A DNA stretch of 64,000 bases from Lacrimispora celerecrescens (lineage in GTDB: Bacteria > Bacillota > Clostridia > Lachnospirales > Lachnospiraceae). A program made the position numbers and the translations under genes. Positions 1-64,000 of the stretch are shown piece after piece; the first letter of the stretch is position 1; each line of letters begins with the position of its first letter. The notes beneath the pieces are model-generated. The model searched no databases. It was not told the DNA's origin and saw nothing but the letters and a program-made list of their open reading frames with translations. The DNA is taken from the NCBI RefSeq assembly GCF_000732605.1, contig NZ_JPME01000015.1:62001-126000 (forward strand), read 5' to 3'.

Positions 1-1007
1 CCCCTGCAGCCACAGAAGCTGCTTCTAACGGAGATATGACTGTTTACCTGGTAGCAAAAGGATTTCAGTCCCAATATTGGCAGGCAGTATATAAGGGCGC
101 TCAAAACGCAGCAAAAGGATTGGGGGTCCGTCTGGAATTTCAGGGACCGGATTCTGAATCGGATATTGCACAGCAGGTTCAGATGTTGAACAATGCGGTT
201 CAGATGCAGCCAAATGCAATTGGACTGGCAGCTCTGGATGTATCAGCTTTAAACGACAGCATTAAGGAAGCTCAGGATGCAAAAATCCCGATCATAGGAT
301 TTGACTCCGGTGTTCCGGATGCACCGGCAGGTTCCGTAGCGGCCAATGCGGCTACGGACAATTACAAGGCAGGAGAAGTAGCAGCCGAAAATACATATCC
401 TTTGGTAAAGGATATCATTGCAAAAGCCTCTGGTAGCGTACGGATCGGAGTTCTGAACCAGGATGCCACATCAGAATCCATTATCAGCCGCGGACTTGGT
501 TTTATTAATAAAATTACCGAACTGATTGAAGCTGATGGAAAAAGTGTATGTGTAACCGGAAATGAAAAATTTGTAAGTGACGCAAAAGCGGACAAGGGCG
601 ACTCTGCAGATGTTATTCTGGATGTTGCAGTTCCTGCAAAAGTTGAAGCCTCTCTGATGACAACAGACGCACAGACAATATTAAATAAAGATGATACGAT
701 CTGCATATTCGCATCAAACCAGAAGACAGGGGAGGGCCTGATCACAGGTGATGAGAATCTGGGAAGACTGGGGAAGGAAGTAATCGGTGTTGCATTTGAC
801 TCCGGTACCATGATTAAGGAGGCGATAAAAGACGGCAGACTTGCCGGCGCTGTTACCCAGGCACCGGTAGAGATCGGATACCAGACAGTGGAGCTGGCAG
901 TGAAAGCTGCCAGGGGTGAAGCAGTAACTGACGTGGATACAGGCTGTAAGTGGTACACCGTTGATAATATGGACAACGAAGAAATTATACAGAATCTGTA
1001 TGACTAA
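1..1007 (+). CDS. Sugar ABC transporter substrate-binding protein, 5' end outside window
   Basis: This is a periplasmic-binding-protein fold of the ribose/LacI-like type (Peripla_BP_4). It opens with the typical beta-strand and helix (VYLVAKGFQSQYWQAVYKGA) and contains the hinge-region FDSG motifs of this family (GFDSGVPD and AFDSGTM). The frame stays open back to base 3 through an Ala/Ser/Thr-rich linker (PAATEAASNGD), which normally follows a lipoprotein signal. The true start therefore lies upstream of the window, and the first internal ATG at 36 is not the start. It is probably the extracytoplasmic receptor of an ABC sugar importer. A strong terminator follows, then a FucU/RbsD mutarotase gene, which supports a monosaccharide ligand. 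The ligand itself cannot be told from sequence. Confidence 0.85.
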   Translation, partial: PAATEAASNGDMTVYLVAKGFQSQYWQAVYKGAQNAAKGLGVRLEFQGPDSESDIAQQVQMLNNAVQMQPNAIGLAALDVSALNDSIKEAQDAKIPIIGFDSGVPDAPAGSVAANAATDNYKAGEVAAENTYPLVKDIIAKASGSVRIGVLNQDATSESIISRGLGFINKITELIEADGKSVCVTGNEKFVSDAKADKGDSADVILDVAVPAKVEASLMTTDAQTILNKDDTICIFASNQKTGEGLITGDENLGRLGKEVIGVAFDSGTMIKEAIKDGRLAGAVTQAPVEIGYQTVELAVKAARGEAVTDVDTGCKWYTVDNMDNEEIIQNLYD

Positions 1008-1028
1008 GGAATAACGAATTGATCAATC

Positions 1029-1080
1029 GGGCTGCTGCATCAGGCGATAGAAAATCTCCGGGCAGCAGCCCTTAATTTTT
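1029..1080 (+). terminator. Rho-independent terminator / attenuator after the binding-protein gene
   Basis: A 10-bp perfect stem (GGGCTGCTGC at 1029-1038 with GCAGCAGCCC at 1062-1071) is followed by TTAATTTTT. It lies between the binding protein and the FucU-like gene, so the latter is probably expressed by partial read-through. Confidence 0.85.
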
Positions 1081-1102
1081 ATCTAGCTGAGGAGGAAGAA
1101 AG

Positions 1103-1537
1103 ATGTTAAAAGGAATACCGGCAATTTTAAGCCCGGAACTGTTAAAAATACTTTGTGAAATGGGTCATACGGATGAGCTGACCATTGGTGATGGGAACTT
1201 TCCTGGTCATACCTATGGGCAGAAGGTGATTCGTATGGATGGACACGGCGTGGCTGAGATATTGGCTGCAATCCTTCAGGTATTTCCCCTGGATACTTAT
1301 GAGGAGCATCCGGTAACTTTAATGGCGGTGGTTGCAGGAGATAAAGTGGAAACCCCTATTTGGGAGCAGTACAAAGAGATCGTAGCAAACTATGATGAAC
1401 GGGGTGCTGGCTGCTTTGAAAAAATCGATAAGTGGAAATTCTACGAAAAGACAAAGGAGAAGTCATCGGTTGTCATTATGACAAGTGAAAAGGCGCTATA
1501 TGCAAACATCATTTTAAAAAAGGGCGTGGTGATATAA
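1103..1537 (+). CDS. RbsD/FucU family sugar mutarotase
   Basis: The 144-residue product matches the RbsD/FucU fold and length. The N-terminal signature GHTDELTIGDGNFPG carries the conserved His and Asp of the family. These proteins interconvert anomers of ribose or fucose to speed entry into phosphorylation. The start ATG at 1103 follows GAGGAGGAAG with good spacing. It sits directly behind the sugar-binding protein and its terminator and is probably part of the same catabolic unit. Whether it acts on fucose-like or ribose-like sugar is not resolved; the longer length (about 140) and internal motifs favour the FucU branch. Confidence 0.85.
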   Translation: MLKGIPAILSPELLKILCEMGHTDELTIGDGNFPGHTYGQKVIRMDGHGVAEILAAILQVFPLDTYEEHPVTLMAVVAGDKVETPIWEQYKEIVANYDERGAGCFEKIDKWKFYEKTKEKSSVVIMTSEKALYANIILKKGVVI

Positions 1538-1644
1538 AACAAATGACTGGCACTTGTTTCCATGGATAAGGAAGGAGTAAAGGAGCCGGGGATTGATGGG
1601 TCTATTCCATGAAAATGGAGATTTGGAGTATGGAGGGGAAGAAT

Positions 1645-3834
1645 ATGTTTCAAAAGATGAAATTGGCATCTAAATTAGGTGCTGTCATTGGCTTTTTTCT
1701 GGCAGCAATTTTTTTAATTCTGATTGCAGTTACTGCCATGGTGTCAGGCAGTGCGATTACAACCGGCGTATCAGGGGAGCTGACTGCAATCGCCAAATCC
1801 AACAGCATTAAAGTCCAGCAAATATTTGATGCTGCCGGAACGGTAGCAAATGATATGCAAGCCTATTTGGAAAATGCCTGTGAGGAGGGGGAATCTTCTG
1901 CAGAGCGGATGAAACTGCCCTCCGACCCTGCTGTTGCCGGTTTGTTTCAAAGTTCCATTTATGGACAGGCTCTGACGCCTTTGAATTACGAAGTGGAGAC
2001 CTTTTTAACTGCGACTGCCAGAAACAGTGCAGTTATGAATGAGGATATCGTGGGAGTTGGGGCAATGTTTGAGCTTTATAAGTTCCAGAGTGATATTAGA
2101 GATTATGCCTTTCGTGTGACAAAGAATAATGAATCGGGAGTGATTGAGCCTTTTGGAAACTACAGCACTTATTCCGGCGAGGAGTACTATAAAACTGCGG
2201 CAACTACGAAAAAAAGCACGGTGACTCCTCCATATGAGTACAATGGAATCACCATGGTATCCTATGCCTCTCCAATCTTGAAGGGCTCCGAAGTGCAGGG
2301 GGTGGTGCTGGCGGATATTAATGTCAGCAATTTCAAGAAAGTAGAGTCCTCCAACCCTAAATATCCATCCATGTACGCTACCATTCTTGACAACAAAGGG
2401 ACAATCATCTATAACAGCGAGGATATCAGGAGAGTTGGGAAATCCATTGGCGAGTTTATGAAAAACCCCGCGGATATTCCGGCTGTTGAGAGCATCATGT
2501 CCAAAGGCCAGCCGTTTCAGGCAGAGATGATCCGTAACGATGGCGAGAAAATCTTACAGTTTTACGCTCCGATCTCAGCCAGCGGTGAGACATGGTGGTC
2601 TATCACCGGTGTAAGTGTATCGGATGTGAATAAGGCAGTGACCAAAACGGTTGTACTGTTAGTGATCATTTCTATGGCAGCGCTGCTTCTTTTGCTTGTG
2701 CTTATCCTATACTTTTTGAAAAAAATGCTTAAACCCATGCAGCCCATTGTGCAAGCAGCCGAGAGCATCTCGAACGGAAATTTAAACGTTCCGCTTGTCA
2801 TTTCAACCCAGGACGAAATCGGAATTTTGGCGGATTCATTTGCTAAAATGTCTGGTAATCTGCAAAAGATTGTAAATGATATCGACTATCTGTTAGGCCA
2901 AATGGCAAATGGTAATTTTGATATAGATACTCAGGCGGAGGCAAGTTATACCGGAGACTTTCGAGGTATTTTGCTTTCGGTACGCAAACTCAGCTGCACC
3001 TTCCAAAATATTTTAAACCAGATGAATCAGTCCGCCAATCAGGTTGCTGCAGAAAGCCGGCAGGTGTCGGGCCATGCAAAAGCTCTTTCACAGGGGGCCG
3101 CAAAACAGGCTTTTTCCGTGGAAGAATTGGCTGCGACTATTGGTGAGCTTTCCGATTATATAACCGGCAATGCAAAAAATGCGCAGCAGGCCAGCCTGCA
3201 ATCCCGAGAAACCGCTTTTGAACTGGAAAATGGAAAGAAGCAGATGGCCCGTATGACCGCAGCCATGAATCAGATTGACAGTTCTTCCGCTGAGATCAGT
3301 AAGATCATTAAGACCATTGAGGACATTGCTTTTCAGACCAATATTCTGGCACTTAATGCCGCTGTGGAAGCTGCCCGTGTAGGTGAGGCTGGAAAAGGAT
3401 TTGCCGTTGTGGCGGATGAAGTACGGAACCTGGCTGGTAAGTCTGCGGAAGCCTCCAATGATACGGCAGCACTGATAGAAGCAACGATCGCGGCAGTTCA
3501 GGAGGGGATGACCACTGCAAAAGAGACAGCGGTTTCACTGGAGAGAATTGTGGAATCATCAGGAATATCCACGGCGCTGGTTCAACAGATTTTTACGGTT
3601 TCTCAAGAACAGGCATCTTCCGTTGCCCAAGTGACTCAAGGGATCAACCAGATATCCAAGGTGGTGCAGGCGAACTCCGTGACTGCCGAAGAGAGTGCTG
3701 CGGCCAGTGAGAAATTATCCGGTCAGGCGCAGCTTTTAAAGAAATTAGTCAGGCAGTTTAAGTTAAGGGCGGACCAGGATACCGTGCCATTAAAAGTACC
3801 GGACAACCAGCTTTCCAAAGGTGAAAAATACTAA
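1645..3834 (+). CDS. Methyl-accepting chemotaxis protein
   Basis: The start ATG at 1645 was chosen because GGAGGGG lies 7 bases upstream; an in-frame ATG at 1609 has no such site. The 729-residue product has an N-terminal membrane segment (about residues 12-33), a large extracytoplasmic dCache-like sensor, a second membrane segment (about 334-358), a HAMP domain and a methyl-accepting coiled coil. The signalling hairpin tip is clear (residues about 558-604: [20 protein letters not shown] then [20 protein letters not shown]). It would relay ligand sensing to CheA/CheW. No CheR-binding pentapeptide ends the protein. The ligand is unknown; position beside a sugar-binding protein and before a cysteine island gives no firm hint. 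Confidence 0.93.
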
Positions 3835-3941
3835 AGGTAATATCTTTACCAGCTTTTTTTGCTGTGTTATACTTGAGACAACAGGAGTAAGAGCAGCGTA
3901 AGCTGATGTTTGATTCTTTTGTCATCACAGGAAGGTAAAAC

Positions 3942-6026
3942 ATGAAAAAAAGTATTGCGGTTATTGCATTAGACCCATTTGCAGGAAAAGCATATGCGCA
4001 GCAGGTTCAGTCAGTGTTTGGAGAACGGGCAGTTGTACGAAATTATAGCATGATGGATGGAACAGCAGCGACTATGGAACCGTGTGATTTGTATATGGGA
4101 TCGACGGATGCTTTTGATGCCATGGGGGATCCGAATCGGTATATTCCGTCTGATGCACAACGGATGGAAATTCAGGTTACTTATTTTAAAGAAGCGGTAC
4201 GCCGTTTGGAAGAGATTCCGAAGGGAACAAAGGTCATTTTTGTCAATATCACTGAGGTTATGGCCAGGGAAGCAGTGACACAGCTGGAACAGCTGGGGAT
4301 TACCCATTTAAAGTTTATACTCTATGCTCCGGGAAGCAAGCTGACTGATATGGCAGAGATTGCTGTTACTCCTGATGAAGAGCGTTATGTGCCAAGCGGG
4401 ATTCCTACAATTATAAATCTGGGGCAGAGGACCTGCTCTGCCGATACCATGATTGAAGCTGCGTTCAGGCTGGGGTTTGACGACCTGCTGGAAGAAGCCT
4501 CATTTAAACAGTATCAGGAATCGGTATGCACCAATACCTACTATTTTGACCAGATGTTCAATCGTTCCAGAAGATTGGAGAGTCAGTTTGATATTCTCAT
4601 GGAAGTACTTGATCAGGGTGTGATCGCGGTAAATGAACATGGAGAAATATATGCAATCAACAAAAATGCTGTTGATATCACCCGTGTTCCTGAAAATCTT
4701 AGTCTTACAAACATGGGGGAAGAAGTATTCCCTTATATCCCATTCCGGAAATGCTTAGAGGAGAAAAAGGAGACAAATCCTCAAGTTGTAAGAGTTGCAG
4801 GAAATCTGGTAAGCCTTTATGTGCGGCCGGTGTTAAGGCGGGATGTCTGTATTGGTGCCTTCGCCATCTTGCAGAAGTTCAATGAGATGGAGCGCCGGCA
4901 AAATGAACTCCGGGGTCAATTGATGAAAAAGGGCCAGGGGCATAGAGCCAAATATTGTTTTGATGATGTGATCGGAGAGTCTGATCTAATATTAAAGACT
5001 AAATTTATCTTGAATAAAATGGCCTGCACAGAATCTCCTGTTTTGTTAATAGGGGAAACGGGAACCGGTAAAGAGCTGTTTGCGCACTCCGTCCATAATG
5101 CGTCAAAGCGCAGGGATCAGCCATTTGTGGCAATCAACTGTGCAGCAATGCCGGAAAATCTGTTGGAGAGTGAACTGTTTGGTTATGAAGAAGGAGCTTT
5201 TACCGGCGCGAAAAAAGGAGGCCGTCCAGGTTTATTTGAATTTGCACATCAAGGGACACTATTCTTAGACGAAGTGGAAGGCATGAGCCCTGCGCTGCAG
5301 GTAAAGCTGCTGCGTGTTTTGCAGGAACGTGAAATCATGCGGGTAGGCGGAAATCAGATTATTCATGTCGATGTGAGGATCGTTGCTGCAACGAATGAAG
5401 AACTTGAGCAAAAGGTGGCGGAAGGCACGTTCCGGCAGGATCTTTATTACAGACTGAACGCATTGCCGGTGTTAATTCCGCCGCTAAGAAAGAGAGCGGA
5501 AGATGTATTCTTAATTCTGGATAGCTTTCGAAAAGAACTTGGAGGAACATTCCGTTTAAGTGATGATATTAAGGAGTTATTTCGTAAATACGAATGGCCG
5601 GGAAATATACGGGAACTGCGTAATGTCGTGGATTATTTGTGCTTTACTGGCCATACCGTAATAACGATTGCTGATTTGCCTCCGGTCTTTCGTATAGGTA
5701 AATATAAAGAAGAGACCAATGAGACAAAAGATGCTGAGCCGAAAGCATACGATACAGATAAGCCGCTTCCGTATCAAAACACATCGCATTTGCCTACCGA
5801 ACAGGAGCGGGTAATTCTGGAAATTCTTTATCATGCAGAGCGTACAGGACAGTCTATTGGACGGGATAAAATACTGTTGGAGGCTCAGATGCGCAAGATA
5901 AAGTTAACACAGCCCCAGGTGCGTAAAATATTAAGCAGATTAGAGGAAAATGGCTACGTAATTGTTACAAGGGGCAGAGGTGGAAGTAGTATTACCAAAA
6001 AAGGAGTCGATTGGATAACCAATTAA
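3942..6026 (+). CDS. Sigma-54-dependent activator (enhancer-binding protein), CdsR-like by context
   Basis: The 694-residue product has an N-terminal sensory region (about 1-200, PrpR-N-like in feel), a PAS-like segment (about 215-315), an AAA+ domain and a C-terminal winged-helix-like region. Walker A is GETGTGKE at 371, the sigma-54 contact loop GAFTGA is at 418-423 and Walker B is LFLDE around 443. The C-terminus is not the usual Fis-type helix-turn-helix; instead residues about 615-694 resemble a winged helix ([20 protein letters not shown] then a TRGRGG wing). It lies just upstream of a sigma-54 promoter, a C-S lyase, cysteine desulfidase and rpoN. Known clostridial sigma-54 activators of cysteine degradation (CdsR) make that role the best inference. 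Confidence 0.9.
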
Positions 6027-6080
6027 TATGGTTAAAACAACCTAGTTTATAACCATATTCAAACCTATTTACAACCAATT
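6016..6080. promoter_or_regulatory. Candidate upstream activating sites (TAACCA/TGGTTA repeats)
   Basis: TAACCA (6016-6021) and TGGTTA (6029-6034) form an inverted repeat with a 7-bp centre, and a second TAACCA lies at 6050-6055. An ACAACCAATT copy follows at 6071-6080. The cluster overlaps the activator's stop codon and sits about 135-200 bp upstream of the -24/-12 promoter, the normal distance for a sigma-54 enhancer. Binding by the adjacent activator is inferred. Confidence 0.5.
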
Positions 6081-6214
6081 AAAGACCAAAAGAAAAAGGT
6101 TTTCATTCCTCGACAAAGTTCTGCAAAATCAAGTAAAAAGTATAAACGTAGAAAAGGCAGCATTTACAGGCTTTTTCTACGTTTTTATTAATATATTTTC
6201 TTCTTCATAAAAAG

Positions 6215-6231
6215 TTGGCACGTGTGTTGCT
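6215..6231 (+). promoter_or_regulatory. Sigma-54 (-24/-12) promoter
   Basis: TTGGCACGTGTGTTGCT matches the sigma-54 consensus (TGGCAC-N5-TTGCW) with the GG and GC dinucleotides at 6217-6218 and 6229-6230, exactly ten bases apart. It lies 35 bp upstream of the PatB-like gene start and downstream of an enhancer-binding protein gene. Confidence 0.9.
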
Positions 6232-6265
6232 CTATATATAAATAGAAAACTGAAAGGAGCATTTT

Positions 6266-7441
6266 ATGAAGTATAATTTTGACGTCGTAGTTGACCGAAG
6301 TGAAAACAGAGCGGGAAAATACGATGAGAGGCAAAAAAAGTTTGGTACCAAGGAGGTGATACCGCTTTGGGTCGCAGATATGGATTTTCAAACGGCACAG
6401 CCAATCATTGATGCATGCGTGGAAAAAGCAATGGAAGGGATCTGGGGATATACATACCGGCCGGACTCCTATTTTGATGCAATACTAGGCTGGCAGTTCC
6501 GCAGGCATGGCTGGAAGATTGACAAGGAAAAAGTAAGCTGGAGCCTGGGAGTAGTACCAGCACTGTCTGCTATTGTCAAGGTATTTAGCAATAAAGGGGA
6601 TTCTATCATGATCCAGACTCCCGTTTATTCTGAATTCTACGATGTTACGGAGGCATGGGAAAGAAAGGTAGTTGAAAACCAACTAGTTGAAGAGGACGGA
6701 AAGTGGACAATTGATTTTGCAGATTTTGAAGAGAAAGCAAAAGATCCAAATGTGAAAATCTTTCTTTTGTGCAGCCCTCATAATCCTCTTGGGATTGTCT
6801 GGACGAAGGAGCAGCTTCAGAAAATGTTTGATATTTGTTACGCCAATGACGTGTTGATGGTTTCTGACGAAATACATTCTGATCTGGTGTTTCATGGAAA
6901 GAAACATATTCCAACCGCTATGATATCGGAAAAGGCCAAAGATCATGTCATAAGTTGTATTTCTGGAACGAAGACATTTAACCTTGCAGGATTACAGGCA
7001 TCAACGAATGTTTTCCCGAACCTGGAAATGAAGGCCGCCTTTGATAAGTTTTGGATGAATTTAGACATCCACAGGAATAATGCATTTAGTTCCGTAGCCA
7101 TGGAAGCGGCGTTTAACGAGGGGGAAGAGTGGTTAGAACAATTGCTTCCATATCTCTCTGAAAACTTTGAGTTTATCAGAGATTATTGTGAGAAGTACAT
7201 TCCTAAAATTAAGCCCAATGTACCGGATGCTACTTATCTGGTATGGCTGGATTGCCGGGAATTGGGAATGAATAATGAAAGATTAAGAAAGTTTATGATT
7301 GAAGATGCAAAATTGGGATTAAATGAAGGCTATACCTTTGGCCGGAGTCTTTCCGGCTATATGAGATTAAATGCAGCATGTCCCAGATGCGTGCTGGAAA
7401 AAGCCATGAAACAGTTAGAGGATGCGGTAAATCGTCTGTAA
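6266..7441 (+). CDS. PatB/MalY-type pyridoxal-phosphate C-S lyase (cystathionine beta-lyase family)
   Basis: This 391-residue fold-type I aminotransferase-family protein has the PatB/MalY hallmarks: an N-terminal PLWVADMDF segment, LCSPHNPLGIVW, SDEIHSDLVF and the PLP-lysine motif SGTKTFNLAG with K236. Members cleave cystathionine, cysteine or cystine C-S bonds to give pyruvate, ammonia and a thiol or sulfide in the cytoplasm. The start at 6266 has AAAGGAG upstream. It is the first gene behind the sigma-54 promoter and is followed by a transporter, a small redox protein and two cysteine-degrading enzymes, so cysteine, cystine or cystathionine is the likely substrate. True aminotransferase activity is less likely. 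Confidence 0.88.
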   Translation: MKYNFDVVVDRSENRAGKYDERQKKFGTKEVIPLWVADMDFQTAQPIIDACVEKAMEGIWGYTYRPDSYFDAILGWQFRRHGWKIDKEKVSWSLGVVPALSAIVKVFSNKGDSIMIQTPVYSEFYDVTEAWERKVVENQLVEEDGKWTIDFADFEEKAKDPNVKIFLLCSPHNPLGIVWTKEQLQKMFDICYANDVLMVSDEIHSDLVFHGKKHIPTAMISEKAKDHVISCISGTKTFNLAGLQASTNVFPNLEMKAAFDKFWMNLDIHRNNAFSSVAMEAAFNEGEEWLEQLLPYLSENFEFIRDYCEKYIPKIKPNVPDATYLVWLDCRELGMNNERLRKFMIEDAKLGLNEGYTFGRSLSGYMRLNAACPRCVLEKAMKQLEDAVNRL

Positions 7442-7504
7442 AAGAAAGAAATGATAAAAGTCACTTGAAATCAAAATTATGGGGTGAAAAGGAGAAGTGT
7501 ACTT

Positions 7505-8779
7505 ATGAATAAGAAAGATATCTGGAAAAGCTATCGGTTCCCTATCCTGTTAGTGCTGGGAATTTTAATCGGATCAGGATTTGGATTAATTGCAGGTGAG
7601 AAGGCTACAATCGTGAAACCGCTTGGCGATATTTTCCTTAACTTGATGTTTACAATCGTTGTGCCGATGGTCATGGTTTCTATATCCAGTGCTGTGGGAA
7701 GCATGGTGAATATGAAACGTCTTGGTAGTATTTTAATGAATCTTATCGTTGTTTTTATCGGCACTGGCGCTGTCGCAGCTGTGCTGGTCCTGTTTGCTGT
7801 AAATCTTTTCCCGCCTGCGGCAAGCACTACAATTGCTATGGGTGCTACGGAAGTTGGGGAAACTGCTGCGGTTGGTGACATGATTGTTGGAGCTCTTACT
7901 GTTTCCGATTTTCCAGATCTGATAAGCCGTCAGAACATGCTTCCATTGATTATTTTTTCTGTCATGTTTGGATTCTGTGTAAGTGCATGCGGCGGTGATG
8001 AAAGCCCTGTTGGAAAAATGCTTACTAACTTAAATGATGTCATCATGAAGATGGTCAATTTAATCATGAAATTTGCTCCGATCGGTCTGGGTGCATATTT
8101 TGCCAACTTAGTAGGCGAGTTTGGTCCAAGCTTAATTGGTGATTACGGTCGTTCCATGATCCTATATTATCCGCTCTGCTTAATTTACGTAGTAATATTC
8201 TTCCCATTGTATTCCTATATAGCAGGCGGAAAAGAAGCGGTTCGCCGTATGCTGAAATTTGTTCCTACGCCTGCATTGACTGCTTTCGCAACTCAAAGCT
8301 CAATGGCTACCCTGCCTGTAAATCTGGATGCTTGTGACAAAATGGGAGTTCCTAAGGATATTAGAGAGATTGTTCTTCCCATGGGAGCTACCATGCATAT
8401 GGATGGTTCGGTATTATCTTCTATTGTTAAGATTGCATTTTTGTTTGGAGTGTTTCATCAGCCGTTTACAGGAGTGGGAACTTATGCCATGTCAATTGTT
8501 GTAGCGATTTTGTCTGCATTTGTATTATCCGGAGCGCCAGGGGGTGGTCTGGTAGGCGAAATGCTGATCGTCGGTCTTTTTGGTTTTCCACCAGAAGCAT
8601 TTCCGTTAATTGCAACCTTAGGGTTCCTGTTTGACCCTGCAGCTACCTGCTTAAATTCATCTGGTGATGCCATTGCCTCCATGATGGTAGCCAGAATGGT
8701 TGAAGGAAAAGACTGGATTCATAATCGCTTAACACATAGCAACAAAGAACTAATTGAAAAATCAGATATTACTGCATAA
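7505..8779 (+). CDS. Dicarboxylate/amino acid:cation symporter (DAACS family)
   Basis: The 424-residue hydrophobic protein has about eight membrane segments and the two re-entrant loops of the GltP/TcyP group. A family motif for cation and substrate binding (FVPTPALTAFATQSSMATLP) sits near residues 255-275, and a GATMHMDGS stretch follows. The start ATG at 7505 is preceded by GGAGAAG at 7 bp; an in-frame upstream ATG at 7484 lacks a site. Members carry glutamate, aspartate, serine or cystine with Na+ or H+. Its place between a C-S lyase and cysteine desulfidase genes suggests cysteine or cystine uptake (TcyP-like), but that assignment is by context only. Confidence 0.88.
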   Translation: MNKKDIWKSYRFPILLVLGILIGSGFGLIAGEKATIVKPLGDIFLNLMFTIVVPMVMVSISSAVGSMVNMKRLGSILMNLIVVFIGTGAVAAVLVLFAVNLFPPAASTTIAMGATEVGETAAVGDMIVGALTVSDFPDLISRQNMLPLIIFSVMFGFCVSACGGDESPVGKMLTNLNDVIMKMVNLIMKFAPIGLGAYFANLVGEFGPSLIGDYGRSMILYYPLCLIYVVIFFPLYSYIAGGKEAVRRMLKFVPTPALTAFATQSSMATLPVNLDACDKMGVPKDIREIVLPMGATMHMDGSVLSSIVKIAFLFGVFHQPFTGVGTYAMSIVVAILSAFVLSGAPGGGLVGEMLIVGLFGFPPEAFPLIATLGFLFDPAATCLNSSGDAIASMMVARMVEGKDWIHNRLTHSNKELIEKSDITA

Positions 8780-8797
8780 AAGAAAGGAAAGATACTT

Positions 8798-9055
8798 ATG
8801 AAAATTACAATTATTGGAAGCCACTTATGCCCAGACACTCTTTACGCGCTGAATAAGCTGATTGATAAGAAAGCCAGCGTAGATTTTAAAAATTTGTCAG
8901 CAGATTTAAAGGATTTAAAAGCATATCTTGCTGCCCGTGAATCGGAACCGGCATATGAAGCGGTTAAAAGAAACGGTGGTATTGGGATTCCGTTTTTTAT
9001 TCTTGAAGACGGAACCAAAACCCTAGACTTAGATGAGGTATTAGAAAAACTGTAA
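8798..9055 (+). CDS. Small glutaredoxin-like protein
   Basis: The 85-residue protein has a short thioredoxin fold: an N-terminal strand (MKITIIGS), a single-cysteine CPDT motif at the usual CxxC position, an IGIPFF cis-proline-like segment and a C-terminal helix. With only one active-site cysteine it could not form the classical disulfide within the motif, so a monothiol, glutaredoxin-like or persulfide-handling role is possible. It is translationally close to the symporter (18 bp) and ends before a terminator hairpin. In this cysteine-degradation operon, handling of cystine reduction or sulfane sulfur is a reasonable guess, not a demonstrated function. Confidence 0.75.
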   Translation: MKITIIGSHLCPDTLYALNKLIDKKASVDFKNLSADLKDLKAYLAARESEPAYEAVKRNGGIGIPFFILEDGTKTLDLDEVLEKL

Positions 9056-9061
9056 TATCTT

Positions 9062-9114
9062 AAAAGCGGGGGCATATAGGAAACTGTCAGTAATCCTCAT
9101 ATGCCCCGCTTTTT
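9062..9114 (+). terminator. Terminator hairpin between the redox protein and desulfidase genes
   Basis: AAAAGCGGGGGCATAT (from 9062) pairs with ATATGCCCCGCTTTT (to about 9114) with a one-base bulge and runs into T residues. It closes the PatB-like operon, although read-through into the desulfidase may occur since no clear promoter is seen between 9115 and 9198. Confidence 0.8.
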
Positions 9115-9198
9115 GACCTTATCAAGTAGTGAAGCGGATCGCGAATATCCGATGGACTATTTGTTAAATCAGAAGCCTGAGCAATGGGGAGGATTGAT

Positions 9199-10508
9199 AT
9201 GGATACAAAGGATTTACGTTATACAACTTATGTTCAGATTTTAAAAGAAGAGTTAGTACCGGCAATGGGGTGTACGGAACCAATTGCCTTAGGATATGGC
9301 GCGGCAAAAGCGAGAGAAGTGCTTGGCAGTTTGCCGGATAAAGTAGAAGTAAATGTAAGCTATAATATTATTAAAAATGTAAAAAGCGTTGTTGTACCCA
9401 ATACGGATGGCTTAAAGGGAATTGAGGCAGCAGTAGCAGCAGGAATCGTTGCTGGTGACGCAACGAAGCTTCTGGAGGTTATTTCAGTCGTTAGTAATGA
9501 TAAAAAGTCAGAGATAAGAGACTTTATGAATCATGTGCCGATTACGGTGAAAGCGATAGATGGAGAACTGACGTTTGATATCGTGCTCATTTTATTTAAA
9601 GAGAATGAGTATGTAAAACTGAGAATTGCTCAATATCATACAAACATCATTTTGATTGAGAAAAATGGAGAAACATTATTTAATTTGGAAGCCGGCAGGG
9701 AACAGGGGAGTGAAAATAGTATTGAAAACACTCAGGAGGTTGGCTTAACAGATAAGAGCCTGCTAAACTTAAAAGATATAATCGAATTTGCAGATACATT
9801 GCTGGTCAAAGATGTGAAAGACATTTTAGATCCTCAAATTAATTACAACATGGCGATTGCTTTAGAGGGATTAAAGAATGATTATGGCGCAAACATTGGA
9901 AGCACATGGCTGGCTTCTTACGGAAATGATGTCCGTAATCGTGCAATTGCCAAGGCAGCGGCCGGCAGTGATGCAAGAATGAGTGGATGCGAACTTCCGG
10001 TAATCATTAACTCCGGCAGCGGGAACCAGGGAATTACGGTTTCAGTTCCTGTGATTGAGTATGCAAATGATCTGGATGTGACAAGGAACAAATTATATCG
10101 TGCCCTTGCCCTTGCAAATCTGATCTCCATCCATGAAAAGACCGGAATTGGCCGGTTGTCAGCGTATTGCGGCGCTGTCAGTGCCGGGTGTGCCGCCGCA
10201 TGTGGTATTGCCTATTTATTAGGCGGTGGATTTGAAGAGATCGCACATACTCTTGTAAATTCTGTTGTCATTACATCTGGCATGATCTGTGACGGAGCCA
10301 AGCCTTCCTGTGCAGGGAAAATAGCTACCAGTATTATGGCAGGCTTTTAGGCCATGACATGTTTAAAAATGGGGAGCAGCAGTTCCGTTCCGGTGAAGGA
10401 ATAATTAACCGTGATGTCGAGGAAACCATACGTAATGTCGGACGGCTTGGTAAGGACGGAATGCGTGAGACGGACCGGGAAATTGTTAAGATAATGATTG
10501 GCGAGTAA
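9199..10508 (+). pseudogene. L-cysteine desulfidase (CyuA/UPF0597 family), frameshifted near the C-terminus
   Basis: The family degrades L-cysteine to pyruvate, ammonia and sulfide using a [4Fe-4S] cluster. The conserved segments are present: MGCTEPIALGYG near the start, CGAVSAGCAAACG and SGMICDGAKPSCAGK later, giving the expected cysteines. The start at 9199 follows GGGGAGG at 6 bp. The zero frame stops at TAG 10348-10350, but the -1 frame continues at once with a typical family tail (FRSGEGI then VEETIRNVGRLGKDGM then ETDREIV) to TAA at 10506. One missing T in the TTTT run at 10345-10348 would restore a 436-residue protein, the normal family length. The truncated 383-residue product keeps all the Cys motifs named above but lacks the last 53 residues. 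Activity is uncertain. Confidence 0.85.
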
Positions 10509-10531
10509 TGGTAAGGGATACAAATATTTAT

Positions 10532-10589
10532 CTGTAATATATACAGTCATTGCCACATGTAATATATATAAGACCGGGTTTTTGTGGCA
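10532..10589. other. Inverted repeats upstream of the D-cysteine desulfhydrase gene
   Basis: Two dyads are visible. CTGTA and TACAG flank ATATA at 10532-10546, and TGCCACA (10551-10557) is matched by TGTGGCA (10583-10589). They could be an operator or an RNA hairpin; no clear -35/-10 or -24/-12 promoter is seen here. Confidence 0.35.
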
Positions 10590-10630
10590 TTGGCGTGAAA
10601 ATAATAGCATCGATATCAGGAGGTATTATT

Positions 10631-11659
10631 ATGGTTTTAGGTCAAGAAAAAGTCTCATTATTGAATTTGCCCACTCCGTTGGAGTTTCTTAAAAATATAT
10701 CAGAAGAGTTAGGGATCCAGTTATATTTAAAACGTGATGATATGACGGGTCTGGGTATGGGAGGCAATAAGCTTCGGAAGCTGGAGTATATTTTAAAAGA
10801 AGCGCAAGATAAAGGCGCGACCATGCTTATTACTGAGGGCGGCGTACAAACAAATCATGGTCGGTTGACAGCTGCTGTGGCTGCTAAGTACAATATGAGG
10901 TGTGCGATTGTTGCAATCGGGGATTACCCGGGAGAATTGTCGGCAAACTTACTGTTAGACAGATTAATGGGCGCAGAAGTGATCATAAAAAAGGATGACG
11001 GCCGTCCGTCTCTTGAACAGTATAAAGAGTTGGTTAAGGACACAATCAAAAAATATGAGGCACAGGGAGAAACCGTTTATTACATACCCCTTGGCGGTTC
11101 TGATGATATCGGTATCCTGGGTTACTATGAATGTGCGGTCGAGCTTACAAAACAGGCAGCCGCCATGGGAATCAGTGATGCACGGGTTATTTCTGCAGCA
11201 GGCAGCTTAGGGACCTATATGGGACTGTATTGCGGATTTCATAATGAAGATTCCGGCCTGGCATTAACCGGTGTAGCGATTTCCCCCTTTGATGATTTCA
11301 AAGAGCAAAGCATTGTGGAACTGTTTGACAGCACAAAAGAAAAGTATGGAATGAAAATAAGTGCCGGACTAAAAGATTTTGATATTGAAAAGGAGTATGT
11401 CCGGGGCGGATACAATCTCCCTTCAAAGGAGGTAAGGGATGCGGTTCGTCTGATGGCAGGAAAAGAAGCCATCCTGCTAGATCCCTGTTACACAGGAAAA
11501 TGTTTTGCCGCAATTATTGATATGGTTAAGGACGGGAAAATCAAAAAAGGTGAGAAGATAATCATGATCCATACAGGAGGAGCTCCTGGATTATACACAA
11601 AGCATCATAGAGTGGAGTTTGAAAAGGAATTAATTGATGGGGTTACAATTCTTGAATAA
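10631..11659 (+). CDS. dcyD: D-cysteine desulfhydrase / ACC-deaminase-family PLP enzyme
   Basis: The 343-residue fold-type II PLP enzyme belongs to the ACC deaminase/D-cysteine desulfhydrase family. It has KRDDMTGLGMGGNKLRKLE with the PLP-lysine, TEGGVQTNHGR, a glycine-rich phosphate loop (AAGSLGTYMG) and a C-terminal HTGGAPGLY. The reaction expected is D-cysteine to pyruvate, sulfide and ammonia. The start at 10631 has AGGAGG at about 8 bp; longer in-frame starts lack a site. Location directly after the L-cysteine desulfidase and before rpoN makes a cysteine substrate much more likely than aminocyclopropane carboxylate. Some relatives act on other D-amino acids or diaminopropionate, so the exact substrate is moderately certain. 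Confidence 0.85.
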   Translation: MVLGQEKVSLLNLPTPLEFLKNISEELGIQLYLKRDDMTGLGMGGNKLRKLEYILKEAQDKGATMLITEGGVQTNHGRLTAAVAAKYNMRCAIVAIGDYPGELSANLLLDRLMGAEVIIKKDDGRPSLEQYKELVKDTIKKYEAQGETVYYIPLGGSDDIGILGYYECAVELTKQAAAMGISDARVISAAGSLGTYMGLYCGFHNEDSGLALTGVAISPFDDFKEQSIVELFDSTKEKYGMKISAGLKDFDIEKEYVRGGYNLPSKEVRDAVRLMAGKEAILLDPCYTGKCFAAIIDMVKDGKIKKGEKIIMIHTGGAPGLYTKHHRVEFEKELIDGVTILE

Positions 11660-11681
11660 ATTGTGTAACGTTCTCCGTGAT

Positions 11682-11716
11682 AAAAAAGAGTGAGGTGATA
11701 ACTTCGCTCTTTTTGC
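11682..11716 (+). terminator. Terminator after dcyD
   Basis: AAAAAGAGTGAGG pairs, with G-T wobbles, with CTTCGCTCTTTTT around a short loop, and ends in a T-run. It overlaps the start of the rpoN promoter region. Confidence 0.7.
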
Positions 11717-11742
11717 AAAGTCTGTAGGTATTATGGTATAAT
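11713..11742 (+). promoter_or_regulatory. Sigma-A promoter of rpoN
   Basis: TTGCAA at 11713-11718 and TATAAT at 11737-11742 are separated by 18 bp, 35 bp upstream of the rpoN start codon. The spacing is slightly long but both boxes are good. Confidence 0.75.
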
Positions 11743-11776
11743 ATTTATAATACAATGGTTGCAAAGGGAGGTTGCC

Positions 11777-13147
11777 ATGAAACATAAATTAACGGTGGAG
11801 CAGCGTCAGCTAATGTCTCAAAGCCAGATCTCTTCTCTGGAATTGCTTGCATTATGCAATAGTGAGCTGAGTCGGTATATGGAAAATGAATATATGGAAA
11901 ATCCTCTGCTGGAGCAAACCAATTCTGGAAATGAATCTTATACTCAGGAAGATTATCAAGCGTGGTATCAATTAAATTACAGCAAGCCTTTAAAAAATAC
12001 AGCAGGGTATTTCGAAGAAGGCAATGAGGGGAGCACTCAGGAGTTTGATACTTCAAACGCGAATAATATTTATACCTATGTTTATGAGCAGCTGGAGTTA
12101 GAACGCTATTCGGATATACAATTACGTGTAATTGATTTTTTGATTCAGAGCCTGGATCGTAATGGGTTTATCGATTTGGAGGTTCCTGAGATTGCTCAGT
12201 TGACCGGTGTGAATGAGCAGGTAATCGAAAGCTGCTTATTCGATTTAAAAAAGTTGGAACCAAATGGTATTTTCGCAAAGAATCTGGTAGAATGCTTGTT
12301 AATTCAGACTGAAATACTAGGACTTGATGATGAAAACCTAAAAAATATTATCTCATATCATTTAACGGACATATCTCAGGGGAAAATAAGCTCAATCACC
12401 CGAGCACTCGATATCTCATCTGCACAGGCCAGAAGATATGTTGCTCTGATTAGTACCTTAAATCCAAGGCCGCTGCAGGGGTTTGGAGAGAATGAAAAGC
12501 AATATATTATTCCGGATGTTATCGTTTCTATGGGGCCGGAGGGGAAATGGAATATAGAAATCAATGATCATTGGTGCGGAGACTATCAGTTAAACGATTA
12601 TTATCTCCAGATGATGGCAGAAGTAAAAGAGCAGGAACTTTTTGAATACTTTAAGAATAAGTTGGAGCGGGCGAAATTTCTCATTCATGCGGTTGAACAG
12701 AGGCGCAGGACGATTATTCAAATAACAAATGCAGTATTGGAAGAGCAGGATGAATTTTTCCGATATTCCGGGAAACTTAAACCTTGTACCATGACACAAA
12801 TGTCAGAAAAGCTGTCGGTTAGTACCTCGACCATAAGCCGTGCCGTGAAAGACAAATATCTTCAGTATCCCGCAGGTTGTATTCTGATGAAAAACTTATT
12901 TTCTGCGTCAGTTCCCGCAGGTGACGGCAGCCTGATTAATTCGGATGGCGTCAAAGAATTAATACGTGAACTCATAAATGAAGAAAAGAAAGAAAAGCCG
13001 TACAGTGATTCGAAGCTTGCAGAATTACTGAGTGAAAAGGGGTGTCGTCTTTCTCGAAGAGTTATTGCCAAATATCGGGAAGAGATGGGGATCTCTGGCA
13101 GTTTTGAGCGGAAAATGAAAAACGATATGAATAAAGGAGTCAACTAA
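11777..13147 (+). CDS. rpoN: RNA polymerase sigma-54 factor
   Basis: The 456-residue product has the three sigma-54 regions: region I (LTVEQRQLMSQSQISSLELL, which contacts activators), an acidic spacer, the core-binding region (about 100-280), a helix-turn-helix (MTQMSEKLSVSTSTISRAVK) and the C-terminal RpoN box, here LSRRVIAKYREEMGI, which reads the -24 element. The start ATG 11777 follows GGGAGG by 5 bp. It directs polymerase to promoters such as the one at 6215. Clustering of sigma-54, an activator and the cysteine genes suggests a dedicated regulon. The gene ends inside a strong terminator. Confidence 0.97.
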   Translation: MKHKLTVEQRQLMSQSQISSLELLALCNSELSRYMENEYMENPLLEQTNSGNESYTQEDYQAWYQLNYSKPLKNTAGYFEEGNEGSTQEFDTSNANNIYTYVYEQLELERYSDIQLRVIDFLIQSLDRNGFIDLEVPEIAQLTGVNEQVIESCLFDLKKLEPNGIFAKNLVECLLIQTEILGLDDENLKNIISYHLTDISQGKISSITRALDISSAQARRYVALISTLNPRPLQGFGENEKQYIIPDVIVSMGPEGKWNIEINDHWCGDYQLNDYYLQMMAEVKEQELFEYFKNKLERAKFLIHAVEQRRRTIIQITNAVLEEQDEFFRYSGKLKPCTMTQMSEKLSVSTSTISRAVKDKYLQYPAGCILMKNLFSASVPAGDGSLINSDGVKELIRELINEEKKEKPYSDSKLAELLSEKGCRLSRRVIAKYREEMGISGSFERKMKNDMNKGVN

Positions 13148-13172
13148 AACTTTGATTTTAGTTGACTCCTTT
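13133..13172 (+). terminator. Strong terminator overlapping the rpoN stop codon
   Basis: A perfect 17-bp stem (13133-13149 with 13156-13172) with a 6-nt loop starts within the last codons of rpoN and includes its TAA stop; both arms end in A/T runs, so it may work in both directions. Confidence 0.88.
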
Positions 13173-13217
13173 ATTGGCCGCAAGGATTATTCAATCATAA
13201 AATTTTCAGAACTGAAG

Positions 13218-13325
13218 TTGGCATAATACCTGCCTGTCTGGGCAGTAAACTTAAGCACACGCCTGATCCGTCAGGATGATACCGGAATCTGGACTGTGAT
13301 TGGGTATGATCCTGCACCGGTATAA
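13218..13325 (+). other. Possible gene remnant preceded by a sigma-54-like motif
   Basis: TTGGCATAATACCTGCC at 13218-13234 has GG and GC dinucleotides exactly ten bases apart, like a -24/-12 promoter with a weaker -12 box. About 13228-13325 one frame reads as a natural-looking C-terminal tail (LIRQDDTGIWTVIGYDPAPV then stop) but has no start codon or ribosome site. It looks like a decayed gene end. Both readings are weak. Confidence 0.3.
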
Positions 13326-13389
13326 TCTTTAGTATAATTAAAAATCAAAGGAATACATTTGAAGTATTCAGAGAAAATAGAGAAAAAGA

Positions 13390-13417
13390 TTGCAAAAATT
13401 CTACAAAATTGTATAAT
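13390..13417 (+). promoter_or_regulatory. Promoter and leader of deoB
   Basis: TTGCAA (13390-13395) and TATAAT (13412-13417) are 16 bp apart. They leave an untranslated leader of about 135 nt containing a small dyad, CTGTCCAGGACAG, but no recognised riboswitch. Confidence 0.6.
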
Positions 13418-13558
13418 GAAGGTGAAAAGATATACTTGATCCTAATTTAAATATTATGAGTCTTTTCCAAGGAAGAAGTCTCTGTCCAGGACAGTCAGAC
13501 AAACTTCCATCATATAATTCGATTGCTTTTATATGCGATCAAAGCGCAGGGAGGTAAT

Positions 13559-14746
13559 ATGAAACGATTTAAACGTATATTTGTAGTTGTAATTGATTCT
13601 TTAGGAATAGGTGCTATGAACAATGCCGCCGAGTACGGCGACGTGGGCAGCGATACCCTTGGACATATTGATACCACAGTGGATCATCTGAATCTGCCGA
13701 ATTTAGAAACTCTTGGTTTAGGAAACTTACGTTCCTTAAAGCATGTAAAACCGGTATCTGAGCCTAAGGCGTATTATGGAAAACTGAATGAAGCCAGCGT
13801 GGGAAAAGATACTATGACAGGCCATTGGGAAATGATGGGGCTTTACATTACAAAGCCGTTTCAGACGTTTACGGAAACAGGTTTTCCTAAGGAACTGCTG
13901 GATGAACTGGAGAAACGCACCGGACACAAGATCGTCGGAAATAAATCCGCCAGTGGAACGGAAATCATGGATGAACTGGGAGAGCATCAGATTGCTACCG
14001 GGGACATGATCGTTTACACTTCTGCGGATTCCGTATTACAAATCTGTGCCAATGAGGAAACCTTTGGCTTACAGGAGCTTTACCGCTGCTGTGAAATAGC
14101 AAGGGAACTCACCTTAAGGGATGAATGGAAGGTGGGCCGGGTCATTGCAAGACCTTATGTTGGCATGAAGAAAGGCGAGTTTAAAAGAACTCCAAACCGT
14201 CATGATTATGCCTTAAAGCCATTTGGGACCACTGCTCTTAATATATTAAAGGATGCAGGTCTGGATGTGATCAGCGTAGGCAAGATCTTTGATATTTTCG
14301 ACGGCGAAGGTCTTACAGAAGGCAATAAATCCCAAAGCAGCGTTCATGGCATGGAACAGACCATAGAGATTGCAAAGAAGGATTTTAACGGGCTGTGCTT
14401 TGTAAACCTGGTAGATTTTGACGCCCTGTGGGGACATCGCCGGGATCCAATTGGATACGGTGCAGAATTAGAGCGATTTGATGAAAAGCTGGGAGAACTT
14501 TTACCGCTTTTAAAAGAGGACGATCTGCTTCTGATTACGGCAGACCATGGCAATGATCCCACCTTTAAGGGAAGCGACCATACAAAAGAAAAGGTGCCTT
14601 TCCTGGCCTATTCGACTTCTTATGCCAACTGCGAAGAATTAAAGGAACAGAATACATTTGCAGTGATCGGGGCAACGGTGTTGGATAATTTCGGTTTGCA
14701 AAAAGCTCAGGATATGATTGGAGAGTCAATAGAGGAATTGCTTTAA
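13559..14746 (+). CDS. deoB: Phosphopentomutase
   Basis: DeoB moves phosphate between C1 and C5 of ribose or deoxyribose, linking nucleoside breakdown to the pentose pathway. The 395-residue product has the alkaline-phosphatase-fold metal motifs: [11 protein letters not shown] at the N-terminus, [13 protein letters not shown] with the phosphothreonine position, and C-terminal DHGNDP and [12 protein letters not shown]. The start at 13559 follows AGGGAGG by about 5 bp. It is a single-gene unit with its own promoter and terminator. Length and motifs match the family without defects. Confidence 0.97.
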
Positions 14747-14752
14747 GATTCT

Positions 14753-14818
14753 AAAAGCACCGCTTTGTCTATGATGAATTCAAAAATTATCATAGACAAA
14801 GTCAGGTGCTTTTTTTTG
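14753..14818 (+). terminator. Terminator after deoB
   Basis: AAAAGCACC then GCTTTGTCTATGAT pairs with ATCATAGACAAAG then GGTGCTTTTTTTT, a long, slightly interrupted stem around a 13-nt loop, ending in eight T residues. It faces the end of the minus-strand regulator. Confidence 0.88.
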
Positions 14819-14852
14819 TGCTTTCCTTGGAACGTATCCTTGCTTCGATTTC

Positions 14853-16400
14853 TTATACAAAATAATCTCCGTAATTCTCTTTTAAATATGCTTCCATTTC
14901 AGATTCGCTTTTTCCTCCGATTTCCGATACAAAGCTGGTGGTTAAGAACCGGTGTTTCCGGGTAGAAAAGCCATTAGCCAGAAGGGTTTTCATATCATTG
15001 CTGTCTACAAAGAAATTCATACGGAGGACAGGAAGGTTATGGGCATGAAGGATATTAAAAATCCGGGATGAAAAGCAAAGGATATAGTCATAATCTAAGT
15101 CTTTCAGCCTGTGGATTTCGTTAATGTTTAAGGTCCCCATCCACTGCAGCTCTACATATTCCTTGATCTGTTCCAGAAAAAAGCTGACACGCTCAAAGTT
15201 AATGCTGGTCATCACAACGATTTTCTTATACTGGCGGTTTATGGTACGGTTGCGGAGAATGTGTTTTTGCACCAGCAGGGTCAGCGTGGAAAGGTGCTCA
15301 TCCATGAAAGAAAAATTATAGGAAGCTTTAAAATACACCTCATACTTTCCGACGGTTTCATACAGGTCTGAAAACTGTTCTTTCGTATTTTCTACGGTCT
15401 TGTCCACAAACGTACAATGAAAGTGATCCAGGGTGATTTCTCGGTATAAATAGTTGTAAAGCTCATTGATGAATTCTTCCTGGATGGTAAACGGGTTTTT
15501 TAGATGACTCACCACCTGCTCGGTAAATTGCTCGGTGGTATACCACAGGCGCTTGTCAAAAGGAAAATCCAGGCTGCGGGAAAAGTTCATCATGCTGAAG
15601 GCCACATTGTACAGCTTGTTTTTCTTGATGTCATCAACAAAGTGGATGTTTAATGGCGCCAACGGCAGGCGGTAACAAAATTTCATGGTTTCATCAATAG
15701 GCCGAATCTCCATTATACAGATAAACAGCAGAAGAAACTTTTTGGAAGGATAGTTTAATGAAAGATTGTATTCGGTTAAAAAGAAGTTCAACTGTTCCAC
15801 GGCCTGATGAGAGACAGGCTGGAGATCGGCATTGGCCAGATCATAGCATTGTTTTTCCAGGGGTGTATTGGCCCTGCGGGCCGCAATCCGGTTTTCCGGC
15901 GTAAACTCTAACAAGGGATGAAGAATGTCAATGACAAGGAACCGGAGCTGCAGTTCATCTCCTTCAATGGTAAGCCCCTTTTTCTTTAAGGTAACAAGAT
16001 AGAGACCGTGCCCGGCCAGGAGCTGTCTTAAATGGGCGGTATCCTGCTTTTTTGTGGTCAGGGAAAGCCCCCAGTTTTCATATAGAGAAGAAGCATTTAC
16101 ATAACCGCCGAAAAAAATGGTCACGATCATGATACGGATCCGCTCAATGTAAGAACTGGTGTAGTCAGCCATGGTGATCTGCTGAATAAAGTCTACAAAT
16201 TCCTTGTAAGTTAAGGGGCTTAAGCAAAAGCCCTTTTGTATTTCCACCAAGGGTTTGTGGGAGAAAAGGTTGATCCGCTCAATGGTCCGGCGTATGGATA
16301 TTTCATCCTTTTGAAACTGCAGGGCAACCTTTGAAAGGGAAATGCGCTGTCTTTTTTGTATATACCGCAGCAGGCTTAAATCATTGTAGCTTAATCCCAT
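14853..16400 (-). CDS. PRD/Mga-type transcriptional regulator
   Basis: The 515-residue protein starts with two helix-turn-helix segments (LLRYIQKRQRISLSKVALQF, then a SIRRTIERIN helix) as in Mga, MtlR and BglG-like regulators. The middle is largely alpha-helical and resembles PTS-regulation domains, and the C-terminal part (about 395-515) looks like an EIIB-like Rossmann domain (KKIVVMTSINFERVSFFLEQI). The start at 16400 is preceded by GGAGGA. It is divergent from a PTS operon, whose permease would control its activity by phosphorylation. The inferred role is local control of that operon. Exact subfamily is unsure because PRD histidines are not obvious. Confidence 0.8.
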   Translation of the reverse strand: MGLSYNDLSLLRYIQKRQRISLSKVALQFQKDEISIRRTIERINLFSHKPLVEIQKGFCLSPLTYKEFVDFIQQITMADYTSSYIERIRIMIVTIFFGGYVNASSLYENWGLSLTTKKQDTAHLRQLLAGHGLYLVTLKKKGLTIEGDELQLRFLVIDILHPLLEFTPENRIAARRANTPLEKQCYDLANADLQPVSHQAVEQLNFFLTEYNLSLNYPSKKFLLLFICIMEIRPIDETMKFCYRLPLAPLNIHFVDDIKKNKLYNVAFSMMNFSRSLDFPFDKRLWYTTEQFTEQVVSHLKNPFTIQEEFINELYNYLYREITLDHFHCTFVDKTVENTKEQFSDLYETVGKYEVYFKASYNFSFMDEHLSTLTLLVQKHILRNRTINRQYKKIVVMTSINFERVSFFLEQIKEYVELQWMGTLNINEIHRLKDLDYDYILCFSSRIFNILHAHNLPVLRMNFFVDSNDMKTLLANGFSTRKHRFLTTSFVSEIGGKSESEMEAYLKENYGDYFV

Positions 16401-16491
16401 GATACATTCCTCCAGTACTGTTATGCTTATAATGGTTTCATTATAAAGTTAAGGGCAACTAAACGCAACAATAAAATGTAAATTTTTTGCC

Positions 16492-16544
16492 TTGAAGCAA
16501 CTCATAGAATCTGCCATAATGTACACAGTTTATAAGGCGCCTTA
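16492..16544 (+). promoter_or_regulatory. Promoter and palindromic operator of the EIICB operon
   Basis: TTGAAG (16492-16497) and CATAAT (16515-16520) are 17 bp apart. Just downstream lies the perfect 12-bp palindrome TAAGGCGCCTTA (16533-16544), a good candidate operator. The 179-bp gap between the divergent genes holds no other clear element. Confidence 0.55.
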
Positions 16545-16579
16545 AACACACAATGTCATAACAAAGGAAGGGAAAAAAT

Positions 16580-18154
16580 ATGAGCAATAAAAAGTCTAAC
16601 TGGAAAGACAGCATCCAAACATTTGGGCGGTCGCTCCTTTTGCCAATCGCGCTTCTTGCACCTATTGGTATGGTTATGGGTATTTGCAGTGCGTTAGGGC
16701 AGTCTTACATGATAGAGAAATTCCCGTTTTTGGGAAACCAGGTTTTAAAGCTTGTTTTATCCAGCCTACAAACCATTACAAGTATTATATTTAACAATAT
16801 TCCATTGCTGTTTGCCATGGGCGTTGCTCAGGGAATGGCAAAGAATGAAAAAGGAATTGCTGTCTTTTCTTCAGTCGTCGGCTATTTAACACTGAACGTG
16901 GTAATGGGTATTTATCTGAAACAGACGGGAACTCTGGCTGATCCGGAAGTTGCGGCTCAGGTGGGGCAGGGTACGGTTCTTGGTATTCAGACACTGAAGA
17001 TTGAGGCACTGGGAGGCCTGATCTCAGGTTTGGTGGCTGCCAAAGTGGCGGACCGGTTTTACCGCCTGGAGCTTCCCCTTGCATTTGCCTTTTTTGGAGG
17101 GAAGAAATCCATTCCTATCATTACGTTTGCATCAATGATCCCTATCGGACTGATCATTCCGGTGTTCTGGAGTCTGCTGACCAATTTCCTTATCAGCATT
17201 TCCTTTATCTTTACAACGCCGTACATAGGAAACGCCATTTATTATGCCTTAAACCGAGCACTGATTCCGTTTGGCCTGCATCACGTTCTTTCCTCCATGG
17301 TTCGTTTTACCGAGGCCGGCGGCACCTATATGATTAACGGGACCGAATATGTGGGTATCTTAAATGCCACCAATGAAGTTCTGTTTAACTTAGGGCCCAG
17401 CAGTGAGTACTGGGGCCAGCTCATGCCTACCCTTACCAGTTATCTGGGAGGCGCACAGATGTTAACTACTTTATTCCGTGTACCGGCTGTAGGACTGGCA
17501 ATGTACCGAACCTCATACTTAAAGAACAGAAAGATCGCAAAAGGCGTAATCCTTACCTGCTGCCTGACTGCGTTTTTAGGCAACATCACAGAGCCGTTGG
17601 AATTCTCATTCCTGTTTATTTCACCGTCTTTGTTTATTCTTTACTGCATCATGAGCGGTATTGGTGCGATTCCTTACCAGATGCTTCATATCTCCATTGG
17701 CTATATCCGCGGTACGATTTTTGACTTTGGTATCTTCGGACTTTTGTATGAAAATACACATTGGTTAAACCTTATCCTTCTGGGAATCGGAAACTTCATC
17801 GTGTTCTACTTTGTATTCAAATGGTTTATTGTGAAATTCAATTTAGAGACACCAGGAAGGGAAGGGTTTGAAATCGAAGAATCTGCAAGCATTCTTCTGA
17901 AAGAAAAGAACTGGCCGGCAATTGCGGAAGTTGTAATTAAGGGATTGGGAGGCAAGGACAATATCCTGAGTGTGGAAAACTGTATTTCCCGCCTGCGGGT
18001 GGACTTAAAGGATCCAACCAAGGTGGATCAGATGAAAATCAAGGATTCTGGCTGTGCGGGTATCTTCTTCCCGTCAACGGATCACATTCACGTTGTATTT
18101 GGACCTCATGTGGAATTTGTCCGTCATGCGGTAGACGATGCTATGAAGAAATAA
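16580..18154 (+). CDS. PTS permease EIICB, glucose/alpha-glucoside type
   Basis: The 524-residue protein fuses a glucose-superfamily EIIC (about ten membrane segments, residues about 15-425) to a C-terminal EIIB. The EIIB carries the phosphorylation motif VENCISRLRVDL with Cys468. In EIIC the NITEPLEFSFLF signature is the conserved substrate-binding loop. It imports and phosphorylates a sugar or glycoside; the phosphoryl donor EIIA is not encoded here and must come from elsewhere (Crr-like). The following GH4 and NagA-like genes suggest an alpha-linked, possibly N-acetylated glycoside. AAGGAAGGG precedes the ATG at 16580. Confidence 0.92.
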   Translation: MSNKKSNWKDSIQTFGRSLLLPIALLAPIGMVMGICSALGQSYMIEKFPFLGNQVLKLVLSSLQTITSIIFNNIPLLFAMGVAQGMAKNEKGIAVFSSVVGYLTLNVVMGIYLKQTGTLADPEVAAQVGQGTVLGIQTLKIEALGGLISGLVAAKVADRFYRLELPLAFAFFGGKKSIPIITFASMIPIGLIIPVFWSLLTNFLISISFIFTTPYIGNAIYYALNRALIPFGLHHVLSSMVRFTEAGGTYMINGTEYVGILNATNEVLFNLGPSSEYWGQLMPTLTSYLGGAQMLTTLFRVPAVGLAMYRTSYLKNRKIAKGVILTCCLTAFLGNITEPLEFSFLFISPSLFILYCIMSGIGAIPYQMLHISIGYIRGTIFDFGIFGLLYENTHWLNLILLGIGNFIVFYFVFKWFIVKFNLETPGREGFEIEESASILLKEKNWPAIAEVVIKGLGGKDNILSVENCISRLRVDLKDPTKVDQMKIKDSGCAGIFFPSTDHIHVVFGPHVEFVRHAVDDAMKK

Positions 18155-18164
18155 GAGGTGTACG

Positions 18165-19571
18165 ATGAGAGCTTTCTATGATTCTAAGAGTAAACTGGAT
18201 GACAGAGGGATTAAAAGACTGTTAAGTGAACCATTCAAATATGAGACCTGGCTGAAGGTAGAATCTGCTCTGGCTCTTTCCCAGGCAGAGGAAGGCTTCA
18301 TACCTATAGAAGCTGCTAAGGGCATTGGGGCGGTTCGATTTGAAGATCTGGATCTTAAGGAAATGGATCGGATCAAAGAAAAGGTAGGCCATGGCTTTGT
18401 CCCCTTTGTAAAGGTACTGGTGAAGGCATGCAGTGAAGAGAGCGGAAAATATGTCCACTACGGGGTCACGACCCAGAACATCCAGCAGACTTCCCAGCTT
18501 TATATCGCAAAACAGGTAAATTCTGTTTTTAAAAGCTTTCTTGCAGATATCCTGGAGAATTTAGGCAGGCTTGCCCATGACCATGCAGATACGGTTATGG
18601 CAGGGAGAACTCATGGCAGGCATGCCATACCCATTACTTATGGCTATAAAGTTTCCGTCTGGATCAGCGAGCTGATGAACACTCTGGAACGGTTGGAGGA
18701 AAGCGAGAAGCGAGTATTTGTAGCAATGATGGGAGGAGCCGTAGGAGGCTTTAATTCGACTGGTCTTGTGGGCCGGAAAATCCAGAATCGGGTTGCTCAT
18801 AAACTGGGTATGGGCTCTATGGATGTGCCCAGCCGAAACATGAGTCAGATGAAATTAGAATATTTAATGAATCTGTCTCTTCTATGTAATACGTTTCACA
18901 AAATGGCGGAAGAGGTTTATTATACCGGCGTTGAAGAATTCTCTGAGGTCAGCGAATCCTTCACCCCGGGAACCATCGGCAGCTCCACCATGCCGCAGAA
19001 GATCAATCCCAAGCTAGCCAAGGGAATTATCGCCAATTCCCAAAAGCTTTACTCCCTTCCTTCTGTCGGGCTTTATTCGGCAGTGAGGATGTTTGAAGGA
19101 GACAGCAGCTCCTATATGTTGTTTGATGGTATTATGGAAGAAGGTCTTCAGCTGACTACCGAGGTGCTTATAAGAGCCGAGGAACTGAGCCGCACCCTGC
19201 GGATCAACAAAGAGCGGATGCTTAAAAATGTAAATTTAAATAAAGGCCTTGATAACAGCGAACTGGTGATGATGAATGTGGCTGAAAGAATCGGCAAGGA
19301 CAGGGCCCATGAGCTCATGTACGAGAAAGCCATGAAGGTGGAACTGGAAGGAAAGGATTATTATGATGTGCTGACAGAGGATGAAATGCTTACTTCCATG
19401 TTTACGGCAGATGAATTAAAATCCATGATCGATCCGGCAAACTACACAGGGCTTTGCAGCGTGCTGGCTGAGGAGATGGCCCAGAAGGCTCTTAAAGGAG
19501 CAAAAGATCTGAAGGAAAAATTGGAGTCGGAAAAGAAAAACGGCGATACGGAAGCTGCGGCTGGCGAATAA
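18165..19571 (+). CDS. Fumarase/aspartase-superfamily lyase (adenylosuccinate-lyase-like)
   Basis: The 468-residue enzyme has the three conserved blocks of the superfamily: TTQNIQQTS, the GRTHGRHAIPITYG block with a His, and the signature loop GSSTMPQKINPKLAKG. The signature is closer to carboxymuconate/argininosuccinate-type lyases (SSTMPxKxNP) than to housekeeping PurB. All known members eliminate or add an amine, alkoxide or carbon group to a fumarate-like product. It begins 10 bp after the EIICB stop, so it is translationally linked to sugar uptake, which is unusual for PurB. Its role in this pathway is unknown; possible substrates are sugars joined to succinyl or malyl groups. The last 25 residues are charged and probably disordered. 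Confidence 0.82.
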   Translation: MRAFYDSKSKLDDRGIKRLLSEPFKYETWLKVESALALSQAEEGFIPIEAAKGIGAVRFEDLDLKEMDRIKEKVGHGFVPFVKVLVKACSEESGKYVHYGVTTQNIQQTSQLYIAKQVNSVFKSFLADILENLGRLAHDHADTVMAGRTHGRHAIPITYGYKVSVWISELMNTLERLEESEKRVFVAMMGGAVGGFNSTGLVGRKIQNRVAHKLGMGSMDVPSRNMSQMKLEYLMNLSLLCNTFHKMAEEVYYTGVEEFSEVSESFTPGTIGSSTMPQKINPKLAKGIIANSQKLYSLPSVGLYSAVRMFEGDSSSYMLFDGIMEEGLQLTTEVLIRAEELSRTLRINKERMLKNVNLNKGLDNSELVMMNVAERIGKDRAHELMYEKAMKVELEGKDYYDVLTEDEMLTSMFTADELKSMIDPANYTGLCSVLAEEMAQKALKGAKDLKEKLESEKKNGDTEAAAGE

Positions 19572-19592
19572 AAGAACAGTATTTATTCAAAC

Positions 19593-19626
19593 AAGGGAAT
19601 GTGGCGGTGTATTGCGGCATTCCCTT
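19593..19626 (+). other. Intercistronic hairpin
   Basis: AAGGGAATG (19593-19601) pairs with CATTCCCTT (19618-19626) between the lyase and GH4 genes. A short T stretch follows, so it may act as an attenuator or mRNA-stability element. Confidence 0.5.
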
Positions 19627-19654
19627 TCATGATTAAGAATGCAAGGAGAGTAAC

Positions 19655-20977
19655 ATGAGAAAACAACATGTGATTACAATTTCCGGAGCGGGGAGTGCCC
19701 GTGTTCCGGCGCTTGTGGGTACGCTGGTTAACTATAAAGAACGTTTTCCCCTTTCAAAAATTATCTTCTATGATATAGATGAAGAACGCATGGGATTCAT
19801 GGAGGCTTATAACCGCCTGGTATTAAGATCCTATTATCCGGAGTGTGAAGTGGTATTTACAACGGATGAGGACGAAGCATACAGAAATGTTGACTTTATC
19901 TTCTGCCAGATGCGGGTAGGAAAGACTGCGATGCGCTCTCTGGATGAAAAGATTCCCCTGCGTTACGGACTGGTCGGACAGGAGACCTGCGGTCCCGGAG
20001 GATTTGCTTACGGAATGCGATCTCTGGGAGCTATGAAGGAGATGGTGGAAAAGGTTCGTTCCTATTCCAAGGATACCTGGATTTTAAACTATACCAATCC
20101 TGCCGCTATTGTGGCATTGGGACTTGACAGACTGTTCCCAGATGATAAGCGTATTTTAAACCTGTGCGATCAGCCTTTTTCCTTGCTGAAGAGTTACTCC
20201 AAAATTCTTGGAGTGCCCCAGGAAAGCCTTCGTGCACGTTACTTTGGACTGAATCATTTCGGGTGGTTTACGGAACTTAAGGACACGGAGGGAAATGACT
20301 ACTTTGATACGCTGCGGTCTTATCTAAAAGACCATGACTTTAAGCCCTTTAATGCGGAGCAGCGTTCAAAATCATGGCTGGATACCTATGTAAGGGTGAA
20401 CAAATACATGAAATTAATGGATGAATATATCCCTACCACCTACATGCAGTATTACATGTTTCCCGATGAAATCGTGGCGGAAAGCGACCCGGATTACACC
20501 CGTGCCGATGAATCCCGGGATTCCAGGGAGAGGGAAGTGTTTGAACTCTGCGCCGGGGCTGCAGGGAAAGATCATATGGATGGACTGGAAATGCTGACCA
20601 ACAGCGTGTTTGGGAACCTGATGGTAGAGGTTGCGGAATCCATTGCCTATGACTTAAACAGGGAATTCATTGTAATGGTGAAAAACCAGGGGATCATTGA
20701 TAACTTTGAACCGGAAGCAATTGTAGAGGTTGCTGGAACCATTGGAAAGGACGGAGCAAAGGGGTATCCCTTTGGACCAATAAAGCCCTATTACAAGGGA
20801 CTGATGGAAGGACAGTACGCCTATGAACTCCTGACTGTGGAAGCATTTTTAGAAAAAGATTATACAAAGGCATTAATGGCGCTGACATTAAACCGTACGG
20901 TTGTGGATCCTTCTAAGGCAAAAGCGGTATTAGATGACCTGATGGAAGCAAATAAAGATTATTGGACATTAAGGTAG
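19655..20977 (+). CDS. GH4 NAD-dependent 6-phospho-alpha-glycosidase
   Basis: The 440-residue protein is a glycoside hydrolase family 4 member, closest in motifs to GlvA/MalH. It shows the N-terminal NAD-binding ISGAGSARVP, the metal-binding QETCGPGGFAYGMR (Cys), LNYTNPAAIV, NLCDQP and the LNHFGWFT motif (His). GH4 enzymes use NAD+ and Mn2+ and an oxidation-elimination mechanism to hydrolyse phosphorylated glycosides made by a PTS. The GAGS loop replaces the more common GGGS. The start at 19655 has AAGGAG upstream. It would cleave the product of the EIICB. Alpha linkage is inferred from the GlvA-like motif set. Confidence 0.9.
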   Translation: MRKQHVITISGAGSARVPALVGTLVNYKERFPLSKIIFYDIDEERMGFMEAYNRLVLRSYYPECEVVFTTDEDEAYRNVDFIFCQMRVGKTAMRSLDEKIPLRYGLVGQETCGPGGFAYGMRSLGAMKEMVEKVRSYSKDTWILNYTNPAAIVALGLDRLFPDDKRILNLCDQPFSLLKSYSKILGVPQESLRARYFGLNHFGWFTELKDTEGNDYFDTLRSYLKDHDFKPFNAEQRSKSWLDTYVRVNKYMKLMDEYIPTTYMQYYMFPDEIVAESDPDYTRADESRDSREREVFELCAGAAGKDHMDGLEMLTNSVFGNLMVEVAESIAYDLNREFIVMVKNQGIIDNFEPEAIVEVAGTIGKDGAKGYPFGPIKPYYKGLMEGQYAYELLTVEAFLEKDYTKALMALTLNRTVVDPSKAKAVLDDLMEANKDYWTLR

Positions 20978-20984
20978 GTGGATT

Positions 20985-22190
20985 ATGGTACTTTATTCAA
21001 AACATATAATTCTTGAGAATCAGGAATTTGACGGATTTTTAGAGATGGAACATGGGAAAATAAAGGCACTGCATAAGGAGTTTACAGGGCAATATGAGGA
21101 CTATTCTGATTTTGTCATTCTGCCTGGATTCATTGATATTCATATTCACGGCTGGGCGACAGGCTCTTTCTGGTTTGAGAAAAGCGCGGCCGCAATAAAA
21201 GAGATGTGCCGCACCCTTCCTTATGCAGGGGTTACGTCCTATTTGGCAACCTCAGGAGCGGATACCATTCCGGAAATCAAACGCTGCATTGAAGCTGCTG
21301 ATGATGCTTATGAGGCGGATTATTCTGGGGCTGAGCTGCTGGGAGTTCATCTGGAAGGGCCCTTTATCAATCCTCTTTACCGGGGCATGCAGCGGGAGGA
21401 CTGCTGCATTCTGCCAAGCCTTACGGTGATGGAAGATCTGTATAACAGCTTCCGGAACAAAGAGCTTTGCCGGTATATGACCATTGCCGTGGAACAGGAG
21501 GGGGCAAGAGAGGTGCTGGGAATCTGCAAAGAGAAGGGAATACAGACCTCCATCGGCCACAGCGGAGCCACCTTTTCCCAAATCAAAGAGATAAAGGATG
21601 CCGGAGTCGGCGGTTTTACCCATACCTTCAGCGGGATGCGCGGATTTCATCACCGGGAGCTGGGAGTGGCAGGCGCTGCCTTATATTTTGATGACATGAT
21701 GTGTGAATTTGCCAAGCAGACTGGTATGACGGTGTCTCATGAGGCCTTTGACATCGCTTACCGGATCAAAGGCAGTAAACGCATCATCATGACCACGGAT
21801 TGCAGCGGCCTTGCACAGACCCGGACGGAATTTGACCATTATGTCAGGAAAATGAAATTTATAAAGGAGGGAGATAAGGTACGGATTGAACACTATGACG
21901 GCAGGGAGGAATGGATGGATCCCAAGGATTATCAGGCAGTCAGAGAACTGGAGTTAAGTTACATCGGCTCTATTCAGAACATGGCCAGACATACCTCTGT
22001 GGATTGGTTGGATATCATGAGGATGACCAGCTTAAATCCTGCCCGGTATATCCATGCAGAAGACAGGAAGGGCAGCATAGCACCCGGCAAGGATGCGGAC
22101 CTTACAATCGTGGATTCAGATTTGAATCTGGTCAGCGTATTCTGCCGTGGAAAGGAGATACGGGAAAGAGATGAAATGTGCGGTAAGTGA
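20985..22190 (+). CDS. NagA-like N-acetylglucosamine-6-phosphate deacetylase
   Basis: The 401-residue amidohydrolase has the NagA layout: DIHIHG metal motif, LLGVHLEGPFI, SIGHSGATF, GGFTHTFSGM, a VAGAAL segment and MTTDCSG with the catalytic Asp, ending with a PGKDADLTIVD tail. It removes acetate from GlcNAc-6-P or a related acetylamino sugar phosphate. Differences from standard NagA (for example TFSGM where LFNAM is usual, and TDCS for TDA) hint at a modified substrate. It is 7 bp downstream of the GH4 gene and overlaps the phosphatase gene by 20 bp. No nagB deaminase is present in the window, so GlcN-6-P would have to be handled elsewhere. Confidence 0.83.
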   Translation: MVLYSKHIILENQEFDGFLEMEHGKIKALHKEFTGQYEDYSDFVILPGFIDIHIHGWATGSFWFEKSAAAIKEMCRTLPYAGVTSYLATSGADTIPEIKRCIEAADDAYEADYSGAELLGVHLEGPFINPLYRGMQREDCCILPSLTVMEDLYNSFRNKELCRYMTIAVEQEGAREVLGICKEKGIQTSIGHSGATFSQIKEIKDAGVGGFTHTFSGMRGFHHRELGVAGAALYFDDMMCEFAKQTGMTVSHEAFDIAYRIKGSKRIIMTTDCSGLAQTRTEFDHYVRKMKFIKEGDKVRIEHYDGREEWMDPKDYQAVRELELSYIGSIQNMARHTSVDWLDIMRMTSLNPARYIHAEDRKGSIAPGKDADLTIVDSDLNLVSVFCRGKEIRERDEMCGK

Positions 22191-22917
22191 CTTTGACAGG
22201 ACCTTGTATATTGACGGCTGTATCAGTGCCAATAACTTGAATGCGATTGGTGCGTGGCAGGCAGCAGGAAACCGGTTTATCATTGCCACAGGACGCAATG
22301 AATCTTCTGTCCGTATGTTTTTGGAGAAATATTCTATAAAGCCCGATGCCCTTATACTCAACAATGGCGCTATCTTATTGGATGGAACAGGAAAAGAACT
22401 CTTTTGCAGAACCATTGATGATCATACGGCCAGAGAAGTGCTTTGGTACCTCCATGGTCTTGGAGAAGAAGGAAGCGGCGTATCCATGCGAGGCGGAAAG
22501 GTAAATGTGCTCTCAAGCTCCGGAGCTACCACCCAAAAAACCTGTGACGGGCAGATTTCCATAGACCAGATCCATTGTCTGAAAGAGATTGTTCAGATTC
22601 ACAGGCGCAGGAAAGACGTTCCGTGGATCCGAGAATTGTGTGCCCGGCTGAACGACCGATTCCCCAAGATATCCGCTTACGCAAATGTTTGGAATGGGGA
22701 TATTGTGGCAAAGGGCGTAAACAAATCGGCTGCTGTGGAATGGATCGCCAGGCATTGGGGTGGAATCGATGAAATCAGGGTAATTGGAGACAGTGCCAAT
22801 GACTTGCAGATGATTAAGGATTATAACGGTGCAACACTGCGGAACGGAGATTCGGATGTTCGGGCTGCTGCCTCAATGATTGTGGAAGATGTGGCAGAAT
22901 ATTTATCCATGCCTTAA
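22171..22917 (+). CDS. Cof-type HAD-superfamily sugar phosphatase
   Basis: The 248-residue protein has HAD motif I (SDFDRTLY), motif II region (IATGRNESS), a LILNNGA segment and motif III/IV (VIGDSANDLQMIKDY), the Cof/YbiV subfamily pattern. It likely dephosphorylates a sugar phosphate. The ATG at 22171 was chosen from GGAAAGAG just upstream; it lies inside the end of the NagA-like gene, so translation is coupled. A strong terminator follows, making it the last gene of the EIICB operon. It may relieve sugar-phosphate stress or release the final monosaccharide. Confidence 0.85.
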   Translation: MKCAVSDFDRTLYIDGCISANNLNAIGAWQAAGNRFIIATGRNESSVRMFLEKYSIKPDALILNNGAILLDGTGKELFCRTIDDHTAREVLWYLHGLGEEGSGVSMRGGKVNVLSSSGATTQKTCDGQISIDQIHCLKEIVQIHRRRKDVPWIRELCARLNDRFPKISAYANVWNGDIVAKGVNKSAAVEWIARHWGGIDEIRVIGDSANDLQMIKDYNGATLRNGDSDVRAAASMIVEDVAEYLSMP

Positions 22918-22944
22918 AGAAGACTTTCATATAGAATAGGGAAA

Positions 22945-23021
22945 GGGGGAAACAGTACCCTGCCGGTTAGAAACAGCTTTTTGCTGGATCTGCTTGCAGG
23001 CTGCTGTTTCCTCCTTTTTTT
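22945..23021 (+). terminator. Terminator of the EIICB-GH4-NagA operon
   Basis: GGGGGAAACAG (22945-22955) pairs with CTGTTTCCTCC (23004-23014), a smaller internal hairpin lies between, and seven T residues follow. Confidence 0.85.
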
Positions 23022-23203
23022 GCCGTATCATCGACTATGAAAGAATAGAGTTTGGTAAAAGAAAAAAGCTAATGCATAACTTTAAACATAAGTAAAACAG
23101 CGATAAGCTTGATTGCAAATAATTTTTATTAATTTAATACTACTTTAGTTGGAAGAAAATGGGTCGATATATATAATAATGAAAAACACATCCTAAATAG
23201 GAC

Positions 23204-23241
23204 ATAAAACAACATAAAACACAATGAAATACAGTATAAAA
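23204..23241. promoter_or_regulatory. Operator region of the ABC-mtnK-mtnA operon (shared repeats)
   Basis: ATAAAACAACATAAAACA (23204-23221) and ATACAGTATAAAA (23229-23241) occur here and again, identically, at 30537-30554 and 30583-30595 in front of the microcompartment operon and the deoR-type gene. They are A-rich direct repeats of a (A)TAAAACA unit, the type of site bound by DeoR-family repressors. The remainder of the 22918-23375 gap is AT-rich and holds no gene. Confidence 0.7.
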
Positions 23242-23272
23242 CAAAATAAATAAATAAAATCAAATAAAAATA

Positions 23273-23301
23273 TTGCAAAACCGGATACAATATGCTACAA
23301 T
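23273..23301 (+). promoter_or_regulatory. Promoter of the ABC-mtnK-mtnA operon
   Basis: TTGCAA at 23273-23278 and TACAAT at 23296-23301 with 17-bp spacing, 75 bp upstream of the binding-protein start and directly downstream of the shared operator repeats. Confidence 0.8.
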
Positions 23302-23375
23302 TTCTACAGGAAGGACAGGTTGGGTGTGTCCGGAATAGAAAACTATATTTTATATTTTTAAAGGAGGTTTACTTT

Positions 23376-24551
23376 ATGAAAAAGAGGTTAGCAATGGTGC
23401 TTGCAGCGGCAATGGTATTGTCAACAACTGCATGCGGCAGCAGCGGCACAGCCGCAACAGCTGCACCGGCATCCACAGAAGCAAAAACGGAAGCAGCTAA
23501 GACTGAGGCAACTACAGCGGAGAAGGTTGAAAACGCCCAGTCCACAGGCTCTCTGGCAGGAAAGAAGATCGCAGTTGTGCGAAACCTGGCAGCAGGAGAC
23601 CATACCCAGCAGTTTTTAGACGGCTGTGTATCAGAGGGCAAGAAGTTTGGTTGGACCGTAGACACTTTTGTAACGGACGGCGATGATGCAAAAGCTCAGG
23701 AGACGGTTGCTCAGGTCATTGCAAAGGATTATCAGGGAATTATCGTATCTCACGGACAGCTGTCCTATTCCTATGATATGTTAAAACCTGCCAGAGACAA
23801 AGGCATGGAGGTTGTCACCTTTGATACTATGCCATTTAAGGGCGGCGATGCAAGCGGCGAGCTTCTTTCCGGAGTAACTTCTACCGCTCAGAACGATCAG
23901 GCACTGGCCGAACTTTCCCTTGGCTACATGATGAAAGAGTTTGAAGCAAAGGGCGGAAAGTACCCGATGAAAGTTTTAAAGACCTTCATGGGCCCTGGAA
24001 TCCCTCCGTTAGACAGACGTAACGAAATCTATACCAAGTTAGAAGCAGAGGGAAAGATCCAGACTCTGGAAGTAATCGCACCATCTGATTCAGCCAATGC
24101 CCGCGGCGATATGACCAATAAGACAGCTGCTATTCTTCCAAAATATCCGGAAGGTTCTGTAGATGCCATCTGGGGATGCTACGATGAGCTGGCTAAGGGT
24201 GTGTTACAGGCATTAAACGATGCAGGACGTACCGATATCCCGATGTACACCATTGACGTATCAAACGATGACATTCAGTTAATGGTAAAGAATCCTGATG
24301 TGTGGAAATCTACCGCAGCCGTTGATCCGAAACTGATCGGTATTGTAGATGCCCGTCTTTTAGCTCTTAAATTTATGGGAGAAGAAACACCGGATTACTT
24401 TAATTTAAATGCATGCAACATCGAAACAACCCAGCTCAATGCTCAGACAACCATGAGTGATTTGAGCAGCATCATTGATGGATGGGGCGATGCCGAAGAT
24501 CCTAAGGGCGCTTTGTATACTGATGAGATCAAGAACAAATATGTAAATTAA
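23376..24551 (+). CDS. Ribose-type ABC transporter substrate-binding lipoprotein
   Basis: The 391-residue protein starts with a lipoprotein signal, MKKRLAMVLAAAMVLSTTAC, with the lipid-modified Cys at 20, followed by a low-complexity Ala/Thr/Lys/Glu linker (about 21-60). The mature part is a Peripla_BP_4 sugar-binding fold (IAVVRNLAAGDHTQQFLDGC). ATG 23376 has AAAGGAGG at 7 bp. It feeds the RbsA/RbsC-like ATPase and permease that follow. Because the next enzymes are MtnK- and MtnA-like, the ligand is probably a 5-substituted ribose such as 5-methylthioribose or 5-deoxyribose, an inference from context. Confidence 0.93.
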   Translation: MKKRLAMVLAAAMVLSTTACGSSGTAATAAPASTEAKTEAAKTEATTAEKVENAQSTGSLAGKKIAVVRNLAAGDHTQQFLDGCVSEGKKFGWTVDTFVTDGDDAKAQETVAQVIAKDYQGIIVSHGQLSYSYDMLKPARDKGMEVVTFDTMPFKGGDASGELLSGVTSTAQNDQALAELSLGYMMKEFEAKGGKYPMKVLKTFMGPGIPPLDRRNEIYTKLEAEGKIQTLEVIAPSDSANARGDMTNKTAAILPKYPEGSVDAIWGCYDELAKGVLQALNDAGRTDIPMYTIDVSNDDIQLMVKNPDVWKSTAAVDPKLIGIVDARLLALKFMGEETPDYFNLNACNIETTQLNAQTTMSDLSSIIDGWGDAEDPKGALYTDEIKNKYVN

Positions 24552-24592
24552 AGAAACGCTCTGTATTCATTACATAATAAGGAAGAGATGCC

Positions 24593-26104
24593 ATGACCGA
24601 AGTAAAACTTGAAATGAAAGATATATCCATCGAATTTCCTGGAGTTAAGGCTTTGGATGGAGTTGATTTTGGTCTGAAAAGTGGTACGATTCATGCGCTT
24701 GTGGGTGCCAATGGCGCAGGTAAGTCCACCTTAATGAAAGTGCTTGCCGGTGTCAATACGCATTATACAGGACAAATTTACGTTGGAGGGGAACCGGTGG
24801 AAATCCGGTGCCCCAAAGACGCTAAAAATCTTGGGATAGAAATCGTATTTCAGGAAGTTGACACCGCGCTGATTCCCTATCTGTCCGTGGCTGAGAATGT
24901 AATGTTCAACACGCTGGTCAATAAAATGGGGCGGAAGCAAATCGTGCACTGGAAAGAAATCAGGCAGGCAGCAGAAACGGTATTAAAGAAATTAAATGTA
25001 GATGTGGATATTAATAAACAGGTATCAAGCCTTACACTGGCACAAAAGCAGATGGTTCTCATTGCCAGATGCGTGGCGGAAAAGTGCCGGTTCCTGATTT
25101 TAGATGAGCCGACAGCCCCTCTTTCCAATTCTGAGACATTGGAATTGTTCCGGGTGGTGCGTGAACTGGCGAAAGAGAACGTGGGAGTCGTGTTTATTTC
25201 CCACCGTTTAAGTGAACTTTATGAAATTTGTGAAAATATTACCATTATGAGAGACGGCAAACTGGTGACTGAACTGCCGCTTTCTAGGGAACTGGAAGTG
25301 AATACTCTTGTTGAATATATGTTAGGCCGCAGCTATGAGGATAATTACATCAAGAAAAAGTGCGAGATCGGCGGGCCATTGCTTGAGATAGAAAACCTTT
25401 CGGAAAAGGAAGGGAAAGTAAAAGATATCAACATGACCGTCTGCAAAGGGGAAATTATCGGAGTGGCAGGACTGGTTGGCGCAGGTAAAACAGAGCTTTG
25501 CAAGACGTTGTTTTCTGCTTACCAGCAGTCAGGCGGTACCATGAAGCTTAACGGAAAAGTGATTAAGGCAAAAGGGCCGACCCAGGCTGTGAAACATGGG
25601 CTTGCACTGGTGCCGGAGGAACGGAGAAGAGAAGGCGTTCTGATTACGGACCCGGTTGTATCCAATATTTCCGTTGCTGCCATGGAAAAATATACGAACC
25701 GGCTTTCTGTGGTAAACAAAAAGCGGGAAAAAGAGGACGCCAGAAATATGATACGGGGCCTTGGAATCAAGACTCCGTCAGAGAATCAGGTCGTAGCCCT
25801 GCTGTCCGGCGGAAACCAGCAAAAGGTTGTCGTGGGAAAATGGCTGAACAAGGATTCGGAGGTTTATATTTTTGATGAACCCACCAAAGGAATCGATGTG
25901 GGGGCCAAGCAGGATATGTATGAGCTGATCGAAGGGCTGGCGGCCAAAGGAAAAGGCGTTATTTATGCCACCTGCGAATTCCAGGAAATATTAAGTATCT
26001 GCGATCGCATCTATGTGATGTATGACGGAGAAATCATTAAAGAATTAAATGCAGCAGATACGAACGAAAAAGAACTGCTTTACTATTCGACAGGAGGTAA
26101 ATGA
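24593..26104 (+). CDS. Sugar ABC transporter ATPase with two nucleotide-binding domains (RbsA-like)
   Basis: The 503-residue protein carries two ABC domains. The first has Walker A GANGAGKST (38-46), a degenerate signature SSLTLAQKQ and Walker B LILDEPTAPLS. The second has the shortened Walker A GLVGAGKTE, an intact signature LSGGNQQKV and YIFDEPTKGIDVG. This is the RbsA/XylG/MglA arrangement, where one ATPase subunit serves a homodimeric permease. It powers import of the ligand bound by the upstream lipoprotein. The stop codon overlaps the ribosome site of the permease gene. Confidence 0.96.
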   Translation: MTEVKLEMKDISIEFPGVKALDGVDFGLKSGTIHALVGANGAGKSTLMKVLAGVNTHYTGQIYVGGEPVEIRCPKDAKNLGIEIVFQEVDTALIPYLSVAENVMFNTLVNKMGRKQIVHWKEIRQAAETVLKKLNVDVDINKQVSSLTLAQKQMVLIARCVAEKCRFLILDEPTAPLSNSETLELFRVVRELAKENVGVVFISHRLSELYEICENITIMRDGKLVTELPLSRELEVNTLVEYMLGRSYEDNYIKKKCEIGGPLLEIENLSEKEGKVKDINMTVCKGEIIGVAGLVGAGKTELCKTLFSAYQQSGGTMKLNGKVIKAKGPTQAVKHGLALVPEERRREGVLITDPVVSNISVAAMEKYTNRLSVVNKKREKEDARNMIRGLGIKTPSENQVVALLSGGNQQKVVVGKWLNKDSEVYIFDEPTKGIDVGAKQDMYELIEGLAAKGKGVIYATCEFQEILSICDRIYVMYDGEIIKELNAADTNEKELLYYSTGGK

Positions 26105-26105
26105 T

Positions 26106-27125
26106 ATGTCTGGGGCAGAGAAGGTAAAAAAGAAATTGAACGTTGGGGATTTTGTGACAAAATGGGGTACCATCGCAACGATGCTTATCATGTTCATCCT
26201 GTTTACGTTTGGGAACTGGAGTAGGGATACGGGAGCGAGCATGTTTCTGACCCAGTCTAATATGATCACGATCCTTCGTGCGGTATCCATTACCACCATT
26301 ATCGCAATTGGTCTTACGTTTGCCCTGGCGGTAAACGGCATGGATCTTTCCATTGGAGCTACGGCTCAGTTTGCCAATGTTTTTGTTATGACATGCTTTG
26401 TATGGCACAATATCAATATAGGTGTTTCCATCATACTTACGGTGCTCATTTGCTTAAGCGTTGCGGTCATCAACAGCATTTTGATCGTTAAATTCAGGAT
26501 ACCGGATATGGTTGCGGCACTTTCCGTAATGTTCATGTATCAGGGAGTTTCCATGACCTACTCTAAGGGCGGCGCGATCACCGAGCGCATGACCCGCGCC
26601 GATGGGACCCAGGCTCCCGGCCTTGTTCCTGAAGCCTTCCGGGCATTGGGAAAGGAACCATGGCTGATCATCATCATGATCTGTGTGGTGCTGTTCGCAT
26701 ACTTTTTCTTGAATTATACCAAACACGGCAGATACATGTATGCGGTGGGAGGAAATCCTGAGGCAGCCCAGCTTTCCGGAATTCCGGTGGCAAAGTATAA
26801 GATCCTTGCATACTTTCTTTCAGCTACGTTTGCGTCAATCGGCGGAATCTGTCTGGCGGCCCGTGTGGGAACGGCGCAGATTTCAGCAGGTGATGCGTAC
26901 TTAATGCCATCTGTATGTGCGGCTTATATCGGATTTTCTGTATTGGGAGCCGGAAAAGCCAATGCTTTTGGTACCTTTGCGGGAGCGGTTCTTGTGGGTA
27001 TGCTGGAAAATGGTCTTATCATGATGTCCGTGCCTTATTATGCCATGAACATTATAAAGGGAGCAGTCCTTGCCATTGCCCTTGCCATGACCTATGCAAG
27101 CGGCAAGACAAAAAATGTAAACTAA
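26106..27125 (+). CDS. Sugar ABC transporter permease (RbsC-like)
   Basis: The 339-residue protein has about eight to ten membrane helices and the BPD_transp_2 motifs GMDLSIGATAQF and the GGNPEAAQLSGIPVAKYK cytoplasmic coupling loop. ATG 26106 is placed by AGGAGG at 26092-26097, one base after the ATPase stop. It is the membrane channel of the ribose-type importer. The downstream mtnK gene follows after 33 bp with its own ribosome site. Confidence 0.94.
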   Translation: MSGAEKVKKKLNVGDFVTKWGTIATMLIMFILFTFGNWSRDTGASMFLTQSNMITILRAVSITTIIAIGLTFALAVNGMDLSIGATAQFANVFVMTCFVWHNINIGVSIILTVLICLSVAVINSILIVKFRIPDMVAALSVMFMYQGVSMTYSKGGAITERMTRADGTQAPGLVPEAFRALGKEPWLIIIMICVVLFAYFFLNYTKHGRYMYAVGGNPEAAQLSGIPVAKYKILAYFLSATFASIGGICLAARVGTAQISAGDAYLMPSVCAAYIGFSVLGAGKANAFGTFAGAVLVGMLENGLIMMSVPYYAMNIIKGAVLAIALAMTYASGKTKNVN

Positions 27126-27158
27126 AAACGTTATATTGATCAGGGGAAGGTGACAGAA

Positions 27159-28391
27159 ATGTCTAAATACGACAGTTATTTTTTGATGAAAGCAGAAGAA
27201 GTATCGGATTACGTTCAGGAGAAGCTCTCCTATTTTGATGCGGATGCCAGGCTGGAATGTAAGGAGATCGGAGACGGGAACTTGAATTACGTATTCCGTG
27301 TAAAGGATCTTGCAAACGGGAAAACCATCATTGTAAAGCAGGCAGGAGAAGCGCTTCGTATTTCAGCAGAAATGCATGTTTCCACCGACCGGGGAAGAAT
27401 TGAAGCAAAGATTCTTGGGATCCAGGATTCTTATGCACCGGGACTGGTTCCAAAGGTTTACTTATATGACGGAACCATGTGCGCCATGGTTATGGAGGAT
27501 ATGATCGGTCATACCATGATGCGAACCGGTCTGTTAAAGCATGAGATTTATCCCAAATTTGCGGATCATGTGACCACTTTTATGGTTCATTCCCTTCTAC
27601 GCACAACGGATATTGTCCTGGGACACAAAGAGAAAAAAGAGCTGGTTAAAAGCTTTATCAATCCGGACTTATGTGAGATTTCAGAGGACTTAGTATACAG
27701 CGAGCCCTTTATTGATTACAACAACAGGAACAATGTATTTCCGCCCAATGCGGATTTTGTTAAGAAGGAACTGTACGAGGATCAGGCCTTGCATCTGGAA
27801 GCTGCCAAGTTAAAATTTGAGTTCATGAACAATGCCCAGTCTCTGATCCATGGGGATTTACATACTGGCTCTGTATTTATCAATAAAGAGCACACTTACA
27901 TCTTTGATCCGGAATTCGCCTTCTTCGGGCCCATGGGCTATGATATCGGCAACGTCATTGCAAATATGTTTTTTGCATGGTGCAACGGCGACGCTACCAT
28001 AGAAGACGAAGGGGAAAAAGAAGAGTTCTGCGGCTGGTGCTTAAGGACCATTTCCGATATTGTGGACTTATTCATTGAAAAATACAACAAGGTTTTTGAC
28101 GAATACGTAACGGAAACCATGGCAAAAGTCCCGGGATTTAAAGAGTGGTATTTAGAAGGCATCCTTTCCGACACTGCAGGTGTGGCAGGACTTGAATCCA
28201 TCCGCCGTACCGTTGGAATGGCGAATGTGATTGATATCACTACAATTCCTGATGAGGAAAAACGGGCCAGGGCCGAAAAGATCGTCATTACGCTTGCAAA
28301 GAATTATATTATGAACCGTCGCAGCTTCCGGAGCGGAGCGGATTATTTAAATGCAATAAAAGAGGCAATAGGAACGTTTGAAAGCCGGTAA
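27159..28391 (+). CDS. mtnK: S-methyl-5-thioribose kinase (MtnK family)
   Basis: The 410-residue kinase belongs to the APH-like MtnK family, with the GDGNLNYVFRV nucleotide loop, IVKQAGEALR, catalytic IHGDLHTGSVF and metal-binding FDPEFAFFGPMGYDIG. MtnK phosphorylates 5-methylthioribose at C1 with ATP. Homologues also act on 5-deoxyribose, so sequence alone cannot separate the two. ATG 27159 has GGGGAAGG at 8 bp. Placement behind a ribose-type importer, instead of beside an MTA nucleosidase, suggests that it phosphorylates an imported free sugar. Confidence 0.92.
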   Translation: MSKYDSYFLMKAEEVSDYVQEKLSYFDADARLECKEIGDGNLNYVFRVKDLANGKTIIVKQAGEALRISAEMHVSTDRGRIEAKILGIQDSYAPGLVPKVYLYDGTMCAMVMEDMIGHTMMRTGLLKHEIYPKFADHVTTFMVHSLLRTTDIVLGHKEKKELVKSFINPDLCEISEDLVYSEPFIDYNNRNNVFPPNADFVKKELYEDQALHLEAAKLKFEFMNNAQSLIHGDLHTGSVFINKEHTYIFDPEFAFFGPMGYDIGNVIANMFFAWCNGDATIEDEGEKEEFCGWCLRTISDIVDLFIEKYNKVFDEYVTETMAKVPGFKEWYLEGILSDTAGVAGLESIRRTVGMANVIDITTIPDEEKRARAEKIVITLAKNYIMNRRSFRSGADYLNAIKEAIGTFESR

Positions 28392-28429
28392 TGCGGGATT
28401 GAAAGCCGGTAACAAGAAAGGGATAACAA

Positions 28430-29536
28430 ATGAGCGAAGAAACAAAAAAATCCATCATGGACTATGATACTGTTGCCCTTGATGAAGAGAATCATGCCCT
28501 GGTAATCATAGACCAGACGCAGCTTCCGTATCATACGGAAATCCTTTCCCTGACAAAACAGGAGGATATCTGGAATGCAATCTATCTTCTTCAGGTAAGA
28601 GGGGCGCCTGCCATCGGTGTGGCGGCAGCCATTGGCATCTATCTGGCTGCGAGAGAGATAGGAGCAGATGGTTTTGATGATTTTTATGCAGAATTTCAAA
28701 AGGCAAAGGACTATCTTGATTCCGCACGCCCCACTGCCGTCAATTTGTCATGGGCACTTAAACGGATGGAACAGGTGGTTTTAGAAAACAAAGAGAAAAC
28801 CGTCCCTGAGATCGTTGAGCTTCTCCATAAAGAGGCAATTGAGATCCGGGAAGAAGATATCTGGGTCTGCAAGATGATCGGGGAATATGGCCTGTCTCTT
28901 GTAAAACCGGATGACGGCCTTCTGACCCACTGCAATGCCGGGCAGCTGGCGACGGTAAAATACGGTACTGCAACGGCTCCCATGTACTTAGGACACGAAA
29001 GAGGCTATAACTTCCGCATCTTTTCGGACGAGACAAGACCTCTTCTTCAGGGAGCGAGACTGACCTCTTTCGAATTAAAGGAGTCAGGTCTTGATGTCAC
29101 AGTGATTTGTGACAACATGTCGGCGACCGTCATGAGAAATGGCTGGGTTGATGCCGTATTTGTAGGCTGTGACCGGGTGGCTGCCAACGGAGATACTGCA
29201 AATAAGATCGGAACCTCCATGGTGGCTCTTGCAGCCAAACGCTATGGTGTGCCTATGTATATCTGCGCCCCAACCTCCACCATTGATCTGAACACTCTTA
29301 CCGGTAAGGAGATCCACATTGAGGAACGTCCGGCAGAGGAAGTAGTGGAAATGTGGTATAAAAAACGGATGGCACCGGAAGGTGTAAAGGTATTCAATCC
29401 GGCATTTGATGTGACTGATCATGATTTAATCGCAGGGATCGTAACGGAATACGGGATCGCCAGAGCACCCTATACAGAATCATTAAAAGAAATATTTAAG
29501 AAGAAGGAAGAGGCCCTGAAAGCAAAGAAAATGTAA
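28430..29536 (+). CDS. mtnA: S-methyl-5-thioribose-1-phosphate isomerase (MtnA family)
   Basis: The 368-residue protein matches the MtnA branch of the eIF2B-like family, with VRGAPAIGVAAAIG, THCNAGQLAT (catalytic Cys168) and GCDRVAANGDTANKIGT (catalytic Asp248). It converts the aldose-1-phosphate made by MtnK to the ketose-1-phosphate. The usual next enzymes of the methionine salvage route (MtnB, MtnW/X, MtnD) are absent; instead a class II aldolase gene lies in the co-regulated microcompartment operon. The same chemistry serves 5-deoxyribose disposal. A bidirectional terminator follows. Confidence 0.93.
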   Translation: MSEETKKSIMDYDTVALDEENHALVIIDQTQLPYHTEILSLTKQEDIWNAIYLLQVRGAPAIGVAAAIGIYLAAREIGADGFDDFYAEFQKAKDYLDSARPTAVNLSWALKRMEQVVLENKEKTVPEIVELLHKEAIEIREEDIWVCKMIGEYGLSLVKPDDGLLTHCNAGQLATVKYGTATAPMYLGHERGYNFRIFSDETRPLLQGARLTSFELKESGLDVTVICDNMSATVMRNGWVDAVFVGCDRVAANGDTANKIGTSMVALAAKRYGVPMYICAPTSTIDLNTLTGKEIHIEERPAEEVVEMWYKKRMAPEGVKVFNPAFDVTDHDLIAGIVTEYGIARAPYTESLKEIFKKKEEALKAKKM

Positions 29537-29565
29537 GTGATTGCCGGCTGAACCTGGCAAATGAA

Positions 29566-29600
29566 AAGAGGATGTCTCATAGGAACTGAGACATCCTCTT
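29566..29600. terminator. Bidirectional terminator between mtnA and the DeoR-type gene
   Basis: AAGAGGATGTCTCA (29566-29579) and TGAGACATCCTCTT (29587-29600) form a perfect 14-bp stem with a 7-nt loop between two convergent genes. Confidence 0.88.
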
Positions 29601-29612
29601 GCCAAAATCAGA

Positions 29613-30380
29613 TCATGCTTCCGCAGCTTCAAGAAGCTCTACGTTGTTCTTTAAAAGGTATTCTCTCCATTGTTCATTCATCTGCTTGTCGGTGACCAGC
29701 CCTTTGATGGTTTCGAAGCCGGATATCCGGATGAATGAGGTTTTATCGAATTTGGAGTGATCGGCGATCAGATACACATGATTGCTCCGGGTCATCAGTG
29801 TCTGGCGTATGGCAGCAATGGCTTCGTTGGAATCGGTGATCCCGTGTTCCATGGAAACGCTTCTGCAGGACATAAAGGTTTTGTCTAAGTAAAAGGATTC
29901 TAAGTTCCGGATCGCAGTAGTACCTACAAAGGCTTTGTCCCGGGGCGTATAAGAGCCTCCGATGGAGATGAGGCGGATGTCCTCTTTGTCATAAAGTTCA
30001 TTGATGATCAGCAGGGAATTTGTCACCACGGTGAGGCGCATCCCCTGGAGAGATTTTGCCAGCTGCAGGGCCGTGGTAGAGGCATCTAAGAAAATAGAGT
30101 CACCGTTGTGGATGACTGACAGGCATTTTTTTGCGATGATCTGTTTGCTTTCCATATATGCGGTTTCCCGGATCGTTAATTCTACATTATTCTCAACCCC
30201 GTCTTGAATGAATGCACCGCCGTATGTTCTGGTCAGGAATCCGTCATCCTCCAATTGCTTTAAATCCCGCCGAATGGTTTCTTCGGTCACGGAAAAGATC
30301 TTGGAAAGTTCGGTCACCGTAACACTTTTCTTTTCTAAAATAATATCTTTGATCTTGGCTTTCCTTGTCACTGCTAACAT
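29613..30380 (-). CDS. DeoR-family transcriptional repressor
   Basis: The 255-residue regulator has an N-terminal winged helix-turn-helix (SVTVTELSKIFSVTEETIRR then DLKQLEDDGFLTRTYGGA) and a C-terminal sugar-phosphate-sensing domain (DSIFLDASTTALQLAKSL, VTNS, LISIGGSYTPRDKAFVG). DeoR proteins are usually relieved by a phosphorylated sugar intermediate. ATG 30380 was preferred over ATG 30386 because AAAGGA lies 8 bp before the former. It stands between the ABC-mtnK-mtnA operon and the microcompartment operon, and identical A-rich repeats precede both, so it probably controls both in response to a ketose-1-phosphate. Confidence 0.9.
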   Translation of the reverse strand: MLAVTRKAKIKDIILEKKSVTVTELSKIFSVTEETIRRDLKQLEDDGFLTRTYGGAFIQDGVENNVELTIRETAYMESKQIIAKKCLSVIHNGDSIFLDASTTALQLAKSLQGMRLTVVTNSLLIINELYDKEDIRLISIGGSYTPRDKAFVGTTAIRNLESFYLDKTFMSCRSVSMEHGITDSNEAIAAIRQTLMTRSNHVYLIADHSKFDKTSFIRISGFETIKGLVTDKQMNEQWREYLLKNNVELLEAAEA

Positions 30381-30536
30381 AGGCATGTTCCTTTCTTTCT
30401 GGCAATAAAAGTTAATTAAAATAAAATGCAATATAAAACCATAAAAATCATGTGGCATATATGTATATTGTATAATTATTTTGTTTAAATGTAAAGAAGA
30501 AATAGCTGAAATAAAAATAAAACAGTAAAAACAGAA

Positions 30537-30595
30537 ATAAAACAACATAAAACATTGACAAACAGACACAAAAATGGTAAAAATACAGTATAAAA
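30537..30595. promoter_or_regulatory. Promoter and operator of the microcompartment operon (shared repeats)
   Basis: ATAAAACAACATAAAACA (30537-30554) and ATACAGTATAAAA (30583-30595) are identical to elements in front of operon 1. TTGACA at 30555-30560 and TAAAAA at 30578-30583 with 17 bp spacing and an upstream TGG form the likely promoter, embedded in the repeats. The region also serves the divergent regulator gene. Confidence 0.75.
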
Positions 30596-30650
30596 GATGA
30601 AAGTTCGGACAGAAAGAACACGTAGTTGTTTGGACTTTGGAGGTAAAGAT

Positions 30651-31610
30651 ATGATGACAGTTCAAGGCGTAAAGTACATGTCTGATTTTGAAGCCAAAAA
30701 GGCAATTTTGGATATCGGCAGACGTATGTACGAAAAAGGCTTTGTAGCCTCGAATGATGGAAACATCAGCTGTAAGGTAGGGCCAAACACCATCTGGACG
30801 ACGCCAACCGGGGTATCAAAAGGTTTTATGACTCAGGATATGCTGGTGAAAATGGATTTAAACGGAAAAGTGCTGATGGGAAGATGGAAGCCCTCCTCGG
30901 AAGTAAAAATGCATTTAAGGGTTTATAAGGAAAATCCGGATGTACTGGCAGTTACCCACGCCCATCCTTTGGTGGCGACCAGCTTTGCCATTGCCGGGAT
31001 CAGTCTGGATGCCGCAATCCTTACGGAAGCGGTGCTAGGGCTTGGGTCTATCCCGGTTGCAAAATATGCAACACCGGGTACTGACGAAGTTCCTAATTCC
31101 ATTGCACCCTTTGTGAACACTCACAATGGCGTGCTTCTTGCAAACCACGGAGCGCTGACTTGGGGAAAAGATATTTACCAGGCGTTTTACCGGCTGGAAT
31201 CCATTGAATATTATGCGACTATATTGATGTATACCGGCAATATCATCGGACGCCAGAATCTGCTTTCCTGCGATCAGGTAAATAAGCTGCTGGATATCCG
31301 TCATAAGCTTGGTATCACGGCAGGCGGGATTCCCCCGTGTTCTGCAGAAGAAACGAATATGAAGGATGTGGTCACGATAGCAGATGTCCGCCCGGCAGAG
31401 CAGTTAGGAAAAGGGACGGCACTAAAAGGGGTAACATCCATTGTAAGGCCGGGAGAGAGCTTGCCAGCCTCCGGCTGCGGCTGTACCGGTGTGGCGCAGA
31501 AGACCTTGACCATAGAGGATCAGAAGCCTATGGAGGCCGAAGCGTTAGGAAAGGCAAAAAAGGAAATCATAGCCGAAGTAGTGAGAAGAGTGATAGAGCA
31601 GCTAAACTAG
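30651..31610 (+). CDS. Class II aldolase (5-deoxy-/5-methylthio-ribulose-1-phosphate aldolase candidate) with C-terminal targeting helix
   Basis: Residues about 8-215 form a fuculose-aldolase fold: GNISCKV, TTPTGVSKG, SSEVKMHLRVY (catalytic Glu), VTHAHPLVATSF (two zinc His) and LLANHGALTWG (third His). A Gly/Cys-containing linker (about 235-295) and a terminal amphipathic helix (KKEIIAEVVRRVIEQLN) follow, a typical microcompartment encapsulation tail. ATG 30651 has GGAGG at 7 bp. It should split a ketose-1-phosphate into DHAP and an aldehyde. Being preceded by an MtnK/MtnA operon points to acetaldehyde or methylthioacetaldehyde as product; L-fuculose-1-P or L-rhamnulose-1-P would give lactaldehyde. 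The substrate is inferred. Confidence 0.88.
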   Translation: MMTVQGVKYMSDFEAKKAILDIGRRMYEKGFVASNDGNISCKVGPNTIWTTPTGVSKGFMTQDMLVKMDLNGKVLMGRWKPSSEVKMHLRVYKENPDVLAVTHAHPLVATSFAIAGISLDAAILTEAVLGLGSIPVAKYATPGTDEVPNSIAPFVNTHNGVLLANHGALTWGKDIYQAFYRLESIEYYATILMYTGNIIGRQNLLSCDQVNKLLDIRHKLGITAGGIPPCSAEETNMKDVVTIADVRPAEQLGKGTALKGVTSIVRPGESLPASGCGCTGVAQKTLTIEDQKPMEAEALGKAKKEIIAEVVRRVIEQLN

Positions 31611-31619
31611 GAGGCAATT

Positions 31620-33041
31620 ATGGAAATTGGGGCAAAAGAGATAGAACTGATTGTAAAGGAAGTGCTTGCAGGCATTGAAAATAAAATTACAAAGCCTATA
31701 AATATTCCTTCCCAAAGTGAGAGCGGGGTATTTGAACGGGTGGAGGATGCCATCCAGGCGGCCTACATAGCCCAGCGTGAGTGGGCCCAGCGTTACCGGG
31801 TAGAAGACAGGCGAAGAATCATTGAAGCCATACGTCTGGCCGCAAAAAGCCACGCAAAAACCCTTGCAAAAATGGTTTGGGAAGAAACCGGAATGGGGCG
31901 TTTTGAGGATAAGATCCAGAAGCACATGGCTGTTATTGATAAAACTCCTGGCGTGGAATGTCTGACCACAGATGCCATTTCAGGTGATGAAGGGTTAATG
32001 ATAGAGGAATATGCTCCTTTTGGAGTGATCGGAGCGATTACACCCTCTACCAATCCCACAGAAACCATAATTAATAATACCATCAGTATGATAGCCGGAG
32101 GAAATTCTGTTGTGTTTAATGTCCATCCGGGGGCAAAAAGATGTTGTGCCTATTGTCTGCAGCTTCTTCATCAGACCATTGTGGAAAACGGAGGTCCGGC
32201 AAATTTAATCACCATGCAGAAAGAGCCGACCATGGAGGCAGTGAGCAAAATGACGGCTGATCCCAGAATCCGCCTCATGGTTGGAACTGGAGGAATGCCC
32301 ATGGTTAATGCCCTGCTTCGCTCCGGAAAGAAGACTATCGGAGCTGGTGCGGGAAACCCGCCGGTCATTGTAGACGATACGGCTGATATAGATCTTGCGG
32401 CAAAAGAGATTTACCGTGGAGCTTCTTTTGATAACAACATTTTGTGCCTGGCGGAAAAGGAAGTTTTTGTCATGGAACGTGTTGCGGATGAACTGGTAAA
32501 TAAGCTGGTAAAGGAAGGCGCATACCTGCTTAATTCCACGGAGTTAAATGAAATTCTTAAATTTGCCATGATTGAACGAGACGGCAGCTATGAAGTGAAT
32601 AAACAATGGGTCGGAAAGGATGCGGCTCTGTTTTTAGAAGCTATAGGGGTCTCCGGACACAAGGATGTCCGTCTTCTGATCTGTGAGACAGACAGAAGCC
32701 ATCCCTTTGTGATGGTAGAGCAGCTGATGCCCATACTTCCCATTGTACGTTTGAGGACTTTTGAGGAATGTGTGGAGTGCGCAGTAGCGGCAGAATCGGG
32801 CAATCGCCATACGGCATCCATGTTCTCCAGAAATGTTGAGAACATGACGAAGTTTGGAAAAGTGATTGAAACAACCATTTTTACGAAGAACGGCTCAACC
32901 TTAAAAGGCGTAGGGATCGGCGGAGAGGGCCATACGACCATGACGATTGCAGGTCCTACCGGAGAAGGCCTTACCTGTGCAAGAAGCTTTACCAGAAGAC
33001 GGAGGTGTATGCTGGCAGAAGGAGGCCTGCGGATCATCTAG
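31620..33041 (+). CDS. CoA-acylating aldehyde dehydrogenase of a microcompartment (PduP/EutE-like)
   Basis: The 473-residue enzyme has an N-terminal amphipathic segment (MEIGAKEIELIVKEVLAGIE), a short linker and a CoA-acylating aldehyde dehydrogenase body with TPSTNPTETI, VGTGGM and catalytic Cys276 in NNILCLAEKE. It oxidises an aldehyde with NAD+ and CoA to acyl-CoA. The N-terminal segment is the known type of encapsulation peptide that targets PduP to the shell lumen. It begins 9 bp after the aldolase and is followed by shell genes, so it should consume the aldolase's aldehyde product inside the compartment. No frame defect is seen. Confidence 0.94.
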   Translation: MEIGAKEIELIVKEVLAGIENKITKPINIPSQSESGVFERVEDAIQAAYIAQREWAQRYRVEDRRRIIEAIRLAAKSHAKTLAKMVWEETGMGRFEDKIQKHMAVIDKTPGVECLTTDAISGDEGLMIEEYAPFGVIGAITPSTNPTETIINNTISMIAGGNSVVFNVHPGAKRCCAYCLQLLHQTIVENGGPANLITMQKEPTMEAVSKMTADPRIRLMVGTGGMPMVNALLRSGKKTIGAGAGNPPVIVDDTADIDLAAKEIYRGASFDNNILCLAEKEVFVMERVADELVNKLVKEGAYLLNSTELNEILKFAMIERDGSYEVNKQWVGKDAALFLEAIGVSGHKDVRLLICETDRSHPFVMVEQLMPILPIVRLRTFEECVECAVAAESGNRHTASMFSRNVENMTKFGKVIETTIFTKNGSTLKGVGIGGEGHTTMTIAGPTGEGLTCARSFTRRRRCMLAEGGLRII

Positions 33042-33057
33042 AGAGGGGAAGGTACAT

Positions 33058-33396
33058 ATGGCAATCGGCTTTTTGGAGTGTGCAGGATATGGTGCTGTTC
33101 TTTATGCCATGGATAAGGCCTGTAAAGCGGCAAATATTCGGATCATCGGTATTGACACCATCAATCCAAAAGATACGTCCGCATTCATTCCCCTTACGGT
33201 CCAGGTGAAATTTGAAGGCGGAATTGATGATGTGAAAGAGGCCTGTGAAACGGCAGAACGGGCAGCTCTTAAATTTAACAGTCCGAATGAGGTTCTGACA
33301 GAGATTATAGAAAACCCATATGAGGGAACAAAAGCGTTGTCTCATATAACAAAAGTATCTTTAGAGGAAAAAAACATTATAAATTTCAGGAGGTAG
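33058..33396 (+). CDS. BMC-domain shell protein (hexamer type), divergent
   Basis: The 112-residue protein has one BMC domain with a divergent sequence: AIGFLECAGYGAVLYAMDKACKAANI and a C-terminal helix extension after residue 90. ATG 33058 has GAGGGGAAGG upstream. BMC-H proteins form hexagonal tiles of the shell facets, with a central pore. It differs strongly from the two PduA/EutM-like proteins downstream, so it may have a specialised pore or edge role. It is in the core of the operon, 16 bp after the aldehyde dehydrogenase. Confidence 0.85.
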   Translation: MAIGFLECAGYGAVLYAMDKACKAANIRIIGIDTINPKDTSAFIPLTVQVKFEGGIDDVKEACETAERAALKFNSPNEVLTEIIENPYEGTKALSHITKVSLEEKNIINFRR

Positions 33397-33402
33397 CAAG
33401 AT

Positions 33403-33681
33403 ATGGCATCCACATCAATTGGGTTAGTTGAAACAAGGGGTTTAACAGCATCCATCGAAGCAGCAGATGCAATGTTAAAGGCGGCGGACGTTGAGCTTGT
33501 GGGAACCGAGAAAATCGGCTCTGGTCTGGTAACCGTCATTGTAACCGGAGAAGTAGGCGCGGTAAAGGCAGCTACGGAAGCAGGAGAGGCGGCAGCGTCC
33601 AGAATTGGTGAGTTGGTTGCAGTCCATGTGATCCCCAGGCCGCATCAGGACATTGACAAAATTTTGCCAAGGATCAAATAG
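33403..33681 (+). CDS. BMC-H shell protein, PduA/EutM type
   Basis: The 92-residue protein is a canonical single-BMC-domain hexamer subunit: [40 protein letters not shown] with the pore-loop region KIGSG, and the terminal VHVIPRPH. It would make the bulk of the facets. The protein is very close in sequence to the one at 34063, so the pair looks like a recent tandem duplication separated by another shell gene. AGGAGG precedes the ATG. Confidence 0.95.
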
Positions 33682-33702
33682 ACATCAGCAAAGGTGGGCG
33701 TC

Positions 33703-34062
33703 ATGAAAACAAACCGAAACGCCATAGGGGTTTTAGAAATCAATTATTATGCCAATACCGTTGTGGTGGTAGACCAGGCCTTAAAGGCAGCTGAAGTGGA
33801 AATCGTAAGCTGTCATAAGAAACTGGGGGGAAGGATGTGCCACACGGTATTAGCGGGTGAGACTTCGGCGGTTCGTGCCGCCGTGGAGGCGGCCAGAGAT
33901 GCGGGACGGATCGTGGGAGATGGCAATGTAAAAGTATCCATATCCATTGAAAACCCTCATCCGGAGGTGCTCAAGCTTTTAAATATGATAGATAAGCATG
34001 AAAACGAGAAGGTATCTGTAAAACCAGAGGAAGAACAACACAAACTTAAGGAGGAAAAGTAA
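33703..34062 (+). CDS. BMC-domain shell protein with charged C-terminal tail
   Basis: The 119-residue protein has a divergent BMC domain (AIGVLEINYYANTVVVVDQALK, VLAGETSAVRAAVEAARDAG) with the pore region CHKKLGGRMCH containing two Cys and two His, plus a Lys/Glu-rich tail from about residue 98. ATG 33703 has AAAGGTGG about 6 bp upstream. The Cys/His residues at the pore loop might bind a metal or Fe-S centre, which some shell pores do, but this is only a possibility. It lies between the two PduA/EutM-type genes. Confidence 0.85.
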   Translation: MKTNRNAIGVLEINYYANTVVVVDQALKAAEVEIVSCHKKLGGRMCHTVLAGETSAVRAAVEAARDAGRIVGDGNVKVSISIENPHPEVLKLLNMIDKHENEKVSVKPEEEQHKLKEEK

Positions 34063-34362
34063 ATGGCAGAGACAGCAGTAAAAAAGGGAATGTTAGCATT
34101 AGGGATGATTGAGACAAGGGGCCTTACCGCATCCATCGAGGCGGCAGATGCCATGTTAAAAGCAGCGGACGTTGAAATGGTTGGAACTGAGAAAATCGGC
34201 TCCGGTTTGGTATCAGTTATGGTTCAGGGAGATGTTGGAGCTGTTAAGGCTGCAGTGGAAGCAGGAGAGGAAGCAGCATCCAGAGTGGGAGAGGTAGTAG
34301 CAGTTCATGTGATCCCAAGACCACATAATTCCATAGGCGGAATCCTTCCGTTCCTTAAATAA
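34063..34362 (+). CDS. BMC-H shell protein, PduA/EutM type (paralogue of 33403)
   Basis: The 99-residue protein repeats the core of the 33403 product almost residue by residue ([44 protein letters not shown]) but has an N-terminal extension ([12 protein letters not shown]) and a different last segment. Its ATG directly follows the previous stop, with AAGGAGG upstream. It would co-assemble in facets. No trimeric (tandem-domain) BMC-T protein is seen in the window, which is unusual for a complete locus unless one lies elsewhere. Confidence 0.94.
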
Positions 34363-34398
34363 TAAGAACAGGAAAGTGCTTAAGGGCGGAGGCTTACA

Positions 34399-35054
34399 AT
34401 GGAAAACAGGGAAGAACTGATTCAGAAGGTAACCGCACTGGTCCTGGATAACTGGAAGAGGCTTAGCACACAGCCTTACCAGGTTCCCGTAGGAATCTCA
34501 GCAAGGCATGTGCATCTTTCTAAGGAACATGTGGAAATACTTTTCGGAGCCGGCTATCGGCTGACTCCCATGAAGCATTAAGCCAACCGGGGCAGTTTGC
34601 CTGTGAAGAGCAGGTTGCCGTCTCCGGCCCGGCCGGAACACTTCCTAAGGTTCGGATTCTTGGGCCGGAGAGAAAACAAAGCCAGGTGGAGATGGCCTCC
34701 GGTGACTGCAGGATCCTGGGAATACAGCCGGCCGTAAGATCGTCAGGAGATTTAAAGGGAACTCCCGGGGTAATGCTCAAAGGACCAAAGGGAGAGATCC
34801 TGCTGACAGAGGGCGTTATTATCGCAGACCGTCATATCCATATGACACCGGAAGATGCCAAATGGTTCGGGGTATCGGATCGGGACAGGGTAAGCGTTGC
34901 GGTCGATGGGCCAAAGGGCGGTTTACTCGGTCATGTGCTTATTCGTGTTACTCATGACAGCAGGCTGGATTTCCATGTGGACACAGATGATGCCAATGCA
35001 TTCCAGTTAAAGCAGGGGCAGTGGGTAACCATTAGAAAGGAAGAGGCTAGGTGA
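34399..35054 (+). pseudogene. pduL: PduL-type phosphate acyltransferase, interrupted by a -1 frameshift
   Basis: PduL transfers the acyl group from CoA to phosphate. The first frame (34399-34581) encodes an N-terminal helix (likely encapsulation peptide) and [13 protein letters not shown] with zinc His residues, then hits TAA at 34579. The -1 frame continues at once with the normal PduL sequence, including IADRHIHMT with further zinc-binding His, LTEGVII and a terminal RLDFHVDTDDANAF. Restoring one T in CATTAAG would give CATTTAAG (His-Leu-Ser) and a 218-residue intact protein. Either the gene is broken, or the read has a homopolymer error. The stop overlaps the next start as GTGA. Confidence 0.88.
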
Positions 35055-35311
35055 TATTAGGAACAATAATGGGAACTGTGGTTTCCACGAGAAAATGCAG
35101 GAACCTGGTTGGGTTCAAGCTTCTTTTGGTAGAACCTTTTTATGGGAATAAAAAGGATATTTTTGTGGCGGCCGATACCATTGGTGCAGGGATTGGAGAA
35201 CTGGTATTGGTAACCACGGATAATACGACTCAATATGCGCTGGACCGTTCGGCACCGATTGATGCCTACATTGTGGGCATTGTAGATGCACCGCCGCAGC
35301 CGGGAAGGTAA
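35051..35311 (+). CDS. EutN/CcmL-type pentameric vertex protein
   Basis: The 86-residue beta-barrel protein starts at GTG 35051, overlapping the pduL TGA, and carries the family features MILGTIMGTVVSTRK, GAGIGELVLVTT and the YIVGIVD segment. EutN/CcmL proteins form pentamers that close the vertices of microcompartment shells. Its presence with four BMC-H genes shows that a closed shell is encoded. Confidence 0.95.
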   Translation: MILGTIMGTVVSTRKCRNLVGFKLLLVEPFYGNKKDIFVAADTIGAGIGELVLVTTDNTTQYALDRSAPIDAYIVGIVDAPPQPGR

Positions 35312-35340
35312 GGTTTATTGTAATAGGAGAGGTTTAGCTT

Positions 35341-36465
35341 ATGGAACAGGAAACGCTTAAAGTTTTGGCAGTGGCTGATCCGGCGGTGGAAGGTTATCTG
35401 GATAAAGAACTGGGGGTTTTAGACGGATATGGAGGAATGGTGGATTTTCATATCGTGCCCTGGGCGGATTACTATCCAATGATGATGAAAGCTTTTGCCG
35501 GGGAGGCAGATTATGACATTGTCATGGTTGCAGGCCATTTATGGCTTCGTGACTTTGTAGAAAAAGGATACCTTTCGGAACTGGAACTTAAGGAAGAGGA
35601 CATCCTTCCGGTTATTGCAGAAGAAATGAAGTACAAGGGAAAGGCCTATCTATCTCCCTCTTTCTGTGACGGACATATGATTCTCTACCGTAAAAGCCTG
35701 CTTAATCAGGTGCTTGGTAAGGAGCTTGGAAGCGTCATCACTCCCCAGGAATACATAGAGGCGGCTAAAGCCTACAAGGCGGCCTGCGGGGAACAGGCTG
35801 TGGCCATGAAGGCAGATAAGTCCGAGATATTTACCGATGCCCTTCCCTTCCTTCGCATGTACGGGGGAGAGGCTTATGATCCCGATGGATCTGCGGCCTG
35901 CGGAAAGGAAGATGTGATCAAGGGGCTTCAGTCTTACGTGGAACTGAAAGCCTGTGCAGTTGACGGTACAGAAAACTTCGGCAACGGGGAAATTGCAGAA
36001 GCGATCCGGCAAAAAAGAGCAGCTATGGCAGTTACCTGGAGCGGTCAGATGGGAGAAGTCTTTAAGGAAGGCTGTCTGGAACCGGAAGATCTGGGATTTT
36101 CCACGTTTTCTACGGCCTGGAATGTAACCTGGTCCTTTGGAATCTGTGCAAGCTGCAGGAAAAAAGAAGCTGCAGAGGAATTTCTTTCCTACCTTCGGTC
36201 GCCTGAGGTGGATCAGAAGGTGGGGAGAAAGAGCGGTGCTCCAATAAGAAGAGGAAGCTATCTGGAAGGGGCCGGTGATTGCCCCTGGTTTCCGGTGCAG
36301 CAGAAGATGATGGAACTTGCAAAGCCTCTTCCCAATCTGTCAAAGGCAGGGGAGAAAAACGGAGTCCTTTATGAGAAAATCTTTGAGGCGTTTTCCGGAA
36401 TAAAGACAGCAGAAGAAGCCATGAAGGAAGCCGGGCAAATGATAAATGGCATGACTGAACGGTAA
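35341..36465 (+). CDS. Leaderless extracellular-solute-binding-like protein in the microcompartment operon
   Basis: The 374-residue protein has the two-lobe fold of family 1 ABC solute-binding proteins (ADYDIVMVAGHLWLRDFVEK, YLSPSFCDGHMILYRKSLL, AMAVTWSGQMGEVF, then a YEKIFEAFSG tail). It begins directly at METKL-like mature sequence (MEQETLKVLAVADP): there is no signal peptide, lipobox or membrane segment, so it should stay in the cytoplasm. It is in line with the shell and flavoprotein genes, with GGAGAGG upstream. Its role is unknown: a cytosolic ligand buffer or sensor, or an exported protein missing its leader. Confidence 0.75.
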   Translation: MEQETLKVLAVADPAVEGYLDKELGVLDGYGGMVDFHIVPWADYYPMMMKAFAGEADYDIVMVAGHLWLRDFVEKGYLSELELKEEDILPVIAEEMKYKGKAYLSPSFCDGHMILYRKSLLNQVLGKELGSVITPQEYIEAAKAYKAACGEQAVAMKADKSEIFTDALPFLRMYGGEAYDPDGSAACGKEDVIKGLQSYVELKACAVDGTENFGNGEIAEAIRQKRAAMAVTWSGQMGEVFKEGCLEPEDLGFSTFSTAWNVTWSFGICASCRKKEAAEEFLSYLRSPEVDQKVGRKSGAPIRRGSYLEGAGDCPWFPVQQKMMELAKPLPNLSKAGEKNGVLYEKIFEAFSGIKTAEEAMKEAGQMINGMTER

Positions 36466-36485
36466 CGTTTGATCAGGGAGAAAAC

Positions 36486-37820
36486 ATGAAGATTATTATA
36501 ATTGGAGGAGTAGCGGCAGGAATGAGTGCCGCCTCCAAGATCCGCAGGGTCGACCCGGATGCGATAATAACGGTCTATGAAAAGGGAGGTTTTCTCTCTT
36601 ATGGAGCGTGCGGACTTCCCTACTATGTGGGGGACTATAACGATGATTACCGCAAAATGATCGCCCGTTCACAGGAGACCTTTACCAAGATGGGCATAGA
36701 AACCTTCCTCCGCCACGAAGTACTATCCGTTGACGTGGAAAAGAAAGAGGTCCTTGTAAAAAATCTGGAAACCGGTCAGGAATTTACGGATTTCTACGAT
36801 AAATTGATGATAGCGGTGGGAGCATCGGCTGTGGTTCCTCCTTTTCCGGGCAAGGAGCTTATGGGAGTCCATGTATTAAAATCCATGGAAGACGGGATCT
36901 TTTTAAAGGAATATGTAAAAATGCCGGAAATCCGTAATATCGTCATCGTTGGAGGCGGATATATCGGGGTAGAATGTGCGGAGGCGTTTTTAAACCTTGG
37001 AAAGAACGTCCGCATAGTTGAGGCAGCTCCCAGAATTCTTATGCCCTTTGATGAGGAAATCGCCTCCCTGGCCCATGAAGAGCTGGTAAAGTCAGGGGTC
37101 CTTCTTAACACCGGAGAAAAGGTGGAAGGGTTTTATGGAGACGGTCTTTATGTGAAGGGTGTAAAAACAGATAAAGGAACCTATGAGGCGGATTTGGTGA
37201 TCGTTGCTGTGGGGGTCCGTCCTTGTACCGATTTTTTAAAGAATACAGGAATCTCCATGGGCAAAAACGGCGGTCTCATCGTGGACCGGGAAATGAGAAC
37301 CTCTATACCGGATGTGTATGCGGCGGGAGACTGTATTCTTGTCTATCATGAAGTTTTAGAGGAAGACAGCTTCTTGGCTCTCGGAACCGTAGCAAACAAA
37401 TGCGGTAGGATCGCAGGCACCAATATGGCAGGGGGCCATGAATCATTTATAGGCGCCCTTGGGTCTGCTGCAATCAAGGTTTGCGGGCTGGAGCTTGGAC
37501 GTACGGGAATGGGAGAAGGAGATGCCATACGTCTGGGAAAAGATTATAAGACTTTGATTATCCAGGCAAATGACCATCCGGCGTACTATCCGGATCCAAC
37601 ACCCATCACCATTAAGCTGATCTATGAAAAAGGAACAAAAAGACTGCTTGGCGCACAGACCTGCGGACAAAAGGGGGCTGTTTTACGGGCAGATGTATTT
37701 GCTGTGGCAATTCATTGCAAGATGACAACGGCAGAGCTTGGAATGACGGATCTCATATATGCACCTCCCTTTTCCGGTGTTTGGGATGCCATCCAGATTG
37801 CCTGCAATGCAGCAAAATAA
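36486..37820 (+). CDS. FAD-dependent CoA-disulfide-reductase/NADH-oxidase-like protein
   Basis: The 444-residue flavoprotein has an N-terminal FAD Rossmann motif (IIIIGGVAAGMSAASKIRR), the redox Cys42 in LSYGACGLPYY, a second NAD(P)H motif (VIVGGGYIGVECAEA) and the VYAAGDC segment. This is the pattern of CoA-disulfide reductases, NADH oxidases and CoA-persulfide reductases. It could regenerate CoASH from CoA disulfide or oxidise NADH. In a locus that handles CoA and aldehydes a role in CoA redox is attractive; a sulfur-related role would fit a methylthio substrate. Confidence 0.85.
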   Translation: MKIIIIGGVAAGMSAASKIRRVDPDAIITVYEKGGFLSYGACGLPYYVGDYNDDYRKMIARSQETFTKMGIETFLRHEVLSVDVEKKEVLVKNLETGQEFTDFYDKLMIAVGASAVVPPFPGKELMGVHVLKSMEDGIFLKEYVKMPEIRNIVIVGGGYIGVECAEAFLNLGKNVRIVEAAPRILMPFDEEIASLAHEELVKSGVLLNTGEKVEGFYGDGLYVKGVKTDKGTYEADLVIVAVGVRPCTDFLKNTGISMGKNGGLIVDREMRTSIPDVYAAGDCILVYHEVLEEDSFLALGTVANKCGRIAGTNMAGGHESFIGALGSAAIKVCGLELGRTGMGEGDAIRLGKDYKTLIIQANDHPAYYPDPTPITIKLIYEKGTKRLLGAQTCGQKGAVLRADVFAVAIHCKMTTAELGMTDLIYAPPFSGVWDAIQIACNAAK

Positions 37821-37851
37821 AGGAGTGCAGGATAGAAAGTGAGGTCAGACC

Positions 37852-38664
37852 ATGAGCAAAATAATGACTTTGCAGGAGGCGGCCGCCCGGATTCATGACG
37901 GGGATATCCTGGGTCTTGGCGGCAATGTGCTCCATCGGGCGCCCATGGCAATGGTCAGGGAACTGGTGCGTCAGAATAAAAGGGACTTAAAGCTTGTAAA
38001 GACTGCAGGGGCTATGGATGTTGACATGCTTTGCTTCGGAGGCTGCGTTTCCAGCGTAGATGCCGGCTTTATCAGTTATGAAAGTGAATATTCCCTGGCC
38101 GGACATTACCGAAAGGCTGTTGAAAGCGGAACTGTAAAAGGTAATGAACATGCCTGTTATACCGTGATCTCCGCGCTCCGTGCCGCCAGTTACGGAGTAG
38201 GCTTTATGCCTGTAAAGGGACTTGTGATCAGCGACTTAATAGACGCCAATGATTATTTTATGCGGGTAGAGGATCCGTTTACAAAGGAACCGGTGACAGT
38301 GGTAAAGGCCATAAGGCCGGATGTTGCGGTCATCCATGTACAAGAGGCGGATGAAGAAGGGAACGCCAGGATCACGGGACCATTATTTGAGGATGTTTTA
38401 TTCTCCAGGGCGGCGAAAAGAATCATCCTGACGGCAGAGAATATTGTCCATGGATCTGCATTTACCGGCAGTTCTAAAAAAGCTGATATTCCCCATTTTC
38501 TGGTGGAAGCAGTTGTCAGGGTTCCCAAAGGGGCCGCACCCTGTTCGTGTCCGGGTTCTTATGATATTGACGGAAAAAATTTAAAGGAATTTAAAGGTCT
38601 GAAAGATTTGGGCGGCCTGAATGCCTATTTAAAGGCATTTGAAAAGTCCGATTACAAAGGATAA
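37852..38664 (+). CDS. CoA transferase subunit A (glutaconate/acyl-CoA transferase family)
   Basis: The 270-residue protein resembles subunit A of family I CoA transferases (GctA/IpdA/AtoD group): DGDILGLGGNVLHRAPMAMV, LVKTAGAMDVD, the YGVGFMPVKGL stretch and VHVQEADEEGNARITG. It pairs with the next gene. CoA transferases swap CoA between acids, for example from an acyl-CoA to acetate, and would release the acid product of the pathway. It is 31 bp after the flavoprotein. Confidence 0.85.
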   Translation: MSKIMTLQEAAARIHDGDILGLGGNVLHRAPMAMVRELVRQNKRDLKLVKTAGAMDVDMLCFGGCVSSVDAGFISYESEYSLAGHYRKAVESGTVKGNEHACYTVISALRAASYGVGFMPVKGLVISDLIDANDYFMRVEDPFTKEPVTVVKAIRPDVAVIHVQEADEEGNARITGPLFEDVLFSRAAKRIILTAENIVHGSAFTGSSKKADIPHFLVEAVVRVPKGAAPCSCPGSYDIDGKNLKEFKGLKDLGGLNAYLKAFEKSDYKG

Positions 38665-38675
38665 GGGGGCATGGC

Positions 38676-39401
38676 ATGATGGAAGAAAAATACAGAGTCT
38701 GCGATATTATGGTCTGCGCCATGGCCCGCCTCATACCTGACGGCAGCAAGGTGTTTCACGGAGTGTCCTCCCATATGCCCATGATTGCGCTGCTTCTGGC
38801 AAAAGCCCTTCATGCGCCGGGGGCGGTGCATTTGAATATTCCGGGCGGAACAGATCCAGATCCAGTGAGGCTTAAAAAGTATACCAGCGCAGGTCCGGAG
38901 CTTTTGGAACGAGCAACAGCCTATTTTCCTTTAATGGAAGTATTTGACCTGGCTATGAGGGGAGAACTGGATGTGGCATTCTTAAGCGGAATCCAGTTTG
39001 ATTCCCGCGGCAATGTCAATGCGTCGGTTATTGGAGATTACAAAAAACCAAAGGTGAGGATGCCGGGAGGAGCAGGTAGTGCCGTTCTCATTCCAACTGC
39101 GAAAAGGGCAATTCTTTGGAGAACAAAGCATGACAAGCGAACCTTTGTGAACCAGGTGGATTTTGTAACTACCAGGGGAAATGTAGAGCGGATCATCACC
39201 CCTTTATGCATCTTTAAAATGGAACATGGGGAAATGGTTTTAGAAACCATTCACCCGACTTCCAGCTTAGAAGAGGTAGAAGAAAATACCGGATTTCCTA
39301 TAAAATACTCCAATATCGCCTATACGCCCCTTCCAACAAAGGAAGAGTTAAGCGCGCTGAAACGGATCGATCCGGGAGATTTCAGAAATATAGAATTCTA
39401 A
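38676..39401 (+). CDS. CoA transferase subunit B
   Basis: The 241-residue partner subunit has HGVSSHMPMIALLLAKALHA near the start, the DVAFLSGIQFDSRGNVNASV block and a GGAGSAVL motif. The start is ATG 38676 or 38679. No clear glutamate-containing EN(G/S) active-site motif is visible to me, so catalysis may follow the GctB/IpdB-type variation. It is 11 bp downstream of subunit A and forms a two-gene unit with it. Confidence 0.82.
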   Translation: MMEEKYRVCDIMVCAMARLIPDGSKVFHGVSSHMPMIALLLAKALHAPGAVHLNIPGGTDPDPVRLKKYTSAGPELLERATAYFPLMEVFDLAMRGELDVAFLSGIQFDSRGNVNASVIGDYKKPKVRMPGGAGSAVLIPTAKRAILWRTKHDKRTFVNQVDFVTTRGNVERIITPLCIFKMEHGEMVLETIHPTSSLEEVEENTGFPIKYSNIAYTPLPTKEELSALKRIDPGDFRNIEF

Positions 39402-39412
39402 GGAGGCCACTC

Positions 39413-40585
39413 ATGGCACTTGAGAGAATCAATGCAGTAGGAACCAGCTTTTTTGGCCGCGGCTCCATCGGACTGCTGCCGGATGAGCTTAAGAAAAGGG
39501 GATTCAAGCGGGGACTTATCGTTACGGACCCCTTCCTGTATAAAAATGGCACCGGAGACAAAGTAGGAGCCTGTCTGCTAAAAGCAGGGGTGGAATACGC
39601 CATTTATTATCTGGTTGAACCAAATCCCACCACCATGGTTGTGGGTGACTGCCTGGAGGCTGCAAGGACTTTGGAAGTGGATCTTTTGGTGGCGGTGGGC
39701 GGCGGCTCTGCCATAGATACTGCAAAGGCCGTCAGCATAGTGATGGCAAACGGCGGTAGGGTAGAGGATTACGAAGGAGTGGACCGTTCCTTAAATCCGG
39801 GAATTCCCATTGTTGCGGTGAATACTACCGCAGGGACCGGTTCTGAGGTCACCTCGTTTTATATCGTGACTGACCCGGTGAGACATTCCAAAATGTGTAT
39901 GGTGGACCCAAACTGCTTGGTCACCATTGCCGTCAATGACGTGGATTTCATGATGAGTATGCCAAAAGCCCTCACCGCTTCCACGGGAATGGATGCCATG
40001 ACCCATGCCATTGAAGCGGCTGTGGCAAAGCGGGCAACTCCATATACGGATAAGGATGCCCTTTGGGCAATGGGTGTGATAGGTACATATCTTCCGGAAG
40101 CGGTGGCTGACGGAAACAATGAAAAAGCCAGAGAGATGATGGCTTATGCGGAATACAGTGCGGGCATGGCATTTTCCAATGCAGGACTTGGCATGGTGCA
40201 TGCCATGGCTCATTCCCTTGGAGGACTTATGAATCTGCCTCACGGCATCTGCAATGCGGTTTTGCTGCCTTTTGTTATGGAATTTAACGGGAGTAAGCCG
40301 GTAGCTGCAGAACGATATAAAAAGGTGGTTGAGGGACTTAAGCTTCCCGGGGCAGCTGCCATGACAGGGGAACAGGCCGTGAAAGAAACGGTGGCCTGTA
40401 TCAGGCGGCTGTCAAAAGAGGTTGGGATTACACAGAGTCTCAAAGAGCTTAAAGTAAATCCTGAGGATTTTAGAGCTTTGGCGGAAGTTGCGCTTAAGGA
40501 TTCCTGTATGGAGGACAATCCTTTTAAACCGACTGTCCAACAGGTCATAGAAGTATATCGGAACGCATATGAATGGCATGACTGA
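39413..40585 (+). CDS. Iron-containing alcohol dehydrogenase (PduQ/EutG-like role)
   Basis: The 390-residue protein is an iron-dependent (type III) alcohol dehydrogenase: GRGSIGLLPDEL, VAVGGGSAIDTAKAV, TTAGTGSEVTSF, the iron ligand region (GMDAMTHAIEAAV, GMVHAMAHSLGG, PHGICNAVLLPF). It interconverts an aldehyde and alcohol with NAD(H). In microcompartments this enzyme reduces part of the aldehyde to alcohol and thereby regenerates NAD+ for the aldehyde dehydrogenase. It starts 11 bp after the CoA transferase. Confidence 0.93.
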   Translation: MALERINAVGTSFFGRGSIGLLPDELKKRGFKRGLIVTDPFLYKNGTGDKVGACLLKAGVEYAIYYLVEPNPTTMVVGDCLEAARTLEVDLLVAVGGGSAIDTAKAVSIVMANGGRVEDYEGVDRSLNPGIPIVAVNTTAGTGSEVTSFYIVTDPVRHSKMCMVDPNCLVTIAVNDVDFMMSMPKALTASTGMDAMTHAIEAAVAKRATPYTDKDALWAMGVIGTYLPEAVADGNNEKAREMMAYAEYSAGMAFSNAGLGMVHAMAHSLGGLMNLPHGICNAVLLPFVMEFNGSKPVAAERYKKVVEGLKLPGAAAMTGEQAVKETVACIRRLSKEVGITQSLKELKVNPEDFRALAEVALKDSCMEDNPFKPTVQQVIEVYRNAYEWHD

Positions 40586-40618
40586 ACTGCAATAAATTGT
40601 GGGAAGGAGAAGGAATAA

Positions 40619-41632
40619 ATGAAAAAACTGATTAATGTACCGGAAAATTATGTAAATGAAATGCTGGAGGGAATTTATCTTGCTCATCCGGACTATGTTA
40701 CATACACGGAAGGCGACTTACGCTGCCTGGTCACTTCCAATAAGGTAGAGGGAAAAGTGGGGATTGCAACCGGAGGGGGTTCGGGGCACCTTCCTCTGTT
40801 CTTGGGTTATGTAGGAAAAGGAATGTTAGATGGCTGCTCGGTCGGGGATGTTTTCCAGTCTCCCAGCGCAGAGCAGATGCTTCATGTGACGAAAAGCATT
40901 GATTCCGGAGCAGGTGTTCTTTATATATACGGCAACTATAACGGGGATATCTTTAATTTTGATATGGCTGCGGAGATGGCGGATATGGAAGAGGATATTC
41001 ATGTTGAAAGCGTTGTTGCAGGGGAAGATGTGGCATCTCCCAAGGCAGCTCCCGGAGAGAAGAACACCAGAAGAGGCGTAGCCGGTATCTTTTTTGTATA
41101 TAAGTGCGCCGGAGCAGCTGCTGCAGCCGGGAAGGATTTGCAGGAAGTAAAACGGATCGCAGAGAAAGCGGCTGCTAATGTAAGGACCATGGGAGTGGCA
41201 CTTACCCCTTGTACCGTTCCGAGAGTCGGTCATCCGGGATTTGAGATCGGAGAGGATGAGATGGAAATCGGCATGGGAATCCATGGTGAGTCTGGAATCC
41301 GCCGGGGAAAACTGGAAACGGCAGATGAGATCACATCGGAAATGATGGAGAAAATCCTTGAAGATATTCCATACTGCGCCGGAGATGAGGTTGCGGTTCT
41401 GGTAAACGGACTGGGCGCTACTCCTCTTGACGAGCAGTATATTGTTGCAAGAAAGGTCAATCTGATTCTGGAAGAGAAGGGAATTAAGGTACACCGTTAT
41501 TATGTAGGTGAATATGTAACCTCCATTGAGATGGCAGGCTTATCCATTTCCCTTTTAAAAATGGATGAGGAACTGAAGGGCTATCTGGATGCTCCGGCTG
41601 ATACACCATTCTTTAAGCAGGGAATTGTCTAA
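40619..41632 (+). CDS. dhaK: Dihydroxyacetone kinase, substrate-binding subunit
   Basis: The 337-residue protein is a DhaK: GGGSGHLPLFLGYVGKGMLD (His of the substrate loop), YGNYNGDIFNFDMAAEMA, GVALTPCTVPRVGHPGF and MGIHGESGIRR, which contains the His that covalently binds dihydroxyacetone. It normally works with DhaL and the PTS protein DhaM. A kinase for DHA or a similar ketose would complement an aldolase that makes DHAP, but DHAP is already phosphorylated, so its place in the pathway is unclear. It follows the alcohol dehydrogenase by 33 bp with AAGGAGAAGG upstream. Confidence 0.9.
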   Translation: MKKLINVPENYVNEMLEGIYLAHPDYVTYTEGDLRCLVTSNKVEGKVGIATGGGSGHLPLFLGYVGKGMLDGCSVGDVFQSPSAEQMLHVTKSIDSGAGVLYIYGNYNGDIFNFDMAAEMADMEEDIHVESVVAGEDVASPKAAPGEKNTRRGVAGIFFVYKCAGAAAAAGKDLQEVKRIAEKAAANVRTMGVALTPCTVPRVGHPGFEIGEDEMEIGMGIHGESGIRRGKLETADEITSEMMEKILEDIPYCAGDEVAVLVNGLGATPLDEQYIVARKVNLILEEKGIKVHRYYVGEYVTSIEMAGLSISLLKMDEELKGYLDAPADTPFFKQGIV

Positions 41633-41719
41633 AGATACGATTGGAGCAGATGACATAAGCGCATACCGTTTGTCACGATTAATTATGCCGCCGGCATCAG
41701 CGGCAGAATGGAGGCTGAT

Positions 41720-42337
41720 ATGAACCAGCAGGAACTGATAGCCATGCTTGGCAGAATAAGTAAGATCATGGTGGAAAACCGAAACTACTTAATTGAACTG
41801 GACAGTGTTGTGGGAGACAGTGATCTGGGACTTACGATGACGGATGGATTCCAGGCGGCTTACGACGCGGTTTCAGATGGATCGGAGCCGGACCTGGGCA
41901 AGCTATTGTACAAAGCAGGAAAGACCATGGGAAATAAAGTTCCTTCTACCATGGGGACATTGATGGCAGCAGGACTGATGCGCGCCGGAAAGACGCTGAA
42001 AGGAAAGACAGAATTGTCCGGCACAGATGTTACTGCCTTGTTTGAAGCTTATGAAGCAGGTGTTGCAGATCTTGGTAAAGCGAAATTAGGGGATAAAACC
42101 TTTCTGGATGGATTTCATCCCGGAGTGCAGGTACTAAAAGCTGGAGTGGAAGCCGGAGAGTCCCTTGAGGAAGTCTTTGAGAAAGCAGCATTGGCTGCAT
42201 GGGAAGGCTTTGAACATACCACGACCATGATTGCCGTTCATGGAAGAGCGGCAACAAGAGGAGAAGCGTCCCGCTCCTTAAAAGATCCCGGGGCTGCTGT
42301 AGCGGCACTTATCATGAAGGCGTTTGCAGATAAATAA
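41720..42337 (+). CDS. dhaL: Dihydroxyacetone kinase, nucleotide-binding subunit (variant motif)
   Basis: The 205-residue all-helical protein is the DhaL type. The metal-binding loop reads VVGDSDLGLTM, where GDGDHG is usual, so two Asp remain and the His is Leu. GNKVPSTMGTLMAAG and DGFHPGVQVL match other conserved helices. ATG 41720 is set by GGAGG 5 bp upstream. No dhaM is present, so either a general PTS component or ATP supplies the phosphate; some DhaK/DhaL pairs are ATP-dependent. It is the last gene before a terminator. Confidence 0.85.
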   Translation: MNQQELIAMLGRISKIMVENRNYLIELDSVVGDSDLGLTMTDGFQAAYDAVSDGSEPDLGKLLYKAGKTMGNKVPSTMGTLMAAGLMRAGKTLKGKTELSGTDVTALFEAYEAGVADLGKAKLGDKTFLDGFHPGVQVLKAGVEAGESLEEVFEKAALAAWEGFEHTTTMIAVHGRAATRGEASRSLKDPGAAVAALIMKAFADK

Positions 42338-42346
42338 AAATAAATG

Positions 42347-42379
42347 ACCGGAGCAGACAGAGATGTTTTGCTCCGGTTT
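42347..42379 (+). terminator. Terminator after dhaL (end of microcompartment operon)
   Basis: ACCGGAGCA (42347-42355) pairs with TGCTCCGGT (42369-42377) and runs into T residues. Confidence 0.8.
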
Positions 42380-42521
42380 CTCAGAATATTTGCGATCAGG
42401 ACGGAAAAACAAAAGTTTTAAAAATAAAGGGAGCAGATAATAAAAACAACAAGTTTTTTGTAAGAAATAGACGATTATCATGTTAAAAAATTGGAGAAAA
42501 TGCAGAAAAAATTTAAAATAG

Positions 42522-42550
42522 TTGCATCAATTTACAAATGGTGTTATATT
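42522..42550 (+). promoter_or_regulatory. Promoter of the beta-glucoside operon
   Basis: TTGCAT (42522-42527) and TATATT (42545-42550) are 17 bp apart. About 200 nt of leader follows before the EII gene. Confidence 0.7.
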
Positions 42551-42588
42551 GTATCTAGTTGAGTACAACTAAATAGCAAAACAGGAAG

Positions 42589-42692
42589 ACGTGTTACTGG
42601 TAATGCAGGCAAGATCGGATTGAGCAAAGAATGATAAGGCTTATTATTTTTAGTCTTATGATTGATATCGCTTGATCGGGTCTTTTTTTATT
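42589..42692 (+). promoter_or_regulatory. Ribonucleic antiterminator (RAT) and overlapping terminator, LicT/BglG type
   Basis: GTGTTACTGGTAATGCAGGC at 42591-42610, followed by AAGATC, matches the LicT-type RAT (GTTACTG - AxxGCAGGCAA). Its 3' end overlaps a terminator stem that ends in GGGTCTTTTTTTA at 42678-42690. The antiterminator protein encoded at 46119 should bind this RNA and let transcription continue when beta-glucoside is present. Confidence 0.8.
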
Positions 42693-42746
42693 TTGTCATT
42701 CCGGCCGGATGATAAGATATGATATCACTTGAAAGGGGTTTGGAAA

Positions 42747-44642
42747 ATGAATTATAGCCAAATAGCCAAAGACATCATAACAAATGTCGGCGGTTCCGAA
42801 AACATAAAGGGTCTTACCCATTGTTTTACCAGATTAAGGTTTGAGTTAAGAGATTCAAAGAAGGCAAAAAGGGAGGTAATTGAACATCTGGAAGGTGTTA
42901 TTTCCGTCGTGGAAAGCGGCGGGCAGTTCCAGGTTGTCCTGGGAACAAAAGTCACAAAGGTTTACGAAGCGATCCTTCCCATGGTATCATTAGAGGAAAA
43001 TACAGCAGACGGCAGTGAAGAAAAGGGATCTGTCTGGAACCGGATTTTAATTGCCATTTCTTCCATGTTTACTCCCATGGTTCCGGCCATTGCGGCCTCC
43101 GGCCTTTTAAAGGGTTTATTGACCATTGCAAGAATTACGGCTTCCAATCATGGAATGGATATTACGGTTAACCAGACGTATATTCTCATTATGGCTGCCA
43201 CAGACGCATTGTTTTATTTCATGCCGATTATTCTTGCTTACACCAGTGCAAAGGTGTTTAAGGCAAATGAATTTATTGCCATGGCTCTTGGCGGCACCAT
43301 GTGCTACCCGGCAGTTGTTTCCCTGATGACCGGGCAAGATGCGGTAAGCATGTTCGGTATTGCCATTACCAAGGCGAGTTATGCGTCATCCGTGATTCCT
43401 ATTATTATCGGAGTTTTTATACTTGCATATATACAGAAGTTTTTAGAAAAGATAATTCCTGAAGTATTAAAGATCATTCTGGTTCCAGGCATATCTCTCC
43501 TGGTTATGATTCCTGCAACCTTTATGATATTTGGCCCTATCGGCATTTACATCGGTAACGGAATTAATTTTATCTACACCGGGATGATGAATTTAAGCCC
43601 TGCTCTGTGCGGAGCTTTTGTAGGCGGTATGTGGTGTGTATTTGTTATATTCGGAGCACACAGAGCCCTGCTTCCCATTGGTATCAATGATGTGGCCCAG
43701 TTTGGGCACCAAAACCTGCTGGCTTTTGCCGGTGCTGCAAATTTCTCACAGGGCGGTGCGGCCCTTGGAGTTATGTTAAAAACGAAGAGCAAGGATTTAA
43801 AAACGGTTGCAGCTTCTGCGGCCATATCCGCCTCTGTTTGCGGTATTACGGAGCCTGCCATTTACGGCTGTAACCTGAGGTTAAAAAAGCCCATGATCTA
43901 TGCCATTATCTGCGGTGCCATTGGTGGTGCTATTATGGGTGTGGGAGGCGTGTACGGCGATTCCTTTGCCAATAACGGGGTGCTTACCTTTGCAACCTAT
44001 GCAGCATTCGGTATGAAGACCTTTATTTATTATCTGGTCGGTGTGGCAGTATCTTTCTTTGGCGCAATGGGGCTAACTTACCTGTTTGGATTTGATGATA
44101 TCAATGGAAAAACCGGACGAGTTTCCGGTTCAAACGAAGAAGCCGCCGAAACCCAGGATGTTTTGGATATTACTTCTGGGGCAGACATACTAATCGGCTC
44201 ACCGGTAGAAGGTACGGCAGTGCCCATGACATCGGTTAACGATGAGGTTTTTTCCTCTATGGCGCTTGGAAATGGTATTGCGATTGTCCCGGAAAAGGGT
44301 GAGGTTGTCGCTCCGGAAGACTGTACTGTGACCTTGGTTTACCCCACACTTCATGCACTGGGGCTTATGCTGGACAGCGGAGCTGAAATGATTATTCACG
44401 TTGGAATCAATACGGTCCAATTGGAAGGAAAGCATTTTGAAAAACATGTGGAAGAGGGTGCCCATGTCAGTAAGGGAACCAGACTTTTATCCTTTGATAT
44501 AGAAGCCTTAGAGAAGGAAGGATATGATACGGTTGTTCCGATCATCATCAGTAATACCGCAGCTTTTCATGAGGTAACGGGAATTGCCGGATCAGGGGCT
44601 TCCCTTGAAAAACCGGTGATTGCAATTAAAAATAATCAGTAA
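42747..44642 (+). CDS. Beta-glucoside PTS permease EIIBCA (BglP/BglF-like)
   Basis: The 631-residue protein has an N-terminal EIIB (LTHCFTRLRFELRD with the phospho-Cys at 26), a middle EIIC with about ten membrane segments and a GITEPAIYG motif, and a C-terminal EIIA (TLHALGLMLDSGAEMIIHVG with the phospho-His). This is the B-C-A domain order of beta-glucoside permeases. It imports and phosphorylates aryl- or alkyl-beta-glucosides such as salicin or cellobiose. ATG 42747 has AAAGGGG 8 bp upstream. A RAT leader and a downstream LicT-like gene show it is controlled by antitermination. Confidence 0.95.
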   Translation: MNYSQIAKDIITNVGGSENIKGLTHCFTRLRFELRDSKKAKREVIEHLEGVISVVESGGQFQVVLGTKVTKVYEAILPMVSLEENTADGSEEKGSVWNRILIAISSMFTPMVPAIAASGLLKGLLTIARITASNHGMDITVNQTYILIMAATDALFYFMPIILAYTSAKVFKANEFIAMALGGTMCYPAVVSLMTGQDAVSMFGIAITKASYASSVIPIIIGVFILAYIQKFLEKIIPEVLKIILVPGISLLVMIPATFMIFGPIGIYIGNGINFIYTGMMNLSPALCGAFVGGMWCVFVIFGAHRALLPIGINDVAQFGHQNLLAFAGAANFSQGGAALGVMLKTKSKDLKTVAASAAISASVCGITEPAIYGCNLRLKKPMIYAIICGAIGGAIMGVGGVYGDSFANNGVLTFATYAAFGMKTFIYYLVGVAVSFFGAMGLTYLFGFDDINGKTGRVSGSNEEAAETQDVLDITSGADILIGSPVEGTAVPMTSVNDEVFSSMALGNGIAIVPEKGEVVAPEDCTVTLVYPTLHALGLMLDSGAEMIIHVGINTVQLEGKHFEKHVEEGAHVSKGTRLLSFDIEALEKEGYDTVVPIIISNTAAFHEVTGIAGSGASLEKPVIAIKNNQ

Positions 44643-44655
44643 AGGAAATATAGAT

Positions 44656-46080
44656 ATGGAAGGAACAAAAACAAATTTTCCAAAAAACTTTTTATGGGGA
44701 GCTTCCTCTTCGGCATTCCAGATAGAAGGCGGATGGGCTGAAGGGGGAAAAGGCATCACAGTTGCTGATGTAAATTCCTTTAAACGCTCGGAAATCCAGG
44801 CTGACAGCAAGGTGGCCAGTGACTTCTACCACCATTGGGAGGAAGATATCCGGTTGATGAAGGAAATGGGAATGCAGATTTACCGGTTCTCTATTTCCTG
44901 GGCCAGAATCATACCCGATGGGGATGGAGAGGTAAATCAGGCAGGGATTGATTTCTATCATAAGATCATTGACTGTCTGTTAGAACAGGGCATCCAACCT
45001 TTTATCACCTTATATCATTTTGACCTTCCTTATGCCCTTGTTAAGAAATACAATGGCTGGGAATCCAGAGAATGTGTAATGGCTTTTGAGCGTTACGCAA
45101 GTGTATGTTTAAAAGCCTTTGGAGACAAAGTCACTTACTGGCAGGTCCACAACGAGCAGAATCTTATGGTGAGAGTAAACGAACGGGTGAACATCACTGC
45201 GGACGATGCATGGGAAGCCGACCGCCAGAGAGCCCAGATGGATTACCACATGTTCCTGGCTCATGCCCTGGCGGTGAAAGCCTGCCATTCCATCATACCA
45301 GACGGAAATATCGGTCCTGCGGTATCCTCCACCTGCACCTATCCGGAAAGCAACAAACCGGAAGATGTCTGGGCAGCCCGGATGAATGACTGGTTTAAGA
45401 CGGACTACTGCCTGGATATGCATTACTACGGCCGTTATCCCGGATATTACATGCGCTATCTGGAAGAAAGAAAGATCGTACCGGTTATGGAGCCGGAAGA
45501 CGAGGAAATATTAAAAGACGCAAAGATGGATTTTATTGCCCTGAATTATTACCGAACCCTGTGTGTCCGGTACCTGCCGACTGATGAGGGACATCCGGCA
45601 GGGGAGAGGGCATTCCCCATCAATGAAGTGGATTTTGATCAATATGGTTATTTCCATCATATTAAAAATGAGCATCTGGCTTCCAGCGAATATGGAGCCC
45701 AGATCGATCCGCTGGGTCTTCGGACCGTTTTAAACAGTTATTATCAGAAATACCACCTTCCTCTCATTGTTACGGAAAATGGCCTTGGAGCCGCCGACAC
45801 CCTGACAGAAGACGGCAAAGTCCATGATGAGTACCGGATCAGCTATTTAAGAGAACACATAAAGGCGATAAGCCAGGCAATTGAAGATGGGGTTTCGGTC
45901 ATGGGATATTCTCCCTGGTCGTTTATGGATCTTCTCAGTTCCCATGAGGGCTTCCGCAAGCGGTATGGTTTTGTCTACGTCAATCGGGATGACCATGATT
46001 TAAAGGATATGAGCCGCATAAAAAAGGACAGTTATTTCTGGTATAAGCGAGTGATTGAAACCAATGGAGATGAACTCTGA
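44656..46080 (+). CDS. GH1 6-phospho-beta-glucosidase
   Basis: The 474-residue protein is a glycoside hydrolase family 1 enzyme: N-terminal NFLWGASSSAFQIEGG, acid/base Glu in VHNEQNL (usual form NEP, here NEQ) and nucleophile Glu in IVTENGLG, then the YSPWSFMDLLSSHEGFRKRYG segment typical of phospho-glucosidases. ATG 44656, with AAAGGAAA upstream, lies 13 bp after the permease. It would hydrolyse the phosphorylated beta-glucoside made by the EII. The NEQ variation keeps the catalytic Glu, so activity is expected. Confidence 0.94.
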   Translation: MEGTKTNFPKNFLWGASSSAFQIEGGWAEGGKGITVADVNSFKRSEIQADSKVASDFYHHWEEDIRLMKEMGMQIYRFSISWARIIPDGDGEVNQAGIDFYHKIIDCLLEQGIQPFITLYHFDLPYALVKKYNGWESRECVMAFERYASVCLKAFGDKVTYWQVHNEQNLMVRVNERVNITADDAWEADRQRAQMDYHMFLAHALAVKACHSIIPDGNIGPAVSSTCTYPESNKPEDVWAARMNDWFKTDYCLDMHYYGRYPGYYMRYLEERKIVPVMEPEDEEILKDAKMDFIALNYYRTLCVRYLPTDEGHPAGERAFPINEVDFDQYGYFHHIKNEHLASSEYGAQIDPLGLRTVLNSYYQKYHLPLIVTENGLGAADTLTEDGKVHDEYRISYLREHIKAISQAIEDGVSVMGYSPWSFMDLLSSHEGFRKRYGFVYVNRDDHDLKDMSRIKKDSYFWYKRVIETNGDEL

Positions 46081-46118
46081 GTTTGCTTTCGTGAAAATAA
46101 CAGAAATGGGGTTGGGTT

Positions 46119-46976
46119 ATGAGGGTTGTAAAAGTAATGAATAATTCCCTGCTGCTGGCACTTGATGACAGCGGCAGGGAAGTGATCCTGATGGGTAAGG
46201 GAATTGGATTTAATAAGTCTATTGGGCATCATTTAAAAAGTGAAGACATAGAAAAGGTATTTGTCTTAAAGGACCGGTCGATATCAAAGAATATCATCCG
46301 GCTTGCCTCGGAAATAGACAGTACCTATTTTGAACTGGCCAAACAGGTCATTGATTATGCCATTGATACCTATGGAATGGTACTGATGGAGCACATTTAT
46401 CTGGGACTGACAGACCATTTGTCTTTTGCTGTAAAAAGGAATAATGAGGGGATTCTAATACAAAATTTTTATACACAGACCTTAAAACGTTTCAATCCAA
46501 AGGAATTCCAAGTTGGTTTATATGCCTTGCAGCTTGTGAGGGAGCGGCTGTCAGTGGAACTGCCTGAAGATGAGGCTGGGAATATTGCTTTTCATTTTAT
46601 CAATGCACAGACAAATAACTTAAACAGTACGGATAACCAGAAGATATTTGAGACAGTCAAGGGCATTTTGGATATTGTAAAATACAACTTCTCCATTCTT
46701 TACGATGAGGACGGAATCGGTTACACCCGCTTTGTGACACATTTACGCCTCTTTGCGCAAAGGCTTGTAAACGGCGGTCAGGATTTATATGATTATGAGG
46801 ATTCCTTTTATACTTATGTGCTTGAAAGCTGTCCAAGGGAGTATGAATGCGTAAAGAAAATTGGCGTTTTTATCAGAGAAAAGTTTGAATCAAAGCTGTC
46901 CAAACAGGAAGAGATGTACCTGGCTGTCCACATTCACCGGATTTTAGAGGAATATGCTCAAAGGAAGAAAACATGA
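46119..46976 (+). CDS. licT: LicT/BglG-family transcription antiterminator
   Basis: The 285-residue protein has the N-terminal RNA-binding CAT domain (MRVVKVMNNSLLLALDDSGR, EVILMGKGIGFNKS) and two PRD domains with their phosphorylatable His residues (for example MEHIYLGLTDHLSFAV and AFHFINAQ). It binds the RAT at 42591 and prevents termination; EII-dependent phosphorylation shuts it off when no substrate is present. Gene order EII-GH1-LicT and the matching RAT make this a self-contained regulated unit. Confidence 0.93.
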   Translation: MRVVKVMNNSLLLALDDSGREVILMGKGIGFNKSIGHHLKSEDIEKVFVLKDRSISKNIIRLASEIDSTYFELAKQVIDYAIDTYGMVLMEHIYLGLTDHLSFAVKRNNEGILIQNFYTQTLKRFNPKEFQVGLYALQLVRERLSVELPEDEAGNIAFHFINAQTNNLNSTDNQKIFETVKGILDIVKYNFSILYDEDGIGYTRFVTHLRLFAQRLVNGGQDLYDYEDSFYTYVLESCPREYECVKKIGVFIREKFESKLSKQEEMYLAVHIHRILEEYAQRKKT

Positions 46977-48169
46977 AAGAACAGACTTTAAAACAACTTC
47001 CATTTACGCGCAAACAGGAAATCAACTACCTTGCTATGGTATCTCTGTTCTGGTTTGCACAATATGTATACATTCCATACCAGACAACTTTTTTGACTGC
47101 CAGCGGAGCCAGCAGCACATTTACCGGAATGGTTGTGGGGGCTTATGGAATTTCCCAATTGGTGCTAAGGTTTCCCATAGGCATTTGTGCGGATTCTGTT
47201 GGCAGGCATAAATATTTTATAATGGCAGGAGCGATTGCCTCCGGAACTGCATCAGTTTTCCGGGTATTCTGGTGTAATGGCACAGGGTTTCTGGTTGCCA
47301 ATTTCTTCTCCGGACTGGCTTCTGCCATGTGGATTTCTTATATGGTGTTCTACACCAATCATTTTTCTGCCGGAGATCAGCAGGCCGCTACCAGCCGGAT
47401 CGTACTGTTTAATAATTTTGGAATGCTTCTTGGTTTTCTGTGCAGTACAATCAGCTATCATCGCATCGGCATGGCAGGAATCTGCATGTTAAGTATATGT
47501 GCGGGCCTGATGGCTTTTCTTCTTTCAATTGGGATTAAAGAAACAGATGTTCATCCCAGTATACATAAGACCGGAGAACTGCTTTTAGTCTGTAATATCA
47601 GGCGCTTGTGGCTGTTCTCTTTCATGGCCCTGATCCAGCAGGGGATCCAGCTGACAACTGCCATGTCATTTACGAACCAGATATTAAAAGAATTGGGCGC
47701 ATCGGACGGGATTGTGGGGATATCCTCTGTTATTTACATGATATCATCAGTCGGATTTGCAGCTTTCGCAGCTTCCGGGACATGCAGCCGCAAAGGTCCA
47801 AGGTTCTGGATCCCGCTGGTATTTGCTGTTGTGGCTTCGTATTGTATTCTGGTTCCGGCCGCAGGGAGCATCCCTGTGCTTTTGCTGCTGCAAATTTTAC
47901 CGGGAATGTCCACTGGTATCTTATTCTCTTTTGCAACCTCGGAAGCAATGCGGGACATTCCGGCAGACAGAAAATCTACGGCAATGGGAATGTATCAGGC
48001 CGTATATGCGGTGGGCATGACAACCTTTCCGATCTTTACCGGGGCCCTGGCCACCAGGAAAGGAATATTGACCGGGTATCTGCTGCTGGCCGGGATTGCC
48101 TTACTGGGTGGCATTGGGGCAGTGATGCATTATAAAAAAGAAGCTGCCAACCATAGGTTAGGCAGCTAA
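46973..48169 (+). CDS. Major facilitator superfamily transporter
   Basis: The 398-residue protein has about twelve membrane helices and the MFS loop motifs (VLRFPIGICADSVGRHKYF in the 2-3 loop). Its ATG overlaps the licT stop as ATGA, so it is translationally coupled to the beta-glucoside operon. The substrate is unknown; uptake of a related glycoside or export of an aglycone are both possible. A terminator hairpin is embedded in its last codons. Confidence 0.88.
   Translation: MKEQTLKQLPFTRKQEINYLAMVSLFWFAQYVYIPYQTTFLTASGASSTFTGMVVGAYGISQLVLRFPIGICADSVGRHKYFIMAGAIASGTASVFRVFWCNGTGFLVANFFSGLASAMWISYMVFYTNHFSAGDQQAATSRIVLFNNFGMLLGFLCSTISYHRIGMAGICMLSICAGLMAFLLSIGIKETDVHPSIHKTGELLLVCNIRRLWLFSFMALIQQGIQLTTAMSFTNQILKELGASDGIVGISSVIYMISSVGFAAFAASGTCSRKGPRFWIPLVFAVVASYCILVPAAGSIPVLLLLQILPGMSTGILFSFATSEAMRDIPADRKSTAMGMYQAVYAVGMTTFPIFTGALATRKGILTGYLLLAGIALLGGIGAVMHYKKEAANHRLGS
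48142..48167 (+). terminator. Terminator overlapping the MFS stop codon
   Basis: AGCTGCCAACC pairs with GGTT-A-GGCAGCT with one bulge, ending at the TAA region, followed by an ACAACTTTTT stretch. Confidence 0.6.
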
Positions 48170-48202
48170 AACAACTTTTTCCATTCTTAATTCCGCGAAT
48201 CA

Positions 48203-49876
48203 TCAGATAATGGATATCCTCTGAAACAGCTTATATACGTCGACCTGCCCATATCCCCAATTATCATTGGGATATGTATAGGTGCTGTCCCTCTGCGCCC
48301 CTCGTATAATCATATGGTTGATCTGGATGCCGGTGACGGTAGTATGGTTGCCTTTGCAATACCCCCATTCCATGACCATGGCAGAGGCTCCCGCAGCGTG
48401 GGCTGCGGCGGCTCCGGTACCTGTAAGGCTTCCATATTGATTTCCTGGGAGTGCACAGGGGATCTGGTAACCGGGAGCGGCGATATCAGGATTGATCTGG
48501 CCGAATCTGGAATAGCCTCTTCCGGATTCTCCCAGAATACTGCCATCAAACTGGTTATAGGCGGCAACTGTCAGGGGATTTCTGGCATTCCCCGGGGCAG
48601 TAATGGTGGTGCTTTGGTTTGCTTGATAGAAATAAGTCTCGTTTGAAATCAAATTTCCTGACGGCAGCCAGGAATGGAAGGAAAACGGTTCATTTTCTAT
48701 GCTTGAGACCTGGAAATACCAGATTCCCGGAATTGGATTGTCAAACCGCACTAAAATAACTTGATCACCGGTAGAGCCTTCCAAAAGGATATTGTTGATC
48801 CAAATGGTAGTTTGGCCCATGGAAAGGCTGAATTTTTGGCAGACTCCGGCAGAAGGGGATATGCTCCGAATGATTTCCCGGTTAGGAGAGAAGATTTCAA
48901 TGGATACTTTTCCGGGTGGGAAGGGCCAGATTTCCATTGTAAACTTTTTATCGTTTCTTCCTATTTTTAAGTTAAATCCATTGCATAAAGGTGCTGCCGT
49001 AGAATGATGGTAATAATGCCTGCGGCTGTTCCCTTCATTTCCTGCAGCTACCAATACGTTCGTTCTGGGCAATTCTACGATGTGTTCTAAGTAAGAGCTG
49101 ATAACTCCCAGCCCATCATGGCCTCCCTGATTGCTTCCCAATGCGATGCATATGACAAGAGGAAGATCTGCTTTTTCTGAAACGGAGAGAAGATAACGGA
49201 TTCCCAGCATAATGTCGGATTCCTGATAGCAGAGGACGTTTTCCGGGGCAAAGAACAGACTTTTTAAATTTTGCTTTGCTTCTTTTAATTTTACTACGAT
49301 AAGCTCGGATTGGGGAACAACGCCGGTAAAGGAATTTTTTTCATCGGGAGTACCGGAGATGATACTGGCTATTGCCGTGCCATGTCCATAGTTATCAAAA
49401 GTAGGTACTATGGATAAGGGGTCGTTGGATTTCAGTGCGGCATTGATGTGTTTTTTTGTGTATTCTGAACCGAAACTAAAGTCCTTGGGAGGCATGCCGG
49501 TCTGGTCAGTCTGGTCCCAGATGGAATGAATACGGGTGGTACCGTCATGGTTTTTGAATGCGGGATGCTGGTAGTCGATGCCGGTATCTATGATTCCGAT
49601 CACCACTCCCAACCCCATCAGGTTTAAATCAGGATGCCTCCTGACACTGGTAATGCCTGATTTTTCCATGCTCACTTTAGAAGTAAGTGTAAAAAGAGAA
49701 GGGAAATTATCATAAGGATATCGTCCCAGATCACAGGCATCCATATTGTTTCTTCGTATATGCAGTAAAGAGTATTTGTCATTTAAGGCCGTGATATTAT
49801 TTTCGGTATCAAAACCGGGAACTAAAGAATTACTGATGATCAGGTCATAATATTCGTTATCCAATATTTTATTCAT
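48203..49876 (-). CDS. Subtilase (S8 family), Csp-like, with Gly in place of the catalytic Ser
   Basis: The 557-residue protein has a subtilisin fold with an N-terminal prodomain-like region (1-80), catalytic Asp in GIIDTGID, catalytic His in NYGHGTAIASI, VLVAAGNEGN, then a jelly-roll-like insertion (about 300-440), the arrangement of clostridial Csp spore-germination proteases. In the Ser block the sequence is GSLTGTGAAAAHAAGASAM: the codon at 48413-48415 is GGA, so the expected Ser is Gly488. A pseudoprotease is therefore likely. A similar Ser-to-Gly change is known in C. difficile CspC, which is a germination receptor. The start ATG 49876 follows GATGGGGG. No signal peptide is seen. Confidence 0.85.
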   Translation of the reverse strand: MNKILDNEYYDLIISNSLVPGFDTENNITALNDKYSLLHIRRNNMDACDLGRYPYDNFPSLFTLTSKVSMEKSGITSVRRHPDLNLMGLGVVIGIIDTGIDYQHPAFKNHDGTTRIHSIWDQTDQTGMPPKDFSFGSEYTKKHINAALKSNDPLSIVPTFDNYGHGTAIASIISGTPDEKNSFTGVVPQSELIVVKLKEAKQNLKSLFFAPENVLCYQESDIMLGIRYLLSVSEKADLPLVICIALGSNQGGHDGLGVISSYLEHIVELPRTNVLVAAGNEGNSRRHYYHHSTAAPLCNGFNLKIGRNDKKFTMEIWPFPPGKVSIEIFSPNREIIRSISPSAGVCQKFSLSMGQTTIWINNILLEGSTGDQVILVRFDNPIPGIWYFQVSSIENEPFSFHSWLPSGNLISNETYFYQANQSTTITAPGNARNPLTVAAYNQFDGSILGESGRGYSRFGQINPDIAAPGYQIPCALPGNQYGSLTGTGAAAAHAAGASAMVMEWGYCKGNHTTVTGIQINHMIIRGAQRDSTYTYPNDNWGYGQVDVYKLFQRISII

Positions 49877-49951
49877 GATAAAGCCCCCATCCTGCAATTT
49901 AAAACGCAGTATATAGTTATCTTATGCATACATATGGGGGTTCATGAAAGG

Positions 49952-50497
49952 TTACCGATCTTTGGGAGAGTCAATGCCGTCAAAGGAGTTGAAGAAAACG
50001 GTATGGTCTATCTCGAACCGTTTCTCATGAAGGGGGTGGGGAGCACAATTTTCCCCGGGATAGCCCATAGGAAGCAGAGCAACTGGAATGAAATGTTCCG
50101 GGATATCAAATGATGTCCGGATGCATACCGGATCAAAATGACCTACCCAGGTACTGCCTAATCCTAATTCTACCGCTTCAAGCATCATCTGTGTGGCAAC
50201 AATGCTTGAGTCAACTTCACCCATATCCTTATTGTCGTAAGATCTTTTCCAGCTGACAGTGGAATCATAACATACCAGCAGAGTCAGAGGAGCATGAAAA
50301 TGATAAGGGGTGCAGGATTTTAATTTGGCGAGATTTTCTTTCGTGTCAATGACAAGAATCCGTTGAGGCTGAAAATTCACTGCAGTAGGAGAAATTCTTC
50401 CGGCTTCCAGGATCAAATCCAGTTTTTCTTTTTCTATTTTTCGGTCGCTGAAATTTCTCATTGAGTAACGTTCTTTTGCCAATTGTAAAAATTCCAT
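49952..50497 (-). CDS. Nitroreductase-family flavoprotein
   Basis: The 181-residue protein has the N-terminal nitroreductase motif RYSMRNFSDRKIEKEKLDLI, the FMN-contact AGRISPTAVNFQPQ and a GLGSTWVGHFD segment. It is an FMN-dependent NAD(P)H oxidoreductase of the small nitroreductase group. Substrate is unknown. The ATG at 50497 has AAGGAGA upstream. Confidence 0.9.
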   Translation of the reverse strand: MEFLQLAKERYSMRNFSDRKIEKEKLDLILEAGRISPTAVNFQPQRILVIDTKENLAKLKSCTPYHFHAPLTLLVCYDSTVSWKRSYDNKDMGEVDSSIVATQMMLEAVELGLGSTWVGHFDPVCIRTSFDIPEHFIPVALLPMGYPGENCAPHPLHEKRFEIDHTVFFNSFDGIDSPKDR

Positions 50498-50554
50498 AAC
50501 AACATCTCCTTCAATTTTTTATATGATTACTATAACATAAAAAGGAGAATAGGA

Positions 50555-50592
50555 AAAGACGGAAGCAGTCCGTAAGGACTGTCCGTCTTTTT
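50555..50592. terminator. Terminator for the minus-strand Lys-rich membrane protein gene
   Basis: AAAAGACGGA and TCCGTCTTTT enclose a second dyad AGTCC-gtaa-GGACT. It lies just after the stop of the minus-strand gene at 50602; on either strand a T-run follows. Confidence 0.8.
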
Positions 50593-50601
50593 TGCGTGAA
50601 A

Positions 50602-51671
50602 TCAGTTCAGCGGAGATGCCTTTCCTGTTACTTCATTGTACTGAAGGGCTACACTGCTGTTATTATAATCAAACAAATAGGTGGCAATATAAATCAAAGT
50701 ATCGTCTGGCTGTCGTTTATATGTCCTGACCGTATAATAATTATTTCCATCTATTTTAGATATTCCAGGTGATGCGATATATTCATAAGAATCAGAAGCT
50801 TCCGGCAGGCCTAGTTTTTCCTGGCTCTGAGAGCGGACAGCATCCTCTGCCTGTTCTATGGTATTAGCGGCTTTTGGCTGCTTTTCAAAATCTTCGATAA
50901 TTTTTTTCTGCTGGTTCCACTGGTCCTTAAAATAGGTGCCCCAGGGCTGGCTTTCCTTACTGGTGGTCACGGTATAGCTGTCCGCTTCGGATTCCAGAGT
51001 AATGGAAAGATAAGAAGCGGAATCTTTAGACGGCCCGGCAAGCTGATAGATCTCTGAGCTGGCCTTAGTAGTTTCGTCTGCGGAAGCTTGTCCGGACTCT
51101 GCTTGCTGGGATTTATCCGTAACGTTAATAAAATTCTTTTTTCCTTCCAGATAATCCATGTAGCTTTTTATATCAGCAGAAGTATCTTCCACATGGAGAT
51201 ATTTGTAACTCTCTCCCGGGCTAGAGGTTTGTGAAGCGGTGTCGGCAGAAGATTCTATAGGTTTTTCTGTCTGATCACCGGTCTCTTTTGTTTCTGTTTC
51301 AAGGCTGGCTTCAGAAGCTTCCTGCTTTACAAAATCACGTTCCCCTACAATTTCAGTCACCGAAGAAATATCTTCATCTTTAGAAAAGTAGTAAGTTGGT
51401 GCTACTTCCGCCTTTTCTTTCGGTACCTTCTTTTGGGAGGTGAGCAGAATAATGGCCTGAACAGATCCCATAATAACGATCAACAGGGCAGCTGCCATTA
51501 AGACAAGAACTCTTTTATTTTTAGGTAATAGACTTTTTCCTTTTTCTTTTTTCCTTTTTCTTTTGGAGCTTTGGCCGGTTTCGCTTTATTTTGTTTGTTT
51601 TTTACTGCCTTCCCTTTTTGCGGTTGTGTCTTGGGAATCTTCTCGTTTTTGGATTTTATAAGTTTTTGCAT
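50602..51671 (-). CDS. Lys-rich, membrane-anchored hypothetical protein with a possible -1 frameshift
   Basis: I do not recognise the family. The gene is read in two frames. ATG 51671 (AAGGA upstream) begins a very Lys-rich cytosolic part (57 residues, stop at 51498). The -1 frame gives EKGKSLLPKNKRVLVLMAAA then a clear membrane helix (LLIVIMGSVQAIILL), an acidic Ser/Thr-rich linker and a C-terminal folded part (about 150 residues) that ends at 50602. Joined by -1 slippage at A AAA AAG (minus-strand complement of 51546-51552), the product is 356 residues with a natural membrane anchor. Alternatively, the second part starts at ATG 51498, overlapping the first stop (TAATG). A broken gene or read error is also possible. 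Confidence 0.65.
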
Positions 51672-51790
51672 AAAGTTCATCCTTGTGTAATTATTGATGC
51701 AAAATACAGCTAAATGGCTGTATGACATCGCTATCCATATATCGGTTGATTCCAGATGAAAAATAAGGATTCCGGATAAAAAATGAATTT

Positions 51791-52372
51791 TTATACGGCG
51801 AGGAGCTTTTGCGCAGTTCCCATGATCATCTTATCCACAAATTCTGCTACCTCTTCCTTTGGCTGCTGCATGTCCGTATCAAGCCATTGTTTTAGGACAC
51901 CGGTCAGTCCATAGGTGATAAATTCAAGGTAATAGTTTAGGATTACTTCTCTGGCAGTTGGATACTGTTCCCTGATGATTGCTGTGCCGTTATTTAAGAC
52001 AAGGGTATGGAAGCGGTTTACGAAATCATTAGAGGAGCTGTTCTCAAAAAGGATTTTACATATCTTTTTGTTCTCCTCTATATAATGAATGATTGGTATG
52101 ACAACGGGCAGAAGTGACCCCTTTTTAAAGGCATAGCGGCAGTTACTGACCATATCCTGAAAATCATCTAAGACTTCGGATTCCATCTCCTGTAACAGAT
52201 TGTAGGTATCGGCATAGTGAAGATAAAAAGTACCCCGGTTTAAGTCTGCCAGTTCCGTGATGTCTTTTACGGAAATATTCTTAAATTCTTTTTTTTCCAT
52301 AAGTTCAAGAAGGCTTTCCTTCAATACCTTCTGTGTTTTTCGGATGCGGCGATCCTGTTTTTGAGTTTCCAT
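51791..52372 (-). CDS. TetR-family transcriptional regulator
   Basis: The 193-residue protein has an N-terminal TetR helix-turn-helix (KVLKESLLELMEKKEFKNIS, VKDITELADLNRGTFYLHYA) and an all-helical ligand-binding part. ATG 52372 has GGAGGAA upstream. It is divergent from the MMPL exporter and the intergenic region holds an inverted repeat (GTTAATAGAT/ATCTATTAAC), so it probably represses the exporter operon. Confidence 0.9.
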   Translation of the reverse strand: METQKQDRRIRKTQKVLKESLLELMEKKEFKNISVKDITELADLNRGTFYLHYADTYNLLQEMESEVLDDFQDMVSNCRYAFKKGSLLPVVIPIIHYIEENKKICKILFENSSSNDFVNRFHTLVLNNGTAIIREQYPTAREVILNYYLEFITYGLTGVLKQWLDTDMQQPKEEVAEFVDKMIMGTAQKLLAV

Positions 52373-52489
52373 ACGATTCCTCCAATTGTGTTTCTTGGCT
52401 TGCTTCTTATTTCAGAGCTTGAATCTCCGAAAATCATGAACATTACATGAATAAGTGTTGAGTATTGCACTGATAATCACTATGTGATC

Positions 52490-52585
52490 GTTAATAGATT
52501 TTTCTTGATTCATTGATTATTGAAACTTATCTACAAGAGTATTATAATGTACAGGTGTTCAAAAGTCAATAATATATCTATTAAC
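52490..52585. promoter_or_regulatory. Promoter and operator of the MMPL exporter operon
   Basis: GTTAATAGAT (52490-52499) and ATCTATTAAC (52576-52585) are inverted 10-bp repeats flanking a strong promoter: TTGAAA (52520-52525) and TATAAT (52543-52548), 17 bp apart. They are probable sites for the divergent TetR protein. Confidence 0.65.
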
Positions 52586-52608
52586 AGAATAGTGTAGTGG
52601 AGGAAACT

Positions 52609-54792
52609 ATGAAGAGAGACAGAAGCTTATTTGATAGAATGGTACATATTATTGTGTTCCGCGGGAAGGAAATAGAGACTTTTTTCTTTCTTGCAGCCAT
52701 TATTTGTGCCATCTGTTTTCCTTTTGTAAAGGTCAATTATGACCTGAGCAAATACCTGCCGCAGTTTGCCCAAACGAAACAGGCTCTTGATGTGATGGAG
52801 GATGAGTTTGGATATCCTGGAATGGCCCGGATTATGGTTGAGGATGTAAGCCTTCAGGAAGCAAAAAAAATAAGACAGCAGATATCGGATCTGGAAGGGG
52901 TAGATCTGGTCATAGGTCCGGATTTGACTACGGATGTTTATATGGGAACCTCCTTTGTAAACCAGGGGATAACCGATATGATGTCTGTGGATGCATTTGC
53001 CATGGAAGATTATTATCGTGACGGGCATGCTCTGATGGATGTAATATTTGAAAACGGCGATGACAGTCAGGTGACCCGTAAAGCGGTAGACGGGATTTAT
53101 GAAATTGTGGGAAAAGACAGGGGCTATTTTGCAGGAAGCGCCGTGTCAAGTAAGGAGCGGGAAGAATCCATAACAAAAGAGATTACCATGGCCATTGGAA
53201 TGGCGCTGATAATCATCTGGGTGATATTAGCCCTTACCACGACATCGTGGATGGAACCGTTTTTGTTTATTTTTGTTATGGTCATAGCCATTGTCCTGAA
53301 TATGGGATCCAACCTGATGTTCGGATCCATATCATTCTTTACGTTTTCCACGGCAGCCATTTTACAATTGGCAGTATCCATGGATTATTCCATTTTCCTA
53401 TTACATACTTTTACGGCAATCAAGAATACCGGCGTTGAGATACACGAAGCCATGGAATTGGCGGTAAAAGAATCCTGCAGTTCCATTCTGGCAAGTGGGG
53501 CTACCACAATTGTAGGGTTTCTTGTAATTGCGTTCATGCGCTTTACCATTGGTAAGGATGTGGGATTTGTTCTGACCAAGGGGATCCTTTGCAGTTTGGC
53601 TACTGTATTATTCCTTATGCCGACTCTGATCCTGCACTTTAATGATAAGATTGAAAAAACAGCCCATAAACCGTTCATTCCTTCCTTTGACCGGTTCGCT
53701 AAATTGATGAACCAGATCCGGAAGCCAGTATTTATTGTTGCAATTTTTCTGGCTGTTCCCTGTTACTTTGGTCAGAGTATGAACGTTTTTTACTACGGGG
53801 ATGATGCCATTGGAGCCGGACCGGGTACCAGGGTTTATGAGGATACCAGGGCCATTAATGAGGAATTTGGAAAATCAAATATGATCATCGGGATTGTTCC
53901 CAATGGATCTGTTGTGACGGAACGGCAGCTAACCGATGCTTTGGAGGACTTAGACTTTGTAAACTATGCCATGTCCATGGCTGGGACCATACCGAAGGGA
54001 ATTCCGGAAAGTTTTCTTCCGGGAAAAGTGACCGAACAGCTTCGTAGTGAAAAGTACGCCAGGCTTTTGATTTCTCTAAATACAGTCCAGGAGAGTCAGT
54101 ACGCCTTTGAGTGCAGTCAAAAGCTGGAACAATTGATCAGGGAGTACTATCCGGAAGATGCCTATGTGATAGGTATGACCCCCACGACGATTGATATCCG
54201 TGACATTTTAACTGATGACTACAATAAGGTTTCCCTGTTGTCTTTGGCGGGAGTGGCTTTGGTTGTTTTTGCAACCTTCCGGTCTGTTCTGGTACCGATC
54301 CTTGTAATTATACCGATTGAAGTGGCCATTTATTTAAACATGACGTTACCCTATGTGATGGGAGACTACATGGTATACATCGGATACATCATCGTAAGCT
54401 GCCTGCAGCTGGGAGCTACCATTGATTATTCCATCCTGATGACCAATAATTATCTGGGCTTCCGTAAAACCATGAACAACACGGACTCCGCCAAGGCGGC
54501 CATTTCAAAAAGTACTCTTTCCATTCTGACGTCAGGCGGTATTCTTACGGTAGTAGGTTATCTTTTGTTTTTTACGTCGTCCATACAAGCGATTTCCCAG
54601 GTGGGACGCCTTGTGGGAAGGGGAGCGCTTTTAAGCATGGTTTTGGTACTTTCCCTTCTTCCTGCCTTGCTTAGCACCTTTGACAAGCAGATCCAGAATC
54701 AGCAGCTCCGTGCGGCAAAGAGAAGAGAAAAACGACGTTTAAGATATGGAAAAGTGAAAATCAAAGGAGTGAACGATCATGAAGAAGTATAA
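52609..54792 (+). CDS. MMPL/RND-family exporter
   Basis: The 727-residue protein has the RND/MMPL layout: first helix then a periplasmic-type loop, a block of helices with the LAVSMDYSIFLLHTFTAIK motif (about residues 255-280), a second loop, and a second helix block with LGATIDYSILMTNNYL. The two DYS(I) motifs contain the proton-relay Asp. ATG 52609 has GGAGG 5 bp upstream. It likely exports lipids or hydrophobic compounds using the proton gradient. It overlaps the next gene by 14 bp. Confidence 0.92.
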   Translation: MKRDRSLFDRMVHIIVFRGKEIETFFFLAAIICAICFPFVKVNYDLSKYLPQFAQTKQALDVMEDEFGYPGMARIMVEDVSLQEAKKIRQQISDLEGVDLVIGPDLTTDVYMGTSFVNQGITDMMSVDAFAMEDYYRDGHALMDVIFENGDDSQVTRKAVDGIYEIVGKDRGYFAGSAVSSKEREESITKEITMAIGMALIIIWVILALTTTSWMEPFLFIFVMVIAIVLNMGSNLMFGSISFFTFSTAAILQLAVSMDYSIFLLHTFTAIKNTGVEIHEAMELAVKESCSSILASGATTIVGFLVIAFMRFTIGKDVGFVLTKGILCSLATVLFLMPTLILHFNDKIEKTAHKPFIPSFDRFAKLMNQIRKPVFIVAIFLAVPCYFGQSMNVFYYGDDAIGAGPGTRVYEDTRAINEEFGKSNMIIGIVPNGSVVTERQLTDALEDLDFVNYAMSMAGTIPKGIPESFLPGKVTEQLRSEKYARLLISLNTVQESQYAFECSQKLEQLIREYYPEDAYVIGMTPTTIDIRDILTDDYNKVSLLSLAGVALVVFATFRSVLVPILVIIPIEVAIYLNMTLPYVMGDYMVYIGYIIVSCLQLGATIDYSILMTNNYLGFRKTMNNTDSAKAAISKSTLSILTSGGILTVVGYLLFFTSSIQAISQVGRLVGRGALLSMVLVLSLLPALLSTFDKQIQNQQLRAAKRREKRRLRYGKVKIKGVNDHEEV

Positions 54793-57016
54793 TAGAATCC
54801 TAAGTATGGGTCTGGCTGTCATAGTCTCCCTTGAGTCCGTACTGCCGGCCCTGGCTTCGCCTGATGTGCCCCAGTATGATGAAACTCTTTATGTGACCAT
54901 GGATCCTTATGGGGGGATCAAGGAAAGCAGCATTGTAAAGAATTACCAGATGAATGGAAACAGTAAGGTAGTGGATTACGGGATTTACGATAAAGTAATG
55001 AACTTAACGGATCATTCGGAGCCCGTGGTAGGGGAGGATGGCTCTATCACTTTCTCTCCGGAAGAGACTGGAAGCCGGTTTTATTTTGAAGGTCGGACCC
55101 AAACAGAGAAATCTCAGCTTCCCTGGGATATTAAAGTAAGTTACCGTTTAAATGGTGTAGAGAAAAAGGCAGAAGAACTGGCCGGTGAAAAGGGCCTGAT
55201 CGAAATCAATGTAGATCTGGTTCCCAATAAAGGTGTTTCCGATTACTACCGGAATAATATGGCGTTAATGGCCAGTACAGTTGTAGATATGGATAAAAAC
55301 TTAAGCCTGGAAGCGGAAGGCGCCCAGGTACAGTCCGTTGGTAATTTAAATATGGTTGTTTTCTTTGAACTGCCTGGAGAGGAAGGACATTATTCCATTC
55401 GCATCGGCTCCGATGATTTTAAATTTCCTGGCATTGTCTTTGCCATGGTACCTTTGACGGTAAGCCAGCTTGATAAGGTTGCAGATTTAAGAGATGCTAA
55501 GGAAACCATGGAGGATTCGGCAGATGCGATCAGCGACAGTCTGGATGTGGTGTTAGACACCATGGGAAACATGCAAAAAGGCATTGCAGATACGGCAGAT
55601 GGTCTCAGGGGACTTGATAAGACCAGACAGATATTTGCCGCTTCCAAGGGTAAGGTGTATGAGGATGCAGACGAGGCTCTGGCAGCTCTTGACAATCTGT
55701 CCCAGACACTGCGGCCCTTTTATAACCATACGCAGAATGCCGGAAATGCTTTAAATGAGATCAGGACCCAGACCAATCATATGGTGGGAATTCTTGATGA
55801 CCTGTCACCAGATCTAGGTGATCTGCAGGATGGTGTCCGGTACTTAAGAGATGAAGTGGAAGAACTGCGGAAAATGGCGAAGAATTCCCAGACGGATATG
55901 AAGTCCCAGGCTTTTATGGGGCAGGTTAAAAAAATAGAAGGTCACTTAAATACCCTGACAACGGAACAACAGCAGCTGGCAAAGGAACTTGCTTCCCTTG
56001 GGCAGGCGCTTCCAATGCTGGTGGGCCTTAGCAATTCCCTCAGTAAATCGGCGGCAGGAATGAAAGGCATTGACTTGCAGGAGTTAATCCAGGAGATCCA
56101 GGATGAAGGGCTGATGGACGAAGACGAGATATCTTCCTATTTGTTTAATGAAAAGGACTATTCGATTCCGGAAATCAATGCTCTTACCGGCTATATGTCT
56201 TCCGCTTTTGCTACCGGTCGTACGGCCACGCCTAGCAATGGATCTAAGGAAATGCTGGAAGCAGCCGCACCTATAGCCGCGCTTCTTCCGCAGATTGTTA
56301 ACAGCGGTGCAGGACTGACCGGAGATTTAGGAAAAATGCTTGGAATGACCGAGATGCTGATGTCAGACTTACATTCCTTAAGAGGCCCTATCAATGGAGC
56401 GATTGACGGAGTGATTGACATCGCCACTGCCACAGGGCGTATCTGTGATACGGCAGATGATCTGATCAACTCCACAGATGAATTAAATGGCATTTTAAAC
56501 CGTCACCATGATGATATGATTGCGACCTTAAACGATGTTGGAAAAATGACGGACAGCGCTTCCAGAGGCATTGATTCCATGAATGTATTCTTCCGGTCTC
56601 TTGAAAATCAGATGAAGGTGGTAGGCGATTCTTTAAACACCAGTACGGAAAAAACCTTAAACGGCCTTGCCGGTACGTTAGATGAGGCAGGGACTGGGCT
56701 GAATCAGACTGAGGTGTTGAGAAACGCAAAAGATACAATCAAAGGGATGATTGATGACAAATGGGATGAATATACGATAGAAGATACAACCATTTTAAAC
56801 ATTGATTTGGAGGCCTCTCCGGTGTCCATGACATCGGCAAAGAATCCGTCTCCCAGGAGCATCCAGATGATCCTGCGTACGGAGGAAATAAAAGATAAGC
56901 AGGAGAGTGAAGACGTAAATATTGATGAAGACTTTCATGCTGACGGAAATATTTTCCACCGGATCGGAAATATTTTCAAATATATCTGGAGGTCCATTAC
57001 TTCAGTTTTTAAATAA
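54779..57016 (+). CDS. Secreted coiled-coil protein coupled to the MMPL exporter
   Basis: The 745-residue protein has a signal peptide (ILSMGLAVIVSLESVLPALA, cleaved after ALA near residue 26), a beta-rich N-terminal part (to about 235), long heptad-type coiled coil segments (about 240-420 and 520-660) and a C-terminal basic stretch. The domain plan resembles the extracytoplasmic loop of YhgE/Pip-like proteins, but without the usual membrane helices. It overlaps the exporter gene by 14 bp, so the two are made together. I suggest it is a secreted adaptor of the MMPL pump, without a recognised family name. Confidence 0.72.
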   Translation: MKKYNRILSMGLAVIVSLESVLPALASPDVPQYDETLYVTMDPYGGIKESSIVKNYQMNGNSKVVDYGIYDKVMNLTDHSEPVVGEDGSITFSPEETGSRFYFEGRTQTEKSQLPWDIKVSYRLNGVEKKAEELAGEKGLIEINVDLVPNKGVSDYYRNNMALMASTVVDMDKNLSLEAEGAQVQSVGNLNMVVFFELPGEEGHYSIRIGSDDFKFPGIVFAMVPLTVSQLDKVADLRDAKETMEDSADAISDSLDVVLDTMGNMQKGIADTADGLRGLDKTRQIFAASKGKVYEDADEALAALDNLSQTLRPFYNHTQNAGNALNEIRTQTNHMVGILDDLSPDLGDLQDGVRYLRDEVEELRKMAKNSQTDMKSQAFMGQVKKIEGHLNTLTTEQQQLAKELASLGQALPMLVGLSNSLSKSAAGMKGIDLQELIQEIQDEGLMDEDEISSYLFNEKDYSIPEINALTGYMSSAFATGRTATPSNGSKEMLEAAAPIAALLPQIVNSGAGLTGDLGKMLGMTEMLMSDLHSLRGPINGAIDGVIDIATATGRICDTADDLINSTDELNGILNRHHDDMIATLNDVGKMTDSASRGIDSMNVFFRSLENQMKVVGDSLNTSTEKTLNGLAGTLDEAGTGLNQTEVLRNAKDTIKGMIDDKWDEYTIEDTTILNIDLEASPVSMTSAKNPSPRSIQMILRTEEIKDKQESEDVNIDEDFHADGNIFHRIGNIFKYIWRSITSVFK

Positions 57017-57039
57017 CGTGAGATTTGAGATAATAAAAT

Positions 57040-57094
57040 AGCAGCAGAAAAAGAGAAGGATCATGTGTTCTTTCTCTTTTTCTGTTGCTTTTTT
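57040..57094 (+). terminator. Terminator after the coiled-coil protein gene
   Basis: AGCAGCAGAAAAAGAGAA pairs with TTCTCTTTTTCTGTTGCT, with a G-T wobble, then TTTTTT. Confidence 0.9.
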
Positions 57095-57168
57095 ATAAGT
57101 ATTTCCACATTCCTATGTCATGGTTAAAAATATCATAAGCTTGGATTGCATTAAAATTCAATACTAAA

Positions 57169-57238
57169 GAACATACATTCGAAAGTGCTTGAAAAAAGTA
57201 TTTGCCTATGCTACAATATAGAAAAAGAACGTGTGTTC
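57169..57238 (+). promoter_or_regulatory. Promoter with two LexA-box-like sites (SOS control)
   Basis: The promoter is TTGAAA (57189-57194) and TACAAT (57212-57217), 17 bp apart. GAACGTGTGTTC (57227-57238) is a perfect GAAC-N4-GTTC Firmicutes LexA box directly downstream of the -10 box. GAACATACATTC (57169-57180) is a one-mismatch copy just upstream of the -35 box. Repression by LexA is inferred. Confidence 0.75.
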
Positions 57239-57249
57239 GAGGTGACGAA

Positions 57250-58578
57250 ATGCTCATACAGGAAGAATTAAGTGTTCAGGAAAAGCTTGAAATATTATCA
57301 GATGCCGCAAAATATGATGTTGCCTGTACATCCAGCGGCGTGGACCGAAAGGGAAAAGCAGGGACTCTTGGGAATGCGGCGGCATGCGGAATCTGCCATA
57401 GCTTTTCCGCAGACGGCAGATGTATTTCCCTTTTAAAAATATTGTTTACGAACCAGTGCATCTATGACTGTAAATACTGTATTAACCGATGCTCTAACGA
57501 TGTTGTGAGGACAGCGTTCACTCCGGAAGAGGTGTGTCAGCTGACGATCCAGTTCTACCGCCGCAATTATATTGAAGGGCTATTCCTCAGTTCAGGAATC
57601 CTTCATAGTGCAAACTATACCATGGACCTGATTTATCAGACCCTTAAAAAGCTGAGGGAGGAATACCATTTTCACGGTTATATCCATGTGAAGGCGATTC
57701 CAGGTGCAGATCCGGTATTGATCGAAAAGACAGGATTTCTGGCAGATCGTATGAGTATCAATCTGGAACTTCCGACTGCCGATGGTCTTAAGAAGCTGGC
57801 CCCCGGCAAAAGCAGGAGTAAGATTCTTACTCCCATGAAGCAGATTCAAAAAGGAATTACCGCCAATCGTTACGAGTTGATGGAATACAAAAAGGCTCCG
57901 TCCTTTGTGCCCGCAGGTCAGAGCACTCAGATGATCGTAGGAGCCACCGGAGAAAATGATTTTCAGATGATGATGGTAGCAGAGGCGCTTTATCAGAATT
58001 ATGATTTAAAACGGGTTTTTTATTCTGCATTTGTTCCAGTTAATCAGGACAGCAGTCTGCCGGCCCTTCCGGGCGGGCCTCCTCTTTTACGGGAACACCG
58101 GTTGTACCAGGCGGACTGGCTCATGCGTTTTTATGGATTTCAAGCAGGGGAGCTGCTTTCCGAAGATCGTCCTAATTTCAATGTATTTCTTGATCCAAAG
58201 TGTGACTGGGCCTTGCGTCATCTGGAGATATTTCCGGTGGAAGTGAATCGGGCAGACTACTATACCCTTTTGAGAGTTCCGGGAATGGGAGTGAAGTCGG
58301 TGAAGCGCATCATTGCAGCCAGAAGGAATGGCCCTCTTGATTTTGATGCTTTAAAGAAAATTGGTGTTGTATTAAAGCGTGCGCTTTATTTTATTACCTG
58401 TTCCGGCAGGATGATGTATCCCATTAAGATCGAGGAGGACTTTATTACCAGTCACCTTTTGGGAGAGGAGCAGAAGAAGGTATGGGACATCGGTTCATCA
58501 GGAACCTTCCGACAGCTTTCTTTGTTTGATGACATGAATGTACCTGCTTTGACAGACTTGAGAGGAGTCCGGCTATGA
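57250..58578 (+). CDS. Putative DNA modification/repair radical SAM protein
   Basis: The 442-residue protein has the radical SAM cluster motif CxxxCxxC (NQCIYDCKYCINRC, about residue 60-75) and a C-terminal helix-hairpin-helix (YYTLLRVPGMGVKSVKRIIA). This is the pattern of the clostridial family annotated as a putative DNA modification/repair radical SAM protein, always found with a DUF4130 gene. ATG 57250 was placed by GAGGTGA. LexA-like boxes lie at its promoter, so it is probably induced by DNA damage. The chemical reaction is unknown. Confidence 0.9.
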   Translation: MLIQEELSVQEKLEILSDAAKYDVACTSSGVDRKGKAGTLGNAAACGICHSFSADGRCISLLKILFTNQCIYDCKYCINRCSNDVVRTAFTPEEVCQLTIQFYRRNYIEGLFLSSGILHSANYTMDLIYQTLKKLREEYHFHGYIHVKAIPGADPVLIEKTGFLADRMSINLELPTADGLKKLAPGKSRSKILTPMKQIQKGITANRYELMEYKKAPSFVPAGQSTQMIVGATGENDFQMMMVAEALYQNYDLKRVFYSAFVPVNQDSSLPALPGGPPLLREHRLYQADWLMRFYGFQAGELLSEDRPNFNVFLDPKCDWALRHLEIFPVEVNRADYYTLLRVPGMGVKSVKRIIAARRNGPLDFDALKKIGVVLKRALYFITCSGRMMYPIKIEEDFITSHLLGEEQKKVWDIGSSGTFRQLSLFDDMNVPALTDLRGVRL

Positions 58579-59354
58579 AGACAGTCTATTTGTGTGAGAA
58601 TAGCGTAGAAGGCATTCTCAGCGGCGTATATGCGGCATGGACCAGCAGAAAAGGACATGCGAATGTGAAACTTGGGCTTATAGGAGATGAGGATACCATG
58701 GAGCTGTTCTGTCAGTATGAGGAGGTCCCGGTCAATGCCGGTCATGCAGACAAGGTGGTACGGGCAATCAGGGAGAAGATATCGGAGGAAGCCTATATTG
58801 TTGTATACAAAGCCGCATTAAGCAAGGAAAGGGACCGCGGGGATAAAATATACCGTTTTTTAATTTACGGCTTTCATTTAGGCGCCAAAGTTGTTCATAT
58901 GCTTCAGGTTCCGGAGGTATTCGAAATTTTTCAGATGTGCCGTAATATTGATAATGAGACTCATCTGCTCACTGGCTTTGTGCGATTCGTGGAGATGGAG
59001 GGAGATCTTTTGGTAAGCCGGATCGGACCAAAGAATGATGTTCTTGTTCTTCTTGCCCCTCATTTTATGGACCGCCTGTCAGGAGAGAATTGGGTTATCT
59101 ATGATGAAAACAGGAAAAAGGCAGTTATGCATCCGGCATTGCGGCCTTGGTTTTTGGTGGATCTGATTTCGTCAGAATGGGAGGAACGAATGAAAAAAGC
59201 GTCGGATGAGGACGAATATGAGGCGCTTTTTCAGTGTTTTAGAAAAAGCATATCCATAAAAGAGCGGACAAATCCGGTCTGTCAGCGTAATCATATGCCG
59301 CTCCGATACCGGGCCTATATGCCTGAATTTTCCCATGGTCTAAAGGATTCCTGA
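58575..59354 (+). CDS. DUF4130 probable DNA metabolism protein (partner of the radical SAM protein)
   Basis: The 259-residue protein starts with TVYLCENSVEGILSGVYAAW, typical of this family, and has a conserved core (FMDRLSGENWVIYDENRKKA) and a small C-terminal helical tail. Its ATG overlaps the upstream stop by 4 bases (ATGA), which matches the constant pairing of the two families. DUF4130 proteins are thought to act with the radical SAM protein in repair or modification; the enzymatic role is not established. Confidence 0.88.
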   Translation: MKTVYLCENSVEGILSGVYAAWTSRKGHANVKLGLIGDEDTMELFCQYEEVPVNAGHADKVVRAIREKISEEAYIVVYKAALSKERDRGDKIYRFLIYGFHLGAKVVHMLQVPEVFEIFQMCRNIDNETHLLTGFVRFVEMEGDLLVSRIGPKNDVLVLLAPHFMDRLSGENWVIYDENRKKAVMHPALRPWFLVDLISSEWEERMKKASDEDEYEALFQCFRKSISIKERTNPVCQRNHMPLRYRAYMPEFSHGLKDS

Positions 59355-59494
59355 TTCTTTCTGATTTCAGGTCATGAGAGAAAAACATTGCCTTTTTGCC
59401 TTTTTTCGGTTATCATAAAATCAGGTTCCGGTTCAGGAACATTCCAGATGCGTTTCTGCATGTTTTCCAAGCTTATTGTTTATGAGACAGAATT

Positions 59495-59611
59495 ATGAAA
59501 TACCATGCGGGTATACTTACACCGGTAAAGCTAGGCCCTGCCCAGAAAGTGCGGGCAGGAAGAATGAAACACCCTACGGGTATACTTTATGCCAAAAAAA
59601 CACGGGCATAA
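59495..59611 (+). other. Small repeat-containing reading frame or intergenic repeat element
   Basis: A 38-residue frame contains two similar units, MKYHAGILTPVK (59495) and MKHPTGILYAKK (59564), with a hairpin-forming GC-rich segment between them (CCTGCCC-agaaagtgc-GGGCAGG). The DNA copies share GGGTATACTT. No ribosome-binding site precedes the first ATG. It lies in the 279-bp gap before comM; the rest of that gap holds no recognised gene. It may be a family of intergenic repeats that happens to be translatable. Confidence 0.35.
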
Positions 59612-59633
59612 ATGAGGAAAGGAGAGGCGGTTT

Positions 59634-61181
59634 TTGTATAGTAAAGTTCATAGTGTGGGAATTAAGGGAGTGGAAGGGGTTCCGATCCTGGTGGAGGCGG
59701 ATGTCAGTGATGGGCTTCCGGGCTTTTCCATGGTAGGTTATCTCTCTTCTGAGGTAAAGGAAGCTCAGGACCGGGTAAGAACAGCACTGAGAAATTCCGG
59801 CTTTCGGCTGCCTGCAAGAAAAGTCACAATTAATTTGTCCCCGGCTGACATACGCAAGGAGGGGACTGCTTTTGATTTGCCAATTGCGGTGGCTATTCTG
59901 GCGGCTTCCGGCATGGTTAAGCCTGATGCTTTATATAATTGTGTGATTTCCGGGGAATTAGGATTGGATGGAGAGATTAAGCCTGTAAGGGGAGCGCTTT
60001 CCATTACTGCTGCTGCAAAAAAGGACGGAAAGAGCCAATGTTTTCTTCCAAGTGAAAATGTCAGGGAGGGCTTAATAATAGAAGGAATGGAAATTATTGG
60101 TGTGGATCATCTGAAAGATTTAACGGATCAACTGAACCATCCGGAGAAACAAAAAGCAGGCTCCTATGGAAAAGATGAGCGGACGAGGAGGAAGGAGGCT
60201 TATGACGTTGATTTTTCAGAGATCGGAGGCCAGCTTTTCCTAAGACGGGCCACAGAGGTGGCAGTGGCAGGTATGCACAACGTTCTTTATATCGGCCCCG
60301 CAGGAACCGGAAAGACTATGCTGGCGAAGCGGATTCCAACGATTATGCCGTCCTTATCAATGGAGGAGGCTGTGGAAATATCAAAGATATACAGTGTATG
60401 CGGGCTCCTTTCCAAAGAAGAGCCTTTGGTGATAAAAAGGCCCTTTCGAAGTCCTCATCATACCATCAGTCCAACGGCTCTGTCCGGGGGAGGACGAATA
60501 CCCAAACCAGGCGAGATCTCCCTGGCATCCGGAGGCGTTCTGTTTCTGGATGAACTACCCGAATTTCAAAGAAATACCATAGAACTTCTAAGGCAGCCCC
60601 TTGAGGAGCGGAAAATAACTGTTTCCAGAATGCTCGGTGCCTATGAATTCCCGGCGGACTTTATGATGGCAGCGGCTATGAATCCATGTCCCTGCGGATT
60701 CTATCCGGATCGGACAAGATGCAGATGTTCAGAACTGCAGGTACGCAAATATTTAAGCAGGATTTCAAAACCGCTATTGGACCGGATCGATATCTGCGCG
60801 GAATCCGGAGCGGTTACATACGAGGAATTGCGGGAAAGAAAAGGTGGTGAATCCTCTGCCTCTATCCGGAAACGGATTGAAGATGCAAGAAAGATTCAAA
60901 AAAAACGATTGAAAGTGCATGGGATATACTTTAACAGTTCCATGAATAAGGCCCAGATTGAGGAATGCTGCTGTCTTGGGAAAGAGGAGCAGGAGTTTTT
61001 AAAGAAGGTATATGAAAATCTGGGACTTAGTGTGAGAGGCTATGAGAAGATCCTAAAGGTATCCAGGACGATTGCGGATCTGGTCGGCTCTGAGAGGATA
61101 AGAAAAGAACATCTGGCAGAGGCGGTGGGACTGCGCAGCATGGAAGGTAAGTATTGGGGAGGAATATATGGACGGTCATGA
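59634..61181 (+). CDS. comM: ComM/YifB-family Mg-chelatase-like AAA+ protein
   Basis: The 515-residue protein starts at TTG 59634, set by GGAGAGG 6 bp upstream. It has the N-terminal ChlI domain (SVGIKGVEGVPILVEADVSD, GFSMVGYLSSEVKEAQDRVR), an AAA+ core with Walker A IGPAGTGKTM and Walker B GVLFLDELPEF, a four-Cys MNPCPCGFYPDRTRCRC zinc-binding stretch and a C-terminal helical region. ComM drives branch migration during transformation in Gram-negatives. It precedes dprA, the usual clostridial order. Confidence 0.93.
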   Translation: MYSKVHSVGIKGVEGVPILVEADVSDGLPGFSMVGYLSSEVKEAQDRVRTALRNSGFRLPARKVTINLSPADIRKEGTAFDLPIAVAILAASGMVKPDALYNCVISGELGLDGEIKPVRGALSITAAAKKDGKSQCFLPSENVREGLIIEGMEIIGVDHLKDLTDQLNHPEKQKAGSYGKDERTRRKEAYDVDFSEIGGQLFLRRATEVAVAGMHNVLYIGPAGTGKTMLAKRIPTIMPSLSMEEAVEISKIYSVCGLLSKEEPLVIKRPFRSPHHTISPTALSGGGRIPKPGEISLASGGVLFLDELPEFQRNTIELLRQPLEERKITVSRMLGAYEFPADFMMAAAMNPCPCGFYPDRTRCRCSELQVRKYLSRISKPLLDRIDICAESGAVTYEELRERKGGESSASIRKRIEDARKIQKKRLKVHGIYFNSSMNKAQIEECCCLGKEEQEFLKKVYENLGLSVRGYEKILKVSRTIADLVGSERIRKEHLAEAVGLRSMEGKYWGGIYGRS

Positions 61182-62268
61182 GGAACGGGAGTATTTATAC
61201 TGGCTTTGTCATGTTCCCGCTCTGGGAGCAGTAAAAATAAAACGACTTTATGATTACATTGGAAGTTATAAAGGAATATATAATATAGAAGGAAAAGAAC
61301 TGGAACAGTCAGGACTATTAAAACAGACAGAAGTTTCCATTTTTGAGGAGATGAAACGTAAAAAAGACGCTTGCATAGCAGAGCTGACAAAGTTGGAAAA
61401 TAGAGGAACTCATTTTGTTACGCCATATGACAAAGAATATCCGAAACGGCTTCTTTCAATTTATGGATACCCTATGGGAATTTTTTTTAAAGGAAAGCTA
61501 CCTGATGATGAAAAACCGGCGGTTTCCATAATCGGAGCCAGGAATTGTACTGATTACGGAAAGCAAATGGCCTCCTATCTGGCCAGGGAGCTTTCCGGGG
61601 CCGGAATCCAGATCATAAGCGGATTGGCATGGGGAATTGACAGTGCAGGGCATCAGGGAGCGCTGGAGGCCGGCGGTGATACTTATGGAGTTCTAGGCTG
61701 CGGGATCAATATCTGCTATCCCAGAGAAAATTATGGATTGTATGAACGGATGGCGGTTCAGGGCGGAATTATCACTGAATTTATGCCAGGCGAAGCACCA
61801 AGGCCTTGTAATTTTCCTATGAGGAACCGGATCATAAGCGGACTGTCGGATGCAATTTTAGTGATTGAGGCAAGGGAAAAAAGCGGTTCCTTAATCACGG
61901 TGAACTTAGGACTAGAGCAGGGAAAAGAAATTTTTGCACTTCCCGGAAGGGTGAAAGATCCCTTAAGTGCAGGCTGCAATCGGCTTATTTCCGAAGGCGC
62001 AGGAATGTTGTTAGGTCCTGATTCTGTGCTGGAATATTTCAAATTGCAGAGTGGTAATATATTAAGAGTTCATGAAAAAAATGAGAACGGACTTGTCAAA
62101 AAAGAAAAAATGGTGTATAGTTGCCTAGATTTGCAACCGAAGAATCTGGAAGAGATTATATCTTTAAGCGGATTGTCTGTCAGTGATTGTTTGAGCACTC
62201 TTCTGGAATTAGAGCTCAAAGGCTGTGTTGTACAGACATCCTATCAATATTATGGTAAGAAACTATAG
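61168..62268 (+). CDS. dprA: DNA processing protein DprA
   Basis: The 366-residue protein has an N-terminal helical part and a Rossmann-like DprA core: IGARNCTDYGKQMASYLARE, ISGLAWGIDSAGHQGAL, VLGCGINICYP, FPMRNRIISGLSDAILVIEA and EIFALPGRV, then a C-terminal winged-helix. DprA loads RecA onto incoming single-stranded DNA. It overlaps comM by 14 bp and is followed by topA, a conserved clostridial arrangement. Confidence 0.96.
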   Translation: MDGHEEREYLYWLCHVPALGAVKIKRLYDYIGSYKGIYNIEGKELEQSGLLKQTEVSIFEEMKRKKDACIAELTKLENRGTHFVTPYDKEYPKRLLSIYGYPMGIFFKGKLPDDEKPAVSIIGARNCTDYGKQMASYLARELSGAGIQIISGLAWGIDSAGHQGALEAGGDTYGVLGCGINICYPRENYGLYERMAVQGGIITEFMPGEAPRPCNFPMRNRIISGLSDAILVIEAREKSGSLITVNLGLEQGKEIFALPGRVKDPLSAGCNRLISEGAGMLLGPDSVLEYFKLQSGNILRVHEKNENGLVKKEKMVYSCLDLQPKNLEEIISLSGLSVSDCLSTLLELELKGCVVQTSYQYYGKKL

Positions 62269-62282
62269 GCGAGGAGTTTGGT

Positions 62283-64000
62283 ATGGCGAACTGTTTAGTA
62301 ATTGTGGAATCACCTGCAAAGGTAAAAACGATAAAAAAGTTCCTAGGAGCGAATTATGAAGTGGATGCCTCTAACGGACACGTGAGAGACCTTCCGAAAA
62401 GCCAGATGGGAATTGATGTGGAGAATGACTTTGATCCCAAATATATAACAATCAGAGGAAAAGGCGATATCCTGGCCAAGCTTAGGAAAGAAGTGAAGAA
62501 GGCCGATAAGATTTATCTTGCGACTGACCCTGACCGGGAAGGAGAAGCCATTTCCTGGCATCTGATGAAGGCTTTAAAGCTGGATGAACTCAAGGATAAG
62601 CAGGTTTACCGGATCAGCTTTAACGAGATTACAAAGAATGCGATAAAAGCTTCTTTAAAAACTCCGAGAGCGATTGATATGGATCTGGTGGATGCCCAGC
62701 AGGCCAGAAGAGTTTTGGACCGAATGGTTGGATATATGATCAGTCCTCTTCTTTGGGCAAAAGTAAAGAGAGGCTTAAGTGCCGGCAGGGTCCAGTCAGT
62801 GGCATTGCGTCTGATCAGCGACCGGGAAGAAGAAATCAATGCATTTATTCCTGAGGAGTACTGGAACCTGGAAGCTGTTTTAAAGCAGGAAGGAAGCAAA
62901 AAATCTTTAACAGCAAAGTTTTACGGTGACAAAGACGGCAAGATTGCCATAGGAAAAAAAGAAGAATTGGATAAGATACTGAAAGGTCTTGAGAAACAGA
63001 CTTATCAGGTAGAGGAAGTTAAAAATGGGGAAAGAGTCAAAAAGGCTCCTATACCATTTACGACCAGTACCCTTCAGCAGGAAGCATCCAAGGTACTTAA
63101 TTTTTCAACCCAGAAGACCATGCGTCTGGCTCAGCAGCTATATGAAGGTGTGGAGGTTGCAGGACATGGTACCGTGGGTCTTATCACCTATCTGAGAACA
63201 GATTCTACCAGAATCGCAGAGGAAGCAGATGTTGCGGCAAGGGAATATATCGGAAAGCAGTACGGCAGCAAGTACGTAGCAAATGGAGAACAGGCGAAAA
63301 AAAGCAATGCAAAGATCCAGGATGCCCACGAGGCGATCCGTCCTACGGATATTGCCCTTACACCGGTTATGGTAAAAGAATCCCTGCAGCGGGATTTATT
63401 CAGGCTTTATCAACTGATCTGGAAACGTTTTACAGCCAGCAGAATGCAGCCTGCCGTTTACGCGACCACCTCAGTTAAAGTGGGAGCAGGAAACTACGTT
63501 TTCACACTTTCCGCTTCCAAACTGTCTTTTGATGGTTTTATGTCCGTATATGTTCAGGAAGATGAAAAGGAAGACAACAATGTATTGTTAGGTAATCTGG
63601 AAAAAGGCAGCATACTGAAACTGGATAAACTTGAGAGCGGACAGCATTTCACCCAGCCGCCGGCGCACTTTACGGAGGCCTCCCTTGTAAAGGCTATGGA
63701 AGAACAAGGAATCGGACGCCCAAGTACTTATGCCCCTACGATCACAACCATTATCGCCAGACGATATGTGGCAAAGGAAAATAAAAATCTTTATGTGACG
63801 GAGCTTGGAGAAGTAGTTAACAGCATGATGAAGCAAAGCTTCCCCAGCATCGTGGATATTACCTTCACTGCCAATTTAGAGTACCTTCTTGATAAGGTGG
63901 GAGATGGGTCTGTTCCATGGAAGACTGTTGTGAAAAATTTCTATCCCGATTTAAAAGAAGCGGTGGATAAAGCTCTTGTGGAATTGGAATCTGTGACGAT
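62283..64000 (+). CDS. topA: DNA topoisomerase I, 3' end outside window
   Basis: Type IA topoisomerase. ATG 62283 follows GAGGAG. The first 572 residues are present: Toprim motifs LVIVESPAKVKTIKKFLG and ATDPDREGEAISWHL, and the active-site Tyr303 in LITYLRTDSTR. The enzyme relaxes negative supercoils. The window ends before the C-terminal zinc-binding region. No defect is visible in the part seen. Confidence 0.96.
   Translation, partial: MANCLVIVESPAKVKTIKKFLGANYEVDASNGHVRDLPKSQMGIDVENDFDPKYITIRGKGDILAKLRKEVKKADKIYLATDPDREGEAISWHLMKALKLDELKDKQVYRISFNEITKNAIKASLKTPRAIDMDLVDAQQARRVLDRMVGYMISPLLWAKVKRGLSAGRVQSVALRLISDREEEINAFIPEEYWNLEAVLKQEGSKKSLTAKFYGDKDGKIAIGKKEELDKILKGLEKQTYQVEEVKNGERVKKAPIPFTTSTLQQEASKVLNFSTQKTMRLAQQLYEGVEVAGHGTVGLITYLRTDSTRIAEEADVAAREYIGKQYGSKYVANGEQAKKSNAKIQDAHEAIRPTDIALTPVMVKESLQRDLFRLYQLIWKRFTASRMQPAVYATTSVKVGAGNYVFTLSASKLSFDGFMSVYVQEDEKEDNNVLLGNLEKGSILKLDKLESGQHFTQPPAHFTEASLVKAMEEQGIGRPSTYAPTITTIIARRYVAKENKNLYVTELGEVVNSMMKQSFPSIVDITFTANLEYLLDKVGDGSVPWKTVVKNFYPDLKEAVDKALVELESVT

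Follow-up and report, generated by a model that had tools for sequence, protein, structure and literature searches.

What does a microcompartment break down when its operon lies beside genes for an MtnK-type kinase and an MtnA-type isomerase? The question is raised by a locus of Lacrimispora celerecrescens, studied here in a stretch of 64,000 nucleotides (the window), in which a sequence-only reading had recognised one operon for a ribose-type importer, MtnK and MtnA, a second for a class II aldolase, an aldehyde dehydrogenase, BMC-H and vertex shell proteins, PduL and an alcohol dehydrogenase, and a DeoR gene between the two. Profile scores confirm these components (Table 1), with one correction: the PduL gene is present but not intact, its frame being broken near position 34574. 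We consider that the two operons would form a single catabolic unit, a DHAP shunt with its aldehyde-producing half in a microcompartment and 5-deoxyribose as its main substrate, and we put the probability of this reading at roughly 0.7.

Table 1. Features of the locus in window coordinates; scores written x/y are profile match bits over the curated cut-off of the family.
Feature	Position	Strand	Match or remark
18-base word, copy 1, importer/mtnK/mtnA promoter region	23204..23221	+	identical to 30537-30554
Sugar-type ABC importer, solute-binding protein	23376..24551	+	PF13407 85.3/35.1
Sugar ABC importer, double ATPase	24593..26104	+	AraG/RbsA-like; under curated cut-offs, best 25 families
Sugar ABC importer, permease	26106..27125	+	PF02653 116.7/26.8
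MtnK/DrdK-type 5-methylthioribose/5-deoxyribose kinase	27150..28391	+	TIGR01767 411.8/275
MtnA/DrdI-type sugar-1-phosphate isomerase	28430..29536	+	TIGR00512 409.3/279
DeoR-family regulator, between operons, divergent from aldolase	29613..30386	-	GlpR/AgaR/FucR-like, below curated cut-offs
18-base word, copy 2, DeoR/aldolase intergenic region	30537..30554	+	identical to 23204-23221
Class II aldolase, disordered linker and C-terminal helix of predicted encapsulation type	30654..31610	+	PF00596 166/22.2
CoA-acylating aldehyde dehydrogenase (AldDH)	31620..33041	+	NF011927 659/403; top solved match 5jfl, 437 bits
BMC-H-type shell protein 1, divergent	33058..33396	+	PF00936 50.6/24.5
BMC-H shell protein 2	33403..33681	+	PF00936 105.3/24.5
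BMC-H-type shell protein 3, divergent	33694..34062	+	PF00936 58.1/24.5
BMC-H shell protein 4	34063..34362	+	PF00936 105.7/24.5
PduL phosphotransacylase, broken frame	34399..35054	+	PF06130 135.7/25 across 3' part
BMC-P vertex protein	35051..35311	+	PF03319 85.6/25
Solute-binding-protein-like gene	35341..36465	+	PF01547 59.7/26
CoA-disulfide-reductase homologue	36486..37820	+	NF007123 557/458; TIGR03385 445.8/578.8, under cut-off
CoA-transferase-like subunit A	37852..38664	+	PF01144 83.9/23
CoA-transferase-like subunit B	38676..39401	+	PF01144 65.6/23
Iron-containing alcohol dehydrogenase (Fe-ADH)	39413..40585	+	TIGR02638 405, below lactaldehyde-reductase cut-off 523
Dihydroxyacetone kinase DhaK-like subunit	40619..41632	+	TIGR02363 394.9, slightly below 406; PF02733 411.9/31.4
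Dihydroxyacetone kinase DhaL-like subunit, final gene of proposed operon	41708..42337	+	PF02734 130.5/27

In the proposed pathway the importer would take up a free 5-substituted ribose, with 5-deoxy-D-ribose the most likely main, perhaps not the sole, substrate. Within the cytosol MtnK would form the 1-phosphate and MtnA would convert it into the 1-phospho-ketose, which would pass into the shell, where the tailed aldolase is expected to split 5-deoxyribulose-1-phosphate into DHAP and acetaldehyde. The DHAP would enter glycolysis, AldDH would convert acetaldehyde to acetyl-CoA, and PduL would recycle the CoA and make acetyl phosphate for ATP; a second acetaldehyde would be turned into ethanol by Fe-ADH, with NAD+ regained. 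In the absence of the sugar phosphate, both operons are probably repressed by DeoR.

The top solved match of the kinase is methylthioribose kinase (2olc), with HGDLHTGS and DPEF stretches kept, and that of the isomerase is 2yrf, with CNAG and GDTANKIGT stretches kept; whole-genome searches return each as the sole match of its kind (at E 1e-10 for MtnK and E 1e-20 for MtnA), and at this locus both are clustered with a class II aldolase. The family scores of the importer, compared over the best 25 families for the ATPase, point to no particular sugar. Methionine salvage proceeds through later enzymes, namely MtnB, MtnW/MtnX or MtnC, and MtnD, and these are not among the annotated genes of 19655-46077.

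The aldolase, which scores under the cut-off of the MtnB profile (83/137), is the proposed 5-deoxyribulose-1-phosphate aldolase. Neither sequence nor fold separates it from fuculose aldolases, since it matches FucA (4c25) at 87 bits and DrdA (6btd) at 78 bits, and its top Foldseek hit is E. coli FucA (1e4c), followed by 6btd. In the aldolase tree, it groups with MtnK/MtnA-linked aldolases and apart from the fucose-type ones, on a side of 68 rows (100/99) that comprises 39 with MtnK/MtnA and shell, 12 with shell only, 11 with MtnK/MtnA only and 6 with neither; the Planctomycete and rhamnulokinase-linked shell aldolases (L036, L037) occupy the opposite side. Its AF2 model has a core up to about residue 230, a linker of low confidence and a helix at 294-317, predicted to be an encapsulation-type tail. 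AldDH and PduL each carry an N-terminal segment of putative encapsulation type, as judged from sequence.

The four PF00936 genes and one PF03319 gene, all above cut-off, would supply a metabolosome shell, and the acylating AldDH, PduL and alcohol dehydrogenase its enzymatic core, the PduL frame being broken in this assembly. The break is a one-base gap relative to three relatives, visible in a three-frame view, and PduL is open at 218 amino acids in 13 of the 13 fetched genus loci that reach it. For Fe-ADH the lactaldehyde reductase models score highest.

Relatives within the genus share this gene order, as does G030, a member of another family in the same order, at protein identities of 38-83%, and the arrangement is therefore not due to chance. 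Fourteen of 24 genus relatives have an aldolase of at least 78% identity and the identical 14 an MtnK of at least 85%; the remaining ten have no aldolase at that level and no MtnK at E 1e-10. Distant loci were retrieved with CoA-transferase-like subunit B as the query in three order-level groups, which returned 9 of 148 genomes (Natronincola group), 11 of 299 (Saliterribacillus group) and 5 of 194 (Clostridiaceae-genome group). MtnK, MtnA, aldolase and shell occur together in 17 of the 22 retrieved loci, search centres left out (among the 17, G466 and G493 duplicate L058 and L064), so that the co-occurrence which had been put forward for a genome search is borne out both in the genus and in these three other groups. 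Among 80 aldolase relatives, 32 possess two or more shell genes; 20 of the 32 carry the CoA-transferase pair, 17 of them with MtnK in the piece and the other three with MtnK in the genome (L047 being taken as part of genome G005). MtnK and MtnA sit before or after the shell genes, depending on the relative, and in G624 about 47 kb away from the shell locus.

The two operons may well be co-induced. The 18-base word in their promoter regions has just two copies in 64 kb with up to two mismatches allowed, and it is the longest word that these regions have in common, the maximum among 300 dinucleotide shuffles being 14; on sequence grounds it is a candidate for an operator common to both operons. 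Sharing of a promoter word at a level of at most 1 in 100 shuffles is, however, seen in only 10 of 28 loci tested, and outside the genus in only 2 of 17. The position of the DeoR gene is kept in many relatives. The linkage, the aldolase tree, the predicted tail, the word that both promoters share in some members of the genus and the separate fucose operon considered below all lend support to the earlier suggestion that MtnK and MtnA would supply an aldolase producing DHAP and an aldehyde within a shell.

The sequence-only reading did not mention the solute-binding-protein-like gene, the CoA-disulfide-reductase homologue, the CoA-transferase-like pair or DhaK/DhaL. The first product is described here as cytosolic; no signal peptide was evident when its N-terminus was inspected by eye. 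The top solved match of the reductase homologue is 3cgb, that of subunit A is 5mzw (glutaconate CoA-transferase family subunit A, 142 bits), and those of subunit B are 5n03 and 5mzw subunit B (109 and 107 bits). The pair has L-N-I-x-G-G, without a glutamate, at what we take to be the site of the family's active-site residue. It is conceivable, if doubtful, that a microcompartment fuelled by a SAM by-product is here combined with an unrecognised module, in which the pair and the reductase homologue would act on an aldehyde-derived acyl-CoA or thiohemiacetal, a new acyl-CoA chemistry accompanying 5-deoxypentose breakdown inside and outside shells (G499, G502), possibly with a thioether cleavage that frees methanethiol from methylthioribose.

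The choice of 5-deoxyribose over 5-methylthioribose is a thin one. Were the latter the main substrate, which we consider improbable, the same shunt would yield methylthioacetaldehyde, and the reductase homologue and CoA-transferase-like pair would handle the sulfur, for example by release of methanethiol from methylthioacetyl-CoA. The MtnK and MtnA families are named after methylthioribose, a CoA-disulfide redox enzyme would suit a thioether substrate, and DrdK, in the relevant passages of PMC6079011, used both sugars about equally. Furthermore, the CoA-related genes tend to accompany MtnK: all 20 shell loci with the pair have MtnK in the genome, whereas in five of six genomes of the pair-less loci L048-L053, close shell loci with aldolases 68-73% identical and no MtnK/MtnA in the piece, there is no MtnK at E 1e-20. 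Against this, MtnK and MtnA occur without the pair in L115 and in the Treponema locus L061, as does MtnK, on another contig, in the L080 genome, and no methanethiol-assimilating gene is seen among the annotated window genes. In G502, moreover, a shell-less operon combines the CoA-related trio with 4-hydroxy-2-oxovalerate aldolase, IlvD, a gluconate-type permease and an acetaldehyde dehydrogenase, and there acetaldehyde would be expected.

It is distinctly improbable that MtnK and MtnA feed some other ketose-1-phosphate (ribulose-1-phosphate, another 5-deoxypentose or a 5-substituted nucleoside sugar), with glycolaldehyde or another aldehyde as the product. Other ketose-1-phosphates can be handled by such a core, since L048 and L051, the two loci of the L048-L053 set with annotated front ends, differ from the window there, one having a PTS and the other xylulokinase- and psicose-epimerase-like genes; family scores tie the importer to no one sugar, and DrdA took various aldehydes (passages of PMC6079011). 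Yet when six other pentoses and hexoses were tried on DrdK, methylthioribose was the only substrate besides 5-deoxyribose, according to the same passages.

That the locus is an ordinary PVM-like or GRM5-type fucose or rhamnose metabolosome, with MtnK and MtnA as chance neighbours or in another job, is very unlikely: although main-text passages of the catalogues place Firmicute class II aldolase loci, mostly with DeoR, in the PVM-like class and think such a substrate likely (PMC4207490, PMC8217296, PMC8156839), and although the aldolase matches FucA slightly better than DrdA structures, MtnK/MtnA stay linked to the shell, in either gene order, within the genus as well as in G030 and three further order-level groups, the genome has a separate fucose operon (FucI, rhamnulokinase-like, aldolase) on another contig, C30, with its own untailed aldolase, and the rhamnulokinase-adjacent shell aldolases lie elsewhere in the tree. 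A tailed class II aldolase, DeoR and a shell are common to the window and to PVM, PVM-like and GRM5 loci and thus do not discriminate. No fuculose or rhamnulose kinase or isomerase is among the annotated genes of 19655-46077, unlike in L036 and L037. The genome has two further shell loci, one of the choline type (CutC 1689/1050) and one of the ethanolamine type (EutB 693/554).

5-Deoxyribose, termed a near-universal metabolite in passages of PMC6079011, is a waste sugar from the cellular use of the cofactor SAM, and the shell most likely ferments it. We have found a microcompartment fuelled by such a by-product nowhere in print, including the main-text passages of the catalogues. Passages of PMC10986504 describe E. 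coli with a DHAP shunt as showing no fermentative growth on 5-deoxyribose, yet producing acetaldehyde, ethanol and acetate anaerobically; a metabolosome that disproportionates acetaldehyde with a gain of ATP would answer how strict anaerobes could live on this sugar. If 5-deoxyribose is indeed the substrate, a shell operon without one since 2014 gains one, and part of the loci presumed to serve fucose or rhamnose need re-filing.

The operon in question is the orphan 'CoAT BMC' of Clostridium (Lacrimispora) indolis DSM 755, printed in 2014, whose list and order of DeoR, FucA-like aldolase, PduP, four PF00936 proteins, PduL, EutN, SBP_bac_8, FAD-dependent dehydrogenase, two CoA-transferases and Fe-ADH are identical to those of 29613-40585 (PMC4149025). 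In the passages concerned its table is without MtnK/MtnA or importer, and the text gives no substrate and describes a key enzyme as lacking. The suggestion that no microcompartment with the MtnK/MtnA pairing had been described accordingly holds for the pairing but not for the shell operon; what is new is the coupling of the two. Likewise, no substrate is assigned to the locus in the main-text passages of the catalogues. By class description, the locus resembles the PVM-like class in its class II aldolase, AldDH, shell genes, frequent DeoR and Firmicute hosts, but the substrate presumed for that class is similar to that of PVM (fucose/rhamnose) and the front end of the window is MtnK/MtnA (passages of PMC4207490, PMC8217296, PMC8156839); its aldolase stands apart from the Planctomycete and rhamnulokinase-linked shell aldolases.

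The chemistry itself has precedents. B. thuringiensis DrdK, DrdI and DrdA carry out the kinase, isomerase and aldolase steps on 5-deoxyribose (PMC6079011), and the E. coli shunt genes are governed by a DeoR-family repressor with 5-deoxyribose as inducer (PMC12632272). In these clusters, as in the window, kinase, isomerase and class II aldolase (DrdK/DrdI/DrdA; MtnK/MtnA/Ald2) lie together, with a DeoR-family gene in E. coli and sugar transporter genes in some clusters, but the passages describing them contain no shell genes, whereas the window aldolase is tailed and lies beside shell, AldDH, PduL and ADH genes (PMC6079011, PMC10986504, PMC12632272); the word 'microcompartment' has no occurrence in PMC6079011 or PMC10986504. 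The SPU metabolosome, in turn, is like the pathway proposed here in that a sugar phosphate is split into a C3 phosphate and acetaldehyde within a shell, but it does so with a DeoC-type aldolase and RpiB acting on deoxyribose phosphate (passages of PMC8217296), in place of the class II aldolase and MtnK/MtnA of the window.

The MtnK, MtnA and class II aldolase genes of this locus are best read as a DHAP shunt whose aldehyde half would proceed within a shell, and we place a probability of roughly 0.7 on this shelled shunt with 5-deoxyribose as its main, not necessarily sole, substrate. We consider the finding to be real and the chemistry proposed in the sequence-only reading (kinase and isomerase, then cleavage to DHAP and an aldehyde) to be well supported by genomic context; encapsulation and substrate are what we infer. 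Upon annotation of the window, every gene named in that reading was recovered where it had been placed, and both MtnK and MtnA exceed their curated cut-offs in profile searches. Throughout, L-, G- and C-numbers denote fetched loci, relative genomes and contigs, respectively.

Features of the locus and its neighbours (window positions)
Feature	Position	Strand	Content
Upstream neighbours	19655-22914		GH4 hydrolase, amidohydrolase, HAD hydrolase
Operon 1	23,376-29,536	+	ribose-type ABC importer, MtnK, MtnA
DeoR	29,613-30,386	-	
Operon 2	30,654-42,337		aldolase, AldDH, four PF00936 genes, PduL, BMC-P, then remaining genes to DhaL
Operon 2 after BMC-P			solute-binding-like protein, CoA-disulfide-reductase homologue, CoA-transferase-like pair, Fe-ADH, DhaK, DhaL
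PduL	34399-35054		frame broken
Solute-binding-like protein	35341-36465		
DhaK/DhaL	40619-42337		
Downstream neighbours	42729-46077		PTS EIIBCA, GH1 glycosidase

A one-base gap near 34574, which may be a sequencing error or a real lesion, breaks the PduL frame in this assembly; an unbroken frame of 218 aa is present in 13 of the 13 fetched genus loci that extend to the gene. The solute-binding-protein fold within the shell operon has no evident signal peptide and is kept in many relatives. DhaK/DhaL ends the operon in Lacrimispora, with DhaK likewise downstream in L054-L056 and L073; there is no evident need for a dihydroxyacetone kinase beside a DHAP-forming aldolase. An Rfam search at the gathering threshold gave no matches in the 64 kb, and hence no riboswitch lead, and a tRNA scan found none.

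Among 24 same-genus relatives, 14 have an aldolase that is 78% identical or more, and exactly these 14 have MtnK at 85% or more (partial in G005); the other 10 have neither such an aldolase nor an MtnK at E 1e-10 (Fisher, 14/0/0/10, p 5e-7, descriptive only, as related genomes are counted as independent). All 14 loci were fetched, and the 12 that are uncut by a contig end (L029 and L034 are cut) share one gene order from importer through DhaK, with MtnK, MtnA, DeoR and aldolase first, followed by AldDH, shell genes, PduL, BMC-P, the solute-binding-like gene, CoA-disulfide reductase, the CoA-transferase pair, ADH and DhaK. In L032, split frames are seen for the ATPase and for DhaK. In G030, from another family of the same order, the gene order is kept at 38-83% identity, the solute-binding-like gene being absent and DhaK absent in the stretches fetched. 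Two Lacrimispora genomes also carry a second MtnK, 45% identical, adjoining a 25% identical class II aldolase (G002:C1:4391643-4394865 and G011:C1:3879378-3882411), which may encode a soluble counterpart of the shelled DHAP shunt.

Two copies of an 18-base word are present in the 64 kb, one before the importer and one between DeoR and the aldolase, whereas shared words in 300 shuffles were no longer than 14; L021, L022 and L023 have both copies. When 28 loci were tested for shared words, 10 passed at no more than 1 in 100 shuffles (L021-L023, L025, L027 and its duplicate L042, L033 and its duplicate L046, G803 and L115), two fell at 3 and 4 in 100 (G732 and G1072) and 16 failed. Eight passing rows lie in the genus (6 distinct genomes) and two among the 17 outside it; the words shared in L033/L046 are of low complexity, and the genus loci L024, L026 and L028 fail. 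Support for control of both operons by DeoR is therefore confined to part of the genus. According to the available text of PMC12632272, the DHAP shunt of E. coli has a DeoR-family repressor and is induced by 5-deoxyribose.

The chemistry of MtnK and MtnA restricts the candidates for the ketose to 5-substituted ribulose-1-phosphates. Methylthioribose as the main substrate of a shelled shunt is, in our estimation, improbable. The DrdK enzyme of 5-deoxyribose disposal in B. thuringiensis accepted 5-deoxyribose and methylthioribose alike (PMC6079011, available text). In G502, the reductase homologue and the CoA-transferase pair occur without shell, MtnK or MtnA, in an operon (L131/L162, G502:C19) where they adjoin acetaldehyde dehydrogenase (402.8 bits, cut-off 282) and 4-hydroxy-2-oxovalerate aldolase (453.8, cut-off 286), together with IlvD (813, cut-off 644), a GntP permease (310.7, cut-off 293) and a 2-oxopent-4-enoate-hydratase-like gene. 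IlvD acting upon 5-deoxypentonate would lead to 4-hydroxy-2-oxovalerate, and this in turn to pyruvate and acetaldehyde, such that the operon is a possible 5-deoxypentonate route; as far as one locus can be extended by inference, acetaldehyde is favoured over methylthioacetaldehyde.

A second alternative takes fucose or rhamnose as the main substrate. The available text of PMC4207490, PMC8217296 and PMC8156839 describes a PVM-like class of Firmicute class II aldolase loci, most with DeoR, for which a substrate similar to that of the PVM (fucose/rhamnose) is thought likely. We reject this as the main reading for the present locus on the basis of the aldolase tree and a separate fucose operon. 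The tree was built from 107 aldolases after omission of 14 close copies from the genus or their duplicates, is rooted at the midpoint and has several long end branches; in its labels, one of MtnK/MtnA plus one shell gene in the fetched piece suffices, and short contigs may be mislabelled. A branch with 100/99 support splits 68 rows, the window included, from 39. On the former side are 39 rows with MtnK/MtnA and shell, 12 with shell only, 11 with MtnK/MtnA only and 6 with neither; the corresponding counts on the latter are 1, 11, 4 and 23. The 39-row side holds the Planctomycete shell loci, the rhamnulokinase-linked shell loci L036 and L037 and the fucose-operon aldolase of this very genome (L040), and also the MtnK-linked L078 (MtnK only in the fetched piece, MtnA further along the contig) and G499. 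The fucose operon, on C30, comprises L-fucose isomerase (1037 bits, cut-off 775), a rhamnulokinase-like kinase (471, cut-off 528) and an untailed aldolase, and gave no PF00936 match; it is therefore most likely that fucose follows a separate route. Three contigs of the genome carry PF00936 matches, and these include shell loci of the choline type on C29 (L159; CutC 1689 bits, cut-off 1050) and of the ethanolamine type on C19 (L160; EutB 693, cut-off 554), and MtnK and MtnA are present in one copy each, both in the window. The nearest solved structure or fold of the aldolase was not discriminating as a guide to substrate.

With respect to encapsulation, an AlphaFold model of the aldolase (20-row alignment, mean pLDDT 81, pTM 0.69) comprises a class II core that extends to about residue 230, then a linker with ten-residue blocks averaging 37-56, and a C-terminal helix at 294-317 with values of about 85 from residue 301. 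On visual inspection, 17 of 17 examined loci with at least two shell genes show an end of this sort, as does L081, where the fetched piece stops shortly afterwards; it is missing in the shell-less L075, L077 and G499 and in L040. AldDH and PduL bear short N-terminal segments such as cargo proteins are known to carry; inspection of MtnK and MtnA found no obvious tail.

Five aldolases were used to scan genomes; 91 relatives were confirmed, and the 80 loci kept were annotated by blast. At least two shell genes are present in 32, of which 17 have both MtnK and the CoA-transferase pair, one (L115) has MtnK/MtnA and no pair, three have the pair only and 11 have neither (Fisher, pair by MtnK/MtnA in piece, 17/3/1/11, p 3e-5, descriptive, kin being treated as independent). 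The three with the pair and no MtnK/MtnA in the piece are L060, with MtnK 1.6 kb beyond it, L088, with MtnK on another contig, and L047, likewise if L047 is G005. The 48 loci with fewer than two shell genes, many of them short contigs, divide into 16 with MtnK or MtnA and 32 without. MtnK was sought in the genomes of 19 of 20 loci (L067 left out). The close shell loci L048-L053 have neither MtnK/MtnA nor the pair, and in five of their six genomes MtnK is absent at E 1e-20; MtnA was looked for in three, one of which carries a 45% homologue at another place. L057 (a short contig) and L080 are without the pair, yet MtnK or a piece of it is in the genome. Since the L048-L053 aldolases are nested among rows with MtnK/MtnA and shell, the tree suggests that the MtnK/MtnA coupling came first and was replaced there. 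L051 (an Enterocloster MAG) has an ABC importer with psicose-epimerase-like and xylulokinase-like genes as its front end, and L048 (a Lachnospiraceae MAG) a fructose-type PTS with a ketose-bisphosphate-aldolase-like gene: the same shell core, with other sugars. In L061 (Treponema) and L070, L072 and L073 (gut/rumen Clostridia), MtnK/MtnA, aldolase, PduL and AldDH are re-arranged with few recognised shell genes, the pair being present in the latter three and absent from the Treponema genome.

So as to avoid picking loci by their aldolase, CoA-transferase-like subunit B was used as a query (E 1e-40). Class-wide, it matched one of 391 genomes, the window's own, from which nothing is learned on context. 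In the order-level groups of G442 (Natronincola), G593 (Saliterribacillus) and G595 (a Clostridiaceae MAG) it matched 9 of 148, 11 of 299 and 5 of 194 genomes; three of the 25 are the search centres, themselves reached through aldolase, which leaves 22. The co-occurrence of MtnK/MtnA with shell and class II aldolase genes, proposed as a check in the sequence-only reading, is seen in 17 of these 22 loci (5, 8 and 4 by group), with G466 and G493 duplicating L058 and L064, as their identical aldolases show. As this linkage recurs upon retrieval through a different gene, we reject a chance neighbourhood of MtnK/MtnA and shell. G624 has a shell locus with MtnK/MtnA about 47 kb off on the same contig, and the contigs of G552 and G825 (8.7 and 3.0 kb) are too short to show linkage, MtnK being on another contig. 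G499 has MtnK (TIGR01767, 537.5 bits, cut-off 275), an untailed 217-aa aldolase and the pair, with no shell and with MtnA elsewhere, and is a shell-less relative of the system. In its two pieces (L129 with L130, G499:C1), MtnK, aldolase and pair lie at joined coordinates 16144-19972, with no shell gene in the 40 kb fetched.

The nearest solved structure to the CoA-transferase pair is a glutaconate CoA-transferase-family entry, 5mzw, the AibAB decarboxylase. Residues L53, N54, I55, G57 and G58 of subunit B are at least 97% conserved across 57 sequences (genus copies included), and no glutamate is kept in this stretch, presumably the site of the family's active-site residue; ordinary CoA transfer by the pair therefore appears doubtful. 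The reductase homologue is nearest to the pyridine nucleotide-disulfide oxidoreductase 3cgb.

The sequence-only reading knew of no described microcompartment with the MtnK/MtnA pairing, and the literature searched (catalogue supplements and locus diagrams, most subscription papers and bioRxiv preprints lay outside it) likewise yielded no paper assigning MtnK/MtnA chemistry to a microcompartment and none joining one with 5-deoxyribose. In Acetobacterium woodii, the pdu shell cluster is succeeded by a gene for methylthioribose kinase, which the available text of PMC7593272 calls unrelated to BMC function, a statement worth re-reading in light of a shelled shunt. The shell operon itself is known: in the available text of the Clostridium indolis genome paper (PMC4149025), the gene list of the orphan CoAT BMC is identical to that of the window from DeoR to Fe-ADH, in the same order, doubt about the CoA-transferase genes is already voiced, and saccharolyticum, 'C. 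stricklandii', Caldalkalibacillus thermarum and Bacillus selenitireducens are further named. However, the table there is without MtnK, MtnA and the importer, all three of which the window has. The novelty lies in the substrate proposed for a known orphan shell operon.
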